Shown here: one piece after another, positions 1-61,784 of the stretch
Layout: each line of letters begins with the position of its first letter
Numbering within the stretch: the stretch's first letter is position 1
Assembly (NCBI GenBank): GCA_003153575.1
Contig: PLZW01000005.1
Location: 11,171 to 72,954 of the forward strand
Origin: Acidimicrobiaceae bacterium
GTDB lineage: Bacteria; Actinomycetota; Acidimicrobiia; Acidimicrobiales; RAAP-2
Reading direction: 5' to 3'
DNA length: 61,784 nucleotides
Position numbers and translations under genes: made by a program
Notes under the pieces: model-generated
Database searches by the model: none
What the model was told of the DNA's origin: nothing
Seen by the model: only the letters and a program-made list of their open reading frames with translations

Positions 1-2
1 CG

Positions 3-347
3 CAGGGCAAGGTCTCGCTCTCGCTGGCCGGCGAGGCACCCGCCTCCTCGGGTGGCGGCGGAGGCGGTCGTGGCGGCCGCAGCGAGGGCTCCCGTGACGG
101 GGGCTCGTCCCGCACGGAGGGCTCGTCCCGGGGCGACCACGCCGACCCGGGCGCCGACGACGACCGCGGCCCCCGTCGCCAGGCCCCCAGCGCCCCCTCC
201 GGCGCCCCTGCCGGCGCGGCATCCTTCGAGGACGCGTTCCAGGAGGAGCTCGTCCAGGAGTTCGGAGATCTCGGTCCCGCCGTCTCCGAGTCGTCCGACC
301 GTACGAGCGGTGGCGGTGGCGGCCGGGGCGGTCGCCGGCGTCGTTGA
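3..347 (+). CDS. pnp: Polyribonucleotide nucleotidyltransferase, C-terminal end (partial)
   Basis: The window opens inside this gene. The frame reads QGKVSLSLAGE, which resembles the last strand of an S1 RNA-binding domain as found at the PNPase C-terminus. About 100 residues of Gly/Ser/Arg/Asp-rich disordered tail follow, ending in GGR-type repeats and a TGA at 345-347. PNPase is a 3'-5' phosphorolytic exoribonuclease, and basic glycine-rich tails are common in actinobacterial versions. The neighbours (M16 peptidase, then dapB) match the usual actinobacterial order, which is the main reason to prefer PNPase over another S1 protein such as RpsA. The catalytic RNase PH domains lie outside the window, so the call rests on the S1 remnant and context. 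Confidence 0.72.
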   Translation, partial: QGKVSLSLAGEAPASSGGGGGGRGGRSEGSRDGGSSRTEGSSRGDHADPGADDDRGPRRQAPSAPSGAPAGAASFEDAFQEELVQEFGDLGPAVSESSDRTSGGGGGRGGRRRR

Positions 348-358
348 GCACGAGCGCC

Positions 359-392
359 CGTCGTGGGTCGGCCCGGTGGCCGGCCCACGACG
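359..392 (+). terminator. Strong hairpin after pnp
   Basis: A 15-bp stem (359-373 pairs with 378-392, with one G-T wobble) closes a CGGT tetraloop 11 nt after the pnp stop. No T-run follows, so it may be a weak or GC-type terminator, or a structure that protects or processes the pnp 3' end. Confidence 0.6.
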
Positions 393-474
393 CAGGCGCG
401 TGCCGGGCGATTGTCCAGGAGCCCGTCGTGGGAGTGAATCCCCCGATCATCGGTCGCAGGAAGAGGGGCACTCC

Positions 475-536
475 ATGATCCGGCAGTACAAGGTGGGCGC
501 CCGATGATCCGTCGACGTCAACGGGGTTCCCGATGA
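475..536 (+). other. Two chained 10-codon mini-ORFs leading into the M16 gene
   Basis: ATG475 starts a frame reading MIRQYKVGAR that stops at TGA505-507. That stop overlaps ATG504, whose frame MIRRRQRGSR stops at TGA534-536. The second stop in turn overlaps ATG533 of the peptidase gene. All three starts share ATGATCCG and are spaced exactly 29 bp apart. A purine-rich AGGAAGAGGGG lies just upstream of ATG475, whereas ATG533 has no comparable site of its own. A translational-coupling relay is inferred; a decayed tandem duplication of the start region is the simpler alternative. Confidence 0.45.
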
Positions 537-1789
537 TCCGCACCGATCGGATGCCGTCCGGCCTGACCGTCGTCACCGAGTCGATGGCCGAGGCCCGCTC
601 CGTGTGCATCGGCTTCTGGGTGGGTACCGGCTCGCGCGACGAGTCGCCGGATCTGGCCGGGTCCAGCCACTTCCTCGAGCACCTGCTGTTCAAGGGGACC
701 GAGGCGCGGTCGGCGGCCGCCATCGCCGAAGCCGTGGACGAAGTGGGCGGTGACTTCAACGCCTTCACCACCAAGGAGTACACCTCCTTCTACATCCGGC
801 TCCTCGCCGAGGACGTCGACCTCGGCCTCGACATCCTGTCGGACATCATGTGGCGCCCCTCCCTGCGCGCCGGCGACCTCGACGCCGAACGCCAGGTGAT
901 CCTCGACGAGATCCTGATGCACGCCGACGAGCCGGCCGACCAGTCGGCGGAGCAGAGCTCGGCCATCCTGTTTCCGGGACACCCACTGGGCCGCGAGGTC
1001 CTCGGCACCGAGTTGTCGGTGTCCGACATGACCGCCGAGCGGATCCGGGACTTCTTCGAGGAGCACTACCTGCCGGGCAACATGGTGGTCGCAGTGGCCG
1101 GCGACCTGGACCACGATGTCATCGTGTCCGGGCTCGACGAACGGTCGGGTGGGAGCAAGGGAGGGGAGACGCCGGCTCGGGTGGCACCGGACAACCGGGT
1201 GACCCCCCTGGCGGTGACCCGTCGGTCGACCGAGCAGGCCCATGTGGTCCTCGCCGCCCGATCGGTCGGACGCAACGACCCGAGCCGCTACGCCCTGGCC
1301 GTCCTCAACCACGTCCTGGGCGGCGGGCTGTCGAGCCGCCTCTTCCAGGAGATCCGGGAACGTCGGGGCCTGGCCTACTCGGTGTGGTCCGAGCGGGTCG
1401 CCTACCTCGACGGCGGTTTCCTGAGCGTGGGCCTGGGCACCGGTCCGGAGCACGTGGACGAGGTCCTCGGGATCGTAAGCGACGAGCTCGCGGCGCTGGG
1501 CGCCGACGGGGTGACGGAACGGGAGCTCGTCATCGCGAAGGGCAACCTGCGGGCCGAGACCCTCCTGGCCTGCGAGGATTCGGGAGCCCGGATGAGCCGG
1601 ATCGGCGCCGGCATGCTCCTGCACGGCGAAGTGCTGGCCGTCGACGAGGTGCTCGCCCGGGTGGAGGCGCTTACCCTCGACGACGTCCACGATGCCGCCC
1701 GGGCAGTGGTGGCCGCACCCCGCACCCTATCGGTGGTGGGCTCGTTCGACGAGTCGGACTTCGACGCCGGGGCGCTCGGCCTGGGCTGA
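533..1789 (+). CDS. M16 family zinc peptidase (mitochondrial processing peptidase-like)
   Basis: A 418-residue protein with the inverted zinc motif HFLEH (H46, E49, H50) and a distal glutamate near E126 in QVILDEI, the standard M16 metal ligands. The C-terminal half carries the R/Y-type substrate-binding segment around RERRGLAYSVWSE, as in the peptidasome family. The length fits single-module M16B enzymes (about 420-450 residues). The gene lies between pnp and dapB as in many actinobacteria; its substrate is not known from sequence. The start at ATG533 is chosen because the two mini-ORFs upstream overlap into it and the downstream residues align with family N-termini. It is probably cytoplasmic, with no signal peptide. 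Confidence 0.9.
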   Translation: MIRTDRMPSGLTVVTESMAEARSVCIGFWVGTGSRDESPDLAGSSHFLEHLLFKGTEARSAAAIAEAVDEVGGDFNAFTTKEYTSFYIRLLAEDVDLGLDILSDIMWRPSLRAGDLDAERQVILDEILMHADEPADQSAEQSSAILFPGHPLGREVLGTELSVSDMTAERIRDFFEEHYLPGNMVVAVAGDLDHDVIVSGLDERSGGSKGGETPARVAPDNRVTPLAVTRRSTEQAHVVLAARSVGRNDPSRYALAVLNHVLGGGLSSRLFQEIRERRGLAYSVWSERVAYLDGGFLSVGLGTGPEHVDEVLGIVSDELAALGADGVTERELVIAKGNLRAETLLACEDSGARMSRIGAGMLLHGEVLAVDEVLARVEALTLDDVHDAARAVVAAPRTLSVVGSFDESDFDAGALGLG

Positions 1790-1877
1790 AGATGGAGCCG
1801 GGCCCACTGTTGACGGTGACGTGGCCCGACCACGCGGAACCACAACCTGCGGGACCTTTGGCTGCGGGCGCCTTGGC

Positions 1878-1883
1878 TAGGGT
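1878..1883 (+). promoter_or_regulatory. -10 element (TAGGGT) for dapB
   Basis: TAGGGT ends 7 nt before the dapB ATG at 1891, and no ribosome-binding site lies between. The spacing predicts transcription starting at or next to the start codon (leaderless). No clear -35 is seen. Confidence 0.5.
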
Positions 1884-1890
1884 GACCGGC

Positions 1891-2715
1891 ATGCGAGTCG
1901 CGATCGTCGGTGCTGGTGGGCGGATGGGGCGTGAGGTGTGCCGCACCGTCCTGCAGCGATCCGGCCTCGAACTGGCCGCCGCCGTCGACCCCGGATACGC
2001 AGGGTCTACCGTGGCCGATCTGATCGGCACGTCCGGCCCGCCGTCCGAGGCGGTGGTTGTCTCGGCGGACCTGTCCACACTGACCGACGCGGATGTCGAT
2101 GTGGTCGTCGACTTCACCCACCTCGAGATCTCGAGGGCCACGCTGGCGCACTGCGCGTCGGCCGGGATTCACGCCGTGGTCGGGACCACCGGGTTCACCG
2201 AGGACGACCTCGACGACCTGGCCGAGCTGTTCGCGCCCGGGTCGGCGCACGGCGCCAACTGCATCGTGGCCGCCAACTTCGCCATCGGCGCCGTCCTCAT
2301 GATGCGGTTCGCGGCCCTGGCCGCCCCCTGGTTCGAGAGCGCCGAGATCATCGAGCTCCACCACGAGGCCAAGCGGGACGCCCCGTCGGGCACCTCGCTG
2401 CGCACCGCCGAGGGCATGGTCGCCGCCCGTGCCGCCGCCGGACGGGACGGATTCCTTGCCGACGCCACCTCGACGGTGGTGGTCGAGGGCGCCCGCGGCG
2501 GTGCGGGCCCCGGGGGCATCCGGATGCACTCGGTGCGGCTGCCCGGCCTGGTGGCCCACCAGGAGGTGCTGTTCGGTTCGGCCGGTCAGGGGCTGACGAT
2601 CCGGCACGACTCCTACGACCGGGCCTCGTTCATGGACGGAGTCGTCCTGGCCGTCGAGTCGGTAGCGACGCGACCGGGCCTGACCCTGGGCATCGAGCCC
2701 CTGCTCGGGATCTGA
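1891..2715 (+). CDS. dapB: 4-hydroxy-tetrahydrodipicolinate reductase
   Basis: A cytoplasmic 274-residue enzyme that reduces hydroxy-tetrahydrodipicolinate with NAD(P)H in the DAP/lysine pathway. An N-terminal Rossmann motif VGAGGRMG (residues 6-13) is followed by the family signature ELHHEAKRDAPSGTS (about 155-169), which holds the catalytic His157/His158, Lys161 and the substrate-binding SGT. The start at ATG1891 puts the nucleotide-binding strand at residue 2, as in other DapB proteins, and leaves only 7 nt after a -10 element. The gene follows the M16 gene as in other actinobacteria. dapA, the preceding step, is 2.9 kb downstream, separated by the TetR/diiron genes. Confidence 0.96.
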   Translation: MRVAIVGAGGRMGREVCRTVLQRSGLELAAAVDPGYAGSTVADLIGTSGPPSEAVVVSADLSTLTDADVDVVVDFTHLEISRATLAHCASAGIHAVVGTTGFTEDDLDDLAELFAPGSAHGANCIVAANFAIGAVLMMRFAALAAPWFESAEIIELHHEAKRDAPSGTSLRTAEGMVAARAAAGRDGFLADATSTVVVEGARGGAGPGGIRMHSVRLPGLVAHQEVLFGSAGQGLTIRHDSYDRASFMDGVVLAVESVATRPGLTLGIEPLLGI

Positions 2716-2722
2716 GCGTCGG

Positions 2723-3304
2723 GTGGTGCCGGAAGCCCGCCAGCGGATCGTCGAGGCGACCTACGCGTGCATCGCCCGACGGGGAATCGCCAAGACGACG
2801 GTCGAGGATGTCGCCCGCGAGGCCGGACTGTCCCGGGCCACCGTCTACCGGACCTTCCCGGGGGGGCGGGACGAATTGGTCGACGCCACCGTCGCCTGGG
2901 CGACCTTCGACTTCTTCGCCAAGCTCTACGACCGGATCCAGGGCGCGGCGAGTCTCGAGGAGGTCATGGAACGGGGGATCATGTTCGCCCACCGCTCCAT
3001 CCTCGAGCACGAGGTGCTGCAGCGGGTGATGCAGACCGAACCGGACAAGCTGCTGCCCGCGCTCACCGTCGAGAGCAACCGCATACGCGCCGGTATCGCC
3101 GATGTGCTCGCCCCCTACCTTGTCGACCGGGGCCTGGCCCAGGGTGTCGACCTCCGGGACGCTGCCGACTTCCTGGCCCGGATGGTCCTCTCGTACATCT
3201 CGGCGCCCGGCCGTTGGGACCTGGAAGACCCTGAACAGGTGGCCCGCCTGGTCCGCTCGGAACTCCTGGCCGGAGTAGTCGTCCCGGCCGCCGGCAGGCG
3301 CTGA
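2723..3304 (+). CDS. TetR-family regulator (first of a tandem pair)
   Basis: A 193-residue protein with an N-terminal TetR helix-turn-helix at about residues 6-50 (RIVEATYACIARRGI, then TTVEDVAREAGLSRATVYR). The GTG start lies 7 nt after dapB. The next gene encodes a paralogue whose DNA-binding domain shares most of these residues, including KTTVxDxARExG and RATVYRxFPGGRDE. The C-terminal ligand domain (about 55-190) is less similar between the two. The target is probably the pair itself and the diiron gene at 4265 (inference from position). The effector is unknown. Confidence 0.85.
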   Translation: MVPEARQRIVEATYACIARRGIAKTTVEDVAREAGLSRATVYRTFPGGRDELVDATVAWATFDFFAKLYDRIQGAASLEEVMERGIMFAHRSILEHEVLQRVMQTEPDKLLPALTVESNRIRAGIADVLAPYLVDRGLAQGVDLRDAADFLARMVLSYISAPGRWDLEDPEQVARLVRSELLAGVVVPAAGRR

Positions 3305-3392
3305 CCTGCTGCGGCCGGGTGCCGTCTTGGCCGAAGCCGCCTAATGCCGGTCGGAGTCCGGGGCGGGCGGAGTGGTCGGGCAGGCACAGTGG

Positions 3393-3422
3393 TTGACGCT
3401 GAAACAAATCCTGACGTACTGT
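3393..3422 (+). promoter_or_regulatory. Promoter for second TetR gene
   Basis: TTGACG (3393-3398) and TACTGT (3417-3422) are 18 bp apart. The start codon GTG3430 lies 7 nt after the -10, so the transcript should be leaderless. The segment also contains repeated TGACG (3394-3398 and 3412-3416), a possible regulator half-site. Confidence 0.6.
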
Positions 3423-3429
3423 TCCAGGC

Positions 3430-4185
3430 GTGGCACGATCGCATGGGGAACTCCGGGTGGTTGACGAAGACACCGTCGTGCCCCTGGTCGCCCCTGCCCT
3501 GTCCGGTCCGGCTGCCTCCGAACGGTCCGACCAGTCGCCCCATCGGGTGCGCATCATCGACGGAACCTTGGCGTGCCTGGCCCGCCACGGCTCCGCCAAG
3601 ACCACCGTCGACGACATCGCCCGGGAGTCGGGAGTGTCCCGGGCCACCGTGTATCGGGCGTTTCCGGGGGGTCGGGACGAGATCCTGGGTGCCGTGGTCG
3701 ACACCGAGATGGCACGGCTGTTCAGCGCCCTGGGCGTCCGGTTGGGCAACGCCGACGATCTCGGCACGGCGCTCGTCGGCGGGATCGTGGTGGCCTCCAC
3801 CCGGCTGCGCGACCACGTCGCCCTCCACTTCCTCGTGGAACACGAGCCCGGGATCATCCTGGGCCACCTCGCCTTCGCCGACTCCGATCGCCTGCTGTCC
3901 ATCGCCTCGAAGTTCACGGCACCGTTCCTGGCCCGCTGGATGAGCCCCGACGAGGCCGAGCGGGTCGCCGAGTGGGCCGCCCGGATCGTCCTCTCGTATG
4001 CCATCGCGCCCTCGACCCATCTCGACCCCTGCGACGAGGCCGACGCCACCCGACTGGTGACGACGTTCATGCTGCCGGGAATCGAGGCACTTCGGTCGGC
4101 GGCGTCCGGTCCCATCGACATCACGCCGTACCCGGCGGACGGACCCGCGGTCGACCCCGGTGAGGAGCCGGTCACCGCTTCCTGA
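3430..4185 (+). CDS. TetR-family regulator (second of a tandem pair)
   Basis: A 251-residue regulator with a roughly 38-residue N-terminal extension before the TetR helix-turn-helix (RIIDGTLACLARHGS, TTVDDIARESGVSRATVYR). It is longer than its upstream neighbour, mainly through this extension and a C-terminal tail. It has its own promoter. The gene ends 79 bp before a diiron ferritin-like gene on the same strand, an arrangement that suggests local control. An alternative start inside the extension cannot be excluded, but the promoter spacing supports GTG3430. Confidence 0.83.
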   Translation: MARSHGELRVVDEDTVVPLVAPALSGPAASERSDQSPHRVRIIDGTLACLARHGSAKTTVDDIARESGVSRATVYRAFPGGRDEILGAVVDTEMARLFSALGVRLGNADDLGTALVGGIVVASTRLRDHVALHFLVEHEPGIILGHLAFADSDRLLSIASKFTAPFLARWMSPDEAERVAEWAARIVLSYAIAPSTHLDPCDEADATRLVTTFMLPGIEALRSAASGPIDITPYPADGPAVDPGEEPVTAS

Positions 4186-4264
4186 ACGATTCCCGACGTT
4201 GCCGCCGCATCGCCGAGCAACCAACCGTCATCCACCACACTCGCACCACAAGGGGGACACCGAC

Positions 4265-5398
4265 ATGACCACAGAGATGAGCAGCAACGAAACGATCCTC
4301 GGACGCAAGGAGCTCGACGACCTCGAGGCCATCCTCGCGGTCGTGGGCACCGAGGAGTCCGACGGCCGCCACGTCGTGCCGTCAGAATACGACTCCATCT
4401 TCACCTGGGACTACGAGAAGGGCGCACGCCCGAAACTCAACAAGCTCTACGAGAAAGCCAAGAACGCGCAGTGGAACGGTGAGACCGACCTCCCCTGGGA
4501 GACCGACGTCGACCAGGAGAAGATCGTCGTCGAAGCGGCGGCCGCCCAGGGCGGCCATGCCGTCGGCTTCGACATCGCTGGCACCCCGCTCGAGCACTGG
4601 GGTGACAAGGAGTGGGTCGAGCTGGGTGTCCAGAGTCAGAACTGGACGCTGTCCCAGTTCCTCCACGGCGAGCAGGGCGCCTTGATCTGCACGGCCAAGA
4701 TCGTGGAGTCGGTGCCGTGGATCGATGCCAAGTACTACGCCTCCACCCAGGTGATGGACGAAGCCCGCCACGTCGAGGTCTTCTCCAAGTACCTCGATGA
4801 GAAGCTGTCCGGCCACTACCCGGTCAACGCTCACCTGAGGATGCTGCTCGACGACATCATCGCCGACTCCCGCTGGGACATGACCTACCTCGGCATGCAG
4901 ATCATGATCGAAGGCCTGGCCCTCGCCGCCTTCGGCTTCATGCACGCGACGACACCTGAACCGCTGCTCAAGCAGCTCCTGCGCTACGTGATGGCCGACG
5001 AGGCCCGCCACGTGGCCTTCGGCGTTCTCAGTCTCCAGGAGTACTACCAGGGACTCAACGCCGCCGAACTGCGCGAGCGCCAGGAGTTCGCCTTCGAGGC
5101 CGCCGTGCGGATGCGGGACCGGTTCCTCCAACAGGAGGTATGGGCCCGGATGGGCGTCGACCCGAAGGCCATCCTCCCGACCGTGCTGTCGGCCCCTGAC
5201 CGCAACGAGTTCCAGGCACTCCTCTTCTCCAAGATCGTCCCGAACTGCCGCAAGCTCGGCCTTCTCGACGCGGCCGACGGCTGGCTACGCACCAAGTTCA
5301 CCGAACTGGGCGTCATCGAGTTCGAGTCGGCCGTGGACACGTCCGAGGAGTACGACGCCATGGCCGCCGTGCCGCCCACCCAGCGCGAGCTGGTCTGA
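4265..5398 (+). CDS. Ferritin-like diiron protein (putative oxygenase/oxidase)
   Basis: A 377-residue all-helical protein with a full six-ligand diiron set: E136 (HGEQGAL), E166/H169 (DEARH), E216 (MIEGLAL) and E246/H249 (DEARH). This is the ribonucleotide-reductase-R2-like or ferritin-like fold used by oxygenases and oxidases. No catalytic tyrosine can be assigned, so a reductase R2 role is not claimed. The start ATG4265 is preceded by AGGGGGA at normal spacing. The codon and residue pattern is less extreme (more Lys, Tyr and Asn) than in neighbours, consistent with a highly expressed protein or a different history. It lies downstream of two TetR genes, whose products probably control it. 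The substrate is unknown. Confidence 0.8.
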   Translation: MTTEMSSNETILGRKELDDLEAILAVVGTEESDGRHVVPSEYDSIFTWDYEKGARPKLNKLYEKAKNAQWNGETDLPWETDVDQEKIVVEAAAAQGGHAVGFDIAGTPLEHWGDKEWVELGVQSQNWTLSQFLHGEQGALICTAKIVESVPWIDAKYYASTQVMDEARHVEVFSKYLDEKLSGHYPVNAHLRMLLDDIIADSRWDMTYLGMQIMIEGLALAAFGFMHATTPEPLLKQLLRYVMADEARHVAFGVLSLQEYYQGLNAAELRERQEFAFEAAVRMRDRFLQQEVWARMGVDPKAILPTVLSAPDRNEFQALLFSKIVPNCRKLGLLDAADGWLRTKFTELGVIEFESAVDTSEEYDAMAAVPPTQRELV

Positions 5399-5423
5399 CC
5401 GCGGGGAGTCTCGATGCGGACCC

Positions 5424-5543
5424 CGGCGACGGGTGCCGGGTAATCGGCGGCCGGGTCGCCACCCGACGAACGGTGACGGGAGGCGGCGACGGGTGCCGGG
5501 TAATCGGTGGCCGGGTCGCCACCCGACGGACGGTGACGGGAGC
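5424..5543 (+). repeat. Two-copy 60-bp tandem repeat upstream of dapA
   Basis: Copies at 5424-5483 and 5484-5543 are nearly identical, with only a few mismatches. Each carries a small hairpin, CGGGT-CGCC-ACCCG (5452-5465 and 5512-5525). The repeat sits between the diiron gene and the dapA leader. The function is unknown: it may be part of the diiron 3' end, an operator pair, or a neutral duplication. Confidence 0.85.
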
Positions 5544-5576
5544 CGCGGCCCCGGCGGCGGGCATCGTAGCTGCTGG

Positions 5577-5582
5577 TAGCCT
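5577..5582 (+). promoter_or_regulatory. -10 element (TAGCCT) for the dapA leader
   Basis: TAGCCT ends 8 nt before GTG5591, the start of a 13-codon leader frame that overlaps dapA. The same hexamer precedes ftsK, queF and nrdR in this window. Confidence 0.5.
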
Positions 5583-5590
5583 GCGATTCT

Positions 5591-5632
5591 GTGAGCCCTT
5601 CCCGCACTGACGCCTACCGGACCGGACGATGA
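5591..5632 (+). other. 13-codon leader ORF overlapping dapA
   Basis: GTG5591 opens a frame MSPSRTDAYRTGR that stops at TGA5630-5632. The stop overlaps the dapA ATG at 5629 (ATGA). It begins 8 nt after a -10 element, so ribosomes loading on a near-leaderless transcript would translate it first and could reinitiate at dapA. dapA itself has no convincing ribosome-binding site. It contains no run of Lys or Asp codons, so classic attenuation is not indicated. Confidence 0.4.
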
Positions 5633-6543
5633 CCACCCCCCGATTCGGCAAGGTGGTGACCGCCATGGTGACCCCGTTCGGCCCCGAGGGCGAGCTCGAC
5701 CTCGACGCCGCGGCGGTCGTGGCCCGTCAACTGGCCGACACCGGCAGCGAGGGCATCGTCGTGGCCGGGAGCACCGGCGAGGGTCCCGTGCTCACCGACG
5801 CCGAGCGCATCTCGCTGTTCCGGGCGGTCATCGAAGCCGTCACCATCCCGGTGATCGCCACCTCGGGCACCAACGACACAGCCCACTCGATCCTGATGAC
5901 CGAAGAGGCCGAAGCCGCCGGCGCGGCGGGTGTCCTCGTCGTCACCCCGTACTACAACCGCCCATCAGCTGCCGGACTGTCCGCCCACTTCCGGGCGGTT
6001 GCCGGCGCGACCGGTCTGCCTGTCGTCATGTACGACATTCCGGTGCGGTCGGGACGCCGGATCGGGCCGGAGCTCACGGTGCAGCTCGCCCGCGACGTCG
6101 GGAACATCGTGGCCGTCAAGGACGCCACCGGGGACGTGCCGGCTGCGGCCCAGGTCATCGCCGAGGCACCCGCCGGTTTCGAGGTCTATTCGGGCGACGA
6201 CTCCATGACCTTGCCGTTTGCCTCGGTGGGCGGCGTCGGGGTCATCAGCGTGGCCGCCCACTGGGCCGCCCCGCTGTTCACCGAGATGCTCACCGCCTTT
6301 GCGAGCGGCGACGTGGCACGTGCCGCAGAGCTCAATCGCGGCCTGCTCGAGTCCTACCGGTTCGAGTCCTCCGACGAATACCCCAACCCGGTGCCGGTCA
6401 AGGCGGCCTGCCGTGCCATGGGATTGGCCGTCGGCCAGTGCCGGCTGCCCAACGCCCCGGCGCCGCAGTCGCTCGACGACCAGGCCCGGTCGGTCGTGGC
6501 CGGCGCCGCCTCCCTGATCCAATCCTGGCACTCCGTTGCCTGA
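5629..6543 (+). CDS. dapA: 4-hydroxy-tetrahydrodipicolinate synthase
   Basis: A 304-residue TIM-barrel aldolase that condenses pyruvate with aspartate semialdehyde, the first committed step to DAP and lysine. The Schiff-base lysine is K164 in AVKDATGD. The catalytic triad region appears as S48-T49 (AGSTGEG, where TTGE is usual), Y109 (YYNRP) and Y135 (MYDIP). R140 in PVRSG matches the substrate-binding arginine. The Thr-to-Ser change at residue 48 keeps the hydroxyl. The length is normal. The gene overlaps a leader ORF upstream and the RNase J start downstream, so the three are likely co-transcribed. Confidence 0.95.
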   Translation: MTTPRFGKVVTAMVTPFGPEGELDLDAAAVVARQLADTGSEGIVVAGSTGEGPVLTDAERISLFRAVIEAVTIPVIATSGTNDTAHSILMTEEAEAAGAAGVLVVTPYYNRPSAAGLSAHFRAVAGATGLPVVMYDIPVRSGRRIGPELTVQLARDVGNIVAVKDATGDVPAAAQVIAEAPAGFEVYSGDDSMTLPFASVGGVGVISVAAHWAAPLFTEMLTAFASGDVARAAELNRGLLESYRFESSDEYPNPVPVKAACRAMGLAVGQCRLPNAPAPQSLDDQARSVVAGAASLIQSWHSVA

Positions 6544-8470
6544 GCGCCAGGGGTCTCGCCGAGGTGCACAAGAGGGCTCATCGGGAACGTCCGGAGCGGG
6601 TGCTTCAGGTTCGGGTTCGTCCGGATCGGGTTCGTCCGGGCTGCGTCGGAAGGCCAAGTCGACGGGTGCGGTGAAGGACGCCGCCCCGAAGTCGGGTCCC
6701 ACCAAGGCGGCCGGTTCGGCCAAGCCCGCCAAGGCGACCGGTGCCGTCAAGGCCCGGGGTGCCACCAAGGCGGCGGCCAAGACCTCGAAGCGTGCCGCCA
6801 CCGGGGCCCACTCCTCGGTCCGGGTGGTCTTCCTCGGGGGCCTCGGTGAGATCGGGCGGAATTGCGCCTGCATCGAGGTCGACGGCCGGATCCTCGTGCT
6901 CGACGTGGGGATCATGTTCCCCGACCCGGACATGCCGGGCGTCGACCTGGTCCTGCCCGACTTCACGTACCTCCGCGAGAACGCCGACCGGGTCGACGCG
7001 GTCATCTTGACCCACGGCCACGAGGACCACACCGGTGGCCTCGCCTACCTCCTGCGTGACTTCCCGCTCGATGTCTACGGTTCCGAACTGACCCTGTCGT
7101 TGGCCCGCAGCCGGGTCGACGAGGCGGGCATGGCCAGCCGGGTCAACTTCATCCCGGTGAAGGACCACGAGCGTCGCCGCATCGGCCCGTGCGACGTCGA
7201 GTTCATCCCGGTCACCCACTCGGTGCCCCATGCCTTCGCCACCGCTTTCCACACGCCACAGGGGATCATCCTCCACTCGGGCGACTTCAAGATCGACCTC
7301 CACCCGGTCGACGGGCGACGCACCGACCTCGCCCGGATGGGGGCGCTCGCTTCCGACCCGGGCATCCGCCTGCTGCTGTCCGATTCGACCAACGCCGAGG
7401 AGACGGGCTTCACCGCCTCGGAGTCGACGGTCGGGGCGACGTTGGAGAAGGTGTTCCTGGCCAGGCCCGACCGCCGGTTCGTCGTCACGTGCTTCGCCAG
7501 CCACATCCACAGGGTCCAGCAAGTGGCCGACGCCGCCATCGCCGGCGGACGAGTCATCGCCACCCTCGGCCGGTCGATGCAGAAGAACGTGGGCCTCGCC
7601 CGCAAGCTCGACCTCCTGCACATTCCCGACAGCGCCCTGGTGGACATCGAGGACGTGGACAACTACCCGCCGGGACGGGTCTGCGTCATCAGCACCGGGT
7701 CCCAGGGGGAGCCGATGTCGGCGCTCTCCCGCCTCGCCACCGGCGAGAACCGCTTCTTCAAGCTGCACGAGGACGACGTGGTGGTGATCAGCGCCCACCC
7801 GATCCCCGGCAACGAGTGGTCGGTCGGGCGGGTCATCGACAGCCTGCACCGCCGGGGCGTGGAGGTCATCCACTCGGGTGTCGAGAACGTGCACGTCAGT
7901 GGCCATGCCCGCCAAGGCGAGCTCGCCATGCTGATGACCATCACCCAGCCGGAGTTCTTCATCCCCGTCCACGGCGAGTACCGCCACATGGCGAATCACG
8001 TCCGGTTGGCCGCCAGCATGGGCATCGACGGCGACCGTGTCCTACTCTGCGAGGACGGCGACGCCGTCCGCCTCGACGACCAGGGGATGCACCGGGACGG
8101 CAGCGTCCCCGGCGGCTACCTGTTCGTGGACGGCAGCTCGGTGGGCGACATCGGTCACGGCGTCCTGCGGGACAGGATGGTCCTGGCCGAGGAGGGAGTG
8201 GTCATGGCGGTCGCCACCGTCGACCTCAAGCAGGGCGAGGTGGTCGGCGTGCCCCAGATCGTCACCCGCGGCTGGGCCTACGACCAGGACACCGACGCCA
8301 TCCTCGACGAGGCCCGCAATCAGGTCACCCGTGCGCTTGAGCAGGCGCTGGCGACAGGTAGCTCGGACCATGAGACGCTCAATCGGGTGGCCCGCAAGGC
8401 ACTTGGGAAGCTGGTGGGGGAGCGCACCCGGCAGCGCCCGATGATCGTCCCGGTCATCGTCACCGTCTGA
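6536..8470 (+). CDS. rnj: Ribonuclease J
   Basis: A 644-residue metallo-beta-lactamase/beta-CASP ribonuclease acting in RNA maturation and decay. The zinc motif HGHEDH spans residues 160-165 (H160, H162, D164, H165). The beta-CASP region holds CFASHIHR, and HVSGHARQGEL and PVHGEYRH follow, all typical. The first 90 residues are a low-complexity Ser/Gly then Lys/Ala tract, making the protein about 85 residues longer than common actinobacterial RNase J. The TTG start at 6536 overlaps dapA by 8 bp. A later start inside the tract is possible, but no better start with a ribosome-binding site is evident. The dapA-rnj-ftsK order is conserved in actinobacteria. Confidence 0.93.
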   Translation: MPERQGSRRGAQEGSSGTSGAGASGSGSSGSGSSGLRRKAKSTGAVKDAAPKSGPTKAAGSAKPAKATGAVKARGATKAAAKTSKRAATGAHSSVRVVFLGGLGEIGRNCACIEVDGRILVLDVGIMFPDPDMPGVDLVLPDFTYLRENADRVDAVILTHGHEDHTGGLAYLLRDFPLDVYGSELTLSLARSRVDEAGMASRVNFIPVKDHERRRIGPCDVEFIPVTHSVPHAFATAFHTPQGIILHSGDFKIDLHPVDGRRTDLARMGALASDPGIRLLLSDSTNAEETGFTASESTVGATLEKVFLARPDRRFVVTCFASHIHRVQQVADAAIAGGRVIATLGRSMQKNVGLARKLDLLHIPDSALVDIEDVDNYPPGRVCVISTGSQGEPMSALSRLATGENRFFKLHEDDVVVISAHPIPGNEWSVGRVIDSLHRRGVEVIHSGVENVHVSGHARQGELAMLMTITQPEFFIPVHGEYRHMANHVRLAASMGIDGDRVLLCEDGDAVRLDDQGMHRDGSVPGGYLFVDGSSVGDIGHGVLRDRMVLAEEGVVMAVATVDLKQGEVVGVPQIVTRGWAYDQDTDAILDEARNQVTRALEQALATGSSDHETLNRVARKALGKLVGERTRQRPMIVPVIVTV

Positions 8471-8530
8471 CCTGGGGTTTCCGCGGGAAGGATTCGTGGG
8501 GGTGTCCCACTGACGGACGGTGGGCGGCAG

Positions 8531-8536
8531 TAGCCT
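8531..8536 (+). promoter_or_regulatory. -10 element (TAGCCT) for ftsK
   Basis: TAGCCT ends 10 nt before GTG8547. This gives a 5' leader of at most a few nucleotides. The match to the hexamer before dapA, queF and nrdR supports it. Confidence 0.4.
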
Positions 8537-8546
8537 TGCAGGCACT

Positions 8547-11066
8547 GTGACGACCGCCACCAAGCGCAAGGCTGGTCGATCCGGGGCATCGCGGCCGAAG
8601 GGCAAGTCGACACCCCCGTCTCGATCGGGTCGGCGCGCCCCCGCGAAGAAGAGTCGGTCGGTCCGGGGTGGCCGTTCCGCGCGCGGGGGCGGATCGGGCG
8701 GTGGCGGCAAGGACTCGGAAGGACTGCTGGCCTCGATGGGCGCCGTGGCCGCCGGCCATGCCACCGACCTGTGGGGCGTCGGACTCGTCACCCTCGGAGT
8801 GCTCTGTGCCGTCGCATTCTACGGCGGATCGCTCGGCCCGGCCGGCCATGACGGCCGGGTCGGCATGGGCGACCTGCTGGGCTGGGGTCGGTTCCTCCTT
8901 CCTCCGGTGCTGATCGCCGTGGGCGTCCGGATGCTCATGGGACGCAACGACGATCCGGAGGGCGACCCGACGGCGAACGGACGGCGCTGGACGTCCGGGG
9001 ACCGGGCCCGCCACGAGCCGGCCCGTGCCGTCATCGGGGGGACCCTGGTGCTTCTCTCGGTGTCGGGCCTGGCCGCACTGGCCGGCGGGTCGCCGGCCCT
9101 GCGGGCCTCGACCAAGGAGCTGTCGTCGGCCGGAGGGTGGGTCGGCGCCGCCGTGGCCAATCCCCTGGGTGCGGCGATGGGCGGGTTCGGCGCGGCCGTC
9201 GTGCTGACCGTGGTGGCCGCCGTCGGGATCCTCGTCTTCACCGGCGTGTCGGTGCGGGCCGCGGCCTTCGCTCTGGCCCGCGCCACCACATGGCTGATCG
9301 GCGCCGCCCGGGGCGACCGGGCGGGGATCGCAGCCGAGGACGCCGTCGACGAGCCCACCGATCCGTTCGGTCGGGCCCTGGCCGAAGGTCGCCAGCCGTC
9401 TGTGGATGCCGTGGCACCAGCGGAACCCGAACTGGCCGTCCATCCGGACGAGGCCCACGGGGAACCGGTCGACGAGTCGGTCCTGGTGCCTGTGGTGCTG
9501 CCCGAGGCCGCCACCAAGCCGGGCAAGGGCGAGCAGCTCGAGATGCGGATGGGCCCGCCGGTCGGGGACTGGCGGCTGCCGCCCGCCAACCTGTTGAAGC
9601 GGGCCAAGGCCCAGATCATCGACGAGAGCGAGGTGGACGCCGCCGGGACCGCACTGGTCAGCGCGCTCGCCGCCCACGGGGTCGACACCCGCCTGGTGGG
9701 TCGCACCGTCGGACCGACGGTCACCCGCTACGAGCTGGAGCTCGGCGCCGGGGTGAAGGTGGCCCGGGTGACCTCGTTGTCGAAGGACATCGCCTACGCC
9801 ATGGCGTCGCCCGACGTGCGGATCCTGGCTCCCATCCCGGGGAAGTCGGCCATCGGCGTCGAAGTGCCGAACCGCCGCCGCCAGTTGGTGGCCCTGGGCG
9901 ACATCCTGGCCTCGCCCGAGGCGGCCAGGGCCACCCACCCGCTCGAGGTGGCCCTCGGCCGCGACATCGCCGGCCGCGCCGTCATCGCCAACCTGGCCGA
10001 GATGCCCCACGTACTGGTGTCCGGTTCGACCGGCTCCGGCAAGTCCTCGTGCATCAACTCGGTCCTCACCTCGATCCTGACCCGATCCACTCCCGACCAG
10101 GTGCGGTTCATCCTCATCGACCCGAAGCGGGTGGAGCTCGGCCAGTACAACGACCTGCCGCACCTGTTGACCCAGGTGGTGGTGGATCCGAAGAAGGCGG
10201 CGAACGCCCTCGCCTGGGCGGTGACGGAGATGGAGCGCCGGTACGACCTGCTGGCCGAAGTCGGCCAACGGGACATCACCGGGTACAACGCCGCCTTCGA
10301 CGGCGGTGACCTCGGTGAGTACGAGGAGGCCTACCGGCTCCGCATGCAGGGCACCGACGACGAGGTGGACGAGGACGACGACACCCAGCTCCGGTTCCCC
10401 CGCCTGCCGTTCATCCTGATCGTGGTGGACGAGCTCAACGACCTCATGATGGTGGCCGCCCGTGACGTCGAGGAGTCGGTCTGCCGCATCGCCCAGATGG
10501 CACGGGCCGTGGGCATCCACCTGGTGCTGGCCACCCAGCGCCCGTCCGTCGACGTGATCACCGGCGTGATCAAGGCGAACGTCCCGTCGCGCATGGCGTT
10601 CTCCGTGTCGTCACTCGCCGACTCCCGGGTGATCCTCGACCAGCCCGGGGCCGAGCGCCTGATCGGCAAGGGCGACATGCTCCTGCTGACCGCATCGTCC
10701 TCCAATCCACAGCGCATCCAGGGTCCATGGGTCAGCGAGGAGGAGGTCCGCGCCGTGACGGCCCACTGGAAGCGGCAGCGGCAGATGGAGACCGTGGCCG
10801 GCATCGAGGAGGTGGTCGGGGCGGAAGGTCCCCGGGCCGGCAACGTGGACGACGGTGACGACGACGAGCTGCTCGCCCAGGCCATGGAGCTGGTGGTCCG
10901 TTCCCAGTTGGGCTCGACGTCGATGCTGCAGCGCAAGCTGCGGGTCGGCTTCGCCCGGGCCGGTCGCCTGATGGACCTGATGGAGCGCCGGGGAGTGGTG
11001 GGCCCGTCGGAGGGCTCCAAGACCCGGGCCGTCCTGATGACGCCCGAGGAGCTGGACGCCCGCTGA
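8547..11066 (+). CDS. ftsK: DNA translocase FtsK/SpoIIIE
   Basis: An 839-residue membrane-anchored DNA pump for chromosome segregation at the septum. A basic N-terminus is followed by several hydrophobic segments (about residues 60-240), an acidic/proline linker, and the RecA-like motor with Walker A GSTGSGKS (near 493) and Walker B LIVVDELNDLMM (near 626). A C-terminal winged-helix gamma domain (SMLQRKLRVGFARAGRLMD) binds orienting sequences. The Walker B stretch reads DELND where DELAD is usual. GTG8547 is chosen from the -10 spacing and the basic VTTATKRK start. An in-frame GTG at 8520 lies upstream of the -10. Confidence 0.94.
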   Translation: MTTATKRKAGRSGASRPKGKSTPPSRSGRRAPAKKSRSVRGGRSARGGGSGGGGKDSEGLLASMGAVAAGHATDLWGVGLVTLGVLCAVAFYGGSLGPAGHDGRVGMGDLLGWGRFLLPPVLIAVGVRMLMGRNDDPEGDPTANGRRWTSGDRARHEPARAVIGGTLVLLSVSGLAALAGGSPALRASTKELSSAGGWVGAAVANPLGAAMGGFGAAVVLTVVAAVGILVFTGVSVRAAAFALARATTWLIGAARGDRAGIAAEDAVDEPTDPFGRALAEGRQPSVDAVAPAEPELAVHPDEAHGEPVDESVLVPVVLPEAATKPGKGEQLEMRMGPPVGDWRLPPANLLKRAKAQIIDESEVDAAGTALVSALAAHGVDTRLVGRTVGPTVTRYELELGAGVKVARVTSLSKDIAYAMASPDVRILAPIPGKSAIGVEVPNRRRQLVALGDILASPEAARATHPLEVALGRDIAGRAVIANLAEMPHVLVSGSTGSGKSSCINSVLTSILTRSTPDQVRFILIDPKRVELGQYNDLPHLLTQVVVDPKKAANALAWAVTEMERRYDLLAEVGQRDITGYNAAFDGGDLGEYEEAYRLRMQGTDDEVDEDDDTQLRFPRLPFILIVVDELNDLMMVAARDVEESVCRIAQMARAVGIHLVLATQRPSVDVITGVIKANVPSRMAFSVSSLADSRVILDQPGAERLIGKGDMLLLTASSSNPQRIQGPWVSEEEVRAVTAHWKRQRQMETVAGIEEVVGAEGPRAGNVDDGDDDELLAQAMELVVRSQLGSTSMLQRKLRVGFARAGRLMDLMERRGVVGPSEGSKTRAVLMTPEELDAR

Positions 11067-11093
11067 TCCGGCGCCACGTGTCCTGACCGTCCG

Positions 11094-12614
11094 ATGACCA
11101 CGACAGACGAGGGGCCTGCCGCGTCGGGTCCCCAGGTGCAACTCGCCGAGGACGCCGGTCGGCGCGGTCGCCGGCGGGGTACGGGACACCGGCACGCCGC
11201 CAGCCACCGTCGCCGGCGATGGCCGTGGGTCGTCGTCGCCGTGGGCGTCCTCCTGGTCGGCGCCGCCGGCTGGGCGGCCGCGGCGCGGATCAACGCCCCG
11301 TTGGCCAAGGCCTACCCGCACGCCGCCGTCACGGCCGCCACCGTCGTCCCCGGAGGTCCACCAGCCCTCCCGTGGCCGTCCAAGGGCCAAGGGGCCGTGG
11401 TCGTCCCGTCGATCGGGTACAGCGCCCAGTCGGGCCTGGAGGGCCCGGTGCCGATCGCCTCCCTGACCAAGCTCACCACGGCGGTGGTGATCCTGCGTGA
11501 CCACCCGGTCCCGGCGGGCGCCCAGGGGCCGACCATCACGTTGACGTCCGACGACGCGGCCGAGTACCAGGCGGAGCTGCACCTCGACGAGTCGAGCATC
11601 CCCATCCAGGCGGGCGAGAACCTCAGTGAACGCCAGATGCTCGAGGCACTCCTGACCCAGTCGGCCAACGACATCGCCTACAGCCTGGCCGTCTGGGACG
11701 CCGGATCGGTCGACGCCTTCGTGGTCAAGATGAATGCGCTGGCCGCCTCGCTCGGGGCCACGGCCACCCACTACGTGGATGCCAGTGGCTTCGACCCGCA
11801 CTCGGTGTCGTCGGCGGCCGATGTCCTGAAGGTGGCGGCGGCCGGCATGTCCATCCCCACCTTCGCCGAGATCGTGGCGCTCCCGAAGGTGACCCTCCCG
11901 CTGGTCGGCACGTTGAACAACATCGTCACCGAGGTCGGCACCGGTGGGGTGATCGGGATCAAGTCCGGTTACACCTCCGACGCCGGCGCCTGCATGGTGC
12001 TGGCCGCCGACCGGATCATCCAGGGCCGCCAGGTGTTGGTGATCGTCGATGTCCTCGGGCAACCCACGCCGCCGCCCACCTTGCCCAAGCCGACGCCGAC
12101 CACCACCACGACCACCACCACGACCACCACGACACCCCCGACACCGGGTGCACCAGGGGCACCACCGCCCCCGCCGACCACCACCACGACCACCACGACC
12201 CGACCGCCGCCGACCACCACGACGACGTCGATTCCGCTCAAGGATCTCCCCATCGCCGACCCGTTCAAATTCACCCGACCGGTAGTCGAGCCCCTCTTGG
12301 CGGCCACCCAGGCGGCGATCATCCCGGTGACGGTGGCGAAGACCGGTGCCGCGTCAGGCACGGTGACGGCCACCTGGGGAGGTCGATCACATTCGGCTTC
12401 CTATGTCACCGCCGCGGGCGCATGGCTGCCGGGCTGGCCGGGCCAACAGGTCAGGTCCATCACCAAGTTCGTGTCCGTACCCCCGGGCAGTGCGTCAGGG
12501 ACCCAGGTGGGTACATCGCTCTACGCCATCGGCTCCGAGTTCGAGGCCGTCCCGCTCCGCCTGGCCCAGGCCGTGCCCGAACCGTCGATGTGGTGGAGGC
12601 TCCGGCACAGCTGA
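11094..12614 (+). CDS. D-alanyl-D-alanine carboxypeptidase (PBP5-type serine peptidase)
   Basis: A 506-residue envelope protein with a basic cytoplasmic tail, one membrane segment (about 46-64) and an extracytoplasmic serine peptidase S11 domain. Active-site motifs are S123-L-T-K126, S190-A-N192 and K290-S-G in place of KTG, which is common in D-Ala-D-Ala carboxypeptidases. Residues 324-379 form a Pro/Thr linker (long Thr runs), followed by a C-terminal domain of about 125 residues not recognised. Likely role: trimming peptidoglycan pentapeptides. It follows ftsK by 27 bp and ends before thrB, which has its own promoter. Confidence 0.88.
   Translation: MTTTDEGPAASGPQVQLAEDAGRRGRRRGTGHRHAASHRRRRWPWVVVAVGVLLVGAAGWAAAARINAPLAKAYPHAAVTAATVVPGGPPALPWPSKGQGAVVVPSIGYSAQSGLEGPVPIASLTKLTTAVVILRDHPVPAGAQGPTITLTSDDAAEYQAELHLDESSIPIQAGENLSERQMLEALLTQSANDIAYSLAVWDAGSVDAFVVKMNALAASLGATATHYVDASGFDPHSVSSAADVLKVAAAGMSIPTFAEIVALPKVTLPLVGTLNNIVTEVGTGGVIGIKSGYTSDAGACMVLAADRIIQGRQVLVIVDVLGQPTPPPTLPKPTPTTTTTTTTTTTTPPTPGAPGAPPPPPTTTTTTTTRPPPTTTTTSIPLKDLPIADPFKFTRPVVEPLLAATQAAIIPVTVAKTGAASGTVTATWGGRSHSASYVTAAGAWLPGWPGQQVRSITKFVSVPPGSASGTQVGTSLYAIGSEFEAVPLRLAQAVPEPSMWWRLRHS
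12063..12230 (+). repeat. Thr/Pro low-complexity linker coded by ACC/ACG runs
   Basis: Two blocks of near-perfect ACC/ACG triplets encode poly-Thr stretches flanking a Gly/Pro segment inside the carboxypeptidase gene. It probably forms an extended, possibly glycosylated, spacer across the wall. Length changes in whole triplets would keep the frame. Confidence 0.8.
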
Positions 12615-12701
12615 GGACCCCGGTGGCGGCCGGCCGCGCACGGCGGCGGGTGGGATCCAGGCGCGGTGGTGGCGGTCCCGGTGCAGGTCAGCCCACGGGG
12701 G

Positions 12702-12707
12702 TACGTT
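12702..12707 (+). promoter_or_regulatory. -10 element (TACGTT) for thrB
   Basis: TACGTT ends 6 nt before GTG12714, and there is no ribosome-binding site in between. This is the textbook spacing for a leaderless transcript. Confidence 0.5.
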
Positions 12708-12713
12708 GGAACG

Positions 12714-13595
12714 GTGCGAGCACGGGTTCCAGCGTCGTCGGCGAATCTCGGTCCCGGATTCGACACGCTCGCCTTGGCGCTCAACCGCTACGTGCTGGTC
12801 GACGTGGAGCCGGCCTCGAAGCTGATCGTGCGTTCCGTCGGCGAGGGCGAGGAGCTCGCCGAGGACTCCTCCCACCTGGCTGCCCGGGTCGCCATCGACG
12901 TGGCCGGCACCGACCGGCTGGCCATCACCGTCCGCTCGGATATCCCCATCGCCCGAGGCCTCGGCTCCTCGGCCGCGCTGGCTGTGGCCGCGGCGGCCGC
13001 CGCCGGCGCCGAGGACCCGCTGTCGGTGGCGACGGCCATGGACGGCCACCCGGACAACGCCGCCGCCTCGATGGTGGGTGGCCTCGTGGCCGCGGCTGTG
13101 GTCAGGGGCGGCGTCCAGGTGGTGCGCCTTCCCCTCGACGTCAGCCTGACCTTCGTGGCCATCGTGCCCGAAGTCACGCTGTCGACCGCCCGGGCCCGCC
13201 AGGCACTGCCGACCGAGGTCAGTCGCGAGAGCGCGGCGTTCAACCTGTCGCGGATGGCCCTGCTGATGGCGGGGATGGCCGACTGCCGCCTCCTCATCCC
13301 GGAGGCGACCGAGGACCGGCTGCACCAGGACTACCGCAGTCCGCTGTTCCCGGCCGCCCCCATGCTCCTGGCGGCTCTGTTGGCCGGCGGCGCCCTCGCA
13401 TCGTGCTGGTCGGGCGCCGGGCCTTCGCTCCTCGGGATCTGTCGGGGTGTCGATGCGCCCAAGGTCCAGGCCGCGGGCGAGCAGGCCTTGGCCGAAGCCG
13501 GGATCGCGGGACAGGTGCTCCTGCTCCACGCCGATATGGACGGCCTCATGGTCGATCGGGACGGAACCGGCGGGCTCTACGACGCCGAGCTGTAG
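12714..13595 (+). CDS. thrB: Homoserine kinase
   Basis: A 293-residue GHMP-family kinase that phosphorylates homoserine for threonine synthesis. The N-terminus VRARVPASSANLGPGFDTLA is the typical homoserine kinase start, and the ATP loop PIARGLGSSAA sits near residue 80. GTG12714 is chosen because the conserved N-terminus begins there and a -10 element lies 6 nt upstream; an in-frame GTG at 12666 would add 16 unconserved residues. In many actinobacteria thrB lies with hom and thrC, but here it stands alone between the carboxypeptidase and queF. Confidence 0.94.
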   Translation: MRARVPASSANLGPGFDTLALALNRYVLVDVEPASKLIVRSVGEGEELAEDSSHLAARVAIDVAGTDRLAITVRSDIPIARGLGSSAALAVAAAAAAGAEDPLSVATAMDGHPDNAAASMVGGLVAAAVVRGGVQVVRLPLDVSLTFVAIVPEVTLSTARARQALPTEVSRESAAFNLSRMALLMAGMADCRLLIPEATEDRLHQDYRSPLFPAAPMLLAALLAGGALASCWSGAGPSLLGICRGVDAPKVQAAGEQALAEAGIAGQVLLLHADMDGLMVDRDGTGGLYDAEL

Positions 13596-13630
13596 GGCGC
13601 TCAGCCGGCGGTCGGGGTGGCGGTCGTTGG

Positions 13631-13636
13631 TAGCCT
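13631..13636 (+). promoter_or_regulatory. -10 element (TAGCCT) for queF
   Basis: TAGCCT ends 9 nt before ATG13646. No ribosome-binding site is visible, so transcription probably starts within 3 nt of the start codon. Confidence 0.45.
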
Positions 13637-13645
13637 CACCACCAC

Positions 13646-14005
13646 ATGCCCTCCGAACCCAGTAGAGACCTCGAGGCCGTGCCCAACCCGCACCCGGGGC
13701 GGGACTATGTGGTGACCTGCGAGTCCCCGGAATTCACCTGCCTCTGCCCGATGACCGGGCAGCCCGACTTCGCCACCGTACGGATCTCTTATGTGCCCGA
13801 CCAGTCGCTGGTGGAGCTCAAGTCGCTGAAGCTCTACCTCTGGAGCTACCGGAACGAAGGTGGGTTCCACGAGGACATGACCAACCGGATCCTGGACGAC
13901 CTGGTGGCCGCCGTCGCCCCCCGGCGGATGACCGTGGTCACCGACTGGCTGGTCCGGGGCGGGATCCACACGGTGGTGGAGGCGTCCTACCCGGACGCGG
14001 GCTGA
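13646..14005 (+). CDS. queF: NADPH-dependent 7-cyano-7-deazaguanine reductase
   Basis: A 119-residue single-domain (YkvM-type) QueF that reduces preQ0 to preQ1 in queuosine synthesis. The signature [14 protein letters not shown] carries the thioimide-forming cysteine (C in LCP), and GGFHED holds the conserved glutamate of the nucleotide pocket. The length matches the short bacterial form. No queC, queD or queE is nearby, so it may use preQ0 made or salvaged through genes elsewhere. It is convergent with the DUF222/HNH gene. Confidence 0.93.
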
Positions 14006-14110
14006 GCACGAGGGGTAGTGGTTCCGTGGCCGGCGTGGAGACCACAACCGTTCCGGGCACGAACATCGCGTCGGTGGATGCGAGCCCCACGACGGAGGGT
14101 CGGGCCTGGC

Positions 14111-15469
14111 TCACTTTCGGGGCGTGGCCTCCGGTGGAGGGTCGTACTCCCGCCGGTCGAGGCCGAGGTCCGGCTCCTGACCGAAGGGTGGCATGGGCGT
14201 GAAGGACCACCGCGGGTCCTCGTCCGTCGGACCGAGCCGGGCCAGGACCCAGCCTTCGAACGTCTTCAACCGGTGGTGGTGCGTGCACAGGAGGGCGAGG
14301 TTCCCCAGTTCGGTCGACCCGCCGAGCGCCCACCCTTCGACGTGGTCGATCTCCAGTCCGTAGGCCATGCCGCAACCCGGGACGACGCACGTCCGGTCCC
14401 GGAAGACGAGGGCGGTGCGGAGGCGTCGGTTGACGGTGCGCCCCTGATGACTGACGGCGGTGATGTCGCCGGCCCCGGTGAAGACCACGCTGAGGAACGA
14501 GTCGACGGCGAGGGCCCGGGCCGAGGGCACCGGGATGGGGCCCTGCCCGTCGATCTCGCACAGCTCGCCGGGCAGAGGGTGTCCCCGCTGCAGGGCATCG
14601 GCGTCAACCCGGACGATCACGGTGGCGGGAGCCGGGCGATCGATGAGGGTGTCGGCGGTCGGCAGGGAGGGCTCAACGGCATCAGCAGGCTCCGACGCCT
14701 CCGCGCCGCCGGTGACCAGGAAGTGGAGTGCATCGGCACGCAGCGCCGCTTCGGATTCATGTGTCGGAGTGGCGGTGGCATCGGCCGCTGCCGCCCGCCT
14801 GGCGTCGCGCAGGCGGTTGGCCGTGGGGACGAGGCGCGCCAACAGGGCCGCTCCCCGTTCGGGTGTGTCCTGGCCCTTGTAATGGAAGGCGCCATCGGTG
14901 TCGGTCCAGTGCGTGAACGAGCGGGCAGCGTGGACGCGTTGGGCGGCCGCCAGGGGATCGTCGTTCGACGCCGTCGCCCGGAACCTCTGGCAGCGCTCCC
15001 GGGTCGCCTGCAGGGGCTCGTCCTCGGAACCGGCCAGGAGCTGGGACTCGCCCCGAGGGTCCATCGTGGCGGCCTCGGCGATTTCGGCGGCCTTCTGGCC
15101 CGAGAGGCGACCCTCGCGCATGGCTTCTTCGACTGAGGGCAGCGTGTGGAGCCGCTGTCCGGTCTCGAGGGTCCGTCTGGCCTGCCCGGCCGGGCCGCCC
15201 TCCAGGATGGCCAGGAGGCCGGCAGGTGACCGGTGGCCCTCGTCCTCCCAATGGCCCGATGCGGCGATCCGGGGGGCGAGCAGGGTCTTGGCCGCCACCA
15301 CGAGGCGCTCGATCCGGGCGAAGTCGGCATAGAGCGAGGCGGCGTCGGACCCGAGGAGCGTGTCCGGGTCGAGGTCGGCCACCAGCGCACCGAGTAGCTC
15401 CGAAACGGAGGCGGTGCGGGCGGCGAGCCCGGGGTCGGTGGTGCTGTGGGGAGTCGTGGCCAACGCCAT
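14111..15469 (-). CDS. DUF222 domain-containing HNH endonuclease
   Basis: A 452-residue protein. The N-terminal two thirds is the Ala/Arg/Glu-rich helical DUF222 region; the C-terminus carries an HNH nuclease with CVVPGC, then LEIDHVEGWALGGSTELGNLALLC and HHHRLK. Such proteins are multicopy in many actinobacteria (REP13E12-like families in mycobacteria) and are suspected mobile or selfish genes. The start ATG (complement of 15467-15469) begins MALATTPHSTTD. The open frame runs much further upstream, but that part overlaps miaB on the other strand. It is the only reverse-strand gene in the first 23 kb and splits queF from miaB. Confidence 0.85.
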   Translation of the reverse strand: MALATTPHSTTDPGLAARTASVSELLGALVADLDPDTLLGSDAASLYADFARIERLVVAAKTLLAPRIAASGHWEDEGHRSPAGLLAILEGGPAGQARRTLETGQRLHTLPSVEEAMREGRLSGQKAAEIAEAATMDPRGESQLLAGSEDEPLQATRERCQRFRATASNDDPLAAAQRVHAARSFTHWTDTDGAFHYKGQDTPERGAALLARLVPTANRLRDARRAAAADATATPTHESEAALRADALHFLVTGGAEASEPADAVEPSLPTADTLIDRPAPATVIVRVDADALQRGHPLPGELCEIDGQGPIPVPSARALAVDSFLSVVFTGAGDITAVSHQGRTVNRRLRTALVFRDRTCVVPGCGMAYGLEIDHVEGWALGGSTELGNLALLCTHHHRLKTFEGWVLARLGPTDEDPRWSFTPMPPFGQEPDLGLDRREYDPPPEATPRK

Positions 15470-15505
15470 GTGGCCATCGTTGCCGGGGGTTGTGACACGG
15501 GGCCG

Positions 15506-15511
15506 TATCCT
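15506..15511 (+). promoter_or_regulatory. -10 element (TATCCT) for the miaB leader
   Basis: TATCCT ends 7 nt before GTG15519, the start of a 34-codon leader ORF. It sits in the 50-bp divergent gap shared with the HNH gene. Confidence 0.5.
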
Positions 15512-15518
15512 GGTCCGG

Positions 15519-15623
15519 GTGAGCTTCCATGCGGGGACCGATATCCAAGTGGGGCCGACGTCCATGCGGGGACCGACGGGAGCGGGCGCGCCAATTCCGG
15601 CGCGCCCGACCGCGCCCAGATGA
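15519..15623 (+). other. 34-codon leader ORF overlapping miaB
   Basis: GTG15519 begins VSFHAGTDIQVG and runs to TGA15621-15623, which overlaps the miaB ATG at 15620. It starts 7 nt after a -10 element, like the dapA leader. It contains a 16-bp direct repeat (15526-15541 and 15561-15576). miaB has no clear ribosome-binding site, so coupling through this frame is plausible. It could also simply be untranslated leader. Confidence 0.4.
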
Positions 15624-17026
15624 CGCCACGGACCTTCCACATCCGGACCTTCGGTTGCCAGATGAACGAGCACGACTCGGAACGCCTGGCCGGCGCCCTG
15701 GTGGCCGACGGTCTGGTGGCGACGGACGACATGGAGTCGGCCGACGTGGTGGTGTTCAACACCTGCTGCATCCGGGAGAACGCCGACAACAAGTTCTACG
15801 GCCACCTGGGAAACCTCAAGACCCTGCGGGAGAGCCGGCCGGACATGCAGATCGCCGTGGGCGGGTGCCTGGCGCAGATGGACAAGGAGAAGATCCAGGA
15901 GCGGGCGGGGCACGTGGACGTGGTGTTCGGGACGCACAACCTCACGAATGCTCCGGAGTTGCTGCGGCGGGCCTCCGCCGAAGGTCCCCTCATGGAGATC
16001 CTGGACGAGCCGGCCCCGTTCGGGGAGCCCACCGCCGCCGACCAGCAGATGGCGGCACTGGCTGCGGTGCGGGACCTGCCCTACGCGGCATGGGTGACCA
16101 TCCAGATGGGGTGCGACAACAGCTGTGCCTACTGCATCGTCCCCGCTGTGCGTGGTCCCGAGGTGTCCCGCCCGGTGGACGACCTGGTGGCCGAAGTGGC
16201 GGAGCTGTCCCGACGTGGCGTGACCGAAGTCACCCTGCTCGGCCAGAACGTGAACTCCTACGGTCGGGACATAACGAGACGCCGCCCGCTCTTCGGTGAC
16301 CTGCTGCGGGCCGTGGGCAGTGTCAACGGGATCCGGCGGGTCCGGTTCACCAGTCCGCACCCGAAGGACCTCCGCCCGGAGGTGATCGCCGCCATGGCCG
16401 ATACACCGGAGGTGTGCAACCACCTCCACCTCCCCCTCCAGTCGGGGAGCGACGCCATGCTGACCGCTATGCGCCGGGGATACACCGCCGACCGGTACCT
16501 CGATCGGCTGGCCGCGGCACGGGCCGCCGTCGACGACCTGGCCGTGACCACCGACCTCATCGTCGGCTTCCCCGGTGAGACCGAGGACGACTTCGAGCGC
16601 ACCCTGGAGGTGGCGGCCGAGGCCGAGTTCGACAGCGCCTACACCTTCGTCTTCTCCCCCAGGCCCGGCACCCGGGCCGCGGCCATGGAGGACCGGTTCC
16701 TGGCGGTCGAAGTCACCGCCGAGCGCATGGAGCGGCTGCGCGCCGTCGTCGAGCGTTCGGCACTGCGCAAGCACGCCGCCCGAGTGGGGCGGGTCGAAGA
16801 GGTCGTCGTGGAGGGACCGTCCAAGCGCGATCCGTCGGTGACCACCGGCCGGACGGGGCAGAACAAGCTGGTCCACTTCGCTACCGGGGAGGGACGAGCA
16901 GTCGCCGGTGGCAGCTTCGCGCGGGTGTCGGTGACCGCGGCCGCACGCCACCACCTGACCGGTGACCTGGTCGAGGTGACCGCCCGCCCGTCGCACCGGG
17001 TGCGCATCCCCGTCTCCGCCGGCTGA
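15620..17026 (+). CDS. miaB: tRNA-2-methylthio-N6-isopentenyladenosine synthase
   Basis: A 468-residue radical-SAM methylthiotransferase acting on i6A37 of tRNA. The N-terminal MTTase domain has cluster cysteines C13 (FGCQMNEHDSE), C49 (NTCCIREN) and C83 (GGCLAQ). The radical-SAM cluster is C165-X3-C169-X2-C172 (CDNSCAYCIVP). The C-terminus carries a TRAM domain from about residue 400 (GQNKLVHF, GDLVEVTA). The start ATG15620 gives the standard TFHIRTFGCQMNEHDSE N-terminus. miaA, which makes its substrate, follows after 4 nt, so the two are an operon. Confidence 0.96.
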   Translation: MTPRTFHIRTFGCQMNEHDSERLAGALVADGLVATDDMESADVVVFNTCCIRENADNKFYGHLGNLKTLRESRPDMQIAVGGCLAQMDKEKIQERAGHVDVVFGTHNLTNAPELLRRASAEGPLMEILDEPAPFGEPTAADQQMAALAAVRDLPYAAWVTIQMGCDNSCAYCIVPAVRGPEVSRPVDDLVAEVAELSRRGVTEVTLLGQNVNSYGRDITRRRPLFGDLLRAVGSVNGIRRVRFTSPHPKDLRPEVIAAMADTPEVCNHLHLPLQSGSDAMLTAMRRGYTADRYLDRLAAARAAVDDLAVTTDLIVGFPGETEDDFERTLEVAAEAEFDSAYTFVFSPRPGTRAAAMEDRFLAVEVTAERMERLRAVVERSALRKHAARVGRVEEVVVEGPSKRDPSVTTGRTGQNKLVHFATGEGRAVAGGSFARVSVTAAARHHLTGDLVEVTARPSHRVRIPVSAG

Positions 17027-17030
17027 ACGG

Positions 17031-17984
17031 ATGGCTGTCGCCCTGGTCGGGCCCACGGCATCGGGCAAGTCCGAGATCGCCCTGGCGGTGGCCCGGGCCT
17101 GTCCGGGAGCCGTCGAACTGGTGTCGGTGGACTCCATGGCCGTCTACCGGGGCATGGACATCGGCACGGCCAAACCGACCCGTGCCGTGCGGGCCGAGGT
17201 GCCCTACCACTTGGTCGACCTGGTGGATCCGGACGAGGAGTACACGGTCACCCGCTTCCAGGAGGCGGCGCGCGCCGCCCTGGAGGGGATCGCAGCCCGG
17301 GGATCGACCGCGCTGTTGGTGGGAGGCACCGGTCTGTACCTGCGGGCGGTCACCGACGATCTGTCCTTCCCGGGTAGGTATCCGTCGGTGGCGGCCGACC
17401 TGGCGGCCGAGCTCGACCGGGCGGGACCGGAAGGGAGCGACGGGCGCCTGGCCGGCTGTGCCGTACTGCACGCCAGGCTCGAGAGCCTGGACCCGGTGGC
17501 CGCGTCGCGGATCGAACCGGGGAACGAGCGCCGCCTGGTCAGAGCCCTGGAGGTGACGCTCGGCTCGGGACGACCGTTCTCGTCGTTCGGGTCGGGGCTG
17601 GAGCAGTATCCGCCGAGCCGGTTCGCCCTGGTCGGCATGGATCGCGGGGCCGAGGAGTCGGAGGGACGGATCGCCAGCCGATTCGTCCGCCTGATGGACG
17701 AGGGGCTCCTCGAAGAGGTGCGCGGACTGGCCGCCCGACCCGGCGGGCTGTCGAGGACGGCCCGCCAGGCCCTCGGCTACCGGGAACTGCTGGCCCATGT
17801 CGAGGACGGGACGCCCCTGGCGGACGCGGTGGACGAGGCGGTCCGACGGACGCGGGCCTTCGCCAAGCGCCAACGGGCGTGGTTCCGGCGGGACCCGCGC
17901 ATCGAGTGGATCGACCCCGACAGCGATCCGGTGGCGGCGGTGCTCGAGCACCTGGAGCGGGACGCAGGGACGTCGCACCGGTGA
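17031..17984 (+). CDS. miaA: tRNA dimethylallyltransferase
   Basis: A 317-residue enzyme that adds the dimethylallyl group to A37 of UNN-decoding tRNAs, supplying the substrate of MiaB upstream. The P-loop GPTASGKS lies at residues 7-14. VDSMAVYRGMDIGTAKPT and GGTGLYLRAVTDDL are family blocks, and RTRAFAKRQRAWFRRD is the tRNA-binding segment. The stop overlaps a GTG that opens an 8-codon relay frame into dapF. Confidence 0.96.
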   Translation: MAVALVGPTASGKSEIALAVARACPGAVELVSVDSMAVYRGMDIGTAKPTRAVRAEVPYHLVDLVDPDEEYTVTRFQEAARAALEGIAARGSTALLVGGTGLYLRAVTDDLSFPGRYPSVAADLAAELDRAGPEGSDGRLAGCAVLHARLESLDPVAASRIEPGNERRLVRALEVTLGSGRPFSSFGSGLEQYPPSRFALVGMDRGAEESEGRIASRFVRLMDEGLLEEVRGLAARPGGLSRTARQALGYRELLAHVEDGTPLADAVDEAVRRTRAFAKRQRAWFRRDPRIEWIDPDSDPVAAVLEHLERDAGTSHR

Positions 17985-18007
17985 GAGACTGTGGGGGATC
18001 GCCATGA
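17981..18007 (+). other. 8-codon relay ORF between miaA and dapF
   Basis: GTG17981 overlaps the miaA stop (GTGA). It reads VRDCGGSP and stops at TGA18005-18007, which overlaps the dapF ATG at 18004 (ATGA). The frame therefore bridges the whole gap, and it also contains GGGGGAT, which could serve as the dapF ribosome-binding site. Translation of the frame is untested. Confidence 0.35.
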
Positions 18008-18864
18008 CCACGACCGCCGCCGACAGCACCTTCCTCCGGTTCACTAAGCACCACGGTGCCGGCAACGACTTCCTGGTCCTCATCGACCCGGACGGGGCCA
18101 ACCCTCTGTCGCCCGACCTCGTCCGGGCGCTGTGCGACCGCCACTTCGGGGTAGGCGCGGACGGGGTGATCCGGGTGCTGGCCGGTGGCGACCAGGCCGA
18201 CCTGGTCATGGTCCTGCAGAACGCCGACGGCAGTGAGGCCGAGATGAGCGGCAACGGCATGCGCTGTCTGGCCCAGGCCGCCGTGCAGAGCGCGCTGGTG
18301 GCCCCGCCGACCTTCACCGTGGCCACCGGTGGCGGCGTCAGGATAGTCGCCTACGCCCAGGGTGGCGACCCAGACACCGCCTGGGCGACCGTCAGCATGG
18401 GCCGGGCCGAACTCGGCGAGAACCAGCCGCAGAAGTTCGGCGACCGCAAGGTACGGACCGTCGATATGGGCAATCCCCATCTGGTGATGTTCGGCCCCGA
18501 CCTGGACGACGTGGACGTCGCCGGCATCGGCGCCCACCTCCAGACCGTCTACGAGGGCGGCGTGAACGTCGAGTTCATCACGACGGGGGACGAGCCCGAC
18601 CACCTGGTGCTCCGGGTGTTCGAGCGGGGCGTGGGTGAGACCCAGGCGTGCGGCACCGGCAGCGCCGCCGCGGCCGCCGCCGCCCACAGCTGGGGCCTGG
18701 TCGGTCGGAACGTCGCCGTCCACAACCCGGGAGGCACCCTCGAGGTGAACCTCGACGACGACGAGATCCTCCTGGCGGGGCCGGTGCACCGGGTGGCTTC
18801 CGTGGTGGTGAGCCCGAGCGGCGTGCTCGCCGGATCGAGGCCGCAGATGAGCCCTACCGCATGA
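18004..18864 (+). CDS. dapF: Diaminopimelate epimerase
   Basis: A 286-residue cofactor-independent racemase converting LL-DAP to meso-DAP. The two catalytic cysteines are C88 (SGNGMRC) and C216 (ETQACGTGS), each in its family signature. N-terminal KHHGAGNDFLV and GVGADG are typical. The last six residues QMSPTA come from a short repeat shared with the hflX start (MSPT), so the very C-terminus looks like a product of local duplication. GGGGGAT precedes ATG18004. Confidence 0.96.
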   Translation: MTTTAADSTFLRFTKHHGAGNDFLVLIDPDGANPLSPDLVRALCDRHFGVGADGVIRVLAGGDQADLVMVLQNADGSEAEMSGNGMRCLAQAAVQSALVAPPTFTVATGGGVRIVAYAQGGDPDTAWATVSMGRAELGENQPQKFGDRKVRTVDMGNPHLVMFGPDLDDVDVAGIGAHLQTVYEGGVNVEFITTGDEPDHLVLRVFERGVGETQACGTGSAAAAAAAHSWGLVGRNVAVHNPGGTLEVNLDDDEILLAGPVHRVASVVVSPSGVLAGSRPQMSPTA

Positions 18865-18898
18865 TGATGAGCCCCACCGCATGAGCCGGAGCTCATGA
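18861..18898 (+). other. Two chained mini-ORFs between dapF and hflX
   Basis: The dapF stop overlaps ATG18861 (MMMSPTA, stop 18882-18884), that stop overlaps ATG18881 (MSRSS, stop 18896-18898), and that stop overlaps the hflX ATG at 18895. All three junctions are ATGA. ATGAGCCCYACC occurs three times (18847, 18867, 18895), showing that the region arose by duplication of a start segment. Confidence 0.45.
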
Positions 18899-20205
18899 GC
18901 CCCACCACGTCGGCCTTCACCGACACCCTGATCTCGAGGGAGTTCCGGGAGCGCATCGTCCTCGTAGGGGTCACCTTCCCCCACGGCACCACAGCTGCCA
19001 CCGAGGCCGGGCTGGACGAGTTGGAACGGCTGGTGGACACCGCCGGCGCCGACGTGGTCGGGCGGACCATCCAGCGTCGGACGGCGCCGGACTCGGCGAC
19101 CTACGTCGGCCGAGGCAAGGCGGAGGAGCTGCTGGCTATGTGCCTGGAGGTGGACGCCGACACCGTGGTGTTCGACGACGACCTCGCGCCGGCACAGCAG
19201 CGCAACCTGGAGAAGATCCTCGGCCGGACGGCCATCGACCGCACCGCCGTGATCCTCGACATCTTCGCCCAGAATGCGCGCACCCCCGAAGGCCGCGCCC
19301 AGGTGGAGCTGGCCCTGCTGCGCTACCGGCTGCCGCGCCTGCGTGGCCGGGGACACACGCTGAGCCAACAGGCGGGTGGGATCGGCACGAGGGGTCCCGG
19401 TGAGACCCAGCTCGAGGTGGACCGCCGGCGCCTGGTGGCGCGCATGACCCGGTTGGAGGCCGACCTGCGCCAACTCGACCGCACCAGGCAGGTCCAGCGC
19501 CGGGGGCGCCAGCGGGGACGGCAACGCACCGTGTCCCTGGTGGGGTACACCAACGCCGGGAAGTCGACGCTGCTGAACCGCCTGTGCGAGGCCGACGTCC
19601 TGGTCGAGAACCGCCTCTTTTCGACCCTCGACCCGAGGACCCGGAAGTTCGACCTGCCGGGCGGCGAGACGGTCCTGCTCACCGACACGGTCGGCTTCGT
19701 CCGCAAGTTGCCCCACCAGGTGGTGGAGGCGTTCCGGTCGACCCTCGAAGTGGTGCTCGAGTCCGACCTCATCGTCCACGTGGTCGACGGTTCCGCACCC
19801 GACCTCGAGGGCCAGATCGACGCCGTACACACCGTGCTCACCGAGATCGGGGCCGACACCATGCCCGAACTGCTGGTCGTGAACAAGGCCGACGCCCTCG
19901 GGACCGGCGACGACGCCACCGGCGAGGAGGCCCGGCGCCTGCTGGCCGCCCATCCGGGGTCGGTGCTGATATCGGCACGGACGGGACAGGGGATGGATGA
20001 ACTCCTCGTCACCATCGGCGACCGTCTGCGGGTGGGGGACCGGGTGGTCGAGCTCGAGATCCCGTGGGCCCGCGGCGATGTGCTGGCCGCCGTCCATCGT
20101 GAGGGGGAGATCGTCGGCGAGGAGGCCGGTGACACCGCGACCCGGGTTCACGTGGTCCTCGACGAGGCGGGCAAGGCGCGGTTCGCGGAGTTCCTGGCCT
20201 CGTGA
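18895..20205 (+). CDS. hflX: GTPase HflX
   Basis: A 436-residue ribosome-associated GTPase that splits or rescues stalled ribosomes under stress. The N-terminal nucleotide-binding HflX domain includes ATYVGRGKAEEL and ILDIFAQNARTPEGRAQVELA. The G domain has G1 GYTNAGKST (217-225), G3 DTVGF and G4 NKAD. A basic helical linker RRGRQRGRQR precedes G1. The start is at ATG18895, overlapping an upstream mini-ORF; the stop overlaps the dapC GTG. In other actinobacteria hflX also follows dapF. Confidence 0.95.
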   Translation: MSPTTSAFTDTLISREFRERIVLVGVTFPHGTTAATEAGLDELERLVDTAGADVVGRTIQRRTAPDSATYVGRGKAEELLAMCLEVDADTVVFDDDLAPAQQRNLEKILGRTAIDRTAVILDIFAQNARTPEGRAQVELALLRYRLPRLRGRGHTLSQQAGGIGTRGPGETQLEVDRRRLVARMTRLEADLRQLDRTRQVQRRGRQRGRQRTVSLVGYTNAGKSTLLNRLCEADVLVENRLFSTLDPRTRKFDLPGGETVLLTDTVGFVRKLPHQVVEAFRSTLEVVLESDLIVHVVDGSAPDLEGQIDAVHTVLTEIGADTMPELLVVNKADALGTGDDATGEEARRLLAAHPGSVLISARTGQGMDELLVTIGDRLRVGDRVVELEIPWARGDVLAAVHREGEIVGEEAGDTATRVHVVLDEAGKARFAEFLAS

Positions 20206-21353
20206 GTTCGGACGATCCCGTCTCGGTCGGTTTTGCCCCTCCGCCTTACCCGTACGAGCGGCTGAACGGCGCCAAGGCCCGGGCCGCCGAGCGGTTCGCG
20301 GCAAGGGGAGGACTGGTCGACTGCTCCATCGGCACTCCATACGATGCTCCACCGGACGCCGTCCTGGCGGCGATGGCCACGTCGGGGACGGAGCGGGGCT
20401 ACCCGACGTCGCCCGGATCGCCAGCCTATCGGCAGGCCGCGGCCGGGTGGATCGCACGGCGATTCGGGGTGACGGTGGACCCCGAGGGCGAAGTGGCGGC
20501 GTGCGTGGGCACCAAGGAGTTCGTGGCCTCGACCGCCCAGTTCCTCCGGTTGCGGACGCCCGACCGGGACACCGTGCTCTACCCGTCGGTGTCCTACCCG
20601 ACCTACGCCATGGGAGCGACGTTGGCCGGCGCCCGGGCGGTTCCGGTCCCCGAGCTGACGGGGGGTGGACTCGACCTCGACGCCGTGGACCCGGCCGACG
20701 CCGCCCGTGCCCTGCTCATCTGGGTCAACTCACCGTCCAACCCGACCGGCCGATTGAGCGACCTGGAGCGGGTGGGGGAGTGGGGTCGGGAGCGCGGGAT
20801 ACCCGTGCTGTCCGACGAGTGCTACGCCGAGTTCACCTGGGACGGGCCGGCCCGGACGATCCTCGAGTGGGGCATCGATGGGGTCGTGGCCGTGCACTCG
20901 CTGTCGAAGCGGTCCAACTTGGCCGGGGTGCGGGCGGGCTTCTACGCCGGCGACCCCGAACTGGTGTCCTACCTTCTCGACGTCCGCCGTCATGCCGGAC
21001 TGATGGTGCCGGGACCGGTGCAGGCGGGTGCCGTGGTGGCCCTCGACGACGACGCCCACGTGGAGGCGCAGCGCCTCCGCTACGAGGAGCGGCTCGCGTT
21101 CCTGGCCGCGGCACTCGGCGATGCCGGGCTCCCGGTGCAGCCACCCTCCGGCGGCTTCTACCTCTGGGTACCGGTGCCGGTCCGGTTCAGCGACGACTGG
21201 GCCCTGTGTGCGTGGCTGGCAGACGAGGTTGGGCTGCTGGTCAGTCCCGGCGAACTCTACGGCCCGGACGGGTCCGGGCACGTCCGGGTGGCAGTGGTGC
21301 AGCCGATGGACCGGCTGACGCTGGTGGCCGAGCGCCTGTCGTCCGCACGTTGA
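20202..21353 (+). CDS. dapC: Succinyldiaminopimelate aminotransferase (class I/II PLP enzyme)
   Basis: A 383-residue fold-type I aminotransferase. The PLP lysine is K236 in HSLSKRSNLAG; NSPSNPTG (176-183) and SDECYAEF (204-211) bind the cofactor. The sequence alone would support several class I aminotransferases, but it lies directly before dapD and dapE, so succinyl-DAP transamination is the best call and matches the DapC arrangement of actinobacteria. The GTG start overlaps the hflX stop by 4 nt. Confidence 0.88.
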   Translation: MSSDDPVSVGFAPPPYPYERLNGAKARAAERFAARGGLVDCSIGTPYDAPPDAVLAAMATSGTERGYPTSPGSPAYRQAAAGWIARRFGVTVDPEGEVAACVGTKEFVASTAQFLRLRTPDRDTVLYPSVSYPTYAMGATLAGARAVPVPELTGGGLDLDAVDPADAARALLIWVNSPSNPTGRLSDLERVGEWGRERGIPVLSDECYAEFTWDGPARTILEWGIDGVVAVHSLSKRSNLAGVRAGFYAGDPELVSYLLDVRRHAGLMVPGPVQAGAVVALDDDAHVEAQRLRYEERLAFLAAALGDAGLPVQPPSGGFYLWVPVPVRFSDDWALCAWLADEVGLLVSPGELYGPDGSGHVRVAVVQPMDRLTLVAERLSSAR

Positions 21354-21476
21354 GGCGCGACTCCCGGCTGAGGGCACGAAGGCGATGACGGCGTCGGAGG
21401 TGATGAAGGGTCGTGGGCGATGAACGGGTCGTGCGCCGTCGCCGGGCGGGCAGGGGCGCTGTGGGCCGGGCGGTAA
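21350..21476 (+). other. Chain of mini-ORFs between dapC and dapD
   Basis: TTG21350 overlaps the dapC stop and reads 12 codons to a stop overlapping ATG21385. That frame (MTASEVMKGRGR) ends in a stop overlapping ATG21420, whose frame runs 18 codons to TAA21474-21476. The three starts are each 35 bp apart. The chain ends 11 nt before the dapD ATG, within its -10 element. The TTG link is weak; the two later starts are the stronger part. Confidence 0.3.
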
Positions 21477-21479
21477 CGT
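21474..21479 (+). promoter_or_regulatory. -10 element (TAACGT) for dapD
   Basis: TAACGT ends 8 nt before ATG21488, with only a C-run between and no ribosome-binding site. This is an internal promoter giving a near-leaderless dapD message. Confidence 0.45.
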
Positions 21480-21487
21480 CTCCCCCC

Positions 21488-22366
21488 ATGGCAGAACCCG
21501 CGACCGACGCAACCCCACTCCCATCAACGCACTCCGTGCACGCCGAGCTCGCCGACCGGGTCGAGTCGTTGTGGGATCGGGCGACGGAGCTGTCGGCCGC
21601 TGATGCCGACGCGCTCGAGGTGGTGACGGAGGCCATCGACCTGCTCGACTCCGGCGTGGCCCGGATTGCCGAGATCGACCCGACCACCGACCGTGTGATC
21701 GTCCACCAGTGGCTCAAGCACGCCATTCTCCTACTCTTCCGGCTGCGATCGATGGAGACCATCGAGGTCGGCCCGTTCGAGTTCGCCGACAAGATCCCGC
21801 TCAAGCGCGACTACGAGGCGGCCGGGGTCCGAGTCGTCCCCGGAGCATCGGCACGCTGGGGTTCGTACCTCGCCCCCGGGGTCATCTGTATGCCCAGCTA
21901 CGTCAACATCGGGGCCCGCGTGGGTGCCGGCACCATGGTCGACACATGGGCGACCGTCGGGTCGTGCGCCCAGATCGGCGAGAACGTCCACCTGTCCGGC
22001 GGTGTCGGCATCGGCGGCGTGCTGGAGCCGGCCCAGGCCGCGCCGGTGATCATCGAGGACGAGGTCATGATCGGGAGCCGCTGCATGATCACCCAGGGTG
22101 CCCGCGTGGGCCGCGGCTCGGTGGTGGGGGAGGGGACCATCCTCAACCCCTCGATCCCGGTCATCGACGCCGAGACCGGTGACGAGCTCGGTCGGGGCCA
22201 TGTGCCGCCGTGGTCGGTCGCCGTGCAGGCGTCCCGGCGACGGGAGTTCGCGGGGGGCGAGTTCTACCTTCCTTGCGTCCTGATCCTGAAGCGGCTGACC
22301 GAGGGGCAGCGCCACGACAAGGCCCAGCTCAACGACATCCTCCGGACCCACGGGGTGTCGACATGA
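21488..22366 (+). CDS. dapD: Tetrahydrodipicolinate N-succinyltransferase
   Basis: A 292-residue left-handed beta-helix acyltransferase that adds succinyl to tetrahydrodipicolinate. The hexapeptide-repeat region spans about residues 120-225 (GVICMPSYVNIGARVGAGTMVDTWATVGSC and onward in short [LIV]GxxxxI turns), flanked by an N-terminal helical domain and the conserved LKRDYEAAGVRVVPG-type lead-in. ATG21488 is chosen over GTG21413 because the upstream part has poor coding character and overlaps the -10. The stop overlaps the first of two mini-ORFs leading to dapE. Confidence 0.92.
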   Translation: MAEPATDATPLPSTHSVHAELADRVESLWDRATELSAADADALEVVTEAIDLLDSGVARIAEIDPTTDRVIVHQWLKHAILLLFRLRSMETIEVGPFEFADKIPLKRDYEAAGVRVVPGASARWGSYLAPGVICMPSYVNIGARVGAGTMVDTWATVGSCAQIGENVHLSGGVGIGGVLEPAQAAPVIIEDEVMIGSRCMITQGARVGRGSVVGEGTILNPSIPVIDAETGDELGRGHVPPWSVAVQASRRREFAGGEFYLPCVLILKRLTEGQRHDKAQLNDILRTHGVST

Positions 22367-22400
22367 ACGGGGTGTCGACATGAACGGCCTCCGGCGGTGA
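22363..22400 (+). other. Two chained 6-codon mini-ORFs between dapD and dapE
   Basis: The dapD stop overlaps ATG22363 (MNGVST, stop 22381-22383). That stop overlaps ATG22380 (MNGLRR, stop 22398-22400), which in turn overlaps the dapE GTG at 22397. Starts are exactly 17 bp apart, and CGGGGTGTCGACATGAA is duplicated. MNGVST repeats the GVST C-terminus of DapD in another frame. Confidence 0.45.
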
Positions 22401-23479
22401 CTGCGGGAATGCCCGACGGCCTGCTCGGGCTGGCGACGGCACTGGTCGGGATCCCGTCGGTGAGCCACGACGAGGGTGCCATGGCCGATGCCGTCCAGGC
22501 GGCCCTCGACCTGTGCCCGTGGTTGGTTGTCGAACGGGTGGGGGACAACGTCGTCGCGCGGACCGAGCTCGGAAGGGAGCGGCGGGTGCTGCTCGCCGGA
22601 CACCTCGACACCGTGCCCCCGGCCGGCGGCAACGACGAGCCCCGCCTGGAGGGCACCACCCTTTACGGACTCGGTTCCGTCGACATGAAGGGAGGTCTGG
22701 CCGTCTTCCTCCATCTGGCCGGTACCCTCCGGGAGCCAGCGGTGGATGTCACGTGGTGCTTCTACGTGGGCGAAGAGGTGGCCAAGGAGTTCAACGGACT
22801 CGGTCACCTGTGGACTGTGCGCCCCGACCTGCTGGCCGCCGACGCCGCCATCCTGGGGGAGCCGACGGGTGGACTGGTCGAGGCGGGGTGCCAGGGCACC
22901 CTGCGCATCCGGGTCGGACTGGCCGGTCGACGGGCCCACACCGCGCGCCCCTTCGTCGGGCGCAACGCCATCCACCGGCTCGCTCCGATCTTGACGGCGG
23001 TGGCCGGCTTCGAGGTCCGCCGGCCGGTCATCGACGGCTGCGAGTACGCCGAGCAGCTCCAGGTGGTGTCGGTGGAGGGCGGAGTGGCGAACAACGTGGT
23101 ACCCGACCACGCCACCGTGGTGCTCAACCACCGCTTCGCCCCTGACCGGTCGGTCGAGCAGGCCGAATCGGCGGTGCGGGAGCTGCTCGCCCCCCATCTG
23201 GAGCCGGGCGACCACTGGGAGCTGGTCGACGCTGCGCCCGGCGCCCCACCGTCACTCGACCATCCGGTGCTCCGCGCACTGGTGGCGGCCTCCGGGGCCG
23301 CACCCCGGGCCAAGGTCGGATGGACCGACGTGGCCTCGTTCTGGGCGCACGGCGTACCGGCCGCGAACTTCGGCCCGGGGGATCCGCTGTTGTCCCACAC
23401 CCCCGGCGAGCACGTGAGCGAGGACGAGCTCGTGCCCGTGGCTGCGGCCCTGGACGCACTGTTGCGCGGTGATGGGTAG
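22397..23479 (+). CDS. dapE: Succinyl-diaminopimelate desuccinylase
   Basis: A 360-residue M20 zinc peptidase-family enzyme releasing succinate to give LL-DAP. Metal and catalytic residues are H69 and D71 (GHLDTVPP), D96 (GSVDMKGG) and E126/E127 (VGEEVA). A dimerisation lid domain lies in the middle (GRRAHTARPFVGRNA). It forms the end of a dapC-dapD-dapE series. The GTG start overlaps a mini-ORF stop; an ATG four codons later is an alternative. It is convergent with lexA. Confidence 0.93.
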   Translation: MTAGMPDGLLGLATALVGIPSVSHDEGAMADAVQAALDLCPWLVVERVGDNVVARTELGRERRVLLAGHLDTVPPAGGNDEPRLEGTTLYGLGSVDMKGGLAVFLHLAGTLREPAVDVTWCFYVGEEVAKEFNGLGHLWTVRPDLLAADAAILGEPTGGLVEAGCQGTLRIRVGLAGRRAHTARPFVGRNAIHRLAPILTAVAGFEVRRPVIDGCEYAEQLQVVSVEGGVANNVVPDHATVVLNHRFAPDRSVEQAESAVRELLAPHLEPGDHWELVDAAPGAPPSLDHPVLRALVAASGAAPRAKVGWTDVASFWAHGVPAANFGPGDPLLSHTPGEHVSEDELVPVAAALDALLRGDG

Positions 23480-23667
23480 GGTCACGTCACGAACTGACCG
23501 CCATCGACGAGGTCTTCCCCCGGACGCTTCGGCCGGCCTGCGGTACCCGGACATGGCGCCGATCGGGGTCACGACTCCGGACGCCTGAGCGCCGGCGGCG
23601 GCCGCGGCGGGAGGCACTGCTGCGGGTGGGAGAGCCCGTGCCGTAGCAGGTGGTGTGAAGGGGGAAC

Positions 23668-23742
23668 GTCAGGACGTCGTGGAGCTGGAAACGCCAGGTG
23701 GTCGTCGAGCTGGAAACCTCAGGACGTCGTGGAGGTGGGGCC
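23668..23742 (+). repeat. Three degenerate repeats in the dapE-lexA gap
   Basis: Units starting near 23668, 23695 and 23719 share CAGGACGTCGTGGAGCTGGA, with the second unit more diverged. They fill the middle of the 289-bp convergent gap, which otherwise contains no convincing gene. Function unknown. Confidence 0.65.
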
Positions 23743-23750
23743 GGCCCCAC
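23735..23750 (-). terminator. Perfect 16-bp palindrome downstream of lexA
   Basis: GTGGGGCCGGCCCCAC lies 18 bp beyond the lexA stop and 255 bp beyond dapE. It can fold as a 6-bp stem with a CCGG loop on either strand. It is a candidate bidirectional GC-rich terminator lacking a T-run. Confidence 0.45.
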
Positions 23751-23768
23751 TGCCGACGTCCCGGACCG

Positions 23769-24398
23769 TCAGAGCCGGCGTAGGACGGTGACGACCTTGC
23801 CGTAGACCGTGACCTCGGAAGGCTCGAACACCATCGGGGAGAGGCGGGGGTTGGCCGGGGTCAGCACCACCTTCCCGTCCTTCGTCGAGAACGATTTCAC
23901 CGTGGCCTCCTCATCGGGGATGCCCGCCACCACGATGTCACCCTGCTGGGCCTCGGGTTGCTGGCGCACGACCACGAAGTCGCCCTCGTGGATGCCGGCG
24001 TCGATCATGGAGTCACCCTTCACCCGGAGCATGAAGAGGGAGCCGGTGCCGGTGAAGTCCTCGGGGAGTGGGTAGAGCTCCTCGATGTTCTCCTGAGCCA
24101 ACACGCCGGTACCGGCGGCCACATCGCCGACCAGGGGCACGTGGCGGATGGGCCGCGCGTCCATGATGACCTTGGACGACGGGTCGTAGCAGACCTCGAT
24201 GGCCCGGGGCTTGGTCGGGTCCCGGCGCAGGTACCCCTCGCGCTGCAGCACAGCCAAATGGGCGTGGACCGTCGAGGAGGAAGTCAGGCCGACCACCTCG
24301 CCGATCTCCCGCACCGAGGGCGGATAGCCCCGGTCGCGGACCGACTCGGAGATGCAATCGAGGATCTGCTTCCGCTTGGTGCTCAGTACCTGGGCCAT
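23769..24398 (-). CDS. lexA: SOS repressor LexA
   Basis: A 209-residue repressor. An N-terminal winged helix-turn-helix (PPSVREIGEVVGLTSSSTVHAHL, about 26-48) precedes the S24 latch. The self-cleavage bond is A95-G96 in DVAAGTG, with the Ser/Lys dyad S130 (GDSM) and K168 (ATVKSF). All catalytic residues are present, so it should respond to RecA. The start ATG (complement of 24396-24398) has a good GGAGGG upstream. It is divergent from the LysM gene, as in mycobacteria (lexA/Rv2719c), and the shared 279-bp region holds four SOS boxes. Confidence 0.97.
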   Translation of the reverse strand: MAQVLSTKRKQILDCISESVRDRGYPPSVREIGEVVGLTSSSTVHAHLAVLQREGYLRRDPTKPRAIEVCYDPSSKVIMDARPIRHVPLVGDVAAGTGVLAQENIEELYPLPEDFTGTGSLFMLRVKGDSMIDAGIHEGDFVVVRQQPEAQQGDIVVAGIPDEEATVKSFSTKDGKVVLTPANPRLSPMVFEPSEVTVYGKVVTVLRRL

Positions 24399-24443
24399 GG
24401 GGTCCCTCCGCTGTCCGGTCGGCTGCCGCGTCACACCCTCGTG

Positions 24444-24457
24444 CGAACGTCTGTTTG
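24444..24457. promoter_or_regulatory. SOS box 1 (lexA transcription start)
   Basis: CGAAC-GTCT-GTTTG, one mismatch from CGAAC-N4-GTTCG. It lies just downstream of the lexA -10 element, so bound LexA would block its own initiation. Confidence 0.75.
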
Positions 24458-24461
24458 TATG

Positions 24462-24490
24462 AAGGTAGCCCCGGTGGACGACGAAAGCAA
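24462..24490 (-). promoter_or_regulatory. lexA promoter
   Basis: On the reverse strand TTGCTT (24490-24485) and TACCTT (24467-24462) are exactly 17 bp apart. SOS box 2 overlaps the upstream edge of the -35 and box 1 lies just after the -10, a classical autorepression layout. The leader to the lexA ATG is about 55-60 nt and includes a GGAGGG site. Confidence 0.7.
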
Positions 24491-24501
24491 ACATCTGTTC
24501 G
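24488..24501. promoter_or_regulatory. SOS box 2 (lexA -35 region)
   Basis: CAAAC-ATCT-GTTCG, one mismatch from the consensus core, overlapping the -35 of the lexA promoter. Confidence 0.7.
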
Positions 24502-24520
24502 ACAAAATCATTGACAACGA

Positions 24521-24550
24521 ACAGGTGTTCGTGATGGGATGGCGCCATGG
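24521..24550 (+). promoter_or_regulatory. Promoter of the LysM gene
   Basis: A perfect TTGACA (24521-24526) is followed after 18 bp by TGGGAT (24545-24550). SOS box 3 fills the spacer, so LexA should block RNA polymerase directly. The predicted leader is about 120 nt. Confidence 0.6.
24528..24541. promoter_or_regulatory. SOS box 3 (LysM promoter spacer)
   Basis: CGAAC-AGGT-GTTCG, a perfect match to the actinobacterial/Gram-positive SOS core, lying between the -35 and -10 of the LysM promoter. Confidence 0.85.
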
Positions 24551-24560
24551 CGAACAGAGG

Positions 24561-24574
24561 TTCGATGGAACGCT
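24561..24574. promoter_or_regulatory. SOS box 4 (LysM leader)
   Basis: CGAAC-AGAG-GTTCG, a perfect core followed by A as in the extended consensus. It sits just downstream of the predicted LysM transcription start. Confidence 0.82.
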
Positions 24575-24677
24575 TACGGGGATCGGGCGCCCCGGGGGTG
24601 TCACACCTGCCAGGTACAACGTCTTCAGCACCGATATACGGACCGATGACCGGGACGACGACAGGAAGGACCTTCCG

Positions 24678-25139
24678 ATGACTGCGCTTCTCACAGCACC
24701 CCTCCCGGAGCTCCTCGACGACGGATCGCCGCGCCCGGGGCGGCCTCAGCTCCGGCTGGTCGAGGCACCCGATCGGCGTGGTGTCCGCATCCGTCCGGCG
24801 GAGGAGACCGAGGGCTGGGGACCGGCCCCGACACACCTCCCGCGCCGACGGGCCTCCTTCGAGGTCCGGCGCCGCCGGACCCTGCTCGCGATGATGGGCC
24901 TGGCCCTGGCCCTTCTCGCACTTCCGCTGGGCGGATTCGGTGGTGACTCCCACATCACCGAATCCGCTTCGGCGGTCCAGCTCCACGCCGGCACGTACGT
25001 CGTCCGGGCAGGCGACTCGCTCTGGTCGATCGCCCAGAGGGTGGACCCGGCGGGCGACCCGCGGCCCATCGTGTCCCAACTGGCCTCCGAGCTCGGCACC
25101 TACAACGTGGTGCCCGGCGAGCAGGTCACCATCCCCTGA
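24678..25139 (+). CDS. LysM-domain protein, likely SOS-induced division suppressor
   Basis: A 153-residue protein: a cytoplasmic Pro/Arg-rich N-terminus, one membrane segment (about residues 69-87, LLAMMGLALALLALPLGG), then a single extracytoplasmic LysM domain (YVVRAGDSLWSIAQRV to PGEQVTIP). The size, topology and position divergent from lexA match Rv2719c/ChiZ of mycobacteria and the DivS-type SOS division inhibitors of corynebacteria. The division-suppressor role is inferred from that synteny. AGGAAGGA precedes ATG24678. Two perfect SOS boxes cover its promoter. nrdR follows, as in mycobacteria. Confidence 0.82.
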   Translation: MTALLTAPLPELLDDGSPRPGRPQLRLVEAPDRRGVRIRPAEETEGWGPAPTHLPRRRASFEVRRRRTLLAMMGLALALLALPLGGFGGDSHITESASAVQLHAGTYVVRAGDSLWSIAQRVDPAGDPRPIVSQLASELGTYNVVPGEQVTIP

Positions 25140-25204
25140 ACGCCGGCGCGACGACACGTGGTGATCCGGTGACCGTCGGCACCGGAGGGCGTGCCCGTGG
25201 GGGC

Positions 25205-25210
25205 TAGCCT
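25205..25210 (+). promoter_or_regulatory. -10 element (TAGCCT) for nrdR
   Basis: TAGCCT ends 7 nt before GTG25218, with no ribosome-binding site between. Leaderless transcription is predicted. Confidence 0.5.
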
Positions 25211-25217
25211 CCTATCC

Positions 25218-25691
25218 GTGCGTTGTCCCTGGTGTCTGGCCGACCACGATCGGGTAGTCGATTCGCGGGTTGCCGAGGACGGTGCCGCCATCCGGCGGCG
25301 TCGCGAGTGCTCCGGATGCGGCCACCGGTACACCACATTCGAACGGATCGACGAGATCCCGCTGATCGTGATCAAGCGCTCCGGAATCCGTCAGCCGTTC
25401 GACCGGTCCAAGTTGATCGAGGGCCTGCGCTCGGCCACGAAGAACCGGCCGGTGACCGAGGCCCAGCTCGAGGTGGTGGCCCGCGAGGTGGAAGATGAGC
25501 TCCGCGAAGAGGGGTGGGAGGCAACGTCGGAACAAGTGGGTCTGGCCGTACTCGAACACCTCCGGGTGGTCGACGAGGTGGCCTACCTGCGGTTTGCCAG
25601 TGTCTACAAGGGATTCGAGGACGTCGACGACTTCCGACGCGAGGTCGGGCTGCTGACGAAGACCACCGCCCCGAAGCGCCCGGAAGGCTGA
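25218..25691 (+). CDS. nrdR: Transcriptional repressor NrdR
   Basis: A 157-residue repressor of ribonucleotide reductase genes. A zinc ribbon C3-X2-C6 ... C31-X2-C34 (VRCPWC, ECSGCGHRYTTFE) is followed by an ATP-cone domain (VIKRSGIRQPFDRSKLIEGL onward) sensing ATP/dATP. GTG25218 places the first cysteine at residue 3, exactly as in the family; no upstream extension is credible. nrdJ or another reductase is not in the window, so its targets are elsewhere. Confidence 0.96.
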   Translation: MRCPWCLADHDRVVDSRVAEDGAAIRRRRECSGCGHRYTTFERIDEIPLIVIKRSGIRQPFDRSKLIEGLRSATKNRPVTEAQLEVVAREVEDELREEGWEATSEQVGLAVLEHLRVVDEVAYLRFASVYKGFEDVDDFRREVGLLTKTTAPKRPEG

Positions 25692-25694
25692 CTG

Positions 25695-26405
25695 GTGGCC
25701 GAGCTGCTCGACGAGGTGCCGGGGCGCGCCTTGGCCATCTACGCCCATCCCGACGACCCCGATGTCTCGTGCGGCGGCACATTGGCGGCCTGGTCGGCTG
25801 CCGGATGCAAGGTCTACACCGTGATCTGCACCGACGGCGGGAAGGGGACCTCGGACCCGTCGACGGATCCGGCCGCGCTGACTCGTGCCCGGACCGGCGA
25901 GGCGGCGGCCGCAGCCAAGGTGCTCGGCTTGGCCGGCCAGGAGCTCTGGGGCCTGCCCGACGGTGAGCTCGTCGATGACGCCTCGTTCCGCGGCGCCCTG
26001 GTCGCCGTGGTGCGCCGGATCCGTCCGGACACGATCCTGTGCCCGGACCCGACGGCGGTCTTCTTCGGTCAGGACTACTTCAACCACCGGGACCACCGGA
26101 CCACGGGGTTCGCGGTGCTCGACGCGGTCGCCCCGGCTGCCGCCATGCCTCTCTACTTCCCGGAAGCTGGTCCGGCCCACCAGGTGGCGACGGTGCTGCT
26201 GTCGGGGACCCTCGAGCCCGACGTGTGGGTCGACATCTCGGCGACGGTCGACCGCAAGGGCGAGGCCGTGGGGTGCCACCGGAGCCAGTTCCCCGATGGG
26301 GAGGAGTGGCCGGCCACCGCGGTCCGGCTGGCCGCAGAGGACGCCGGTCGACGCGCCGGAGTGCCGTGCGCCGAGGGGTTCCGGAGACTGCGTCTCGGGG
26401 GGTGA
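25695..26405 (+). CDS. PIG-L family deacetylase
   Basis: A 236-residue zinc-dependent N-acetylglucosamine deacetylase-like protein (LmbE/MshB/Mca superfamily). AHPDDPD (about 17-23) and the downstream NHRDHR supply the metal ligands and catalytic Asp. It starts at GTG25695, 3 nt after nrdR, and ends overlapping a possible GTG start of dinB. MshB (mycothiol) is one possibility, but the sequence does not distinguish it from other PIG-L enzymes. Confidence 0.87.
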   Translation: MAELLDEVPGRALAIYAHPDDPDVSCGGTLAAWSAAGCKVYTVICTDGGKGTSDPSTDPAALTRARTGEAAAAAKVLGLAGQELWGLPDGELVDDASFRGALVAVVRRIRPDTILCPDPTAVFFGQDYFNHRDHRTTGFAVLDAVAPAAAMPLYFPEAGPAHQVATVLLSGTLEPDVWVDISATVDRKGEAVGCHRSQFPDGEEWPATAVRLAAEDAGRRAGVPCAEGFRRLRLGG

Positions 26406-26410
26406 CCGGG

Positions 26411-27886
26411 ATGTCCCCGTCCGAGACCGAAAGGACGTCCTGGACGCCGGGGGTGGGCCCGCCGACCGGACCGGTCGACCGGGTGATCCTGCACGTCGAC
26501 ATGGACTCGTTCTTCGCGTCCGTCGAAGTCCGTGACGACCCGAGCCTGGCCGGCCGGCCGGTCATCGTCGGGGGGAGCGGAGGAAGGGGCGTCGTGGCGG
26601 CCTGTACCTATGAGGCCCGGATGTTCGGCGTGCACTCGGCCATGCCGTCTTCGGTGGCCCGACGGCTGTGCCCCGATGCCGTCTTTCTCGACGGCCGGTT
26701 CCATCGCTACGTCGAGGAGAGCCGCCGTCTCCACGACATTCTCCGGTCCTACACCCCGCTGGTGGAGGGCATCTCGCTCGACGAGGCATTCCTCGACGTG
26801 TCGGGAGCGGTCCACATCTTCGGGAGCGGGCCGACCATGGGGCACGCGATCCGGTCACGGGTGCACGACGAGATGCTGCTGGAGTGCTCGGTTGGTGTGG
26901 GACGGTCCAAGTTCATTGCCAAGCTGGCGTCCAAGGCGGCCAAGCCGCGAGCCTCGAGGTCGGGGATCGAACCGGGCCCCGGAGTCGTCGAGGTGGTCGC
27001 GGAGGATGAGCTCGCGTTCCTCCACCCGATGCCGGTCCGAGCCCTGTGGGGAATCGGTCCCGCCACCGAGAAGCGCCTCCTGGCCCTGGGGGTGACAACG
27101 GTGGGCGAGTTGGCGGCGGTGCCGCCTGATTCGATGGAGCGCTACCTCGGGATGGCAGCGGGCCGCCACCTGTCGGATCTCTCCCGGGCGATCGACGACC
27201 GTCCGGTGGTGCCCGACCAGGAGGCCAAGTCCATCGGCCACGAGGAGACCTTCAGCTCCGACATCTGGGATCCCGATGAGCTCCGACGGCGTCTGCAGCG
27301 GATGGTGGACGCCTCCGGCACGGCGCTGCGCCGGGCCGGGCGGGCCGCCCGCACGATCACCGTGAAGCTGCGCTTCGGCGACTTCACCCAGATCACCCGC
27401 TCCCATACCCTCGACGGCCCCGTCGATGCGACCCCGGCCATCGCAGCCGTGGCGACCGCACTGCTGGACAGTGTGGACCTTGCGCGGGGGATCCGCCTGC
27501 TCGGGGTCAGTCTGTCGGGACTGGTCGAGCCGGGGGGCAGCACCCAGCTGCGCCTGGACCTCGGACCGGCCGGCGACCCGGCGGGCGACCCGGCCGGTGA
27601 GGGTGGGCCAGCGGATGCCTCAGCCGGCGCCGGACCTGCGTCCGGGGTGCTCCAGGGTGCCGGGCGGGAGGCGGAGCGCCTTCAGGAGTCCTGGGGCTCG
27701 GTGACCGACGCCGTCGACGCCATACGGGCCCGGTATGGGGGCGAGGCCGTGGGGCCGGCCTCGCTTGTCACGCCGGACGGCATTCGGGTGCGCAGGCGGG
27801 GCGAGGCCCAATGGGGCCCCAGCCGACCGGACAGTCCCGCTACCTCGGACGACGGTCGAGCAGGCGGAGGAGGCGGAGGAGGCTGA
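26411..27886 (+). CDS. dinB: DNA polymerase IV (Y-family)
   Basis: A 491-residue translesion polymerase. Catalytic carboxylates are in HVDMDSFFASVE and SLDEAFLDVSG. Helix-hairpin-helix thumb LWGIGPATEKRLLALG and a little-finger domain follow. QLRLDL near residue 380 is a plausible beta-clamp-binding peptide. The final ~110 residues are a Gly/Pro-rich tail ending in a poly-Gly run, longer than in most DinB. ATG26411 has GGGGGGTG upstream; an in-frame GTG at 26402 overlaps the upstream stop and is an alternative. No SOS box was found directly upstream, so SOS control is not shown despite nearby lexA. Confidence 0.94.
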   Translation: MSPSETERTSWTPGVGPPTGPVDRVILHVDMDSFFASVEVRDDPSLAGRPVIVGGSGGRGVVAACTYEARMFGVHSAMPSSVARRLCPDAVFLDGRFHRYVEESRRLHDILRSYTPLVEGISLDEAFLDVSGAVHIFGSGPTMGHAIRSRVHDEMLLECSVGVGRSKFIAKLASKAAKPRASRSGIEPGPGVVEVVAEDELAFLHPMPVRALWGIGPATEKRLLALGVTTVGELAAVPPDSMERYLGMAAGRHLSDLSRAIDDRPVVPDQEAKSIGHEETFSSDIWDPDELRRRLQRMVDASGTALRRAGRAARTITVKLRFGDFTQITRSHTLDGPVDATPAIAAVATALLDSVDLARGIRLLGVSLSGLVEPGGSTQLRLDLGPAGDPAGDPAGEGGPADASAGAGPASGVLQGAGREAERLQESWGSVTDAVDAIRARYGGEAVGPASLVTPDGIRVRRRGEAQWGPSRPDSPATSDDGRAGGGGGGG

Positions 27887-28081
27887 GGAGGCTGAGCTGG
27901 CCGGGAGGCCTCGGAGGCTCTGGAATTGTGCCGGCAGCCTGTAACATGATGCCGGTGGTTGTACGACCTCGGATTCCGATGACCCCCGGGTACCCGGGCG
28001 CCGTGCGTTCCCATGCAGGTTGCGCGAGGATGGGAGAGGTGGTCACGGCCGAGGCTGAGTATGGGTGGAGGGGACGAGACA

Positions 28082-28456
28082 GTGCCGCTCTCTGAGCACG
28101 AACAACGGATTCTGCACGAGCTGGAGCAGTCCCTCTACCAGGAGGACCCCGACTTCGCGGAGCGGGTCCGCTCGGAAACGGTGTATCGGCACGCAGGCCG
28201 CTACTGCATCTGGTCTGCCCTGGTGTTCGTCGCCGCTCTTGTCTTCATGTTCTTCACCTTCGCCTCGAACCTGGCGCTCGGCTTCGTCGGTGTCGTGATC
28301 ATGTTCCTCTCCGGCGTGGTTTTCGCCAACAATGCCCGCCGCATGGGCAAGGCAGGGATCGACGACATCTCGAGGTCGCTCCACACCCGAAGCATCAGCA
28401 ATCCGGTCCACGATCCCCGTGACTGGATCCGTGGGCGTTTTCACCGCGACGACTGA
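28082..28456 (+). CDS. DUF3040 membrane protein
   Basis: A 124-residue protein starting VPLSEHEQRILHELEQSLYQEDPDFAERV, the DUF3040 hallmark. Two adjacent membrane segments follow (about 44-90), then a short basic tail. GTG28082 has GGAGGGG 10 nt upstream. The family is actinobacterial and commonly found a little upstream of mraZ and the dcw genes, as here. Function unknown. The 195 bp before it contain TAACAT (27942-27947), a possible -10, but no good -35. Confidence 0.85.
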   Translation: MPLSEHEQRILHELEQSLYQEDPDFAERVRSETVYRHAGRYCIWSALVFVAALVFMFFTFASNLALGFVGVVIMFLSGVVFANNARRMGKAGIDDISRSLHTRSISNPVHDPRDWIRGRFHRDD

Positions 28457-29426
28457 CTCCCCGGCAGGCGACGTCGGCCCGACTGTGGCTGATGGCCTGC
28501 CGTCCCCTGGCCCGGTGCCGCCCGAGCCCGACCTCCCGCCTCCAGCTGACGGCACGATTCTGGCCGTCGATATCGGAGGGACCAAACTGGAGGCCGGCAT
28601 CGTCGCCCCCGACGGCCGCATCCTCGAGCGGATACGGACGGCGACACCGGTGTCGGTCGACCCGGAGGTCGTGTTCGGCGCGCTCGCCGGAATTGTGGGC
28701 GGTGTCCTCGATCGGGCATCTGTCCGACCTGGGATGTGCGGTGTCGGGTGCGGCGGTCCGATGGAGTGCGGCGGTGCCACTGTGAGCCCGCTCAACATCC
28801 ACGGCTGGCACCGGTTCCCCCTGAGGGAACGGCTGTCCGACCTGGTCGGTATGCCGGTGGAGGTCGACAACGACGCCAAGGCGCTCGCCCTCGGTGAAGG
28901 GTGGCGGGGGGCGGCGCGCGGCAGGGCCGACTATCTCGCCATGGTGGTCTCGACGGGAATCGGCGGGGGCATCGTGTTGGACGGACGCCTGCTCGACGGC
29001 GCCGGTGGCAACGCCGGGCACATCGGGCACGTCGTGGTCGAGCCCGATGGGCGAGCTTGCGCATGCGGCGGACAGGGCTGCCTGGAGGCCGAGGTGTCCG
29101 GCACGGCCATCGCCGCCATCACCGGTCGGCCCGCCGCAGATGCTGATGCCGCCATGCGTCGCCGATGCGGGACACTGGTCGGGAGAGCGGTGGCCACGGT
29201 GGCCAACCTCTTGGACCTACAGCTGGCCGTCGTGGCTGGATCGGTCGCTCTCGGCTTCGGTGAGGAATTCTTCGATGCGGCCCGGGACGAGGTTGCCCTT
29301 CGCTGCGGGCTTGATTTTGCCCGACCCACCCGCATCGAGCCCGCCGGCCTCGGTTCCGACGGCCCTCTGGTGGGGGCTGCAGCCGTCGCCCGCAATCGGC
29401 ATGCCCTTGCGGCGGTGCGGGGATGA
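28431..29426 (+). CDS. ROK-family sugar kinase (glucokinase-like)
   Basis: A protein of about 331 residues. After a roughly 40-residue Pro-rich lead, the ATP loop DIGGTKLEAGIV appears, then DNDAKALALGE with the catalytic Asp, GGGNAGHIGH-type segments and the ROK zinc motif CACGGQGCLE. ROK kinases phosphorylate glucose or related sugars. The start is uncertain: GTG28431 (overlapping the DUF3040 stop) is chosen, with GTG28485 a shorter option that drops part of the unconserved lead. The stop overlaps the next gene (ATGA). Confidence 0.88.
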   Translation: MGVFTATTDSPAGDVGPTVADGLPSPGPVPPEPDLPPPADGTILAVDIGGTKLEAGIVAPDGRILERIRTATPVSVDPEVVFGALAGIVGGVLDRASVRPGMCGVGCGGPMECGGATVSPLNIHGWHRFPLRERLSDLVGMPVEVDNDAKALALGEGWRGAARGRADYLAMVVSTGIGGGIVLDGRLLDGAGGNAGHIGHVVVEPDGRACACGGQGCLEAEVSGTAIAAITGRPAADADAAMRRRCGTLVGRAVATVANLLDLQLAVVAGSVALGFGEEFFDAARDEVALRCGLDFARPTRIEPAGLGSDGPLVGAAAVARNRHALAAVRG

Positions 29427-29728
29427 CGGCCCCGACCTCGGGATCCCCCTACCCGGGCGGAGAGCTCTCCACCGTCGTGTCGGCGGTCGCCCGCCGACCC
29501 GATCTTTGGTGGACCGCTGTCCGTGAACTCCGGAGCCTCGCACCACGGCTGTGGTGGCGGTCACCGCCCCATCTGCCCGTTCCGGACCGTCGCCTCTGGG
29601 AGTTCCGGATGGTCACCGCCTACGGCCGGCCCGACGCCGTCCCGGACCGGGCCGATGTGGTCTCCTTCCTGGAGTGGTGCCGGGCCACCTCCGTCTCCCG
29701 CTCCCCGCGACCGGGCGGAACCAGGTAG
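29423..29728 (+). CDS. Conserved hypothetical protein
   Basis: A 101-residue Trp/Arg/Pro-rich protein (SAVARRPDLWWTAVRELRSLAP; VPDRRLWEFRMVTAYG). The start overlaps the ROK stop by ATGA, and GC at third positions fits a real gene. Small proteins of this type occur near the next HNH nuclease in other actinobacteria. No domain was recognised. Confidence 0.65.
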   Translation: MTAPTSGSPYPGGELSTVVSAVARRPDLWWTAVRELRSLAPRLWWRSPPHLPVPDRRLWEFRMVTAYGRPDAVPDRADVVSFLEWCRATSVSRSPRPGGTR

Positions 29729-29822
29729 CTGCGTACCGATGGACCGCGCTGCCTCCCGCTCCCGATCGACGGTCGCCGTCGGCACGAACGTCGTGGTCGG
29801 CGCCCCGCCCGTGCAGTCTCCC

Positions 29823-30353
29823 ATGTCGCCCACCCGTCGGGCACTGGTGCTGAATGCCACCTTCGAACCGCTCGGCATCGTCTCCTCCCGAAGGGCCGTC
29901 CTCCTGGTGCTCGACACCAAGGCCGAACTGATCCACGCCACTGAGCGGGTGTTCCGGGCCGAACGGGTGAGCGTGCCCGAACCGTCGGTCGTCCGGCTGG
30001 TGCGCTACGTGAAGGTGCCCTACAACTACCGGGTGGCCGTGAACCGGCGCACGGTGTTCGCCCGCGACGGCGGGAAGTGCCAGTACTGCGGTGCGTCGGC
30101 CGAGAACCTCGACCACGTCATCCCCCGCAGCAAGGGCGGACCCCACACGTGGGAGAACGTCGTTGCCGCATGCCGACCGTGCAACACCCGGAAGGAGGAC
30201 CGGCTGCCCCACGAGGCGGGCATGATCCTCCGTTCCACACCAGTGGCACCCCGGCACCGTGTGCAGCTGCTGGCCCTGTGCGGCAACACGAGCGAGGACT
30301 GGATCGACTACCTCGGCCCAGACGCGCCCGCGGTGCGCCGGATGTCGGCCTGA
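29823..30353 (+). CDS. HNH endonuclease
   Basis: A protein of about 176 residues with a C-terminal HNH fold: C86-X2-C89 (KCQYCG), LDHVIPRSKGG with the catalytic His98, N112 in TWENVVAAC, and C117-X2-C120 (CRPCNTRK). It belongs to the stand-alone HNH group widespread in actinobacteria, which lacks a proven substrate. The N-terminus ALVLNATFEPLGIVSSRRAV is typical for the group, supporting ATG29823. ATG29739 in frame would add 28 residues. It is not obviously mobile. Confidence 0.85.
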   Translation: MSPTRRALVLNATFEPLGIVSSRRAVLLVLDTKAELIHATERVFRAERVSVPEPSVVRLVRYVKVPYNYRVAVNRRTVFARDGGKCQYCGASAENLDHVIPRSKGGPHTWENVVAACRPCNTRKEDRLPHEAGMILRSTPVAPRHRVQLLALCGNTSEDWIDYLGPDAPAVRRMSA

Positions 30354-30440
30354 GCCACTGGTCGGGCCCGGATCGGGCGGTCCGGACGATGCGGTCCGGG
30401 CAGGGCGGCCCGGACGGTGCGACGTCGGGCGATGCGATGC

Positions 30441-30446
30441 CAGACT
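30441..30446 (+). promoter_or_regulatory. Possible -10 (CAGACT) for the lipoate-ligase-like gene
   Basis: CAGACT ends 6 nt before GTG30453, the spacing seen at the better TANNNT sites here. The first base departs from consensus. Confidence 0.3.
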
Positions 30447-30452
30447 GGCGGG

Positions 30453-31172
30453 GTGCCCGAGGTGTGGCAGGTCGAGGAGCGCACGGCGGCTGCGTCCGTG
30501 CTGCACGAGTCGTGGCCGGCCGCTGAATCGTGCCCGGACGGACGGCGGATCGCGGTCTGTCGTCCCACCGGTGATGCAGTCGTCCTCGGCTCCACCCAGT
30601 CACCCGACGTGGTCGACGCCGATGCGGCTGCATCGGCCGGAGTGGCGGTGGTGCGGCGGCGGTCAGGCGGTGGCGCGGTGCTGGTGACGGCGGAGGACCC
30701 GGTCTGGATCGATCTCTGGGTGCCCACGGGCGACGCGCGGTGGAGTGCCGACGTGGCCGTTGCGTTCGCCTGGGTCGGTGCGGCCTGGGCCCGGGCGCTC
30801 GGTCGGCTCGGTCTCGATGCCGTCGAGGTCCAGGGACCTGCTCCCGGTGACTGCACCCGATGGGCGTCGTTGGTCTGCTTCGGTGGTGTCGGCGCAGGCG
30901 AGGTCTCGGTGGGAGGACGCAAGGTGGTCGGTCTGGCGCAACGACGGAACCGCGACGGGGCCTGGTTCCACACCGCGTGCGTGCGCCACTGGGATCCGAA
31001 CCCACTGCTCGACCTGCTCGACCTCTCGCCTGGGGAGCGGGCGGTGGCGAACGACGGACTCGGCACCGCCGCCACCGGCCTCTCCGATGCCCTCGGCTCC
31101 TCGGCGCCGGAAGGAGGCACGGCGCCGGACGCCGTGACCGCCGCACTCCTCGACGAGCTGGCTTCGTCGTAG
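30453..31172 (+). CDS. Lipoate-protein ligase A-like protein
   Basis: A 239-residue BPL/LPL-fold protein. AVVRRRSGGGAVLV is the lipoate-binding signature, followed by WIDLWVP and a KVVGLAQRR segment bearing the conserved Lys. It may attach lipoate or octanoate to E2/GcvH domains, or be a transferase-like relative; no partner gene is adjacent. GTG30453 begins VPEVWQVEE; an upstream ATG36-codon-long option lacks support. A 6-bp stem (31180-31200) follows the gene. Confidence 0.8.
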   Translation: MPEVWQVEERTAAASVLHESWPAAESCPDGRRIAVCRPTGDAVVLGSTQSPDVVDADAAASAGVAVVRRRSGGGAVLVTAEDPVWIDLWVPTGDARWSADVAVAFAWVGAAWARALGRLGLDAVEVQGPAPGDCTRWASLVCFGGVGAGEVSVGGRKVVGLAQRRNRDGAWFHTACVRHWDPNPLLDLLDLSPGERAVANDGLGTAATGLSDALGSSAPEGGTAPDAVTAALLDELASS

Positions 31173-31474
31173 CGGACGGGCCGGCCGGGGGATAGCCGGC
31201 ACTCACTCCTCCCACATTCCTCCACCTCCCCTGATTCGACACGGCGACATCCGTGCGGCCGTATTGCGACCACGCCGCCGATCGGTCACATCCCCGTTGC
31301 CCGCAAGGATCGGCTGGGCCGAGCGCCAAGCACCTCTCCCGGGACCGGACGCGAGGGGACCCGCTGTACCGACGGTCGTCCGACACCTCCGGTCGCCTCC
31401 CCCAGGCCCGGCCCCGGGGGTGCCCATGGGGTCGTCGACCGGGGAATTCCATGGAGGAAGTTGGTGCACGGTGG
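31173..31474. other. Gap upstream of the mraZ promoter
   Basis: No convincing gene. It holds a small hairpin after the preceding gene (GCCGGC at 31180-31185 and 31195-31200), a pyrimidine-rich tract (31200-31230) whose complement reads GTGGAG-N4-GTGGGA with 10-bp phasing like the mraZ operator, and a C-rich/G-rich inverted segment near 31400-31430. Confidence 0.5.
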
Positions 31475-31503
31475 TTGACGGGTGGGGGCTAGGGGTTTAG
31501 GGT
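31475..31503 (+). promoter_or_regulatory. dcw cluster promoter (Pmra)
   Basis: TTGACG (31475-31480) and TAGGGT (31498-31503) are separated by exactly 17 bp. The predicted start is near 31510, giving a leader of about 75 nt to mraZ. This is the best promoter upstream of the cell-division genes. Confidence 0.72.
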
Positions 31504-31527
31504 GGAGCGAAGTGGTGTGAAAGGGAG
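31502..31527 (+). promoter_or_regulatory. Candidate MraZ operator
   Basis: GTGGAG-CGAA-GTGGTG-TGAA-AGGGAG: three G-rich hexamers with an exact 10-bp period, directly after the -10. MraZ is known to bind phased GTGG/TGGG-type direct repeats before its own gene, so autorepression is likely. Confidence 0.6.
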
Positions 31528-31584
31528 GGGCTCGAAGCAGTCGGGTGCCGGGCACTACGGGGAGCGTTGTGGGAGCAAAGTCCA

Positions 31585-32004
31585 GTGGCACGGTTCTTCG
31601 GCAGACACGAGCACTCGCTCGACGACAAGGGAAGGGTGATCCTGCCGGCAAAGTTCCGTTCCCATTTCGAGCACGGCGGGTACCTGGCTCCCGAGCAGGA
31701 CGGTTGCCTGTCGCTGTGGACGCCGGACCAGTTCGAGGTGCAGATGGACGCCATGATGGAGCGGGCATCGACCAGCCGGAGCGACCGGAACCTGGTCCGT
31801 CTGTGGGCCTCCACCTCCCACGAATTGGAGGTCGACCGACAGGGACGGATGGCCATCCCGGCGAGGCTTCGGGAGTACGCCCATCTCGAGGGCGAGGTGC
31901 TGGTACTCGGGGCGATCGACCGGGTGGAGCTGTGGGACCGGCAGACCTGGGACGAGAAGGTACTCCCCGAGGAAGCTCGACTCACCATGGGCGACGACGG
32001 CTGA
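31585..32004 (+). CDS. mraZ: Transcriptional regulator MraZ
   Basis: A 139-residue protein made of two swapped-hairpin AbrB-like repeats, FGRHEHSLDDKGRVILPAKFR and LEVDRQGRMAIPARLREYA, each with the DxxGR motif that contacts DNA. It regulates the dcw operon. GTG31585 is chosen because GGGAG lies 9 nt upstream and the conserved FxGxHEHSLDDKGR begins a few residues in; TTG31567 is an alternative. It is the first gene of the cluster. Confidence 0.94.
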   Translation: MARFFGRHEHSLDDKGRVILPAKFRSHFEHGGYLAPEQDGCLSLWTPDQFEVQMDAMMERASTSRSDRNLVRLWASTSHELEVDRQGRMAIPARLREYAHLEGEVLVLGAIDRVELWDRQTWDEKVLPEEARLTMGDDG

Positions 32005-32471
32005 GTGACGCCATGCGCCTCCATCTCGCCCGTCACGGCACACCCGATCCCGGGCGCCGCACTCCCGGCGCCCGTCGACCGCGGCGCGGCATCGGCGTCC
32101 TTGCGGCAGTGGCCGACCCCGTGTCGGCCGACCCCGAGGTTCTGCCGTCCATCGGCGCTGCGCCCGGCTCCGTCGACCCCGACGGCCGGTCGGGCAGCGA
32201 CGTCATCGCCATGCGCCGGATCACCACGTCTTCGCTCAGCCTGTCGGCTGCAGCGCTTGCCGAGCGCGTCGGGCACCCCGCCTCACTGCCCCGCCTCACT
32301 CCCCTCCAGTCGGGCCAGGCCGCGGTGGCCCGACACGACGTCCACATCGAACGTGTCTGGCCCATGCGCAGTCCCTCGACCGGAGAGCTGGGAGAATCCT
32401 CCTCCGCCTCCTCCCGGTCGGACCGTCGCGGTACTCCACCCGCACGACTCGTGCCGGTCGAGGGGCTGCGG
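32005..32471 (+). other. Unassigned 467-bp stretch between mraZ and rsmH
   Basis: Usually mraZ and rsmH nearly touch. Here two frames stay open across the gap. One starts at GTG32005, right after the mraZ stop, and ends in a TGA overlapping the rsmH ATG (ATGA). The other starts at ATG32013 (MRLHLARHGTP) and continues in frame into RsmH, which would add 153 residues. Neither shows clear coding character or a recognised domain. Possibilities are a leader, an N-terminal extension or a relic. Confidence 0.5.
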
Positions 32472-33464
32472 ATGAACCAGGCCTTCCCCCACGAGCCGGT
32501 CATGGCCGCCGAGGTCATCGACCTCCTCGGCCAGGTGCCGGCCGGACTGGTGCTCGACGCCACGCTCGGCGGAGCGGGCCATGCGCGGCGCCTGCTCGAG
32601 GCGCATCCGGGGATCACCCTCCTCGGACTCGACCGCGACCCGATTGCTGTGGCGGCCGCCACCGGCGAATTGGCCGTCTTCGGGCCCCGGGCCATCATCC
32701 GACGGGCGCGCTTCGACTCGCTGGGCGAGATCGTGCGCCAGGTGCAGGACGGGCTCGGGACCCCGCAGGATCAGCGGGGCCTGACCGGCGTGCTGTTCGA
32801 CCTCGGTGTGAGCTCCCCCCAGCTCGACGTGGCCGAGCGGGGCTTCTCCTACCGTCGTGACGCGCCGCTCGACATGCGCATGGACCCGACGGTCGGTCGG
32901 ACGGGCGCGGACGTGGTCAACGAGTCCGACGAGGACACCCTGGTGGAACTGTTTGCCGACAACGGGGAGACCCGTTTCGCACGGCGCATCGCCCGGGCCG
33001 TCATCGCCGCTCGGCCGATCACCACCACCGGCCAGCTGGCCGACGTGGTTCGTGAGGCCATTCCGGCCGCCACCCGCCGCACCGGGGGCCATCCGGCTCG
33101 GCGGGTCTTCCAGGCCATCCGGATCGCCGTGAACGAGGAGCTCGATCAACTCCGTACCGGGCTCGACGCCGCCCTGGGCCTCCTGCGTCCCGGAGGCCGC
33201 TGCGTGGTCATCTCCTACCATTCGGGCGAGGACCGCCTGGTCAAGGCCACATTCACCCGGGCCGTCACCGACGACTGCCACTGCCCGCCGGGATTGCCGT
33301 GCGTGTGCGGCGCCGACCCCCAGTTCCGCCTGGTCCGCCGGGGCTCGCATCGCCCGTCTGACGACGAGATCGTCCGCAACCGCCGTTCGGAGGCCGCCCG
33401 CCTCCGGGTCATCGAGCGGTTGCCCGCCGCCCACGCCCCCTCCAAGAGCGGCGAGGTGGCCTGA
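32472..33464 (+). CDS. rsmH: 16S rRNA (cytosine-1402-N4)-methyltransferase
   Basis: A 330-residue SAM-dependent methyltransferase. EPVMAAEVIDLL, DATLGGAGHARRLLE (SAM motif I), LFDLGVSSPQLDVAERGFSYRRDAPLDMRM and VISYHSGEDRLVK are all family blocks. ATG32472 gives the normal N-terminus (NQAFPHEPVM) with GAGGGG 8 nt upstream. A long in-frame extension upstream remains possible. It overlaps ftsL by 1 nt. Confidence 0.95.
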   Translation: MNQAFPHEPVMAAEVIDLLGQVPAGLVLDATLGGAGHARRLLEAHPGITLLGLDRDPIAVAAATGELAVFGPRAIIRRARFDSLGEIVRQVQDGLGTPQDQRGLTGVLFDLGVSSPQLDVAERGFSYRRDAPLDMRMDPTVGRTGADVVNESDEDTLVELFADNGETRFARRIARAVIAARPITTTGQLADVVREAIPAATRRTGGHPARRVFQAIRIAVNEELDQLRTGLDAALGLLRPGGRCVVISYHSGEDRLVKATFTRAVTDDCHCPPGLPCVCGADPQFRLVRRGSHRPSDDEIVRNRRSEAARLRVIERLPAAHAPSKSGEVA

Positions 33465-34018
33465 TGGCACCTCCCCCGGCCGCAGGTGCGGCCCGCCGAG
33501 CGGTCGCCGCACCCCAGCCGAGACCGTCTACCCGTCGCCCGCCCCTCCGGATCTTCGAACCGGAACCGCGCCGGTCCTCGCGCCGGGGCCTGTCCCGTCG
33601 CGGGCAGCTGTGGCTGGCCGTGGCCATGGTGGTTTCCAGCCTGCTCGTCGTGGTGGTCGGTGACGCCATGGTGGCCGAGGGCCAAGTGCGCCTCGCCGCC
33701 GTCCAGACCCGGATCGATGGCCAGTCGACCTTGAACAAGGCCATGCAGACCCAGGTCGCGGGCCTCGCCGCACCCGACCGGGTGGTGGCCCAGGCCATCT
33801 CTGACGGGCTGACCGCCCCGCCATCGGTCAAGGACCTCCCCCAGGTGCCGCTCAACGTCCCATTGCCGGTGCCGGTGACCTCGGCCCCGCTATCCAAGTC
33901 GGCCGGGGTGGCGGCATCGACCACCCGTGCACACAGCCCGTCCACGGCAACGGGTGCCGCCAAGGCGGCGGCCACGACCTCATCGACCTCATCGACCGCG
34001 GCGCCACCTACCCGGTGA
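33464..34018 (+). CDS. ftsL: FtsL-like divisome protein
   Basis: A 184-residue bitopic protein: an Arg/Pro-rich cytoplasmic tail (1-46), one membrane segment (about 48-66, LWLAVAMVVSSLLVVVVGD) and a short extracytoplasmic heptad-like segment (QVRLAAVQTRIDGQSTLNKAMQ), then a Pro/Ala/Thr/Ser-rich tail. Primary sequence is poorly conserved in this family; the call rests on topology and position between rsmH and ftsI. The partner is expected to be FtsQ/FtsB-type proteins. Confidence 0.8.
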   Translation: MAPPPAAGAARRAVAAPQPRPSTRRPPLRIFEPEPRRSSRRGLSRRGQLWLAVAMVVSSLLVVVVGDAMVAEGQVRLAAVQTRIDGQSTLNKAMQTQVAGLAAPDRVVAQAISDGLTAPPSVKDLPQVPLNVPLPVPVTSAPLSKSAGVAASTTRAHSPSTATGAAKAAATTSSTSSTAAPPTR

Positions 34019-35886
34019 GCCCCGCCGTTCTCCTCAACCGGCGCACCCGCGCCATGCGCCTGGTCCTCGTCGTCGTCTTCGCCGGGATGAGCTTCCGGTT
34101 GGTGCAGGTCCAGGAGTTCGGGCACCAGCACTACGCCGCGCTGTCACGGGCCCAGCTGACCCAGACCGTCACCGTCCCACCGGTGCGCGGCGGCATCTAC
34201 GACCGAGACGGCGAGGTCCTCGCCGAAACAGTGACCCGCCAGACGGTGGTGGCCGATCCCCACCTCATCACGAATCCGGCTGCGGTGGCCTCGGCCCTGT
34301 CGCCCCTCCTGGGCGTCCCGAGCGACACGCTGCGTGCCAAGCTCACCGAACCCACCGGATTCGTCTACCTGGCCCACCGGGTTCCCGACGCGGTGGCGAC
34401 CGCCATCACGGCCAAGGCCATCAACGGGATCAACCTCGTCCCCGAGTCCCAGCGGGTGGTGCCGGTGGGACTCTTGGCCGAACCGCTCGTGGGCACGGTC
34501 GGATGGGACGGCAACGGCATCTCGGGCATGGAGTACCAGTACCAGTCGATCCTGGCCGGCAAGGCGGGGACCACCGATGCGATGACCTCGCCGAGCGGGG
34601 TGGCGCTCCCGACCGCCAATCAATCGACCCCGGCCACGCCGGGGACGGGGATCGAGATGACCGTCGACGAGTCGATCCAGTACGTCGCCGAGCAGGCCTT
34701 GGCCGCCGAGATCGTGGCTTCCCATGCCACCGGCGGGACCGCCGTGGTCATGGACGTGAAGACCGGCGACATCCTAGCCATGGCCAATCTGACGGCCACG
34801 AAGGGAGCCACGGGCTCGACAACGGGCGCGACGCCCGCTCAGTCCGCCACCCTCACGGCGAAGTTGGCGTCGGCGCCGGTCACCTCCGGCGCCACCCTGG
34901 TCGCCCAGTCGGACACGCTGCCCGCCGGCGTGTCCGAGGCGCTGTCGAACTCTGCTGTCACCCAGGTGTACGAGCCGGGCTCGGTGTTCAAGCTGGTGAC
35001 CTTCTCGGCGGCGCTGGCCGACAGCGTCATCACGCCGTCGTCCAAGCTCTCGGTGCCGTCCTCTCTGCCGATGGGCAAGTACACGTTCCACGATGCGGAA
35101 CAGCACGGCACGGTCGCCATGACGGCCACCCAGATCCTCGCCCAGTCCTCGAACATCGGGACCATCGAAGTGGCCCAGGGGCTCGGCGAGAGCCGCCTGC
35201 TCAACCAGATCGCCAACCTCGGGTTCGGGAAGCCTTCGGGGCTCGGGATCCCCGGTGAGTCACAGGGCCTGGTTCCGGGGGCCGCCCAGTGGACGGGGAC
35301 GTCGATCGGATCGACACCCATCGGCCAGGACGACGCGGTCACGGCCCAACAGGTACTCGACGCCTACAACGCAGTGGCCAACGGGGGCGTCTTCGTCTCG
35401 CCCCGACTCGTCCGAGCGACGGTGGACGCGAAGGGCGGGGTCACGGCCACGGCCCCCTCGCCGTCCCACCGTGTCATCGACCTGACCACGGACAGCGAAC
35501 TGACCACCATGCTCGAGCAGGTGGTGGCCAACGGGACCGGGACAAGCGCCGCCATCGACGGCTACACCGTGGCCGGCAAGACGGGCACCGCCCAGGTCCC
35601 CAGCCCCGACCACCTGGGCTACATTCCGGGAGCCTACATCGGGACGTTCGCCGGATTCGCCCCCGCCCAGCATCCGATACTGTCGGCGATCGTCGTCCTC
35701 GACCGCCCCACGCCGATCTACGGTGGTGCGGTGGCCGCTCCCGTCTTCTCCACGATCATGGCCTACGCCCTCCACCACTTCGGCATTCCCACCACCGCCA
35801 CGGCCACCACGGCAGCGTCGACCACGGCCGTGGGTGGCACGGGCAGCGTGACCGTGCCTGCCGGAGCGGCCACGGAAGGCCCCTAG
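34015..35886 (+). CDS. ftsI: Peptidoglycan D,D-transpeptidase FtsI (PBP3)
   Basis: A 623-residue class B penicillin-binding protein that cross-links septal wall. A membrane anchor lies near residues 14-32; the pedestal includes RGGIYDRDGEVLAE. Transpeptidase motifs are GSVFK (catalytic Ser), SSN and KTGTAQ. An insertion rich in Ala/Thr/Ser after GDILAMANLTA makes the middle longer than average. The C-terminus is Thr/Ala-rich. The GTG start overlaps the ftsL stop. Confidence 0.95.
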   Translation: MSPAVLLNRRTRAMRLVLVVVFAGMSFRLVQVQEFGHQHYAALSRAQLTQTVTVPPVRGGIYDRDGEVLAETVTRQTVVADPHLITNPAAVASALSPLLGVPSDTLRAKLTEPTGFVYLAHRVPDAVATAITAKAINGINLVPESQRVVPVGLLAEPLVGTVGWDGNGISGMEYQYQSILAGKAGTTDAMTSPSGVALPTANQSTPATPGTGIEMTVDESIQYVAEQALAAEIVASHATGGTAVVMDVKTGDILAMANLTATKGATGSTTGATPAQSATLTAKLASAPVTSGATLVAQSDTLPAGVSEALSNSAVTQVYEPGSVFKLVTFSAALADSVITPSSKLSVPSSLPMGKYTFHDAEQHGTVAMTATQILAQSSNIGTIEVAQGLGESRLLNQIANLGFGKPSGLGIPGESQGLVPGAAQWTGTSIGSTPIGQDDAVTAQQVLDAYNAVANGGVFVSPRLVRATVDAKGGVTATAPSPSHRVIDLTTDSELTTMLEQVVANGTGTSAAIDGYTVAGKTGTAQVPSPDHLGYIPGAYIGTFAGFAPAQHPILSAIVVLDRPTPIYGGAVAAPVFSTIMAYALHHFGIPTTATATTAASTTAVGGTGSVTVPAGAATEGP

Positions 35887-37371
35887 GTGGGCCCGGTCGC
35901 GCACCGATCCCCCTCCACCCCCGCAGCTGACCGCCCGGATGCCGACGTGGTGACGATGGCCGACCTCCTCGACGGCGTGGCCGTCCGTGACGTGCGGGGC
36001 GACCCGGCGACCACTCCGGTCACCTCAGTGCAGTTCGACAGCCGCCAGGCGCGTGTGGGAGCGCTGTTCTGCTGCGTGCCGGGCGAGCGCACGGACGGTC
36101 ACCTCCACGCCGCCGATGCCGTGTCCCGTGGTGCCACCTCGCTCCTGTGCGAGCACTTCCTCGACCTGGCCGTCACCCAGGTGCGGGTGCCACAAGGCGC
36201 CGTCCGCCCGGCCATGGCCCAGATGGCGGCCGCGTTCTGGGGTCATCCGGCCCGTTCACTCGAGATGGTCGGAGTGACGGGCACAAACGGTAAGACCACG
36301 GTGACGCAGCTGGTGGGATCGATCCTGGAAGCGGCCGGTCGGCCCACCGGGGTGATCGGCACCTTGGGCGGCACCCGCACCACACCGGAGGCACCCGACC
36401 TCCAGCAGTACCTGGCGGAGTACGTGGCCGGGGGGTTGCGGGACGTCGTGATGGAGGTGTCCTCCCACGCCGTCACCCAACACCGGGTGGAGGCCGTGCA
36501 GTTCGACGTGGTCGCCTTCACGAACCTGAGCCGGGATCATCTCGACCATCACGGCTCGATGGAGGACTATTTCGAGGCGAAGGCCGCACTCTTCACCGCG
36601 GAACGGTGCCGCCACGCCGTCGTCCTGGCTGACGACCCGTGGGGCGCCCGCCTGCTCGAGCGAATCGGCGTCGACCGGCGGAGCGCGGTGCGACGCGATG
36701 AGGCGACCGGCGTGCAGCTGTCGGTCGGGGCGTCGAGGTTCACCTGGCGGGGCCGGACGGTCGACCTGCCCCTGTCGGGCCGGTTCAACGTGGACAACGC
36801 CCTGGTGGCGGCAGCCGTGGCCGCGGCCCTCGGCGTCGACGAGGACCACGTGGTGGCCGGACTCGACGCCGCACCGGTGGTGCCCGGGCGGATGGAGCTC
36901 GTGGTCGCCGGGGCGCCGGTGACGGTGGTGGTCGACTATGCCCACACCCCGGCAGGCCTCGACGGAGCGCTCCGGGCCACCCGGGCACTGGCCGACGGAG
37001 GACGGGTGTTCTGCGTGTTCGGCTGCGGCGGCGACCGCGACCGCGGCAAGCGCTCCGAGATGGGGACGGTGGCCACGCAGCTCGCCGACATCGTGGTCCT
37101 CACCTCGGACAATCCCCGCTCGGAGGACCCGGCCGCCATCATCGACGAGGTGCGGATCGGCATGACGGGACCCGCCGAGGTCCGCATCGAGCCGGATCGG
37201 GCGGCCGCCATCCGGCTGGCGGTGGCCGAGTCCCGGCCGGGCGACGTTGTGCTCCTGGCCGGCAAGGGCCACGAGGCCACCCAGACCATCGGGTCGACCA
37301 CCGTGCCCTTCGACGACCGGGTGGAAGGGGCGACGGCCCTGGCCGAGCGGTTCGGGGAGCGGGCTCGATGA
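35887..37371 (+). CDS. murE: UDP-MurNAc-tripeptide synthetase (meso-DAP adding)
   Basis: A 494-residue Mur ligase. ATP loop GVTGTNGKTT; LSRDHLDHHGSMEDY; the carbamoylated Lys region YFEAKAALF. The DNPRSEDP motif near residue 410 contains DNPR, which indicates DAP rather than lysine specificity and agrees with the dap genes upstream. The GTG start lies immediately after the ftsI stop. It is followed directly by mraY, with no murF in between. Confidence 0.96.
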   Translation: MGPVAHRSPSTPAADRPDADVVTMADLLDGVAVRDVRGDPATTPVTSVQFDSRQARVGALFCCVPGERTDGHLHAADAVSRGATSLLCEHFLDLAVTQVRVPQGAVRPAMAQMAAAFWGHPARSLEMVGVTGTNGKTTVTQLVGSILEAAGRPTGVIGTLGGTRTTPEAPDLQQYLAEYVAGGLRDVVMEVSSHAVTQHRVEAVQFDVVAFTNLSRDHLDHHGSMEDYFEAKAALFTAERCRHAVVLADDPWGARLLERIGVDRRSAVRRDEATGVQLSVGASRFTWRGRTVDLPLSGRFNVDNALVAAAVAAALGVDEDHVVAGLDAAPVVPGRMELVVAGAPVTVVVDYAHTPAGLDGALRATRALADGGRVFCVFGCGGDRDRGKRSEMGTVATQLADIVVLTSDNPRSEDPAAIIDEVRIGMTGPAEVRIEPDRAAAIRLAVAESRPGDVVLLAGKGHEATQTIGSTTVPFDDRVEGATALAERFGERAR

Positions 37372-38399
37372 TCTCGCTGATGACCTCGGGGGGCGTAGCT
37401 CTGTGGGTGGCCGTGCTGACCACGCCGTTCCTCATCCGGTGGCTGCTCAAGAACAACATCGGACAGCAGATCCGCGAAGACGGACCACAGGTCCACATCG
37501 CCAAGGCCGGCACTCCCACCATGGGTGGCATCTGCATCGTCGGGGCCGTGGTGGTCGGCTTCCTGGCGGCCCACATCATCCCCGGGGTGACGTTCTCGCC
37601 CTCGGGGGTCCTGGTCATGGGGGCCATCGTCGGAGCCGCCGCCATCGGCTTCGCCGACGACTGGATCAAGGTGCGCCACAGACGGAGCCTGGGGCTCAAC
37701 AAGCGGGCCAAATTCGGCGCCCAGATGGCCCTCGGCGTCACCTTCTCGCTCCTGGCCGTGTACTGGGCCCACGCCTCGACCACCCTGTCGTTCACCCGGT
37801 ACAACTCGATCGGGCTGCACATGGGCACCGCGGTATGGGTGGTGTGGGGCACGTTGATCATCGCGGCGTTCTCGAACGCGGTGAACCTGACCGACGGGCT
37901 CGACGGACTGGCGGCAGGGTCGTCGACCTTCTGCTTCGCCTGCCTCGCCATCATCGGCTACTGGCAGTACCGGCACTTCAACATCTATCACGTGCCCGAC
38001 GCCCTCGACCTGGCCCTGGCCTCGGTCGCCCTGGCCGGCGCCTGCCTCGGCTTCCTGTGGTGGAACGCCGCCCCGGCCAAGATCTTCATGGGCGACACCG
38101 GCTCGCTCTCCCTCGGTTCCGGACTGGCCGCCCTATGCCTGCTCATGAACCTCGACCTGCTCCTGGTCATCATCGGGGGCCTGTTCGTGATCGAGACCTT
38201 GTCGGTGGTGGTCCAGGTGATCAGCTTCCGGGTGTTCCACCGACGGGTGCTCCTGATGGCGCCGATGCACCACCACTTCGAGCTGTTGGGCTGGCCTGAG
38301 ACCACGGTGATCGTCCGGTTCTGGATCCTGGCCGGGCTGTTCGCCGCCCTGGGGCTCGGCATCTTCTACGGGGACTTCCTGTCGGTAGGGAGTATCTGA
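37368..38399 (+). CDS. mraY: Phospho-MurNAc-pentapeptide translocase
   Basis: A 343-residue polytopic membrane enzyme making lipid I. About ten membrane segments. GTPTMGG, FADDWIK, AVNLTDGLDGLAAG and FMGDTGSLSLG hold the conserved Asp/Asn of the active site; MHHHFELLGW is the cytoplasmic His loop. The start overlaps murE (ATGA), and the stop overlaps ftsW (TGATG). Confidence 0.97.
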   Translation: MISLMTSGGVALWVAVLTTPFLIRWLLKNNIGQQIREDGPQVHIAKAGTPTMGGICIVGAVVVGFLAAHIIPGVTFSPSGVLVMGAIVGAAAIGFADDWIKVRHRRSLGLNKRAKFGAQMALGVTFSLLAVYWAHASTTLSFTRYNSIGLHMGTAVWVVWGTLIIAAFSNAVNLTDGLDGLAAGSSTFCFACLAIIGYWQYRHFNIYHVPDALDLALASVALAGACLGFLWWNAAPAKIFMGDTGSLSLGSGLAALCLLMNLDLLLVIIGGLFVIETLSVVVQVISFRVFHRRVLLMAPMHHHFELLGWPETTVIVRFWILAGLFAALGLGIFYGDFLSVGSI

Positions 38400-39676
38400 T
38401 GGCGCCCCAGCCGCGCACCGTGGGCCGGGCCACCCGCCGTGAGGGCGGGTTCCACCACCTTGGCGCGCGCATCGGCGAGGCTGGGGGGATGGAGCGCACC
38501 GCAACCGCCGCCCGAGGGCGCCCCGCACCGGTCCGCTGGCTCGCGGCACTGCCGACATCGGCCGCTCTGGGCATCCTGGTCACCCTGCTCTGCGTGGTCG
38601 GCCTGGTCATGGTCGGGTCGGCATCGCCGGTCATCTCGCTGATGACCTACCACTCACCGTGGACGATCTTCATCCGCCAGACGCTGTGGATGGTGGTAGG
38701 GGTCGCCGCACTGCTGATCTTCGCCCGCATCGACTACCGGAAGTGGCGCAAGCTCGGGATCCCGCTGGTGGTCGTCACCATCGGCCTGCTCTTCGCCGTG
38801 CTGGTACCCGGACTCGGCGTGACGGCGGGCGGCTCGTCCCGATGGATCGGCTTCGGCCTCCTCCGGCTCCAGCCATCGGAGCTGATGAAGCTGGCGATCG
38901 TGGTGTTCGCCGCGGACATCGTGGTCCGGCGGATGGACCGCTCGGCGCCGGCCAAGCAGGTCATCGCCCCCGTCGTGGGGGTGCTGGTGGTTGCTGCGGC
39001 ACTGATCATCAAGCAGCCCGACATGGGCACGGCCATGGTGCTCAGCTGCACGGCCTTCGGCATCCTGTTCATGAGCGGGGTCCCGCTCGCTCCGCTCACC
39101 AAGGTGCTGCTCGCCTTCACCGGTATAGCGGTGGTGTTCGCAGTGAGCGACTCCTACCGCCGGGACCGGATCCTGTCGTTCGTGAACCCTGGCGCCCACC
39201 AGTCGGGCTCGGGCTACCAGGTCTGGCAGTCGTTGATCGGACTCGGCTCGGGCCACCTCTTCGGCCTCGGGCTGGGCGGCGGCCGCGAAAAGTGGGGCAC
39301 ACTGCCGAACGCGCACACCGACTTCATCTTCTCGGTCGTGGGCGAGGAGCTCGGCCTGGTCGGCGCCATCTTCATCATGGGTCTGTTCTTCGCCCTCGCC
39401 TGGTACGGCTTCCGGGCGGCCGGCCGGGCCCCGGACCGCTTCGGGTGTCTCGTGGCCGTCGGCGTGACCACGTGGATCACCAGCCAGGCCGTGATCAATA
39501 TGGGCGCGGTGATCGGCGTGCTCCCCGTGACGGGGATCCCACTGCCGTTCATCTCCTTCGGCGGCTCGTCCCTCGTCATCACCCTGGCCGCCGTGGGCAT
39601 CCTGATGAACATCGCCCTGCAGGAGCGGTCGGGCCGACGCTCGCCCGCGGCGCGGCACCGACTCGTCCGGGCGTGA
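38399..39676 (+). CDS. ftsW: Septal peptidoglycan glycosyltransferase FtsW (SEDS)
   Basis: A 425-residue SEDS-family membrane protein with about ten hydrophobic segments. GGSSRWIGFGLLRLQPSEL and the late block GEELGLVGA ... GIPLPFISFGGSSL are signatures. A 45-residue basic N-terminal tail precedes the first segment. It normally follows murD, which is missing here. It pairs functionally with FtsI. Confidence 0.95.
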   Translation: MAPQPRTVGRATRREGGFHHLGARIGEAGGMERTATAARGRPAPVRWLAALPTSAALGILVTLLCVVGLVMVGSASPVISLMTYHSPWTIFIRQTLWMVVGVAALLIFARIDYRKWRKLGIPLVVVTIGLLFAVLVPGLGVTAGGSSRWIGFGLLRLQPSELMKLAIVVFAADIVVRRMDRSAPAKQVIAPVVGVLVVAAALIIKQPDMGTAMVLSCTAFGILFMSGVPLAPLTKVLLAFTGIAVVFAVSDSYRRDRILSFVNPGAHQSGSGYQVWQSLIGLGSGHLFGLGLGGGREKWGTLPNAHTDFIFSVVGEELGLVGAIFIMGLFFALAWYGFRAAGRAPDRFGCLVAVGVTTWITSQAVINMGAVIGVLPVTGIPLPFISFGGSSLVITLAAVGILMNIALQERSGRRSPAARHRLVRA

Positions 39677-40872
39677 CCGGGGAGCGCGCCGCTGCTGGCG
39701 GGCGCAGCGCGTCCGGGCGGCGGTTCGCACTGGTGGCGGGGGGTGGCACCGCGGGGCACCTGCAGCCCGCCCTGGCCATCGCCGATGCCCTCGTCGCCCT
39801 GGGCCACGACCGGGACACCATCGAGTTCGTGGGAAGTGCGCGCGGCCAGGACGCAGCGACCCTCGCCGGACGGGGCTTCCCGGTCACCCTGCTGCCCGGT
39901 CGTGGCATCGTCCGCAGCCTGGCCCCGAGGGACCTGCTCCGCAATGCCGGCTCGATCGGGGAGCTCCTGGTCGCCGCAGTCCGGGCCGTGTCGGTGGTCG
40001 GCCGGGCCCGGCCCCGCGTGGTGGTGGCCGTCGGCGGCTACGCCAGCCTGGCCGGGTCGATCGGGGCAGTGGTCCACCGCGTTCCCCTGGTGCTGGTAAA
40101 CGTCGACGCCGTGCCTGGGGCGGCCAACCGCCTGCTCGGCCGGTTCGCCAAGGCCAGCGCCGTCGGGTGGGCGGGCAACCCACTGCCCCGGGCGGTGGTG
40201 ACCGGGACACCGGTCCGCCCCGAGATCGCCGCCGTGGTGCGAACCCCTGCGGCCCGGGACGCGGCGCGGGTCACGTTGGGCCTGACCGGAGACCGCTCGG
40301 TGGTGGTGGTGTTCGGCGGCTCGCTGGGCGCCCGCCAGATCAACCGGGCCGTCGACGGTCTGGCCGCACGTTGGGACGGGCGCGGTGACCTCGCCGTCTA
40401 CCACATCGTCGGCCGACGGGACTGGGGCGTCTACGCCGACGACGAGAGCGTCGGGCGGATCGCCCACTCCGGGCCCGGACCCGACGGGCTCGAGCTGGTC
40501 CGGGTCCCCTACGAGGAGCGGATGCCCGCCGTGTACGCCGCCGCCGACCTCGTGGTCTGCCGGGCCGGGGCGATGACGGTGGCCGAGCTGGCCGTCGCCG
40601 GTGTGCCGGCCGTCCTCGTGCCGCTCCCGAAGGCGCCCGGCGACCACCAGACGGCCAATGCCCGGGTGCTGGCGAACGACGGCGCGGCCGTCCTCCTGCC
40701 GGATCCCGAGTGCACGCCCGACCGGCTGGCCGACGTGGTCGAGGGGCTGCTGGCCGACCCGGGCCGACTGGAGGCGATGGGACGCGCCGCCGGGGCCCTG
40801 GGCCGACCCGATGCCGCCGAGGCCGGTGCCCGAGTGGTCGAAGCCAACGCCCGGCCCCGGGGGACCACGTGA
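39673..40872 (+). CDS. murG: UDP-GlcNAc:lipid I N-acetylglucosaminyltransferase
   Basis: A 399-residue GT-B glycosyltransferase (family 28) producing lipid II at the inner membrane face. GGGTAGHLQPALAIADAL holds the first glycine loop; VVVFGGSLGARQIN and the acceptor-side VPLPKAPGDHQTANA are standard. The GTG start overlaps ftsW by 4 nt and the stop overlaps murC. A roughly 15-residue Ala/Gly/Arg lead precedes the fold. Confidence 0.95.
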   Translation: MTGERAAAGGRSASGRRFALVAGGGTAGHLQPALAIADALVALGHDRDTIEFVGSARGQDAATLAGRGFPVTLLPGRGIVRSLAPRDLLRNAGSIGELLVAAVRAVSVVGRARPRVVVAVGGYASLAGSIGAVVHRVPLVLVNVDAVPGAANRLLGRFAKASAVGWAGNPLPRAVVTGTPVRPEIAAVVRTPAARDAARVTLGLTGDRSVVVVFGGSLGARQINRAVDGLAARWDGRGDLAVYHIVGRRDWGVYADDESVGRIAHSGPGPDGLELVRVPYEERMPAVYAAADLVVCRAGAMTVAELAVAGVPAVLVPLPKAPGDHQTANARVLANDGAAVLLPDPECTPDRLADVVEGLLADPGRLEAMGRAAGALGRPDAAEAGARVVEANARPRGTT

Positions 40873-42314
40873 CCGCCGGACCGACCCCGGGCATCGGGGA
40901 CCCGACCGCGGTCCCACGCGTGCACATCGTGGGGGTGGGCGGTGCCGGGATGAGTGCCATCGCCACCGTGCTCCACGCCATGGGCCACGAGGTGACCGGG
41001 AGCGACCTGCGGGAGTCCGGGGTGACCGATCGCCTCCGGTCGCTCGGGATCGGCGTCACCATCGGCCATGCCGCCGCCCATGTGGAAGGAGCCGACCTGG
41101 TCACCCACTCGTCGGCCGTGGCCGCGACCAACCCCGAGCTGACCGAGGCCCTCCGTCTCGGCCTCCCCGTCCTCAATCGGGCGGAGACCCTGGCCGGCAT
41201 CGCGGCCCTGAAGCGGTGCATCGCGGTGGCCGGGACCCACGGCAAGACGACCACCGCCTCGATGCTGTCGCTGATCCTGGTGGAGGCCGGCCTGCACCCG
41301 TCGTTCCTGATCGGCGGCGAGGTCAACGAGATCGGCACCAACGCGGTGTGGGACGCCGGTGAATGGATCGTGGTCGAGGCCGACGAGAGCGACGGCACCT
41401 TCCTCCGACTGGTGCCCGACATCGCCGTGGTGACCAACGTGGAGGCCGACCACCTCGACCACTACGGATCGTTCGACGCCGTGCGGTCGGCCTTCGCCGA
41501 ATTCCTGGGCGCCGCCCGCCACCGGGTGGTCGGTGGTGACGACGACGAGGCCCGGGCCATCGGCCAGGCGGTCGGAGCGGACATCGTGGGTCTGGGGACA
41601 GACGCCACCTACGCCATGACCGCGGTGGCGACCGGGCGCAGCTCGATCGCCTTCGACCTGGTCGGGCCCGATGGATCGCTGGCCGCCCACCTGGCCGTCG
41701 CCGTCCCCGGCCTCCACAACGCCAAGAACGCAGCCGTGGCCGCGGTGGCCGCCCTGGCCGCCGGCGTCGCACCCGACGCCGCCGCCCGAGCGCTGGCCCG
41801 CTTCGGCGGTGTGGCCCGGCGATTCGAATTCCGGGGCGAGCTCGACGGGGTCACCTACGTCGACGACTACGCCCACCTGCCCACCGAGGTCCGGGCCGCC
41901 CTGGCCGCGGCCCGCAACGGGGCGTGGGGTCGGGTGGTGGCGGTCTTCCAGCCCCACCGCTACACCAGGACGGCTGAGTTGGGCGGGGAGTTCGGCGGGG
42001 CCTTCGACGACGCCGACGTGATCGTGCTGACCGACGTCTACGGGGCCGGCGAGGCACCCATTCCCGGAGTGTCCGGCCGGCTGGTGGCCGACGCCGTGCG
42101 CCGGGCCCGCCCCGACGTCGAGGTCCGCTATGTGCCGGGCCGCCCCGACCTGGTGGCGGAGGTGGGCGGCCTCCTACGACGGGGCGACCTGTGCCTGACG
42201 CTCGGCGCCGGTGACCTGACCTCGCTGCCCGACGAACTCATGGCGGCGGCTTCCGTCGTTTCCGGCGACACCGGTGGACCCGGGAACACGGCGCCTGGGG
42301 ACGTGGCGCCTTGA
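40869..42314 (+). CDS. murC: UDP-N-acetylmuramate-L-alanine ligase
   Basis: A 481-residue Mur ligase. N-terminal UDP-binding HIVGVGGAGMSAIATVL, ATP loop GTHGKTTTASML, VEADESDGTF, VEADHLDHYGS and FQPHRYTRT are all present. GTG40869 overlaps the murG stop. The reading frame continues upstream without start support. Confidence 0.96.
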   Translation: MTAGPTPGIGDPTAVPRVHIVGVGGAGMSAIATVLHAMGHEVTGSDLRESGVTDRLRSLGIGVTIGHAAAHVEGADLVTHSSAVAATNPELTEALRLGLPVLNRAETLAGIAALKRCIAVAGTHGKTTTASMLSLILVEAGLHPSFLIGGEVNEIGTNAVWDAGEWIVVEADESDGTFLRLVPDIAVVTNVEADHLDHYGSFDAVRSAFAEFLGAARHRVVGGDDDEARAIGQAVGADIVGLGTDATYAMTAVATGRSSIAFDLVGPDGSLAAHLAVAVPGLHNAKNAAVAAVAALAAGVAPDAAARALARFGGVARRFEFRGELDGVTYVDDYAHLPTEVRAALAAARNGAWGRVVAVFQPHRYTRTAELGGEFGGAFDDADVIVLTDVYGAGEAPIPGVSGRLVADAVRRARPDVEVRYVPGRPDLVAEVGGLLRRGDLCLTLGAGDLTSLPDELMAAASVVSGDTGGPGNTAPGDVAP

Positions 42315-43234
42315 GTTCCGCCGACGACCTCGACACCCTGGCCGGACGCCTGGGTTCGGCTGCCATCCGGGACGCTCCACTCGGGAGCCGCACCACCTAC
42401 CGGGTGGGGGGCACCGCCGCCCTGGGCGCCGAGCCGGCGGACGAGGCCGCCCTGCTCGACATAGCCCGGGCCCTGCACGGCCTCGTCGTCCCCGTACTGG
42501 TGGTGGGCAACGGCTCCAACCTCCTGGTGGCCGACGCCGGCTTCGGGGGCCTGGCCGTCACACTCGGGCCCCGATTCGCCGGGCTGGCCATCGATGGTAC
42601 CGAGGTGCGGGCCGGCGGGGCCCTCGCCCTGCCCACCCTGGCCCGGCGCACGGCGGCGGCCGGCCTGACCGGCCTCGAGTGGGCCGTCGGGGTGCCGGGC
42701 ACGGTCGGTGGCGCCGTCCGCATGAACGCGGGGGGCCATGGGTCCGACACCGTCGCCACCCTGGTCGCCTTTAGGGTCGTCGACCTGGTCGCGGCGGAGG
42801 TGACGGACCAACCGGTCGGGCGACTGGCCGCCGGATACCGCCACACCTCGCTGGCGGCCACCGAGGTTGTGGTCGAGGCCACCCACCACCTGGCACCGGG
42901 CGATCCGGCCGCCGGGAAGGCGGCCATCGACGAGATCGTGCGGTGGCGGCGGGCCAATCAGCCGGGCGGGGCCAACGCAGGCTCGGTATTCACCAACCCG
43001 CCGGACAGCTCCGCCGGCCGCCTGGTCGAGGCCTGCGGTCTGAAAGGGCTCCGGATCGGCACGGCCGAGGTCTCCCGCAAGCACGCCAATTTCATCCAGG
43101 CCGACAAGGGTGGCTCGGCCGACGACGTCCTGGCCGTGATGGAACGGGTGCAGGCCGAGGTGGCTGCGTCCACCGGGGTGGAGCTGACCACCGAGGTCGA
43201 GATGGTCGGGTTCGACGGCGGGGGAGCGCCGTGA
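42311..43234 (+). CDS. murB: UDP-N-acetylenolpyruvoylglucosamine reductase
   Basis: A 307-residue FAD enzyme reducing the enolpyruvyl group. NGSNLLVADAGFGG and GVPGTVGGAVRMNAGGHG bind FAD; the catalytic Ser is in AGSVFTNP and the late Glu in TEVEMVG. The short substrate loop fits type II MurB. The TTG start overlaps the murC stop. ftsQ follows with a 4-nt overlap. Confidence 0.95.
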   Translation: MSSADDLDTLAGRLGSAAIRDAPLGSRTTYRVGGTAALGAEPADEAALLDIARALHGLVVPVLVVGNGSNLLVADAGFGGLAVTLGPRFAGLAIDGTEVRAGGALALPTLARRTAAAGLTGLEWAVGVPGTVGGAVRMNAGGHGSDTVATLVAFRVVDLVAAEVTDQPVGRLAAGYRHTSLAATEVVVEATHHLAPGDPAAGKAAIDEIVRWRRANQPGGANAGSVFTNPPDSSAGRLVEACGLKGLRIGTAEVSRKHANFIQADKGGSADDVLAVMERVQAEVAASTGVELTTEVEMVGFDGGGAP

Positions 43235-44019
43235 GCCCCGCCGACGCCCAGGGGCCCATCGACCCGAGGATCCGGGAGCGCCGGGCGTCGATCGAGCGTG
43301 GCCGTCTCCGCCGGCGTCTGCGGTGGGTGGCGGCCGTGGCGGCCGTGGCTGCCCTGGTGGCGCTGGCCATCGGCGCGCTCCACACGCCCTGGTTCGAGGC
43401 CAAGGTGGTGACGGTCACCGGCGTCCACCCGAACACCTCCGACCTCGCCATCGTCACGGCTGCGGGTCTCCTCCACCACCCACCGCTGATCAGCGTCGAC
43501 CCGGGGCCGACCGCGGCCCGGGTCGAGTCGCTCCCGTTCATCGCCTCGGCCCGGGTCACGAGGCACTGGCCGGACGCGGTGACCGTCGAGGTGACCGAAC
43601 GGAAGCCGGTGGTGGCGGCGGCCGGCCCGGCCGCCACCTGGTCCACCCTGGACGGCAACGGGCGCACCCTGGCCGTCACGACAGCCCGCCCGGCCCTGCC
43701 CGCCCTGGTCGTGCACGGTGCCTCCGGGCCGGTCCCCCCCGCCCCGATCGGGGGGACCATGGCCCCGGCCGCCGAATCCGGCCTAGCCGTGGCTCGGAGC
43801 CTGCCCCTGGCATTCTCCGGCCAGGTCACCGCGGTTGTGGTGGCGGCCGACGGAACCGTCTCGCTGGACCTGAACTCGAACCTGGTGGTCCTGCTCGGCA
43901 CGGTGAGCAACCTGGCGGCCAAATACGAGGACGTGGCCGCCATCATCGCCCACGCCCCGCTCCAGGGCGCTCACACCATCGACGTCACGGTGCCCCAGTC
44001 GCCCACCGTCGGGCCTTGA
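43231..44019 (+). CDS. ftsQ: Cell division protein FtsQ
   Basis: A 262-residue bitopic protein: basic cytoplasmic tail, one membrane segment (about 29-48), a POTRA domain starting at VVTVTGVHPNTSDLAIVTAAGL, and the FtsQ beta domain with VTRHWPDAVTVEVTERKPV. It links early and late divisome parts. It ends 160 bp before ftsZ, which has its own promoter. Confidence 0.92.
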   Translation: MSPADAQGPIDPRIRERRASIERGRLRRRLRWVAAVAAVAALVALAIGALHTPWFEAKVVTVTGVHPNTSDLAIVTAAGLLHHPPLISVDPGPTAARVESLPFIASARVTRHWPDAVTVEVTERKPVVAAAGPAATWSTLDGNGRTLAVTTARPALPALVVHGASGPVPPAPIGGTMAPAAESGLAVARSLPLAFSGQVTAVVVAADGTVSLDLNSNLVVLLGTVSNLAAKYEDVAAIIAHAPLQGAHTIDVTVPQSPTVGP

Positions 44020-44093
44020 CGCCCTTGTGCCCTGTGTGCTCGACGCAGGCGTGGGACCGTGGCCGATGGGCGCCGCCGTGGCTTCCACTGTGC

Positions 44094-44122
44094 TTGCAAA
44101 CGGACCCTGCGAACCGTATCGT
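44094..44122 (+). promoter_or_regulatory. ftsZ promoter
   Basis: TTGCAA (44094-44099) and TATCGT (44117-44122), spacing exactly 17 bp. The predicted start is near 44129, giving a leader of about 50 nt. This permits ftsZ expression apart from the mra promoter. Confidence 0.7.
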
Positions 44123-44137
44123 TAGCGCGAACTCGCA

Positions 44138-44156
44138 GGTTGGAACGGATTCAACC
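44138..44156 (+). other. Small hairpin in the ftsZ leader
   Basis: GGTTGGAA-CGGA-TTCAACC can pair as a 7-bp stem with one bulged G and a 4-nt loop, about 20 nt before the start codon. It could be an RNA control element or a protein-binding site. Confidence 0.45.
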
Positions 44157-44179
44157 TTTGGTCGAGGGTGAGGAACTCC

Positions 44180-45307
44180 ATGACCGTTCCGGCACAGAGC
44201 AACTATTTTGCCGTCATCAAGGTGGTCGGCGTGGGCGGGGGCGGTGTCAACGCCGTCAACAGGATGATCGATGCGGGACTCCGAGGGGTGGAGTTCATCG
44301 CCACCAACACCGACGCCCAGGCGTTGCTGATGAGCGACGCCGATCTCAAACTCGACATCGGCCGCCAGCTCACCCGGGGTCTCGGGGCGGGTAGCGACCC
44401 CGAGGTGGGGCGCCTGGCCGCCGAGGAGCACCGCTCTGAGATCGAGGAGGCCCTGAAAGGCGCCGACATGGTGTTCATCACCGCCGGCAAGGGCGGAGGC
44501 ACCGGCACCGGGGCCGCCCCGGTGGTCGCCGAGGTCGCCAAGAGTCTCGGGGCCCTGACCATCGGCGTGGTCACCCGACCGTTCACGTTCGAGGGTCGAC
44601 GGCGCTCGGTCCAGGCCGAGCAGGGCATCCAGAACCTGAAGGAGAAGGTCGACACCCTCATCATCATCCCCAACGACCGGCTGCTGACCGTGTCGAACGA
44701 GAAGACGTCGATGGTCAACGCGTTCAAGATGGCCGACGAGGTCCTGATGCAGGGCGTCCAGGGCATCACCAGCCTGATCACCATTCCCGGCCTCATCAAC
44801 ACCGACTTCGCCGATGTGAAGATGATCATGTCCAACGCCGGGACCGCCATCATGGGCATCGGATCGGCCACGGGTGAGGGTCGGGCGGTCAACGCCGCCC
44901 GGTCCGCCATCACCAGCCCGCTCCTCGAGGCGTCCATCGAGGGGGCCCGTGGGATCCTGCTCAACATCGCCGGTGGGCCCGACCTCGGCCTGTTCGAGGT
45001 GAACGAGGCCGCCGAGATCATCCACGGGGTGGCGCATCCCGATGCCAACATCATCTTCGGCAGCGTGATCGACGAGGCCATGGGGGAGGAGGTCCGGGTG
45101 ACCGTCATCGCCGCGGGCTTCGAGCGCTGGGAGGCACAGGCCCCGGTGCGCGGCGGTGGCGCGGCCGCCGAGTCGACCGGTCGTGACGAAGCGCGCAGTC
45201 GGGTGCTCGGCGCGGATTCGAACCACGAGGACATCTTCGCCACCCCGGCCGACGACGACCTCGACATCGGGGACGACGACTTCGACGTCCCCTCGTTCCT
45301 GCGCTGA
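44180..45307 (+). CDS. ftsZ: Cell division GTPase FtsZ
   Basis: A 375-residue tubulin homologue. [12 protein letters not shown], the tubulin signature [13 protein letters not shown] and synergy-loop NTDFADVK are present. The C-terminal peptide [11 protein letters not shown] is the conserved tail that binds SepF. The acidic linker is short (about 50 residues). ATG44180 is preceded by GTGAGGA at good spacing; GTG44168 in frame is less likely. Confidence 0.97.
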
Positions 45308-45315
45308 CCCACGCC

Positions 45316-46101
45316 GTGACGCGGGTCAGCGGCGCGTCCATACGGAGACTCCTCGGGGACACCTTCGCCGCCTGGTCCGACGCTTCCCGGGGCGACCTGC
45401 GACCCGCTGGGCACGGACCTGACGACGGCGCCGCGCTGGGTAGGTTGGCACTCGAGCTGTCGCGGGAAACGGGCGGGTCCGTCGAGCGGGTGGCGTGGAT
45501 GACGCAGATGCACGGTTCCGACGTCCGTGCCGTCTCATGGGAGTCGTCCCCCGACGGGCACGTCGGGGCGCCCGCCATGTGGCATCTCGGCGAGGGGGAT
45601 GCCGTCACGTCGGGGACCCCCGGGGTGGCGCTCTGCGTCCTGACCGCCGACTGCGGCGCGTTGGCCCTGGCCAGTCCCGAGGGGTTCTTCGGCGCCGTAC
45701 ACGCCGGCTGGCGCGGTCTGCGCGACGGGGTCGTGGAGGCGGCCGTGGAGCGCCTGCGGGGTTGGGGCGCGACGGACGTGGTCGGCTCGCTCGGTCCCTG
45801 CATCCACCCGGGGTGCTACGAGTTCGCCGAGGGCGACCTCGACTCGGTGGCCGACGTCTACGGCGGGCAGGTCCGGGGACGCACCACAGAAGGCCGCCCC
45901 GCACTCGACGTCCCGGCCGCCATTGCCGTCGCGTTGGCGCGCGCCGGGGGGCGCATGGTCACCGGCGTCGACTCGTGCACCGCATGCGGAGGCGCCTCGT
46001 TTTCGCACCGGGCCAGGGCCGACACCGGTCGCCAGGCCCTGGTGGTCTGGACGTCGGGTCCGGATGCGGGTCCTGCGGCGGGTCCGGACCCGGTCGCGTG
46101 A
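45316..46101 (+). CDS. pgeF: Laccase-domain purine nucleoside/peptidoglycan-editing factor
   Basis: A 261-residue protein of the YfiH/PgeF (multicopper polyphenol oxidase-like) family. MHGSDV, LTADCGALAL, AVHAGWRGL and GPCIHPGCYEF carry the zinc His/Cys ligands. Known members act as purine nucleoside phosphorylase/deaminase-type enzymes or in peptidoglycan precursor quality control. The position after ftsZ is conserved in Gram-positives. It ends overlapping yggS. Confidence 0.9.
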   Translation: MTRVSGASIRRLLGDTFAAWSDASRGDLRPAGHGPDDGAALGRLALELSRETGGSVERVAWMTQMHGSDVRAVSWESSPDGHVGAPAMWHLGEGDAVTSGTPGVALCVLTADCGALALASPEGFFGAVHAGWRGLRDGVVEAAVERLRGWGATDVVGSLGPCIHPGCYEFAEGDLDSVADVYGGQVRGRTTEGRPALDVPAAIAVALARAGGRMVTGVDSCTACGGASFSHRARADTGRQALVVWTSGPDAGPAAGPDPVA

Positions 46102-46775
46102 CCGCTCCGACCTCTGCTTTCGAAGGATTCGAGGGGCGGCTGGCCGGCATCCGCTCGCGCATCGAGGCGGCCGCACCCGACCCCGGCCGGGTGACTCTGG
46201 TGGCGGTCACCAAAGGATTCGGCCCGGAGGCGGTGCGCACCGCACTCGCCGCCGGCCTGGGTGTGGTGGGGGAGAACTACGCCGACGAGCTGGTCGCCAA
46301 GTTCGCGGTGGTGGGCGACGACCCGGGGACCGCCCCGGAGTGGCACTTCCTCGGGACCATCCAGCGCAACAAGGTGCCACGCCTGGCGCCGATCGTCGCC
46401 TGCTGGCAGTCCGTGTGTCGGCTGGAGGAGGGCCGGGCCATCGCCAAGAGGCGGCCAGGGGCCCGGGTGCTCGTCCAGGTCGACGTGGCCGACCTGCCCG
46501 GGCGGGGGGGCGTGGCGCCCGCCGGGGTGCCGGGACTGGTGACCGCCCTCCGCGCCGAGGACCTCGACGTGGCCGGACTGATGGCTGTGGGGACGCCCGG
46601 CCCCCCCGAGGGAGCCCGGGCGGGATTCCGGGAGGTCACCCGCTTGGCCGATGCCCTCGGACTGGCTGTCCGGTCGATGGGCATGACCGACGACCTCGAA
46701 GTGGCCCTGTCCGAAGGGTCGACCATGGTGCGGATCGGCCGGGCCCTGTTCGGCGAGCGGCCGCCCCGGGGATGA
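46098..46775 (+). CDS. PLP homeostasis protein (YggS/PLPBP)
   Basis: A 225-residue fold-type III PLP-binding protein. The PLP Lys lies in VAVTKGFGPE, near the N-terminus; GENYADEL, WHFLGTIQRNK and the late SMGMTDDLEVALSEGSTMVRIG are family blocks. GTG46098 overlaps the pgeF stop. The family sits between pgeF and sepF in many Gram-positives. Confidence 0.94.
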   Translation: MTAPTSAFEGFEGRLAGIRSRIEAAAPDPGRVTLVAVTKGFGPEAVRTALAAGLGVVGENYADELVAKFAVVGDDPGTAPEWHFLGTIQRNKVPRLAPIVACWQSVCRLEEGRAIAKRRPGARVLVQVDVADLPGRGGVAPAGVPGLVTALRAEDLDVAGLMAVGTPGPPEGARAGFREVTRLADALGLAVRSMGMTDDLEVALSEGSTMVRIGRALFGERPPRG

Positions 46776-46798
46776 TCGGACCCACCGGCGACCGATCA
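46773..46798 (+). other. Hairpin at the yggS stop
   Basis: TGATCGG (46773-46779) pairs with CCGATCA (46792-46798) around a 12-nt loop. There is no T-run. It could attenuate read-through into sepF. Confidence 0.4.
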
Positions 46799-46859
46799 GG
46801 GCCCGTAGCGTGCAACCCCGGGTTCGAGCCACGCACTACGCTGTCGCAGGGAGGAACAA

Positions 46860-47417
46860 ATGGCTACCTCGTTCTTGAAAAAGTCCATGGCCTATCTCGG
46901 CCTGGTCGACGATTACGACGATTACGACGAATACGACAGCCGCCCCACGCCGGTCGGTGGGCGCCAGCGCCCCGCGGACGTCGAGGAGGAGCTCCCCGCG
47001 CCTGCGCCCGCGCCGGGACGCATCAGGGTCACGACGGCCAGCAGCCAGGGCACTCCGGTGAGCGCCACTCCCCAGGTCACCCCCGCCCGCCCCGCCACGT
47101 CGCCGTCGGTCAGGATCTCCACGCCCGAATCGGCCGCGTCCAACGCGCGGGTGCACATCGTGGCGCCGGCCCGTTTTGCCGACGCCGTGGAGATCGCCAA
47201 CCGCCTCATGAGCAACCAGCCGGTGATCGTCAACATGCAGACAGCCGACCGCGATCTGCAGCGTCGGATGATCGACTTCTGCAGCGGTGCGACCTACGCG
47301 CTGTCCGGGGGGATGGAGCGGGTGGCCGACGAGGTGTTCCTCCTCACGCCGTCCAACGTCAAGGTGTCGGACGAGGAACGCCAGCGCCTGGCCGACCACG
47401 GCCTGGTCAGTCCCTGA
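46860..47417 (+). CDS. sepF: Cell division protein SepF
   Basis: A 185-residue FtsZ membrane anchor. An N-terminal amphipathic helix (ATSFLKKSMAYLGLVDDYDDYDEY) precedes a Pro-rich linker, then the DUF552 core (VHIVAPARFADAVEIANRLMSNQPVIVNMQ; RMIDFCSGATYALSGGMERVADEVFLLTPSNV). It replaces FtsA in actinobacteria. AGGGAGGA stands before ATG46860; TACGCT (46837-46842) is a possible -10. Confidence 0.96.
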   Translation: MATSFLKKSMAYLGLVDDYDDYDEYDSRPTPVGGRQRPADVEEELPAPAPAPGRIRVTTASSQGTPVSATPQVTPARPATSPSVRISTPESAASNARVHIVAPARFADAVEIANRLMSNQPVIVNMQTADRDLQRRMIDFCSGATYALSGGMERVADEVFLLTPSNVKVSDEERQRLADHGLVSP

Positions 47418-47441
47418 CCTCGCGTCGACCCAGCGTCGCCG

Positions 47442-47447
47442 TAGGCT
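47442..47447 (+). promoter_or_regulatory. -10 element (TAGGCT) for yggT
   Basis: TAGGCT ends 8 nt before ATG47456, with no ribosome-binding site. Confidence 0.45.
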
Positions 47448-47455
47448 GATCGAGC

Positions 47456-47725
47456 ATGCTCGGGCTCATCGGTGATCTCCTCTATGTCTTCCTCCTGGTC
47501 CTCCTGGCCTATTCGATCCTGAGCTGGCTGACCTACTCCGGGCGGTTGAACGTCGATTCGCCGGTGTTCAAGGTGCAGCGGGTGCTGGCCAGCATCTGCG
47601 AGCCCGTGCTGCGCCCGGTGCGCAGGCTGATCCCGCCGGTCCAGGTGGGTGGCGTGGGCCTCGACCTGTCGGTGCTGGTGGTCTTCCTGGTCATCTCGGT
47701 CCTGGTCAACACCGTCTTCCGCTGA
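47456..47725 (+). CDS. YggT-family membrane protein
   Basis: An 89-residue protein with two membrane segments (about 3-23 and 66-86) flanking VLASICEPVLRPVRRLIPP, the YggT signature. It sits between sepF and divIVA in most Gram-positives (YlmG-type), and is linked with division and envelope function. Precise role unknown. Confidence 0.9.
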   Translation: MLGLIGDLLYVFLLVLLAYSILSWLTYSGRLNVDSPVFKVQRVLASICEPVLRPVRRLIPPVQVGGVGLDLSVLVVFLVISVLVNTVFR

Positions 47726-47807
47726 CCTCCCGGGAACACCCTTCACGGGGCCGGACGGGACCCGACGGCCGGCGGCGCAAATCCCTGGATTTCTGGCGGG
47801 GCACCGC

Positions 47808-47813
47808 TACCAT
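47808..47813 (+). promoter_or_regulatory. -10 element (TACCAT) for divIVA
   Basis: TACCAT ends 6 nt before ATG47820; a leaderless transcript is predicted. Confidence 0.45.
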
Positions 47814-47819
47814 TGGGCC

Positions 47820-48470
47820 ATGGACGCTTCTCAATCTGCACTCGACTCGCTGCGCACCGTGGAATTCCGGGAGACGCTCAAGGGCTACCACCGGGATGAC
47901 GTCGACGAGTACCTCGAGAAGGCGGCGGTCGAGGCCGAAGGCCTGCAGGAGCAGCTGCGCCAGAGCACCGAACGACTGCGCAAGGCTGCGGAGACGATCG
48001 CCCAGCTCGAGACCGAGTTGGCGGCCAAGCCGGAGGTCCCGCCCGCCCCGCCCGCCCCGGCCGCGCCGGTCATCGCCGACGACACGCTGCAGCGCACGCT
48101 GGTACTGGCCCAGAAATTCGTGGACGAGACCAAGGCCGACGCCGAAGCCCAAGCCGCCCGCGTCATCGCCGATGCCGAGTCCCAGGCCCGCAAGGTCCAG
48201 GCCGAGTCCGAGCAACGACTCCGTGAGGAGATCGCCCGGCTCGAGTCCAACCGCAGCCACCTTTCCCACGAGGTGGAGACCATGGCCCGTCAGCTCGAGA
48301 CGGAACGGGACCGCCTACGATCCGCCCTGTCGGAGATGCTCACGTGGGTGGACGGCAGCCTGGGCGCGGGATCGTCGGACGAAGGATCGGCGGTCACCAA
48401 CATCGCCGAGGCCCAGCGGAGCCCCGGCGAAGTGACCCATCTGCGCCCCTCCGGCTCGCTTCCCCTCTGA
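47820..48470 (+). CDS. divIVA: DivIVA/Wag31-type polar growth protein
   Basis: A 216-residue coiled-coil protein. The N-terminal lipid-binding domain reads LDSLRTVEFRETLKGYHRDDVDEYLEK; long heptad coiled coils (about 40-85 and 110-185) surround a Pro/Ala linker (EVPPAPPAPAAPVIADD). It marks curved membranes at poles and septa and recruits the wall-growth machinery. ATG47820 gives the expected N-terminus and lies 6 nt after the -10. Confidence 0.93.
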   Translation: MDASQSALDSLRTVEFRETLKGYHRDDVDEYLEKAAVEAEGLQEQLRQSTERLRKAAETIAQLETELAAKPEVPPAPPAPAAPVIADDTLQRTLVLAQKFVDETKADAEAQAARVIADAESQARKVQAESEQRLREEIARLESNRSHLSHEVETMARQLETERDRLRSALSEMLTWVDGSLGAGSSDEGSAVTNIAEAQRSPGEVTHLRPSGSLPL

Positions 48471-48475
48471 GGTAG

Positions 48476-48500
48476 CCGGGCCCGGCCACCCCGGCCCCGG
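48476..48500 (+). terminator. GC-rich hairpin after divIVA
   Basis: A 10-bp imperfect stem (48476-48485 with 48491-48500, one mismatch) starts 6 nt after the divIVA stop, with a 5-nt loop and no T-run. It probably closes the dcw transcript. Confidence 0.5.
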
Positions 48501-48632
48501 GACACGCCGTCTTCACCCGGTCCTGTCCTGTGTCCCGTGACGCCTCCGTTCGGTCGGCGACGGCGGGCGGGTCGTCCGAACGCCGCTGATCCACGACTAG
48601 GGTGCCTGGGACGTCAGACCGGGTGCTCCGGA

Positions 48633-48661
48633 TTGATGTAGCCCCACGGGCACGGTAGGGT
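48633..48661 (+). promoter_or_regulatory. Promoter for the DksA-like gene
   Basis: TTGATG (48633-48638) and TAGGGT (48656-48661) with 17-bp spacing; leader of about 85 nt ending in AAGGAGG before TTG48752. The rest of the 281-bp gap after divIVA shows nothing else convincing. Confidence 0.6.
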
Positions 48662-48751
48662 CACCCGCTCGCCGATGTAGGCAGCGCTGTCCCGACGGTG
48701 CCTCGGTGCGCCGGACCGGGCGCGACGGGCTGATCCTCGAAGGAGGTCGAG

Positions 48752-49606
48752 TTGACCGCATTGAAGAAGTCGTCGGCGAGCGCCAAGAAGGCCGCTCCGG
48801 CCAAGAAGGCGCCAACAGCCAAGAAGGCCACGCCGGCCAAGAAGGCCACGCCGGCCAAGAAGTCCGCGGCACTGAACTCGAAGACACCCGCCAAGAAGCC
48901 CGCACCATCGGCCAAGAGAGCCACGCCCGCCAAGGCCACCACGGCCAAGTCCCCGACCAAGAAGGCCACCGTCACCATCTCCAGCTCCGCCAAGAAGTCC
49001 GCACCGGCCGCCCAGGCGGCCCACAGGGTCGCCCCTGCCAAGAAGACCGCGCCCGCCAAGAAGGCCGTCGCCAAGAAGACAGCACCCGCCAAGAAGGCCG
49101 TGGCACCGAAGAAGGCCGTCGCCAAGAAGTCGGTGCCTGCCAAGGCCGCCCCAGCTCCGGCCCCGGCCCCGGTCAAGGCGGTCAAGAAGGTTGCGCCCGA
49201 GCCGCCGAAGCGTCCCACGGTCGGTCCGTATGCCAAGGACACGAAGTTCCTCGACGCACAACGGGTCCTCCTCAACGAGGAGCGGACGATCTATGCAGGC
49301 CAGGCCATCGACCTGCGGGCCGAAGCCGACTCGCTGGCGCTGGAACGGGAGCCGGGCGACGTCCAATTCGACGAGGAGTCGGGCGAGGGCGGCACGGTCA
49401 CTGTCGATCGCGAGCGCAACCTGGCGTTGTCGGCTCAGGCCACGGCAGCGGTGGAAGAGATCGACGATGCCTTGAAGAAGATCGACCGCAAGTACTACGG
49501 CGGGTGCGAACGCTGTTACCGGCCGATCCCGAAGGCGCGGCTTCAGGCTCTGCCCTTCGCACGCCTGTGCGTCGCGTGCAAGAGCGGTGGCCTGTCCCGG
49601 CGCTGA
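48752..49606 (+). CDS. TraR/DksA zinc-finger protein with histone-like Lys/Ala tail
   Basis: A 284-residue protein. Residues 1-150 are tandem AKK/PAKK units like histone H1 tails and should be disordered and bind nucleic acid. The C-terminus has a helical hairpin (about 165-245) and the four-cysteine finger CERCYRPIPKARLQALPFARLCVAC of TraR/DksA proteins that enter the RNA polymerase secondary channel. The TTG start has an excellent AAGGAGG site. Homologues precede lspA and rluD in other actinobacteria, though tail length varies. Confidence 0.88.
   Translation: MTALKKSSASAKKAAPAKKAPTAKKATPAKKATPAKKSAALNSKTPAKKPAPSAKRATPAKATTAKSPTKKATVTISSSAKKSAPAAQAAHRVAPAKKTAPAKKAVAKKTAPAKKAVAPKKAVAKKSVPAKAAPAPAPAPVKAVKKVAPEPPKRPTVGPYAKDTKFLDAQRVLLNEERTIYAGQAIDLRAEADSLALEREPGDVQFDEESGEGGTVTVDRERNLALSAQATAAVEEIDDALKKIDRKYYGGCERCYRPIPKARLQALPFARLCVACKSGGLSRR
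48770..49190 (+). repeat. GCCAAGAAG-type triplet repeats encoding AKK units
   Basis: Dozens of imperfect GCC-AAG-AAG units inside the DksA-like gene. Likely prone to expansion or contraction in frame. Confidence 0.75.
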
Positions 49607-49620
49607 CCGACGAGACGGCC

Positions 49621-50112
49621 GTGGTGACCGGTGACGGCCGTCACGATGCGCTGTCCACCGGGCCGGCCCGACTGGTCGTCGCGATGGGAGTCGTGGCCGC
49701 GGTCGTCTTGGCCGACCAGCTGACGAAGTGGTGGGCGGTCGACCGCCTGGTGTCCGGTCCGGTCCACGTCGTGTGGCGCCTCGATTTCGCCCTCTCCTAC
49801 AACACGGGTTCGGCCTTCAGCCTCTTCCAGGGGGCCACCGTCGCGATCGTGGTCGTAGCCGTCGCCCTGGTGGCGGTGCTGCTGGTGCTCGTCTGGCGTG
49901 CCCCCACCCTCGGACGGGCCGCCATCCTCGGCCTGATCCTCGGAGGGGCCCTCGGCAATCTCAGCGACCGGTTCTTCCGGGACCTGCACGGCGGGGTCGT
50001 CGACTTCGTCGACTTCCATTTCTTCCCCAGTTTCAACGTGGCCGACTCGTGCATCACGATCGGCTGCATCCTGTTGGTCATCTCCCTCCTGCGAGACGGT
50101 TCGGGCGCGTGA
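49621..50112 (+). CDS. lspA: Lipoprotein signal peptidase
   Basis: A 163-residue aspartic membrane protease (signal peptidase II) with four membrane segments. ADQLTKWW, SYNTGSAFSLF, GGALGNLSDR (first catalytic Asp) and VVDFVDFHFFPSFNVADSCI (second Asp) are the conserved boxes. GTG49621 is the first in-frame start after the upstream gene. The stop overlaps rluD. Confidence 0.95.
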   Translation: MVTGDGRHDALSTGPARLVVAMGVVAAVVLADQLTKWWAVDRLVSGPVHVVWRLDFALSYNTGSAFSLFQGATVAIVVVAVALVAVLLVLVWRAPTLGRAAILGLILGGALGNLSDRFFRDLHGGVVDFVDFHFFPSFNVADSCITIGCILLVISLLRDGSGA

Positions 50113-51053
50113 CCGCACTGTCGGTGGTGGTCCCGGGCTCGCTGGAAGGGGTCCGTGTCGACCGGGCCGTGGCCCTGCTCGCCGACGTGTCCCGTTCAGC
50201 CGTCGATGCTCTGGTGGCCGATGGACGGGTACGACTCGACGGGAAGGTCGTCTCCAGTCGGAGCACGCATCTGCACGAGGGCCAGACCCTCGACGTGGAC
50301 CGTCCTGACGAGGAGGTGCGGACCGGTCCGGTCGGTGACCCGACCGTCGAGGTGGTGGTCGTGTACGAGGACGCCGACGTGATTGTGATCGACAAGCCGG
50401 CCGGGCTGGTCGTCCATCCCGGGGCCGGGCACCGCTCGGGCACCCTCGTGCACGGACTGGTGGCCCGCTACCCGGAGCTGTCGGGGTTGCCCGCCGCAGT
50501 CGGCTCCGAACCTGACCGTCCGGGGATCGTGCACCGCCTCGACCGCGGCACCTCGGGCCTCATGGTCGTGGCCCGCAGCCCGGAGGCCTATGACTCGCTG
50601 GTGGGACAGTTGTCGGCCCGCGCCGTGTCCCGCACCTACCGGGCCCTCGTGCTCGGTACCGTGGAGGGCGAGTCGGGACTGGTCGACGCCCCGATCGGTC
50701 GCTCGGTCAGCTCACCCACCCGGATGGCCATATCTCGGAAGGGCAAGGAGGCGCGCACCAGGTATCAGGTGGAGCAGCGATTCACCACGCCGGCGCCGAC
50801 CACGCTGGTGCGGGCCTCACTCGAGACCGGTCGGACCCATCAGATCCGGGTCCACCTGTCGGCCATCGGCCATCCGGTGGTGGGGGACGATCCCTACAGC
50901 CAGGGCCGGTCACTGCCGGGGGCGACGGTCGCCCGCCCGTTCCTCCATGCCTACGCGCTGGCCTTCGACCACCCGTCGACCGGGGAACGGCTGTCGTGGT
51001 CGTCGGAACTACCCGAAGACCTGGCCGCCCAGCTTGCGCTCCTCGGGGAGTAG
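50109..51053 (+). CDS. rluD: 23S rRNA pseudouridine synthase RluD-type
   Basis: A 314-residue RluA-family enzyme. An N-terminal S4 domain (VRVDRAVALLADVSRSAVDALVADGRV) precedes the catalytic domain with HRLDRGTSGLM (catalytic Asp) and TGRTHQIRVHL. GTG50109 overlaps the lspA stop. The lspA-rluD pairing is widely conserved. Confidence 0.95.
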   Translation: MTALSVVVPGSLEGVRVDRAVALLADVSRSAVDALVADGRVRLDGKVVSSRSTHLHEGQTLDVDRPDEEVRTGPVGDPTVEVVVVYEDADVIVIDKPAGLVVHPGAGHRSGTLVHGLVARYPELSGLPAAVGSEPDRPGIVHRLDRGTSGLMVVARSPEAYDSLVGQLSARAVSRTYRALVLGTVEGESGLVDAPIGRSVSSPTRMAISRKGKEARTRYQVEQRFTTPAPTTLVRASLETGRTHQIRVHLSAIGHPVVGDDPYSQGRSLPGATVARPFLHAYALAFDHPSTGERLSWSSELPEDLAAQLALLGE

Positions 51054-51098
51054 GTCCCGGACCGGAGCGGGGTGACCCCGGTGTCGCCATCGGGGCGG

Positions 51099-51104
51099 TA
51101 CGGT
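51099..51104 (+). promoter_or_regulatory. -10 element (TACGGT) downstream of rluD
   Basis: TACGGT ends 6 nt before GTG51111, which opens a 29-codon leader ORF before the DinB-fold gene. Confidence 0.4.
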
Positions 51105-51110
51105 ACGCCG

Positions 51111-51200
51111 GTGCGGTGGAGACCATGCCCGGTCGGACCCGGGTCGCCCGGAGCGGTCGTCGCCCGGACCGGCGGGTCCGGGCACCGCCACGAGGCCTGA
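51111..51200 (+). other. 29-codon leader ORF
   Basis: GTG51111 (VRWRPCPVGPG) runs to TGA51198-51200, 11 nt before GTG51212. It resembles the dapA and miaB leaders in starting just after a -10, but its stop does not overlap the next gene. It may be untranslated. Confidence 0.25.
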
Positions 51201-51211
51201 GGACCGACACC

Positions 51212-51691
51212 GTGGCGGACCGACGCACGCCGCTCCGCCTGACCACGGAGAAGGAGACACTCCAGGAGTTCCTCGACTATCTCCGGGAGTCGCTGATCCT
51301 CAAGGTGGAAGGGTTGACCGAAGACGCGGTTCGTGTTTCCCTGGTCCCGTCGGGGACCACGTTGCTCGGACTGGTCAAGCACCTGGTGGCGGTCGAGACG
51401 ATGTGGCTCCACTACGCATTCGCCGGACTCGACGTCGACCTCGGTCGGGACGGCCTCGAACCGACCGACACCATCGCGTCGGTGACGGCGGCGTACCGTT
51501 CGACGGCGGAGGAGAGCAATCGGATCATCGCCGACTGCGACGACCTCGAGCGCCTGTGTGCGAGGACCTTGACGACACCCGAGCCGTTGTCCCTCCGTTG
51601 GGTGCTGGTCCACCTGGTGGAAGAGACCGCCCGCCACGCCGGCCACGCCGACATCCTGCGCGAGCAGATCGACGGGTCGGTCGGACGGTGA
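51212..51691 (+). CDS. DinB-fold (DUF664) protein
   Basis: A 159-residue four-helix protein. LLGLVKHLVAVETMWLHYAF and LRWVLVHLVEETARHAGHADILREQIDG supply the three metal-site histidines of the DinB/YfiT superfamily, some of which are thiol-dependent S-transferases. GTG51212 is chosen from family length; ATG51125 in frame would add 29 Arg-rich residues. Function unknown. Confidence 0.85.
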   Translation: MADRRTPLRLTTEKETLQEFLDYLRESLILKVEGLTEDAVRVSLVPSGTTLLGLVKHLVAVETMWLHYAFAGLDVDLGRDGLEPTDTIASVTAAYRSTAEESNRIIADCDDLERLCARTLTTPEPLSLRWVLVHLVEETARHAGHADILREQIDGSVGR

Positions 51692-51870
51692 CCCGCTGAT
51701 ACCGGGCGAGCACCACCTGTCCCGGTGGCGCAGGACCGGATCGTGGTACCGGCCTCAGTCCGGCTGTCGGCCTCGGCCTCCCGAATCCAGCATCGGCCAA
51801 TCGGCACGTTCGGCGCGGACAGGACCTAACATCCTCGACGTCCGAGTCCCCGCCGAACGAAGGGCCGTCG

Positions 51871-52953
51871 ATGAGCTACCGGGTCGTCCAGTGGGCCACC
51901 GGCAACCAGGGGGTGGAGGCCATCCGTGCCGTCCTCGACCGTCCCGACCTCGAGCTGGTCGGGGCCAAGGTGTACGGCGCCGACAAGGAGGGGGTCGATG
52001 CCGGCGTCCTGGCCGGTCGGGAGCCCTGCGGGGTGCTCGCCACCCGGGACATCGACGAGATCCTGGCCCTGGGGGCCGACTGCGTGGCCTACTTCCCGCG
52101 GCACACCTCGCTCGACGAGGTCTGCCGGATCCTGGCCAGCGGGGCCAACGTCACCACCACGGCCTTCCTCTTCCACCCGAGGTCGCTGCCGGCCGCAGAC
52201 CTGGCCCGGCTCGAGTCGGCGTGCGCCGACGGCGGCTCGTCGGTGCACGGCACCGGCCTCAATCCGGGGAACTTGAGCGGGGTGCTGCCTCTCGCCCTCT
52301 CGGGCATGTCCCGGACCATCGAAAAGGTGACCCTCCAGGAGCGGGCCGACTGGTCCTTCTACGAGTCGACCCACATCACTTTCGACAACATGTGCTTCGG
52401 CCGGCCCGCCGAGGAGGTCACCGAGGAGGCCAGCGACTTCCTGCGGTTCAACAGCGGGATCTTCCAGGAGGAGGTGGCGCTGATCGGCGAGTCGCTGGGT
52501 GCCGGATTGGACGAGATCACCGCTTCGGTGGAACTGGCAGTGGCGGCGGAGGACCACGAGATCTTCGGCATCCCGCTCGAGGCCGGAACGGTGTCGGGGC
52601 AGCGCTGGCACTGGCAGGGGCTGCGGGCGGGCCAGGTCCTGGTGGAGATCGAGACGCTGTGGACGGTGGGCGGCGAGTACCCGTCCCACCGGCCGACCCC
52701 GCTCGATGGTTGGACCCTCACCCTCGAAGGCGAGCCCTCGATCCGGGCCCACCTGCTCACCTTGATGTCCTACGAGCGGCCGCTCCCGCTGGCCGAGCAC
52801 GTGCGGGCGGCCAGCATCGCCACCGCCATGCAGGCCGTGAACGCCATTCCGGTGCTGTGCCAGGCCCCACCCGGTGTGCGCACCATGGCCGACCTGCCCC
52901 TGGTGCGGGCCGGATTCGGGTTCGGGAACGCCACCCCCGCGCCCCCCTATTGA
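51871..52953 (+). CDS. Dihydrodipicolinate reductase-like NAD(P)-binding protein
   Basis: A 360-residue protein with a Rossmann start YRVVQWATGNQGVEAIRAVL. It matches the actinobacterial family annotated as dihydrodipicolinate reductase-like or NAD(P)H-dependent amine dehydrogenase. It lacks the ELHHxxKxDAPSGT motif of DapB, so it is not a second DapB. The true substrate is unknown. TAACAT (51827-51832) is a possible -10, with a 30-nt leader. It is convergent with the sigma factor gene. Confidence 0.78.
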   Translation: MSYRVVQWATGNQGVEAIRAVLDRPDLELVGAKVYGADKEGVDAGVLAGREPCGVLATRDIDEILALGADCVAYFPRHTSLDEVCRILASGANVTTTAFLFHPRSLPAADLARLESACADGGSSVHGTGLNPGNLSGVLPLALSGMSRTIEKVTLQERADWSFYESTHITFDNMCFGRPAEEVTEEASDFLRFNSGIFQEEVALIGESLGAGLDEITASVELAVAAEDHEIFGIPLEAGTVSGQRWHWQGLRAGQVLVEIETLWTVGGEYPSHRPTPLDGWTLTLEGEPSIRAHLLTLMSYERPLPLAEHVRAASIATAMQAVNAIPVLCQAPPGVRTMADLPLVRAGFGFGNATPAPPY

Positions 52954-53021
52954 CCGAATGACCGGACGGGCCCACTGAACGGTCGGGGCCGGGCGGCATC
53001 GCCGGTCCCGCAGGGACAGGC

Positions 53022-53969
53022 TCAGGCAGCCTCGTGGGCGGCCTCGAGGACGTCGCTGATGGACAGCACCTCCAGCGCCTCGGCCTCGGCCTGGCGGACC
53101 TTGCGGACGCCGATGCCCATCCGCTCCGCGGTGGTCTGCAGCGATGCCGGGTCGGTGCCGTCGAAGCCGAACCGGTGGCGGATGACCTCCCGCTGGAGGC
53201 CGGACAGCCGGTCCACCGCCTGGCGGACCAGGTCGAGGGTGAGCTCGGAGGTGACATCGTCCTCGAAATCGCTCTGGTCGGTCGAGACGAGATCGCCCAG
53301 CGTGGCCGTCGAGTCGGCAGCCGCAGGCTGGTCGAGGCTGGCCACCACACGGGCGGCACGGGTGAGGTCCTCGCGCACGTGGGCAGTGGTGTTCGTTGCG
53401 TCGTCGAGCTCGGCGTCGGTCGGCGGGCGTTGCAGCTGGTGGGTGAGCTCCCACATGGCAGCGTCCACCTGCTGGTTGCGCTCGGCCACCTCCATCGGGA
53501 GGCGGATGGTGCGACCGTGCTGTTGGACGGCCCGCTGCAGGGCTTGGCGGATCCACCAGGTGGCGTACGTGGAGAATCGGAAGCCCCGCTCCCAGTCGAA
53601 CTTGTCGACGGCCCGCATCAGGCCGAACGTACCCTCCTGGATCAGGTCGGGCAGGTCCACGCCCCGGTCCTGGTAGCGGCGGGCCCAGTGGACGACCAGG
53701 CGGAGGTTGGCGGCCACCATCTCCCGGCGGGCGGCGTCGTCGCCGGCCGCGACACGCTTGGCCAGCTCGGTCTGGGCGTCGTGATCGGGCAGTGGGTGGT
53801 GGTCGAGGTCACGCAGGAAGAGCCCGAGACTGTCGGCCTCCGAACCCCGGTTGCGGTTGGCGGCGGCCTTGGCCTGCGCCGTCCGGGCGGAGGCGGGCCC
53901 TTGTGCACCGCTCGCGGCCCTGGAGGGACTCGATGCCTGGTTATGCGCTGTCGCCGTGCGGGTAGTCAT
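53022..53969 (-). CDS. RNA polymerase sigma-70 family factor (group 1/2 type)
   Basis: A 315-residue sigma factor. Region 1.2 (DSLGLFLRDLDHHPLPDHDAQTELAKRV), region 2 (NLRLVVHWARRYQDRGVDLPDLIQEGTFGLMRAVDKFDWERGFRFSTYATWWIRQAL), region 3 and region 4 (RLSGLQREVIRHRFGFDG) are all present. An Ala/Ser/Arg-rich N-terminus of about 45 residues replaces the long region 1.1. It resembles non-essential SigB/HrdA-type factors more than a housekeeping RpoD, which usually has longer 1.1. Start ATG (complement 53967-53969) has GAGGAGAGGG directly upstream; an earlier in-frame ATG is possible. Confidence 0.9.
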   Translation of the reverse strand: MTTRTATAHNQASSPSRAASGAQGPASARTAQAKAAANRNRGSEADSLGLFLRDLDHHPLPDHDAQTELAKRVAAGDDAARREMVAANLRLVVHWARRYQDRGVDLPDLIQEGTFGLMRAVDKFDWERGFRFSTYATWWIRQALQRAVQQHGRTIRLPMEVAERNQQVDAAMWELTHQLQRPPTDAELDDATNTTAHVREDLTRAARVVASLDQPAAADSTATLGDLVSTDQSDFEDDVTSELTLDLVRQAVDRLSGLQREVIRHRFGFDGTDPASLQTTAERMGIGVRKVRQAEAEALEVLSISDVLEAAHEAA

Positions 53970-54134
53970 CCCTCTCCTCGTCATGCTGGTGGAACCTGTA
54001 CACCCCACAACGCCGATCCCGTCCCGTACATTCCTGCCCGGACCGTGGATTCAGAGCGGATTCTCGGCCATCGTGGGCGCACGGGAGCACCAGGCGGTTT
54101 GCGCCAGTGGTATTCGGAGTGCTCGGCTGCACGG

Positions 54135-54704
54135 ATGACTCCTCTGCAACCCCGGGTCGTCCTGATCCGCCACGGCGAGACGGCGTGGAGCCGTGAACGG
54201 CGCCACACCGGTCGCACCGACATCCCGCTCACGCCGGAGGGCGAGGCCCGGGCGGCTGATCTCGGGCCCCGCCTGACCGGGTGGAAGTTCGCCGCGGTCC
54301 TCGTCAGCCCTCTGTCCCGGGCCACCCGCACCGCCGAACTGGCCGGGCTGTCGGCCCCCGAGGTCACCCCCGACCTCGTCGAGTGGGACTACGGCGACTA
54401 CGAGGGCCGGACGACGACAGCCATCCGGGAGGACCATCCGGGCTGGGACGTGTTCGGTGACGGCGTCCCCGGCGGCGAGACCCTGCACCAGGTGGCCGTC
54501 CGGGCCGACCGGGTCATCACCCGGATCCGGGCCGGCTCGGGCGATGTGGCCTGTGTGGCCCACGCCCACCTGCTTCGGGTCCTGGCCGTCCGTTGGCTCG
54601 GTGTCGACCCGGTGTCGGGTCGCTACCTGGTCCTCGGACCTGCCTCGATCAGCGTGCTGGGATGGGAGCGCGAACAGGCCGTGATCGAGCACTGGAACAC
54701 CTGA
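54135..54704 (+). CDS. Histidine phosphatase superfamily protein
   Basis: A 189-residue phosphoglycerate-mutase-like phosphatase. LIRHGETAWS carries the phospho-accepting His; SPLSRATRTAEL and CVAHAHLLRVLAVRWLG give the second Arg and His. WDYGDYEGRTTTAIREDHPGW is typical. The substrate cannot be told. ATG54135 gives the RHG motif at residue 11. Convergent with the broken membrane gene. Confidence 0.88.
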   Translation: MTPLQPRVVLIRHGETAWSRERRHTGRTDIPLTPEGEARAADLGPRLTGWKFAAVLVSPLSRATRTAELAGLSAPEVTPDLVEWDYGDYEGRTTTAIREDHPGWDVFGDGVPGGETLHQVAVRADRVITRIRAGSGDVACVAHAHLLRVLAVRWLGVDPVSGRYLVLGPASISVLGWEREQAVIEHWNT

Positions 54705-54754
54705 GACCCGACTGCGGCACCATCGGGGACGCGCCGCGTGCTGAATTACGGGCC

Positions 54755-55912
54755 TCAGAGCTGCGGGCCGTCAGGTCGGCGTTCGTGCTCCGGGATGATG
54801 CGCCCCGCCCCGGGCGGGACCGAGGTGGGCTGGCGGTCGGTCGGGCGGACCGGCTCGATGGACTCCCCCCTGAACTGGCGGCGAGGGCCGGTCCATTTGG
54901 CCGGCGGGGCGTCGAGCCGGAACGCCAAGGCGTAGGCGACCGACTCGTAGTTGACGCGCCAACCCCGGAAGTGGGCCCACGCTTCGTCCCGCGGCCGGGT
55001 CGCCGGGAGACCCGTCGCCGCCAGCCGTTCGAAGGCCTCGTCGAACTTGTCCCGTCCGAGCACGATGGGCTGGTCCGGGTCCGGGTCCGGGTCGAAGGGC
55101 ATCCGGGCGCCCTGGGCGATGTCCCTCAGGCAGGTGAACCCCATGCGGATGCACATGCGGGCCTCGATGGGGGCGCCCACCGGGTCCATGGCCAGCGTGA
55201 GGGCGGCGGCGTCCATGACGGCGATGAGACTGACGATCCAGGAGTTCAGGGCCCGCGGGGAGCGCAGGTACAGGAGCGAGGGGTAGGTCGAGTGGCTCTC
55301 GGCGACGTCGGCGGCCCACCGTTCCCACTCGGCGAACAGGTTGGCCAGATTGTCGATGCTGCCGACCAGCTGATGGCGGATGAGCAGTTCGGGTCCCCAG
55401 GCCGGAGAGCCGGCCCGGCTCTCGAGGAGGGTGACCAGGGTCTCACGGCGGTTGTACGCCGAGTACAGGGTGGGCAGGTAGGCGATCTGGAGGGCCACCA
55501 GCACCATGCCCGTGCCGGCGGCGATGAAATCGACGAACTTGGATCCCTCGGCGTGGCTGAGGGTGAAGCCCAGGGTGGACACCGAGGACCCGGCCTCGGT
55601 GAACGCGGAGGCGAACGAGCCGTGGGCGATGGCCTAGTTGACGAGGGTGAACCCGACCATGGTCATGGCGAGCCAGGTGATGAGCAGCACGACCAGGGCC
55701 ACGGGCTCGGAGAGGGCCAGGACGCGGTCCTTGGCCGGATAGGTCCGGGTCAGATGGGACACACGCCGGAACGCGGTCCGTACCACGAGCACGGGGTAGA
55801 CCACCAGGCTCGTTGCCGGACGGGGGACGATCAGGACCGTCAGCACGCTGTTGGCCGTGCCCAGGAGCACGACGATCCCGGCCAGCAGCACGACGACGCG
55901 CACGAAGGTCAC
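54755..55912 (-). pseudogene. Membrane protein gene interrupted by an amber codon
   Basis: From GTG (complement 55910-55912) the frame reads VTFVRVVVLLAGIVVLLG and two or three more membrane segments, then hits TAG at 55636-55634 after residue 92 (GFTLVN-stop). The same frame continues with AIAHGSFASAFTEAGSSVSTLGF, another membrane segment (FIAAGTGMVLVALQIAYLPTL) and a long cytoplasmic domain to TGA54755. Downstream coding character is intact and there is no other frameshift, so this looks like one 385-residue protein with a single nonsense change (for example TGG to TAG). The fold resembles small ion-channel-like proteins with a pore-loop segment, without a TVGYG filter. A split pair of genes, suppression or an assembly error are alternatives. 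Confidence 0.72.
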
Positions 55913-55931
55913 CGCTGGTGGGGCGCGGGGA

Positions 55932-56384
55932 TCAGACGGCCGCGTCGCGGGTGACGGGCACCCGACCCTGGGCGCGCGCCACCATGTCGGCCAACGTGAA
56001 CGAGTCCAGGTGGGTCCGCATGTGCTCACCCACGTCGGCCCACACCGTCAGGAGGACGCACTGACCCTCGTGGTCGCAGGCGCCGTTCTCGTGGGGGACG
56101 CCGAAGTCACCCGCCACGATGGGACCGTCGACGGCCGCCACGATCTGGGAGAGCGTGATGTCCTCGGGAGGGTGGGCCAGCACGTAGCCGCCCCCCACCC
56201 CGCGCTTGGATCGCACGAGGCCGGCACCTTTCAGAGCCAGGAGGATCTGTTCGAGATAGGGCTGGGGGAGTCCGGTGCGCTCCGCGATGTCACGTACCGC
56301 CGTCGGACCCTCGCCACCGTCGGCGTGGAGGGCCAGCGACAGCAGGGCACGGCTGGCGTAGTCCCCGCGGGTCGATACCTTCAC
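55932..56384 (-). CDS. Rrf2-family transcriptional regulator
   Basis: A 150-residue regulator starting MKVSTRGDYASRALLSLALH, with winged helix-turn-helix (DIAERTGLPQPYLEQILLALKGAGLVRSKRG) at about 32-61. C103-X5-C109 (GACDHEGQC) matches the spacing of the first two IscR cluster cysteines; the third position, 115, is Trp. It may bind an Fe-S cluster with a different ligand or sense redox by thiols. The gene begins 6 nt after TAGCAT. The broken membrane gene follows on the same strand. Confidence 0.9.
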   Translation of the reverse strand: MKVSTRGDYASRALLSLALHADGGEGPTAVRDIAERTGLPQPYLEQILLALKGAGLVRSKRGVGGGYVLAHPPEDITLSQIVAAVDGPIVAGDFGVPHENGACDHEGQCVLLTVWADVGEHMRTHLDSFTLADMVARAQGRVPVTRDAAV

Positions 56385-56390
56385 AGTCCC

Positions 56391-56396
56391 ATGCTA
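56391..56396 (-). promoter_or_regulatory. -10 element (TAGCAT) for the Rrf2 gene
   Basis: On the reverse strand TAGCAT ends 6 nt before GTG56384; a leaderless transcript is predicted. Confidence 0.5.
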
Positions 56397-56508
56397 TTGC
56401 CTGCACAGCGGATAGGGGGTGTGCCTCCGTGTGGTGCCAGGGGCTCGGTGGCGCAGTCATCGGGGTCGTTGACCGCAGCCGTGAGCCGGGGGGCGGCCGG
56501 GTGCGGGG

Positions 56509-57180
56509 TCAGCGTCCGAGCTTGCCGGCGGCGAGGTCCTCGGCCATGGCCCACCCGAAGGTGACCAGGCGGCCCCCGCCTGAGCAGTCGATCGACTCGA
56601 AGAAGGTGACGTACTCGGGTGCCGGCTCGGATTTGTGACTGGCGAAGTCGAATCCACCGGACTCGCAGCCGTCGCCCGTCACCACGAAGCTGCGGTCGTC
56701 GATGCGGCCGTCCGCCCCGAAGCGCTTGGCCAGGCGGCGTCCCCAGGCACGCTCCTCGCCGGTCGCCTTCTGGGTCGGCGCGGGAACGACGTCCGTCAGG
56801 CCGGCGAAGGCCTTGAATCCGTCGGGACCGAGGAGCCGCGTGCCCACCAGGACGTCCTCGTCGGGAAAGGCCAGGAGGGCCCGACGGTACTTGTCACCCA
56901 TCATGGCCCGCAGGACCGTGTCGGACCGGGAGGTCCGGTCCACGGTGGCCAGGCCGATCAGGAGCGAGGGGGTGCCCCCGATCCGCTCGAGGGTGGAGAA
57001 GGAGTAGCCACGGAGCTTGGTGCCTTCGCGGGCCCGGGTGACCAGCACCCACTCCTCCCGCTGTTTCGAAAGGAACCCGATGTCGAATCGGGGCTCCCGC
57101 TCAGCGCACAGATCGGCCATCTCGGCCAGCTCGGCGTCACTGATCGACGTGCAATCCTTGGTTTCCACCTGGATGGACAT
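56509..57180 (-). CDS. Hypothetical protein
   Basis: A 223-residue cytoplasmic protein not recognised. It begins MSIQVETKDCTSISDAELAEMADLC and has mixed alpha/beta character (WVLVTRAREGTKLRGYSFSTLERIGG; GLATVDRTSRSDTVLRAMMGDKYRRALLAFP), vaguely reminiscent of acyl-CoA acyltransferase layouts, but no acetyl-CoA loop is visible. GAGGAG lies 13 nt before the start. It has a good promoter (57338-57310) and a hairpin in the leader. Confidence 0.75.
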   Translation of the reverse strand: MSIQVETKDCTSISDAELAEMADLCAEREPRFDIGFLSKQREEWVLVTRAREGTKLRGYSFSTLERIGGTPSLLIGLATVDRTSRSDTVLRAMMGDKYRRALLAFPDEDVLVGTRLLGPDGFKAFAGLTDVVPAPTQKATGEERAWGRRLAKRFGADGRIDDRSFVVTGDGCESGGFDFASHKSEPAPEYVTFFESIDCSGGGRLVTFGWAMAEDLAAGKLGR

Positions 57181-57243
57181 ATGTCGTTCCGTACTCCTCG
57201 ATCTCCCTGCGACTGCATCCCCCGCGCCCGGTGAATCGTGGTC

Positions 57244-57283
57244 CCCGGAACGTGCCACCGCAGGGGAAGGGCCTCGTTCCGGG
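57244..57283 (-). other. Inverted repeat in the leader of the hypothetical gene
   Basis: CCCGGAACG (57244-57252) and CGTTCCGGG (57275-57283), a perfect 9-bp inverted repeat around 22 nt. It lies 20-60 nt after the predicted start. Candidate operator, RNA stem, or dnaE terminator. Confidence 0.5.
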
Positions 57284-57309
57284 TCACCCACGCCGGGCGC
57301 CGTTCATTG

Positions 57310-57338
57310 ATTTTACGGGATTTCCGGCCCCGTGTCGT
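57310..57338 (-). promoter_or_regulatory. Promoter for the hypothetical gene
   Basis: Reverse strand ACGACA (57338-57333) and TAAAAT (57315-57310), spacing exactly 17 bp. Leader of about 120 nt. It separates the gene from dnaE upstream. Confidence 0.6.
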
Positions 57339-57440
57339 ATCCGACCCTCCTCCGGGCCATCCCGAGGCCCTGACCAGGACCGGGAATAGTCTACCGGGAC
57401 CGGCGACCCCGGCGTCCGGGACCCGAGTTCTGACGGGTCG

Positions 57441-60400
57441 TCAGGACTGGATGGCGTGGGGGCCGAGCAGGACCCGCAATTCGCCCATCAGCCCCCGGCT
57501 CGAGTCGACGTTGAACTCCGAGGGCAGGCGGAGGACCTTGTCCCCGACGTGCAGCAGGACGGGCGAGTGACCGGGATGCTCGGAGAGCAGCCGTTTGAGG
57601 TCGTCGACGGTCCGGTCGGTGAGGGTGCCGAGCGGCAGCGAGATCCGCAGGTCCCGGAGGCCGTCGGCCGCGAGCTCGGGACGGGAGACCTCCATGCACA
57701 CCAACTTGAGGCGCTCGTCGCGCATGTCCAGGCGTGCCTTCACCACCACGATGGCGTCATCGTCGAGGAGCGCCCCGTAGTCGGCCATGGTCTTCGGGAA
57801 GACGAACGCCTCGATCGAGGCGTTCAGGTCCTCCAGGACGAAGGTGGCCATCAGGTCGCCCTTCTTGGTGTAGCGCCGCTGCAGCTCGGTGATGACCCCG
57901 CCGATGACCTTCACCCCGCCGCCACCCTCGTAGCCGGCGGCGGCCGTGGCGTCGGGGTCGTAGTCGCGCAGCTCGGCGAGGCCGCAGTCGGTCAGGCGGG
58001 CCAGGGAGCCCTCCAGTCCCATCAGCGGGTGGTCGCTGATGTAGAGCCCGAGCATCTCCTTTTCGAAGGCCAGGCGGAGCGACTTGTCGAACTCGGTGTC
58101 GGGGATCGGCAGGCGGGTGTCGGCGAACCCGGTGGTCTGGCCGTCGGCCTGCTCTTCCAAGGTGGCGAAGAGCGACATCACCCCGGCATCGTGCTCCCGG
58201 CGGCGCTCGAGGGTGCGGTCCACGATCTCCTCGAAGGCCAGGAACAGACCTTGGCGGGCATGGCCCATCGAGTCGAAGGCACCGGCCTTGATCAGCGACT
58301 CGATGGTCCGTTTGTTGAGCACCTGGGGGTCGACCCGTTGACAGAAGTCGTAGAAGTCGGCGAAGGGGCCGGAGACCTCGCGCTCGGCCACGATGAGCCC
58401 GACCAGGGCCTCGCCCACGTTGCGCACGGCGGCCAGGCCGAAGGTGATGGCGCCGGGACTGTCGCCCGAGGTGCCGATGTCACCCGCGCCGGCGGTGAAG
58501 TCCGGGGTGAACTCGGCCAGGGAACGGTTGACGTCGGGCACCTGGACCTCGATGCCCATCGAGCGGCACTCGCCGAGGTAGATGGCCGTCTTGTCCTTGT
58601 TGTCCTTGACGCTGGTCAGCAGGCTGGCGAAGTACTCGACCGGGTAGTGGGCCTTCAGCCAGGCCGTCTGGTAGGCGATGAAGCCGTAGCCGTAGGAGTG
58701 CGACTTGTTGAAGGCGTAGTCGGCGAACGGCTCGATGATGTCGAACAGCGAGGTGCCGAGCTCCTCGCCGTAGCCCTCGGTGACGCAGCCGGCCACGAAC
58801 TTCTCGCGCTCGGCCTGGATGAGGGCGCGGATCTTCTTACCGCAGGCCTTGCGCAGGTTGTCGGCCTCGGCCAGCGTGTACCCGGCGAACTTCTGCGCCA
58901 CCCGCATCACCGACTCCTGGTAGATCATCAGGCCGTAGGTGTCGGCCAGGATCTCCTCGAGGTCGGGGTGGGCGTAGGTGACCGGCTGACGGCCGTTCTT
59001 GCGGTCGGCGTAGTCCCGGTGCATGTTGGCCGCCATCGGGCCCGGCCGGTACAGGGCGACCAGGGCCGCGACGTCGTCGAAGGATGTCGGGGCCAACGAC
59101 CGCATGAGCGACCGCATGGGTCCGCCCTCGAGTTGGAACACGCCCATCGAGTCGCCCTTGCGGAGCATCTGGAAGGTGGGCTCGTCGTCGAGGGCGATGC
59201 CGTCGATGTCGGGCCGGCTTCCCGTCGAGATCTCGATGAGATCGAGGGACCGCTCGATGACCGAGAGGTTGCGCAGTCCGAGGAAGTCCATCTTCAGCAG
59301 TCCGAGGTCCTCGACTCCGTGCATCTCGTACTGGGTGACGATGGGGGCGTCGTCCGGGTTGTTGCTATCGGGCTTGCGCTGGATGGGGACGTATTCGGTG
59401 AGCGGGAGGTCGGTGATCACCACCGCTGCGGCGTGGATGCCGTCGCCGCGTCGCAGACCCTCGAGCCCCTTGGCCACGTCGATGACCCGCTTGGCCTCGG
59501 GGTCGGTCTCGTACATGGTGCGCAGCTCGGCCGCGGCCGCGAACCCGTCCTCGAAGCCCTCGGTCCTGGCCAGGCAGGCGGCGAGGGGGGTGTCCCGGCC
59601 CATCATCAACGGGGGCATGGCCTTGGCGATCTTGTCCCCGACGATGTAGGGGTACCCGAGCACACGCGACGCGTCGCGCACGGCCGCCCTGGCCTTGATG
59701 GTGGAGAACGTGACGATCTGGGCGACGTGGTCCGACCCGTACCGATCCGCTGCGTACTTGATCATGTCGCCGCGGTAGCGCTCGTCGAAATCCATGTCGA
59801 TGTCGGGCATCTGGATGCGCCCGGGGTTGAGGAAGCGCTCGAACAGGAGGTCGTACTTGATGGGATCCAGGTCGACGATCTGCAGGCAGTAGGCGACGCA
59901 GCAGCCGGCGGCGGACCCGCGCCCCGGGCCCACCCGGATCCGCTGCGAACGGGCGAAGCGGATCAGGTCCCACACCACGAGGAAGTAGGCCGAGAACCCC
60001 ATGTTGGCAATGACCTCGAGCTCGTAGTCGAGTCGCTCCATGACCGCGGCCGGGATGGGCATCCCGTAGCGCTCCTTGGCGCCTTCGGTGCTGAGGTGGC
60101 GCAGGTAGGCCGCGGCCCGTACCTCGTAGGTCTCCCCGGTGAACCCGTCGGGAACGGGGAACTGGGGGAGGCTCGGCTTGCCGAAGTCGATCTCGACCGA
60201 CGCCCGCTCGGCGATGAGCAGGGTGTTGTCACAGGCCTCGGGGAGCTCGGCGAAGAGGTGGCGCATCTCGGCCGCCGACTTCAGGTAGTGCTCCTCGCCT
60301 TCGAACTTGAATCGTTTGGGGTCGTCGATGAGGGCACCGGTCTGCACGCACAGCAACGCGTCGTGCGCCACATGGTCCTCACGGTGGGTGTAGTGGCTGT

Positions 60401-61061
60401 CGTTGGTGGCGAGCAGGGGTGCGCCGATGCGGTGGGCGATCTCGACGAGCGCAGGGTTGGTCTTGTGCTGCTCGGGGAGGCCGTGGTCCTGGATCTCCAC
60501 GAACAGGTTGCCCTTGCCGAAGATGTCCTGGAGTCGACCGGCCAGCATCTCGGCCTTGACCTGGTCGTCGGCCAGCAGGGCCTGGAGCACGACGCCGCCG
60601 AGGCAGCCGGTGGTGGCGATGAGGCCCTTGGCGTGGCGCTCGAGCAGCTCCCAGTCCAGCCGGGGCTTGTAGTAGTAGCCCTCGAGGTAGGCGGCCGACG
60701 ACAGCTTGAGGAGGTTGCGGTAGCCCTCGTTCGACTCGGCCAGGAGGGTCAGGTGGTAGTAGAGCTTCTCGCCCCCGCCGGTGTCGCCACCCGTGTCGTC
60801 GACCTTGCCCCGGCGGACCGGACGCTCGTGGCGGGACTCGGCGGCCATATACGCCTCGGTGCCGATGATCGGGTTGATGCCGGCCGTGCGGCACGCCGCG
60901 TAGAAGTCGAGGACCCCGTACATGTTCCCGTGGTCGGTGATCCCGAGGGCCGGTTGGCCGTCGGCCACGGCCGCCTCGACGAGGTCGTCCACCCGCGCCG
61001 CCCCGTCCAGCATAGAGAACTCGGTGTGGGTGTGGAGGTGGGTGAACGACCGTGCTGCCAA
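57441..61061 (-). CDS. dnaE: DNA polymerase III alpha subunit
   Basis: A replicative polymerase of about 1206 residues. The N-terminal PHP domain (SFTHLHTHTEFSMLDGAARV; GITDHGNMYG) keeps the metal-binding histidines, consistent with actinobacterial DnaE1 proofreading by PHP. The catalytic carboxylates are in MPDIDMDFDERYR with GPGRGSAAG upstream. The tandem HhH, OB fold (VIGGVITELQRRYTKKGDLMATFVLED) and C-terminal tail follow. No ATG or GTG lies in frame near the conserved start. TTG61061 (LAARSFTHLH) is the best choice, with a GGGAAGGG 12 nt upstream. Confidence 0.95.
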   Translation of the reverse strand: MAARSFTHLHTHTEFSMLDGAARVDDLVEAAVADGQPALGITDHGNMYGVLDFYAACRTAGINPIIGTEAYMAAESRHERPVRRGKVDDTGGDTGGGEKLYYHLTLLAESNEGYRNLLKLSSAAYLEGYYYKPRLDWELLERHAKGLIATTGCLGGVVLQALLADDQVKAEMLAGRLQDIFGKGNLFVEIQDHGLPEQHKTNPALVEIAHRIGAPLLATNDSHYTHREDHVAHDALLCVQTGALIDDPKRFKFEGEEHYLKSAAEMRHLFAELPEACDNTLLIAERASVEIDFGKPSLPQFPVPDGFTGETYEVRAAAYLRHLSTEGAKERYGMPIPAAVMERLDYELEVIANMGFSAYFLVVWDLIRFARSQRIRVGPGRGSAAGCCVAYCLQIVDLDPIKYDLLFERFLNPGRIQMPDIDMDFDERYRGDMIKYAADRYGSDHVAQIVTFSTIKARAAVRDASRVLGYPYIVGDKIAKAMPPLMMGRDTPLAACLARTEGFEDGFAAAAELRTMYETDPEAKRVIDVAKGLEGLRRGDGIHAAAVVITDLPLTEYVPIQRKPDSNNPDDAPIVTQYEMHGVEDLGLLKMDFLGLRNLSVIERSLDLIEISTGSRPDIDGIALDDEPTFQMLRKGDSMGVFQLEGGPMRSLMRSLAPTSFDDVAALVALYRPGPMAANMHRDYADRKNGRQPVTYAHPDLEEILADTYGLMIYQESVMRVAQKFAGYTLAEADNLRKACGKKIRALIQAEREKFVAGCVTEGYGEELGTSLFDIIEPFADYAFNKSHSYGYGFIAYQTAWLKAHYPVEYFASLLTSVKDNKDKTAIYLGECRSMGIEVQVPDVNRSLAEFTPDFTAGAGDIGTSGDSPGAITFGLAAVRNVGEALVGLIVAEREVSGPFADFYDFCQRVDPQVLNKRTIESLIKAGAFDSMGHARQGLFLAFEEIVDRTLERRREHDAGVMSLFATLEEQADGQTTGFADTRLPIPDTEFDKSLRLAFEKEMLGLYISDHPLMGLEGSLARLTDCGLAELRDYDPDATAAAGYEGGGGVKVIGGVITELQRRYTKKGDLMATFVLEDLNASIEAFVFPKTMADYGALLDDDAIVVVKARLDMRDERLKLVCMEVSRPELAADGLRDLRISLPLGTLTDRTVDDLKRLLSEHPGHSPVLLHVGDKVLRLPSEFNVDSSRGLMGELRVLLGPHAIQS

Positions 61062-61121
61062 CGTCTCTACATGCCCTTCCCGGATCGGTCGTCCCGCCCC
61101 GTGGATGGTGCCCGAGGGCTC

Positions 61122-61136
61122 TCCACAGGCTGTGGA
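61122..61136. promoter_or_regulatory. Inverted TCCACAG/CTGTGGA upstream of dnaE
   Basis: A perfect 7-bp inverted repeat with a 1-nt centre, 61 bp upstream of the dnaE start. Each arm resembles the CCACA end of a DnaA box. A DnaA or other regulator site is possible. The surrounding 246-bp gap shows no gene. Confidence 0.4.
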
Positions 61137-61295
61137 CGAGTTACAGCAGTGTGATTCCGACGATAGCGCGGGCTGGGATCGGGCTGTTGGGTGGTCCGCT
61201 GACCTGGGACGCCGGGCGCGCCAGGGCGACGGGTCGGGGCCGGTGCTTCCCGTCGGTCGACCGTTCCCACCCCGGCGCAGTGCCGCGGGGCGTGC

Positions 61296-61301
61296 CAGGA
61301 T
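61296..61301 (+). promoter_or_regulatory. Possible -10 (CAGGAT) for the SRPBCC gene
   Basis: CAGGAT ends 6 nt before ATG61308. One base off TANNNT; spacing fits the leaderless class. Confidence 0.3.
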
Positions 61302-61307
61302 CGTCCC

Positions 61308-61778
61308 ATGACCACCCGACGTATCGAGGTCCCCCGCACCATCGACGCCCCTCCGGAGGCCATCTTCGCGGTGTTGCGCGACCCCAAGAGCCACGTGGCC
61401 ATCGACAGTTCGGGAATGTTGATGTCGTCCTCCGGCGATCCTGTCGGCGCAGTGGGCGACACCTTCGTGGTCCACATGGACCGCGAGTCGCTCAACGACT
61501 ACCCGCTCGGCCAGTACGACGTGACGGTGACCATCACCGATTTCGAGCCCGACCGGGCCATCGCCTGGACGGTCCTCGGCGCCATCGAACCGCCGCTCCG
61601 CCACGTCTACGGCTACACCCTCGAGCCGATCGACGGCGGTACGAGGGTCACCTCGTACTACGACTGGTCGGGCGCCGACCCGGTCTGGCTCGAGGCCGAT
61701 ATCTTCCCGGTGCTGTCCGAGGGGGCGTTACGGGCGACACTCGGGATCCTGGCCCGCACGGTGACCACCGAACCATAA
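61308..61778 (+). CDS. SRPBCC (START-like) family protein
   Basis: A 156-residue protein with the helix-grip layout: IEVPRTIDAPPEAIFAVLRDP at the start, a central beta sheet (FVVHMDRESLNDY; YDVTVTITDFEPDRAIAWTV) and a C-terminal helix (LSEGALRATLGILARTV). Such proteins bind hydrophobic ligands or act as polyketide cyclase-like or coenzyme Q-binding relatives. No specific role is inferable. Complete within the window; its stop is 6 bp from the end. Confidence 0.85.
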   Translation: MTTRRIEVPRTIDAPPEAIFAVLRDPKSHVAIDSSGMLMSSSGDPVGAVGDTFVVHMDRESLNDYPLGQYDVTVTITDFEPDRAIAWTVLGAIEPPLRHVYGYTLEPIDGGTRVTSYYDWSGADPVWLEADIFPVLSEGALRATLGILARTVTTEP

Positions 61779-61784
61779 GGGCCC

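Follow-up and report, generated by a model that had tools for sequence, protein, structure and literature searches.

Why should the gaps between neighbouring genes be crossed by tiny reading frames, each of which stops on the start of the next? This arrangement recurs in the window, the 61,784-nt stretch of DNA analysed here, whose host is an uncultured soil actinobacterium with a 70% GC genome.

Mini-ORFs connect genes through NTGA overlaps

The first-pass annotation had listed five junctions joined by NTGA-linked mini-ORFs. Four of them carry complete bridges (PNPase-M16, miaA-dapF, dapF-hflX and dapD-dapE; table 1), with an NTGA stop/start overlap at each link, while the chain at dapC-dapD runs into a dead end. 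All steps are indeed 2 modulo 3, but this is automatic because each frame ends on NTGA. The M16 chain, described with steps of 29+29, proved longer than claimed: TTG 344 overlaps the PNPase stop, and the full bridge measures 131+29+29. A single mini-ORF links miaA to dapF (step 23), and the two-step chains reported at dapF-hflX (20+14) and dapD-dapE (17+17) are present in the letters. The equal steps at dapD-dapE result from a 17-bp tandem repeat and the hflX steps from a degenerate 14-bp array. Those at M16 perhaps also stem from a repeat, as neighbouring 29-bp copies are identical at 17/29 positions (best unrelated offset, 14).

The dapC-dapD chain exists with its 35+35 steps, in which no repeat is visible, but the frame opened at 21420 runs into a TAA and therefore falls short of dapD. 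This TAA overlaps the -10-like box of dapD, and TANNNT lies 5-10 nt upstream of the dapD ATG in 11/12 genomes (the exception being G033). The dead end and the promoter-like box together rule out this junction as a relay.

The single leader ORFs ending in ATGA that had been assigned to dapA and miaB were recovered, with start-to-start distances of 38 and 101 nt. TANNNT boxes stand 7-8 nt upstream of both leader starts, a spacing that would fit leaderless transcription, and both leaders are short ORFs terminated by RTGA, as in the coupled leaderless ORFs of the mycobacterial type. Within the miaB leader, a 15-bp sequence at 15527 recurs as a direct repeat at 15562, a spacing of 35.

Table 1. Features of the bridged junctions and leader ORFs, in window coordinates.
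Feature	Position	Strand	Details and basis
PNPase gene, 3' end	1..347	+	frame 3, ...GGRGGRRRR, TGA 345-347; translation; N gap just upstream of window
Mini-ORF 1, PNPase-M16	344..478	+	TTG 344 to TGA 476-478; crosses strong predicted hairpin (fold)
Mini-ORF 2, PNPase-M16	475..507	+	ATG 475 to TGA 505-507; letters
Mini-ORF 3, PNPase-M16	504..536	+	ATG 504 to TGA 534-536, overlaps M16 ATG 533; letters
M16 peptidase	533..1789	+	Pfam PF00675, PF05193
TAGCCT, -10-like box	5577..5582	+	8 nt before dapA leader start; arrangement kept in 12/12 genomes (TAACCT in G007)
dapA leader ORF	5591..5632	+	leaderless-type, 13 codons, GTG 5591, ends on dapA ATGA 5629
dapA	5629..6543	+	Pfam PF00701
TATCCT, -10-like box	15506..15511	+	7 nt before miaB leader start
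miaB leader ORF	15519..15623	+	GTG 15519 to TGA 15621-15623, on miaB ATG 15620
miaB	15620..17026	+	Pfam PF00919, PF04055
miaA	17031..17984	+	Pfam PF01715
Mini-ORF, miaA-dapF	17981..18007	+	VRDCGGSP, ends on dapF ATGA; like MiaA tail VRDCGVTP of G010
dapF	18004..18864	+	Pfam PF01678
Degenerate 14-bp array	18847..18908	+	units begin ATGAGCC at 18847, 18867, 18881, 18895
Mini-ORF 1, dapF-hflX	18861..18884	+	
Mini-ORF 2, dapF-hflX	18881..18898	+	
hflX	18895..20205	+	Pfam PF13167, PF16360, PF01926
dapC-dapD chain	21350..21476	+	TTG 21350, ATG 21385, ATG 21420; dead end TAA 21474-21476
TAACGT, -10-like box	21474..21479	+	8 nt before dapD ATG 21488
dapD	21488..22366	+	likely start ATG 21488; Pfam PF14805
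Mini-ORF 1, dapD-dapE	22363..22383	+	MNGVST, product of 17-bp tandem repeat
Mini-ORF 2, dapD-dapE	22380..22400	+	MNGLRR, ends on dapE GTG 22397
dapE	22397..23479	+	Pfam PF01546, PF07687

Bridged gaps exceed chance by a moderate margin

Pooled over the genome and its relatives, with the window region and its orthologous stretches excluded, complete bridges cross 29 of 39 eligible gapped junctions, against 17.1±3.0 for swapped real gaps (0/1000 swaps reach 29). This pool omits the congeners G001, G006, G007, G009, G010 and G013 whole, plus single contigs of others, and relatives are counted without regard to kinship and are non-independent. When orthologous stretches of distant relatives were included, 33/44 junctions were bridged. 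Chains of at least two mini-ORFs occur at 18/137 junctions (7.3±2.6 expected from swapped gaps; 1/500 reach this value). In the own genome alone, sampled over 771 kb (26% of the genome) and with the region excluded, 10/14 junctions are bridged against 6.0 (28/1000 swaps reach). Junctions near N were excluded from the pooled and region-free own-genome swap tests, and gene starts are simple in-house calls throughout. The observed counts also lie above 200 shuffles, so a count no higher than in shuffled sequence, the outcome against which the first-pass annotation had set its reading, is not what these samples gave. Bridging is moderately above chance across the genome, as judged from the 26% sample; since the excess is only about 1.7-fold, any one bridge may be chance.

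Reading phase was biased in the same direction. Where an out-of-frame start has an open frame up to an NTGA start, the linking phase is preferred in the own genome (56 vs 23), in the genus set (59 vs 8) and in the far set (23 vs 4); before non-NTGA starts the genus set shows some excess as well (70 vs 40). The own PNPase-M16 pair entered the phase, 200-shuffle, looser own-genome swap, start-context and Shine-Dalgarno counts with a wrong upstream stop. Nulls with 1-2-nt indels were conditioned on intact relays and therefore support no claim. Shine-Dalgarno-like 5-mers precede 10-21% of starts (21% at direct overlaps) compared with 4-6% in shuffled sequence, so other initiation is possible, and TANNNT boxes precede 18-22% of divergent genes or genes behind 51-150-nt gaps, compared with 1-2%.

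Bridges, direct overlaps and peptides among relatives

The PNPase-M16 junction is bridged in 13 of the 15 relatives called gapped behind a start-overlapping stop, across gaps of 30-226 nt; the remaining two read as direct overlaps and run in frame into M16. In some relatives the bridge survives most random indels in the spacer (a fraction of 0.80 in G000 and of 0.86 in G005), and such spacers hence test little. Outside the lineage, 80 named loci gave 64 without a bridge, 9 partial, 4 direct as called and 2 without PNPase. The one complete bridge among them, L212, is probably from the same genome as G012, and at 14/73 partial or unbridged loci an in-frame upstream start would yield a direct overlap. 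In 12/12 genomes a leaderless-type leader ORF has its stop between -4 and +7 nt relative to dapA (5.1/12 already expected in shuffled sequence with phase left unchanged); it overlaps dapA in six and ends 4-7 nt before it in the other six. Direct overlap is found at hflX in 19/30 relatives and at dapE in 9/12 genomes, where the bridges of G000, G005 and G006 were read from frames; the automatic start choice skips them. Bridges are missing at hflX in G018 and G057 and at miaA-dapF in G006.

The mini-ORFs have a median length of 10 codons and a flat GC content by codon position (0.67/0.70/0.74). They lack gene-like codon composition, and therefore the NTGA linkage, rather than the peptide, seems to be kept. 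On this flat profile, conserved small proteins were rejected as candidates. Start contexts are similar at 11/20 positions or more in 9/91 relay steps, against 2.6 expected; at 13/20 or more only two steps remain, inside the null range, which ruled out start-site duplication as a general origin. Duplication accounts for only a minority of relay steps. Other origins were observed as well: the C-terminal tail of miaA was severed, an N-terminal extension of MiaB was frameshifted (a start matching the miaB leader GTG is in frame with MiaB in 11/11 other readable genomes), and spacers were inserted. Both earlier ideas, that the frames tune coupling and that they record start duplications kept because they preserve it, are supported in part.

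Serial reinitiation as a probable explanation

We consider it probable that the mini-ORFs are stepping stones for ribosomes, crossed by repeated termination and reinitiation at NTGA tetramers; initiation at the intermediate starts is the part that we infer. A ribosome finishing the upstream gene at NTGA would reinitiate on the overlapping start, translate the short frame, stop at the next NTGA and restart, until it reached the next gene. Every tetramer would be one hand-over at -4 spacing, and a spacer beyond the range of direct coupling would therefore remain coupled. Coupling disappears at a spacing of about 20-38 nt (PMC10666635), and an AUGA uORF is reported to drive its gene through termination-reinitiation (PMC11260477). 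A relay could arise when duplication, frameshift, premature stop or insertion parts a directly overlapping pair and the new frame ends on NTGA; a leaderless start separated from its gene could be a second starting point. Relays that preserve coupling would survive more often than others, under a putative selection through coupling. This model builds on the layout of the junctions, the surplus of bridges relative to swapped gaps, the 13 genomes with a PNPase-M16 bridge across gaps of varied length, the kept dapA leader and the direct overlaps in relatives.

Chance is an unlikely alternative, although at 70% GC TGA is a common stop, NTG is frequent, stops are rare and frames ending on NTGA arise freely. 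Swapped gaps often carry bridges (12.4/43 in a looser own-genome test), and the dapC-dapD chain, with its automatic steps, is of this kind. Against chance, the pooled count exceeds all 1000 swaps, a further count exceeds 200 shuffles, a phase control does not reproduce the bias before NTGA starts, and each of the 13 relatives whose PNPase-M16 gap is genuine and follows a start-overlapping stop has a bridge. It is rather less likely still that the downstream genes initiate by themselves, through Shine-Dalgarno or leaderless starts, with incidental mini-ORFs and with NTGA starts that reflect selection favouring A in the fourth position. Such enrichment is reported for bacteria (PMC5850271), many starts carry the signals counted above and dapD is such a gene, yet the phase of the upstream frames does not follow from fourth-site A, and the bias lies mainly before NTGA starts.

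Slightly behind this we place small protein genes that escaped annotation, are conserved because of their peptides and overlap their neighbours at -4 by coincidence. Small genes are common in operons and some bridge frames are long (up to 76 codons at PNPase-M16 in G005), but the composition and shortness of the mini-ORFs speak against them, and the PNPase-M16 and dapA peptides vary widely in length and sequence among genomes. Most improbable is the insertion, at start codons, of MIRU-like mobile repeats that each carry a coupled ORF. Their architecture and outcome, as reviewed, are identical (PMC12548453), but BLAST of seven spacers against the 771 kb returned only partial matches of 17-64 bp, which ruled out a dispersed spacer, and 208 gap sequences have a single 22-bp match in common.

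If serial reinitiation works, translational coupling cannot be read from gap length alone, and a simple cis role that needs no functional peptide would exist for many of the short ORFs that go unannotated in high-GC genomes. Relays would also provide a way of tolerating frameshifts and duplications where genes end, and they would allow a clean test of the ability of ribosomes to reinitiate twice or three times in succession. More tentatively, and with some doubt, we propose that NTGA relays are an indel buffer for operons, in which serial reinitiation over peptide-indifferent mini-ORFs re-couples separated pairs. Gap length would then be free to drift while the ribosome hand-over is preserved, and PNPase-M16 would be a multi-step relay maintained across much of the genus.

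Comparison with known systems

Termination-reinitiation at ATGA/TGATG gene overlaps, as described, has the same 4-nt stop/start overlap and needs very short spacing (PMC6728339, PMC10666635). Its partners are genes, whereas here one to three non-coding mini-ORFs lie between them, in gaps of up to 226 nt. The uPPE2 uORF, with its AUGA overlap, was shown experimentally to deliver ribosomes by reinitiation from one translated mini-ORF (PMC11260477), but the reported case is a single step in a riboswitch leader, without a chain. In the bicistronic design a short ORF likewise brings ribosomes to a gene of interest, although this is engineered and, as outlined in the review, has one step (PMC12548453).

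The single hand-over is known, and the multi-step version and its ways of arising look new. Tandem MIRUs occur between genes. According to a 2025 review, MIRU insertions contain an ORF whose coupling to the next gene is at -4, the same link as here, and are tolerated because of this coupling (PMC12548453); MIRUs are dispersed repeats, in contrast to the spacers studied here, for which 771 kb of the genome yielded no complete dispersed copy. Mycobacterial leaderless small ORFs coupled by RTGA (PMC4633059) resemble the dapA and miaB leaders in their leaderless-type start, RTGA link, kept place and changing peptide, while the ORFs described here also occur in series, between genes inside operons and in another actinobacterial lineage. 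The first-pass statement that repeated intermediate mini-ORFs were not known to be described was thus too strong, given these two published types. The nearest known cases, both from mycobacteria, are single leader ORFs coupled to their gene and the insertion of MIRUs.

Mini-ORF bridges in the window and its relatives

The window belongs to a draft genome of 2.98 Mb (43 contigs, ~70% GC, 76% complete by the tool's figure). Its Pfam-supported genes encode an M16 peptidase, dapB, dapA, a miaB-type and a miaA-type protein, dapF, an hflX-type protein, an aminotransferase, dapD and an M20 peptidase; names finer than the Pfam family are our assumption, and we take the aminotransferase to be dapC and the M20 peptidase to be dapE. 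The M16 protein has its best named match in L212 (87% identity), an assembly from a bog metagenome that carries the label Acidimicrobiaceae. A run of threonine and proline codons lies at 12090-12235, within the gene at 11094-12614. Just upstream of window position 1, an N run splits the PNPase gene (L092, the contig locus, about 11,150-11,170); a QGKVSLSL-type stretch occurs on either side with differing continuations, and the run looks like a scaffolding seam.

The first-pass annotation had described chains of tiny ORFs (minis) linking the upstream stop to the downstream start through NTGA overlaps at five junctions. Four chains were recovered, while the fifth, dapC-dapD, is not a relay because it stops at a TAA inside the dapD -10-like box, which is kept in 11 of 12 genomes. 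This TANNNT box lies 5-10 nt upstream of the dapD ATG (window 21470-21490 and orthologues) and is, judged by its sequence, a clean case of a putative leaderless-type promoter within the dap operon. The single leader ORFs also described for dapA and miaB are both present, each terminating on the gene start and preceded by a -10-like box at the spacing expected of a leaderless transcript.

Mini-ORF bridges in the window
Bridge	Starts	Strand	Basis
PNPase-M16	TTG 344, ATG 475, ATG 504, M16 ATG 533	+	read from sequence
miaA-dapF	GTG 17981, ATG 18004	+	read from sequence
dapF-hflX	ATG 18861, 18881, 18895	+	read from sequence
dapD-dapE	ATG 22363, ATG 22380, GTG 22397	+	read from sequence

Comparison with sister genomes, which had been suggested as a check, revealed bridges at PNPase-M16 in 13 of 30 genomes with the M16 locus; 8 had a direct overlap, 4 were part-bridged, with the PNPase stop not within a start codon, 3 had no chain and 2 no PNPase in reach. 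Where the PNPase stop overlapped a start and the junction was called gapped, 13 of 15 were bridged. In the other two (genomes G026 and G016) the overlapping start's frame continues in frame into M16, and these are therefore direct overlaps. A further bridged genome (G009) was left out of the count as PNPase was not anchorable there. Gaps span 30 to 226 nt and bridges contain one to three minis. The window's own genome (G000) has steps of 131+29+29 nt between successive starts, of which the locus survey showed the last only, owing to the N gap; a strong hairpin is predicted within the first bridging frame. The 226-nt spacer of G005 (L036) contains 24-nt repeat units (gtgctgggcgaaacgtccggccat); units of this length preserve the frame. 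In named actinobacteria outside the lineage this junction is a direct overlap or plain gap.

Bridges exceed chance expectation

Genes were called by a simple dicodon scorer, so starts are approximate. The proposed genome-wide count was made on genome samples, using same-strand gaps of 0-150 nt against 200 dinucleotide shuffles, and mini chains were above shuffled in all samples. The 771-kb sample of the window's genome (own; 226 gaps) gave 13 complete bridges versus 8.5±1.1 (0/200 shuffles reaching 13) and 12 chains of at least two minis versus 3.2±1.6 (0/200). The corresponding values were 23 versus 13.3±1.8 (0/200) and 10 versus 2.7±1.6 (0/200) in the genus set (211 gaps), and 8 versus 5.5±1.0 (1/200) and 4 versus 1.0±0.9 (2/200) in the far set of relatives (124 gaps). 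With ATG as sole start the own excess was nearly gone (3 full bridges versus 2.1; 29/200).

A stricter null swapped real gap sequences of similar length, discarding in-frame outcomes because the gene caller would read them as direct overlaps. Bridged junctions then numbered 13/17 versus 7.7±2.0 in own (4/1000 swaps reaching the observed value) and 10/14 versus 6.0±1.8 (28/1000) after removal of the finding region, where bridges were first noticed. The pool without this region and orthologous stretches gave 29/39 versus 17.1±3.0 (0/1000), or 24/32 versus 13.6±2.7 (1/1000) with ATG and GTG only; the far part alone gave 4/5 versus 1.8±1.0 (39/1000). Chains of at least two minis numbered 11/77 versus 5.9±2.2 in own minus the finding region (12/500) and 18/137 versus 7.3±2.6 in the pool (1/500). 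When the downstream start could float among in-frame candidates, 19/43 were bridged versus 12.4±2.8 in own (5/200) and 51/100 versus 28.6±4.1 in 13 other genomes (0/200). Upstream ATG/GTG frames open to an NTGA start were in the linking versus the other out-of-frame phase at 56/23 (own), 59/8 (genus) and 23/4 (far), compared with 44/44, 70/40 and 25/31 before non-NTGA starts. The excess over chance is real and moderate; any single bridge may well be accidental.

Origins of the relays

Relay origins at dapD-dapE, dapF-hflX, miaA-dapF, miaB and dapA are what we infer from a tree-free comparison of genomes. At dapD-dapE, 9 of 12 readable genomes have direct NTGA overlaps, and the three gapped ones (G000, G006, G010) are all bridged by frame reading; the window's 34 additional bases begin with an exact 17-bp repeat. 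The dapF-hflX junction (30 genomes) has 19 direct overlaps, 4 other overlaps, 2 gaps called without a bridge (G018, G057) and 5 bridges, with steps of 20+14 (G000), 17+17 (G010), 95+14 (G012), 11+11 (G021) and 38 (G026). At miaA-dapF, G000 and G012 are bridged, G006 has an identical gap broken by an early stop, and remaining genomes have direct overlaps or other spacings. The mini VRDCGGSP resembles the tail VRDCGVTP in G010, where the tail still terminates on ATGA. GAGACTG immediately upstream of dapF (17980-18003 and orthologues) occurs in most congeners despite changing reading frame, a possible signal.

The region upstream of miaB was compared in genomes where it is readable, with boxes picked from seven hexamers. 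In all the other genomes so compared (11 of 11), the leaderless-type start shares its frame with MiaB. In the window the extension is shifted into another frame, which terminates precisely on the miaB ATGA; the window's leader has a 15-bp repeat at 35-bp spacing (at best 22/35 identical) that points to a putative duplication. For dapA, box, start and leader ORF are present in 12 of 12 genomes, the leader stopping -4 to +7 nt from dapA and by overlap with it in 6 of 12; eight leaders have exactly 13 codons, their sequences differing. Two near-identical ~65-bp copies (cggcgacgggtgccgggtaatcgg...) lie upstream of dapA at 5401-5560.

Possible mechanism and known systems

A gene sharing AUGA with its uORF was driven mainly by termination-reinitiation in the system described in PMC11260477. 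In the reporters described in PMC10666635, a spacing of 22 nt abolished reinitiation in H. volcanii, and one of 38 nt cut it by 80-100% in E. coli. Since published reinitiation collapses by 22-38 nt, two genes separated by 20-230 nt should be uncoupled unless ribosomes translate the intervening gap right up to the following start. Minis would let ribosomes translate across the gap as far as that start, keeping the pair coupled, with initiation proposed at every intermediate start. GC by codon position is 0.67/0.70/0.74 in minis (1363 interior codons, 91 minis, 70 relays), unlike the window's long ORFs (about 0.7/0.5/0.9). Action in cis, not via a kept peptide, fits the data. Shine-Dalgarno-like 5-mers precede 10-21% of starts versus 4-6% in shuffled sequence; for TANNNT boxes, counted before gapped and divergent starts, the figures are 10-22% versus 1-2%. 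Several initiation modes therefore coexist.

We recognised no description of serial minis bridging operon gaps, or of their genome-wide excess, in the open-licence literature, older and subscription work falling mostly outside this scope, and this absence is weak evidence of novelty. MIRUs, as described in PMC12548453, are a known example of an inserted spacer carrying a coupled ORF. The dapA and miaB leaders, with their predicted leaderless transcripts, resemble the leaderless, RTGA-coupled small ORFs described for mycobacteria in PMC4633059, whose position is kept while the peptide varies.
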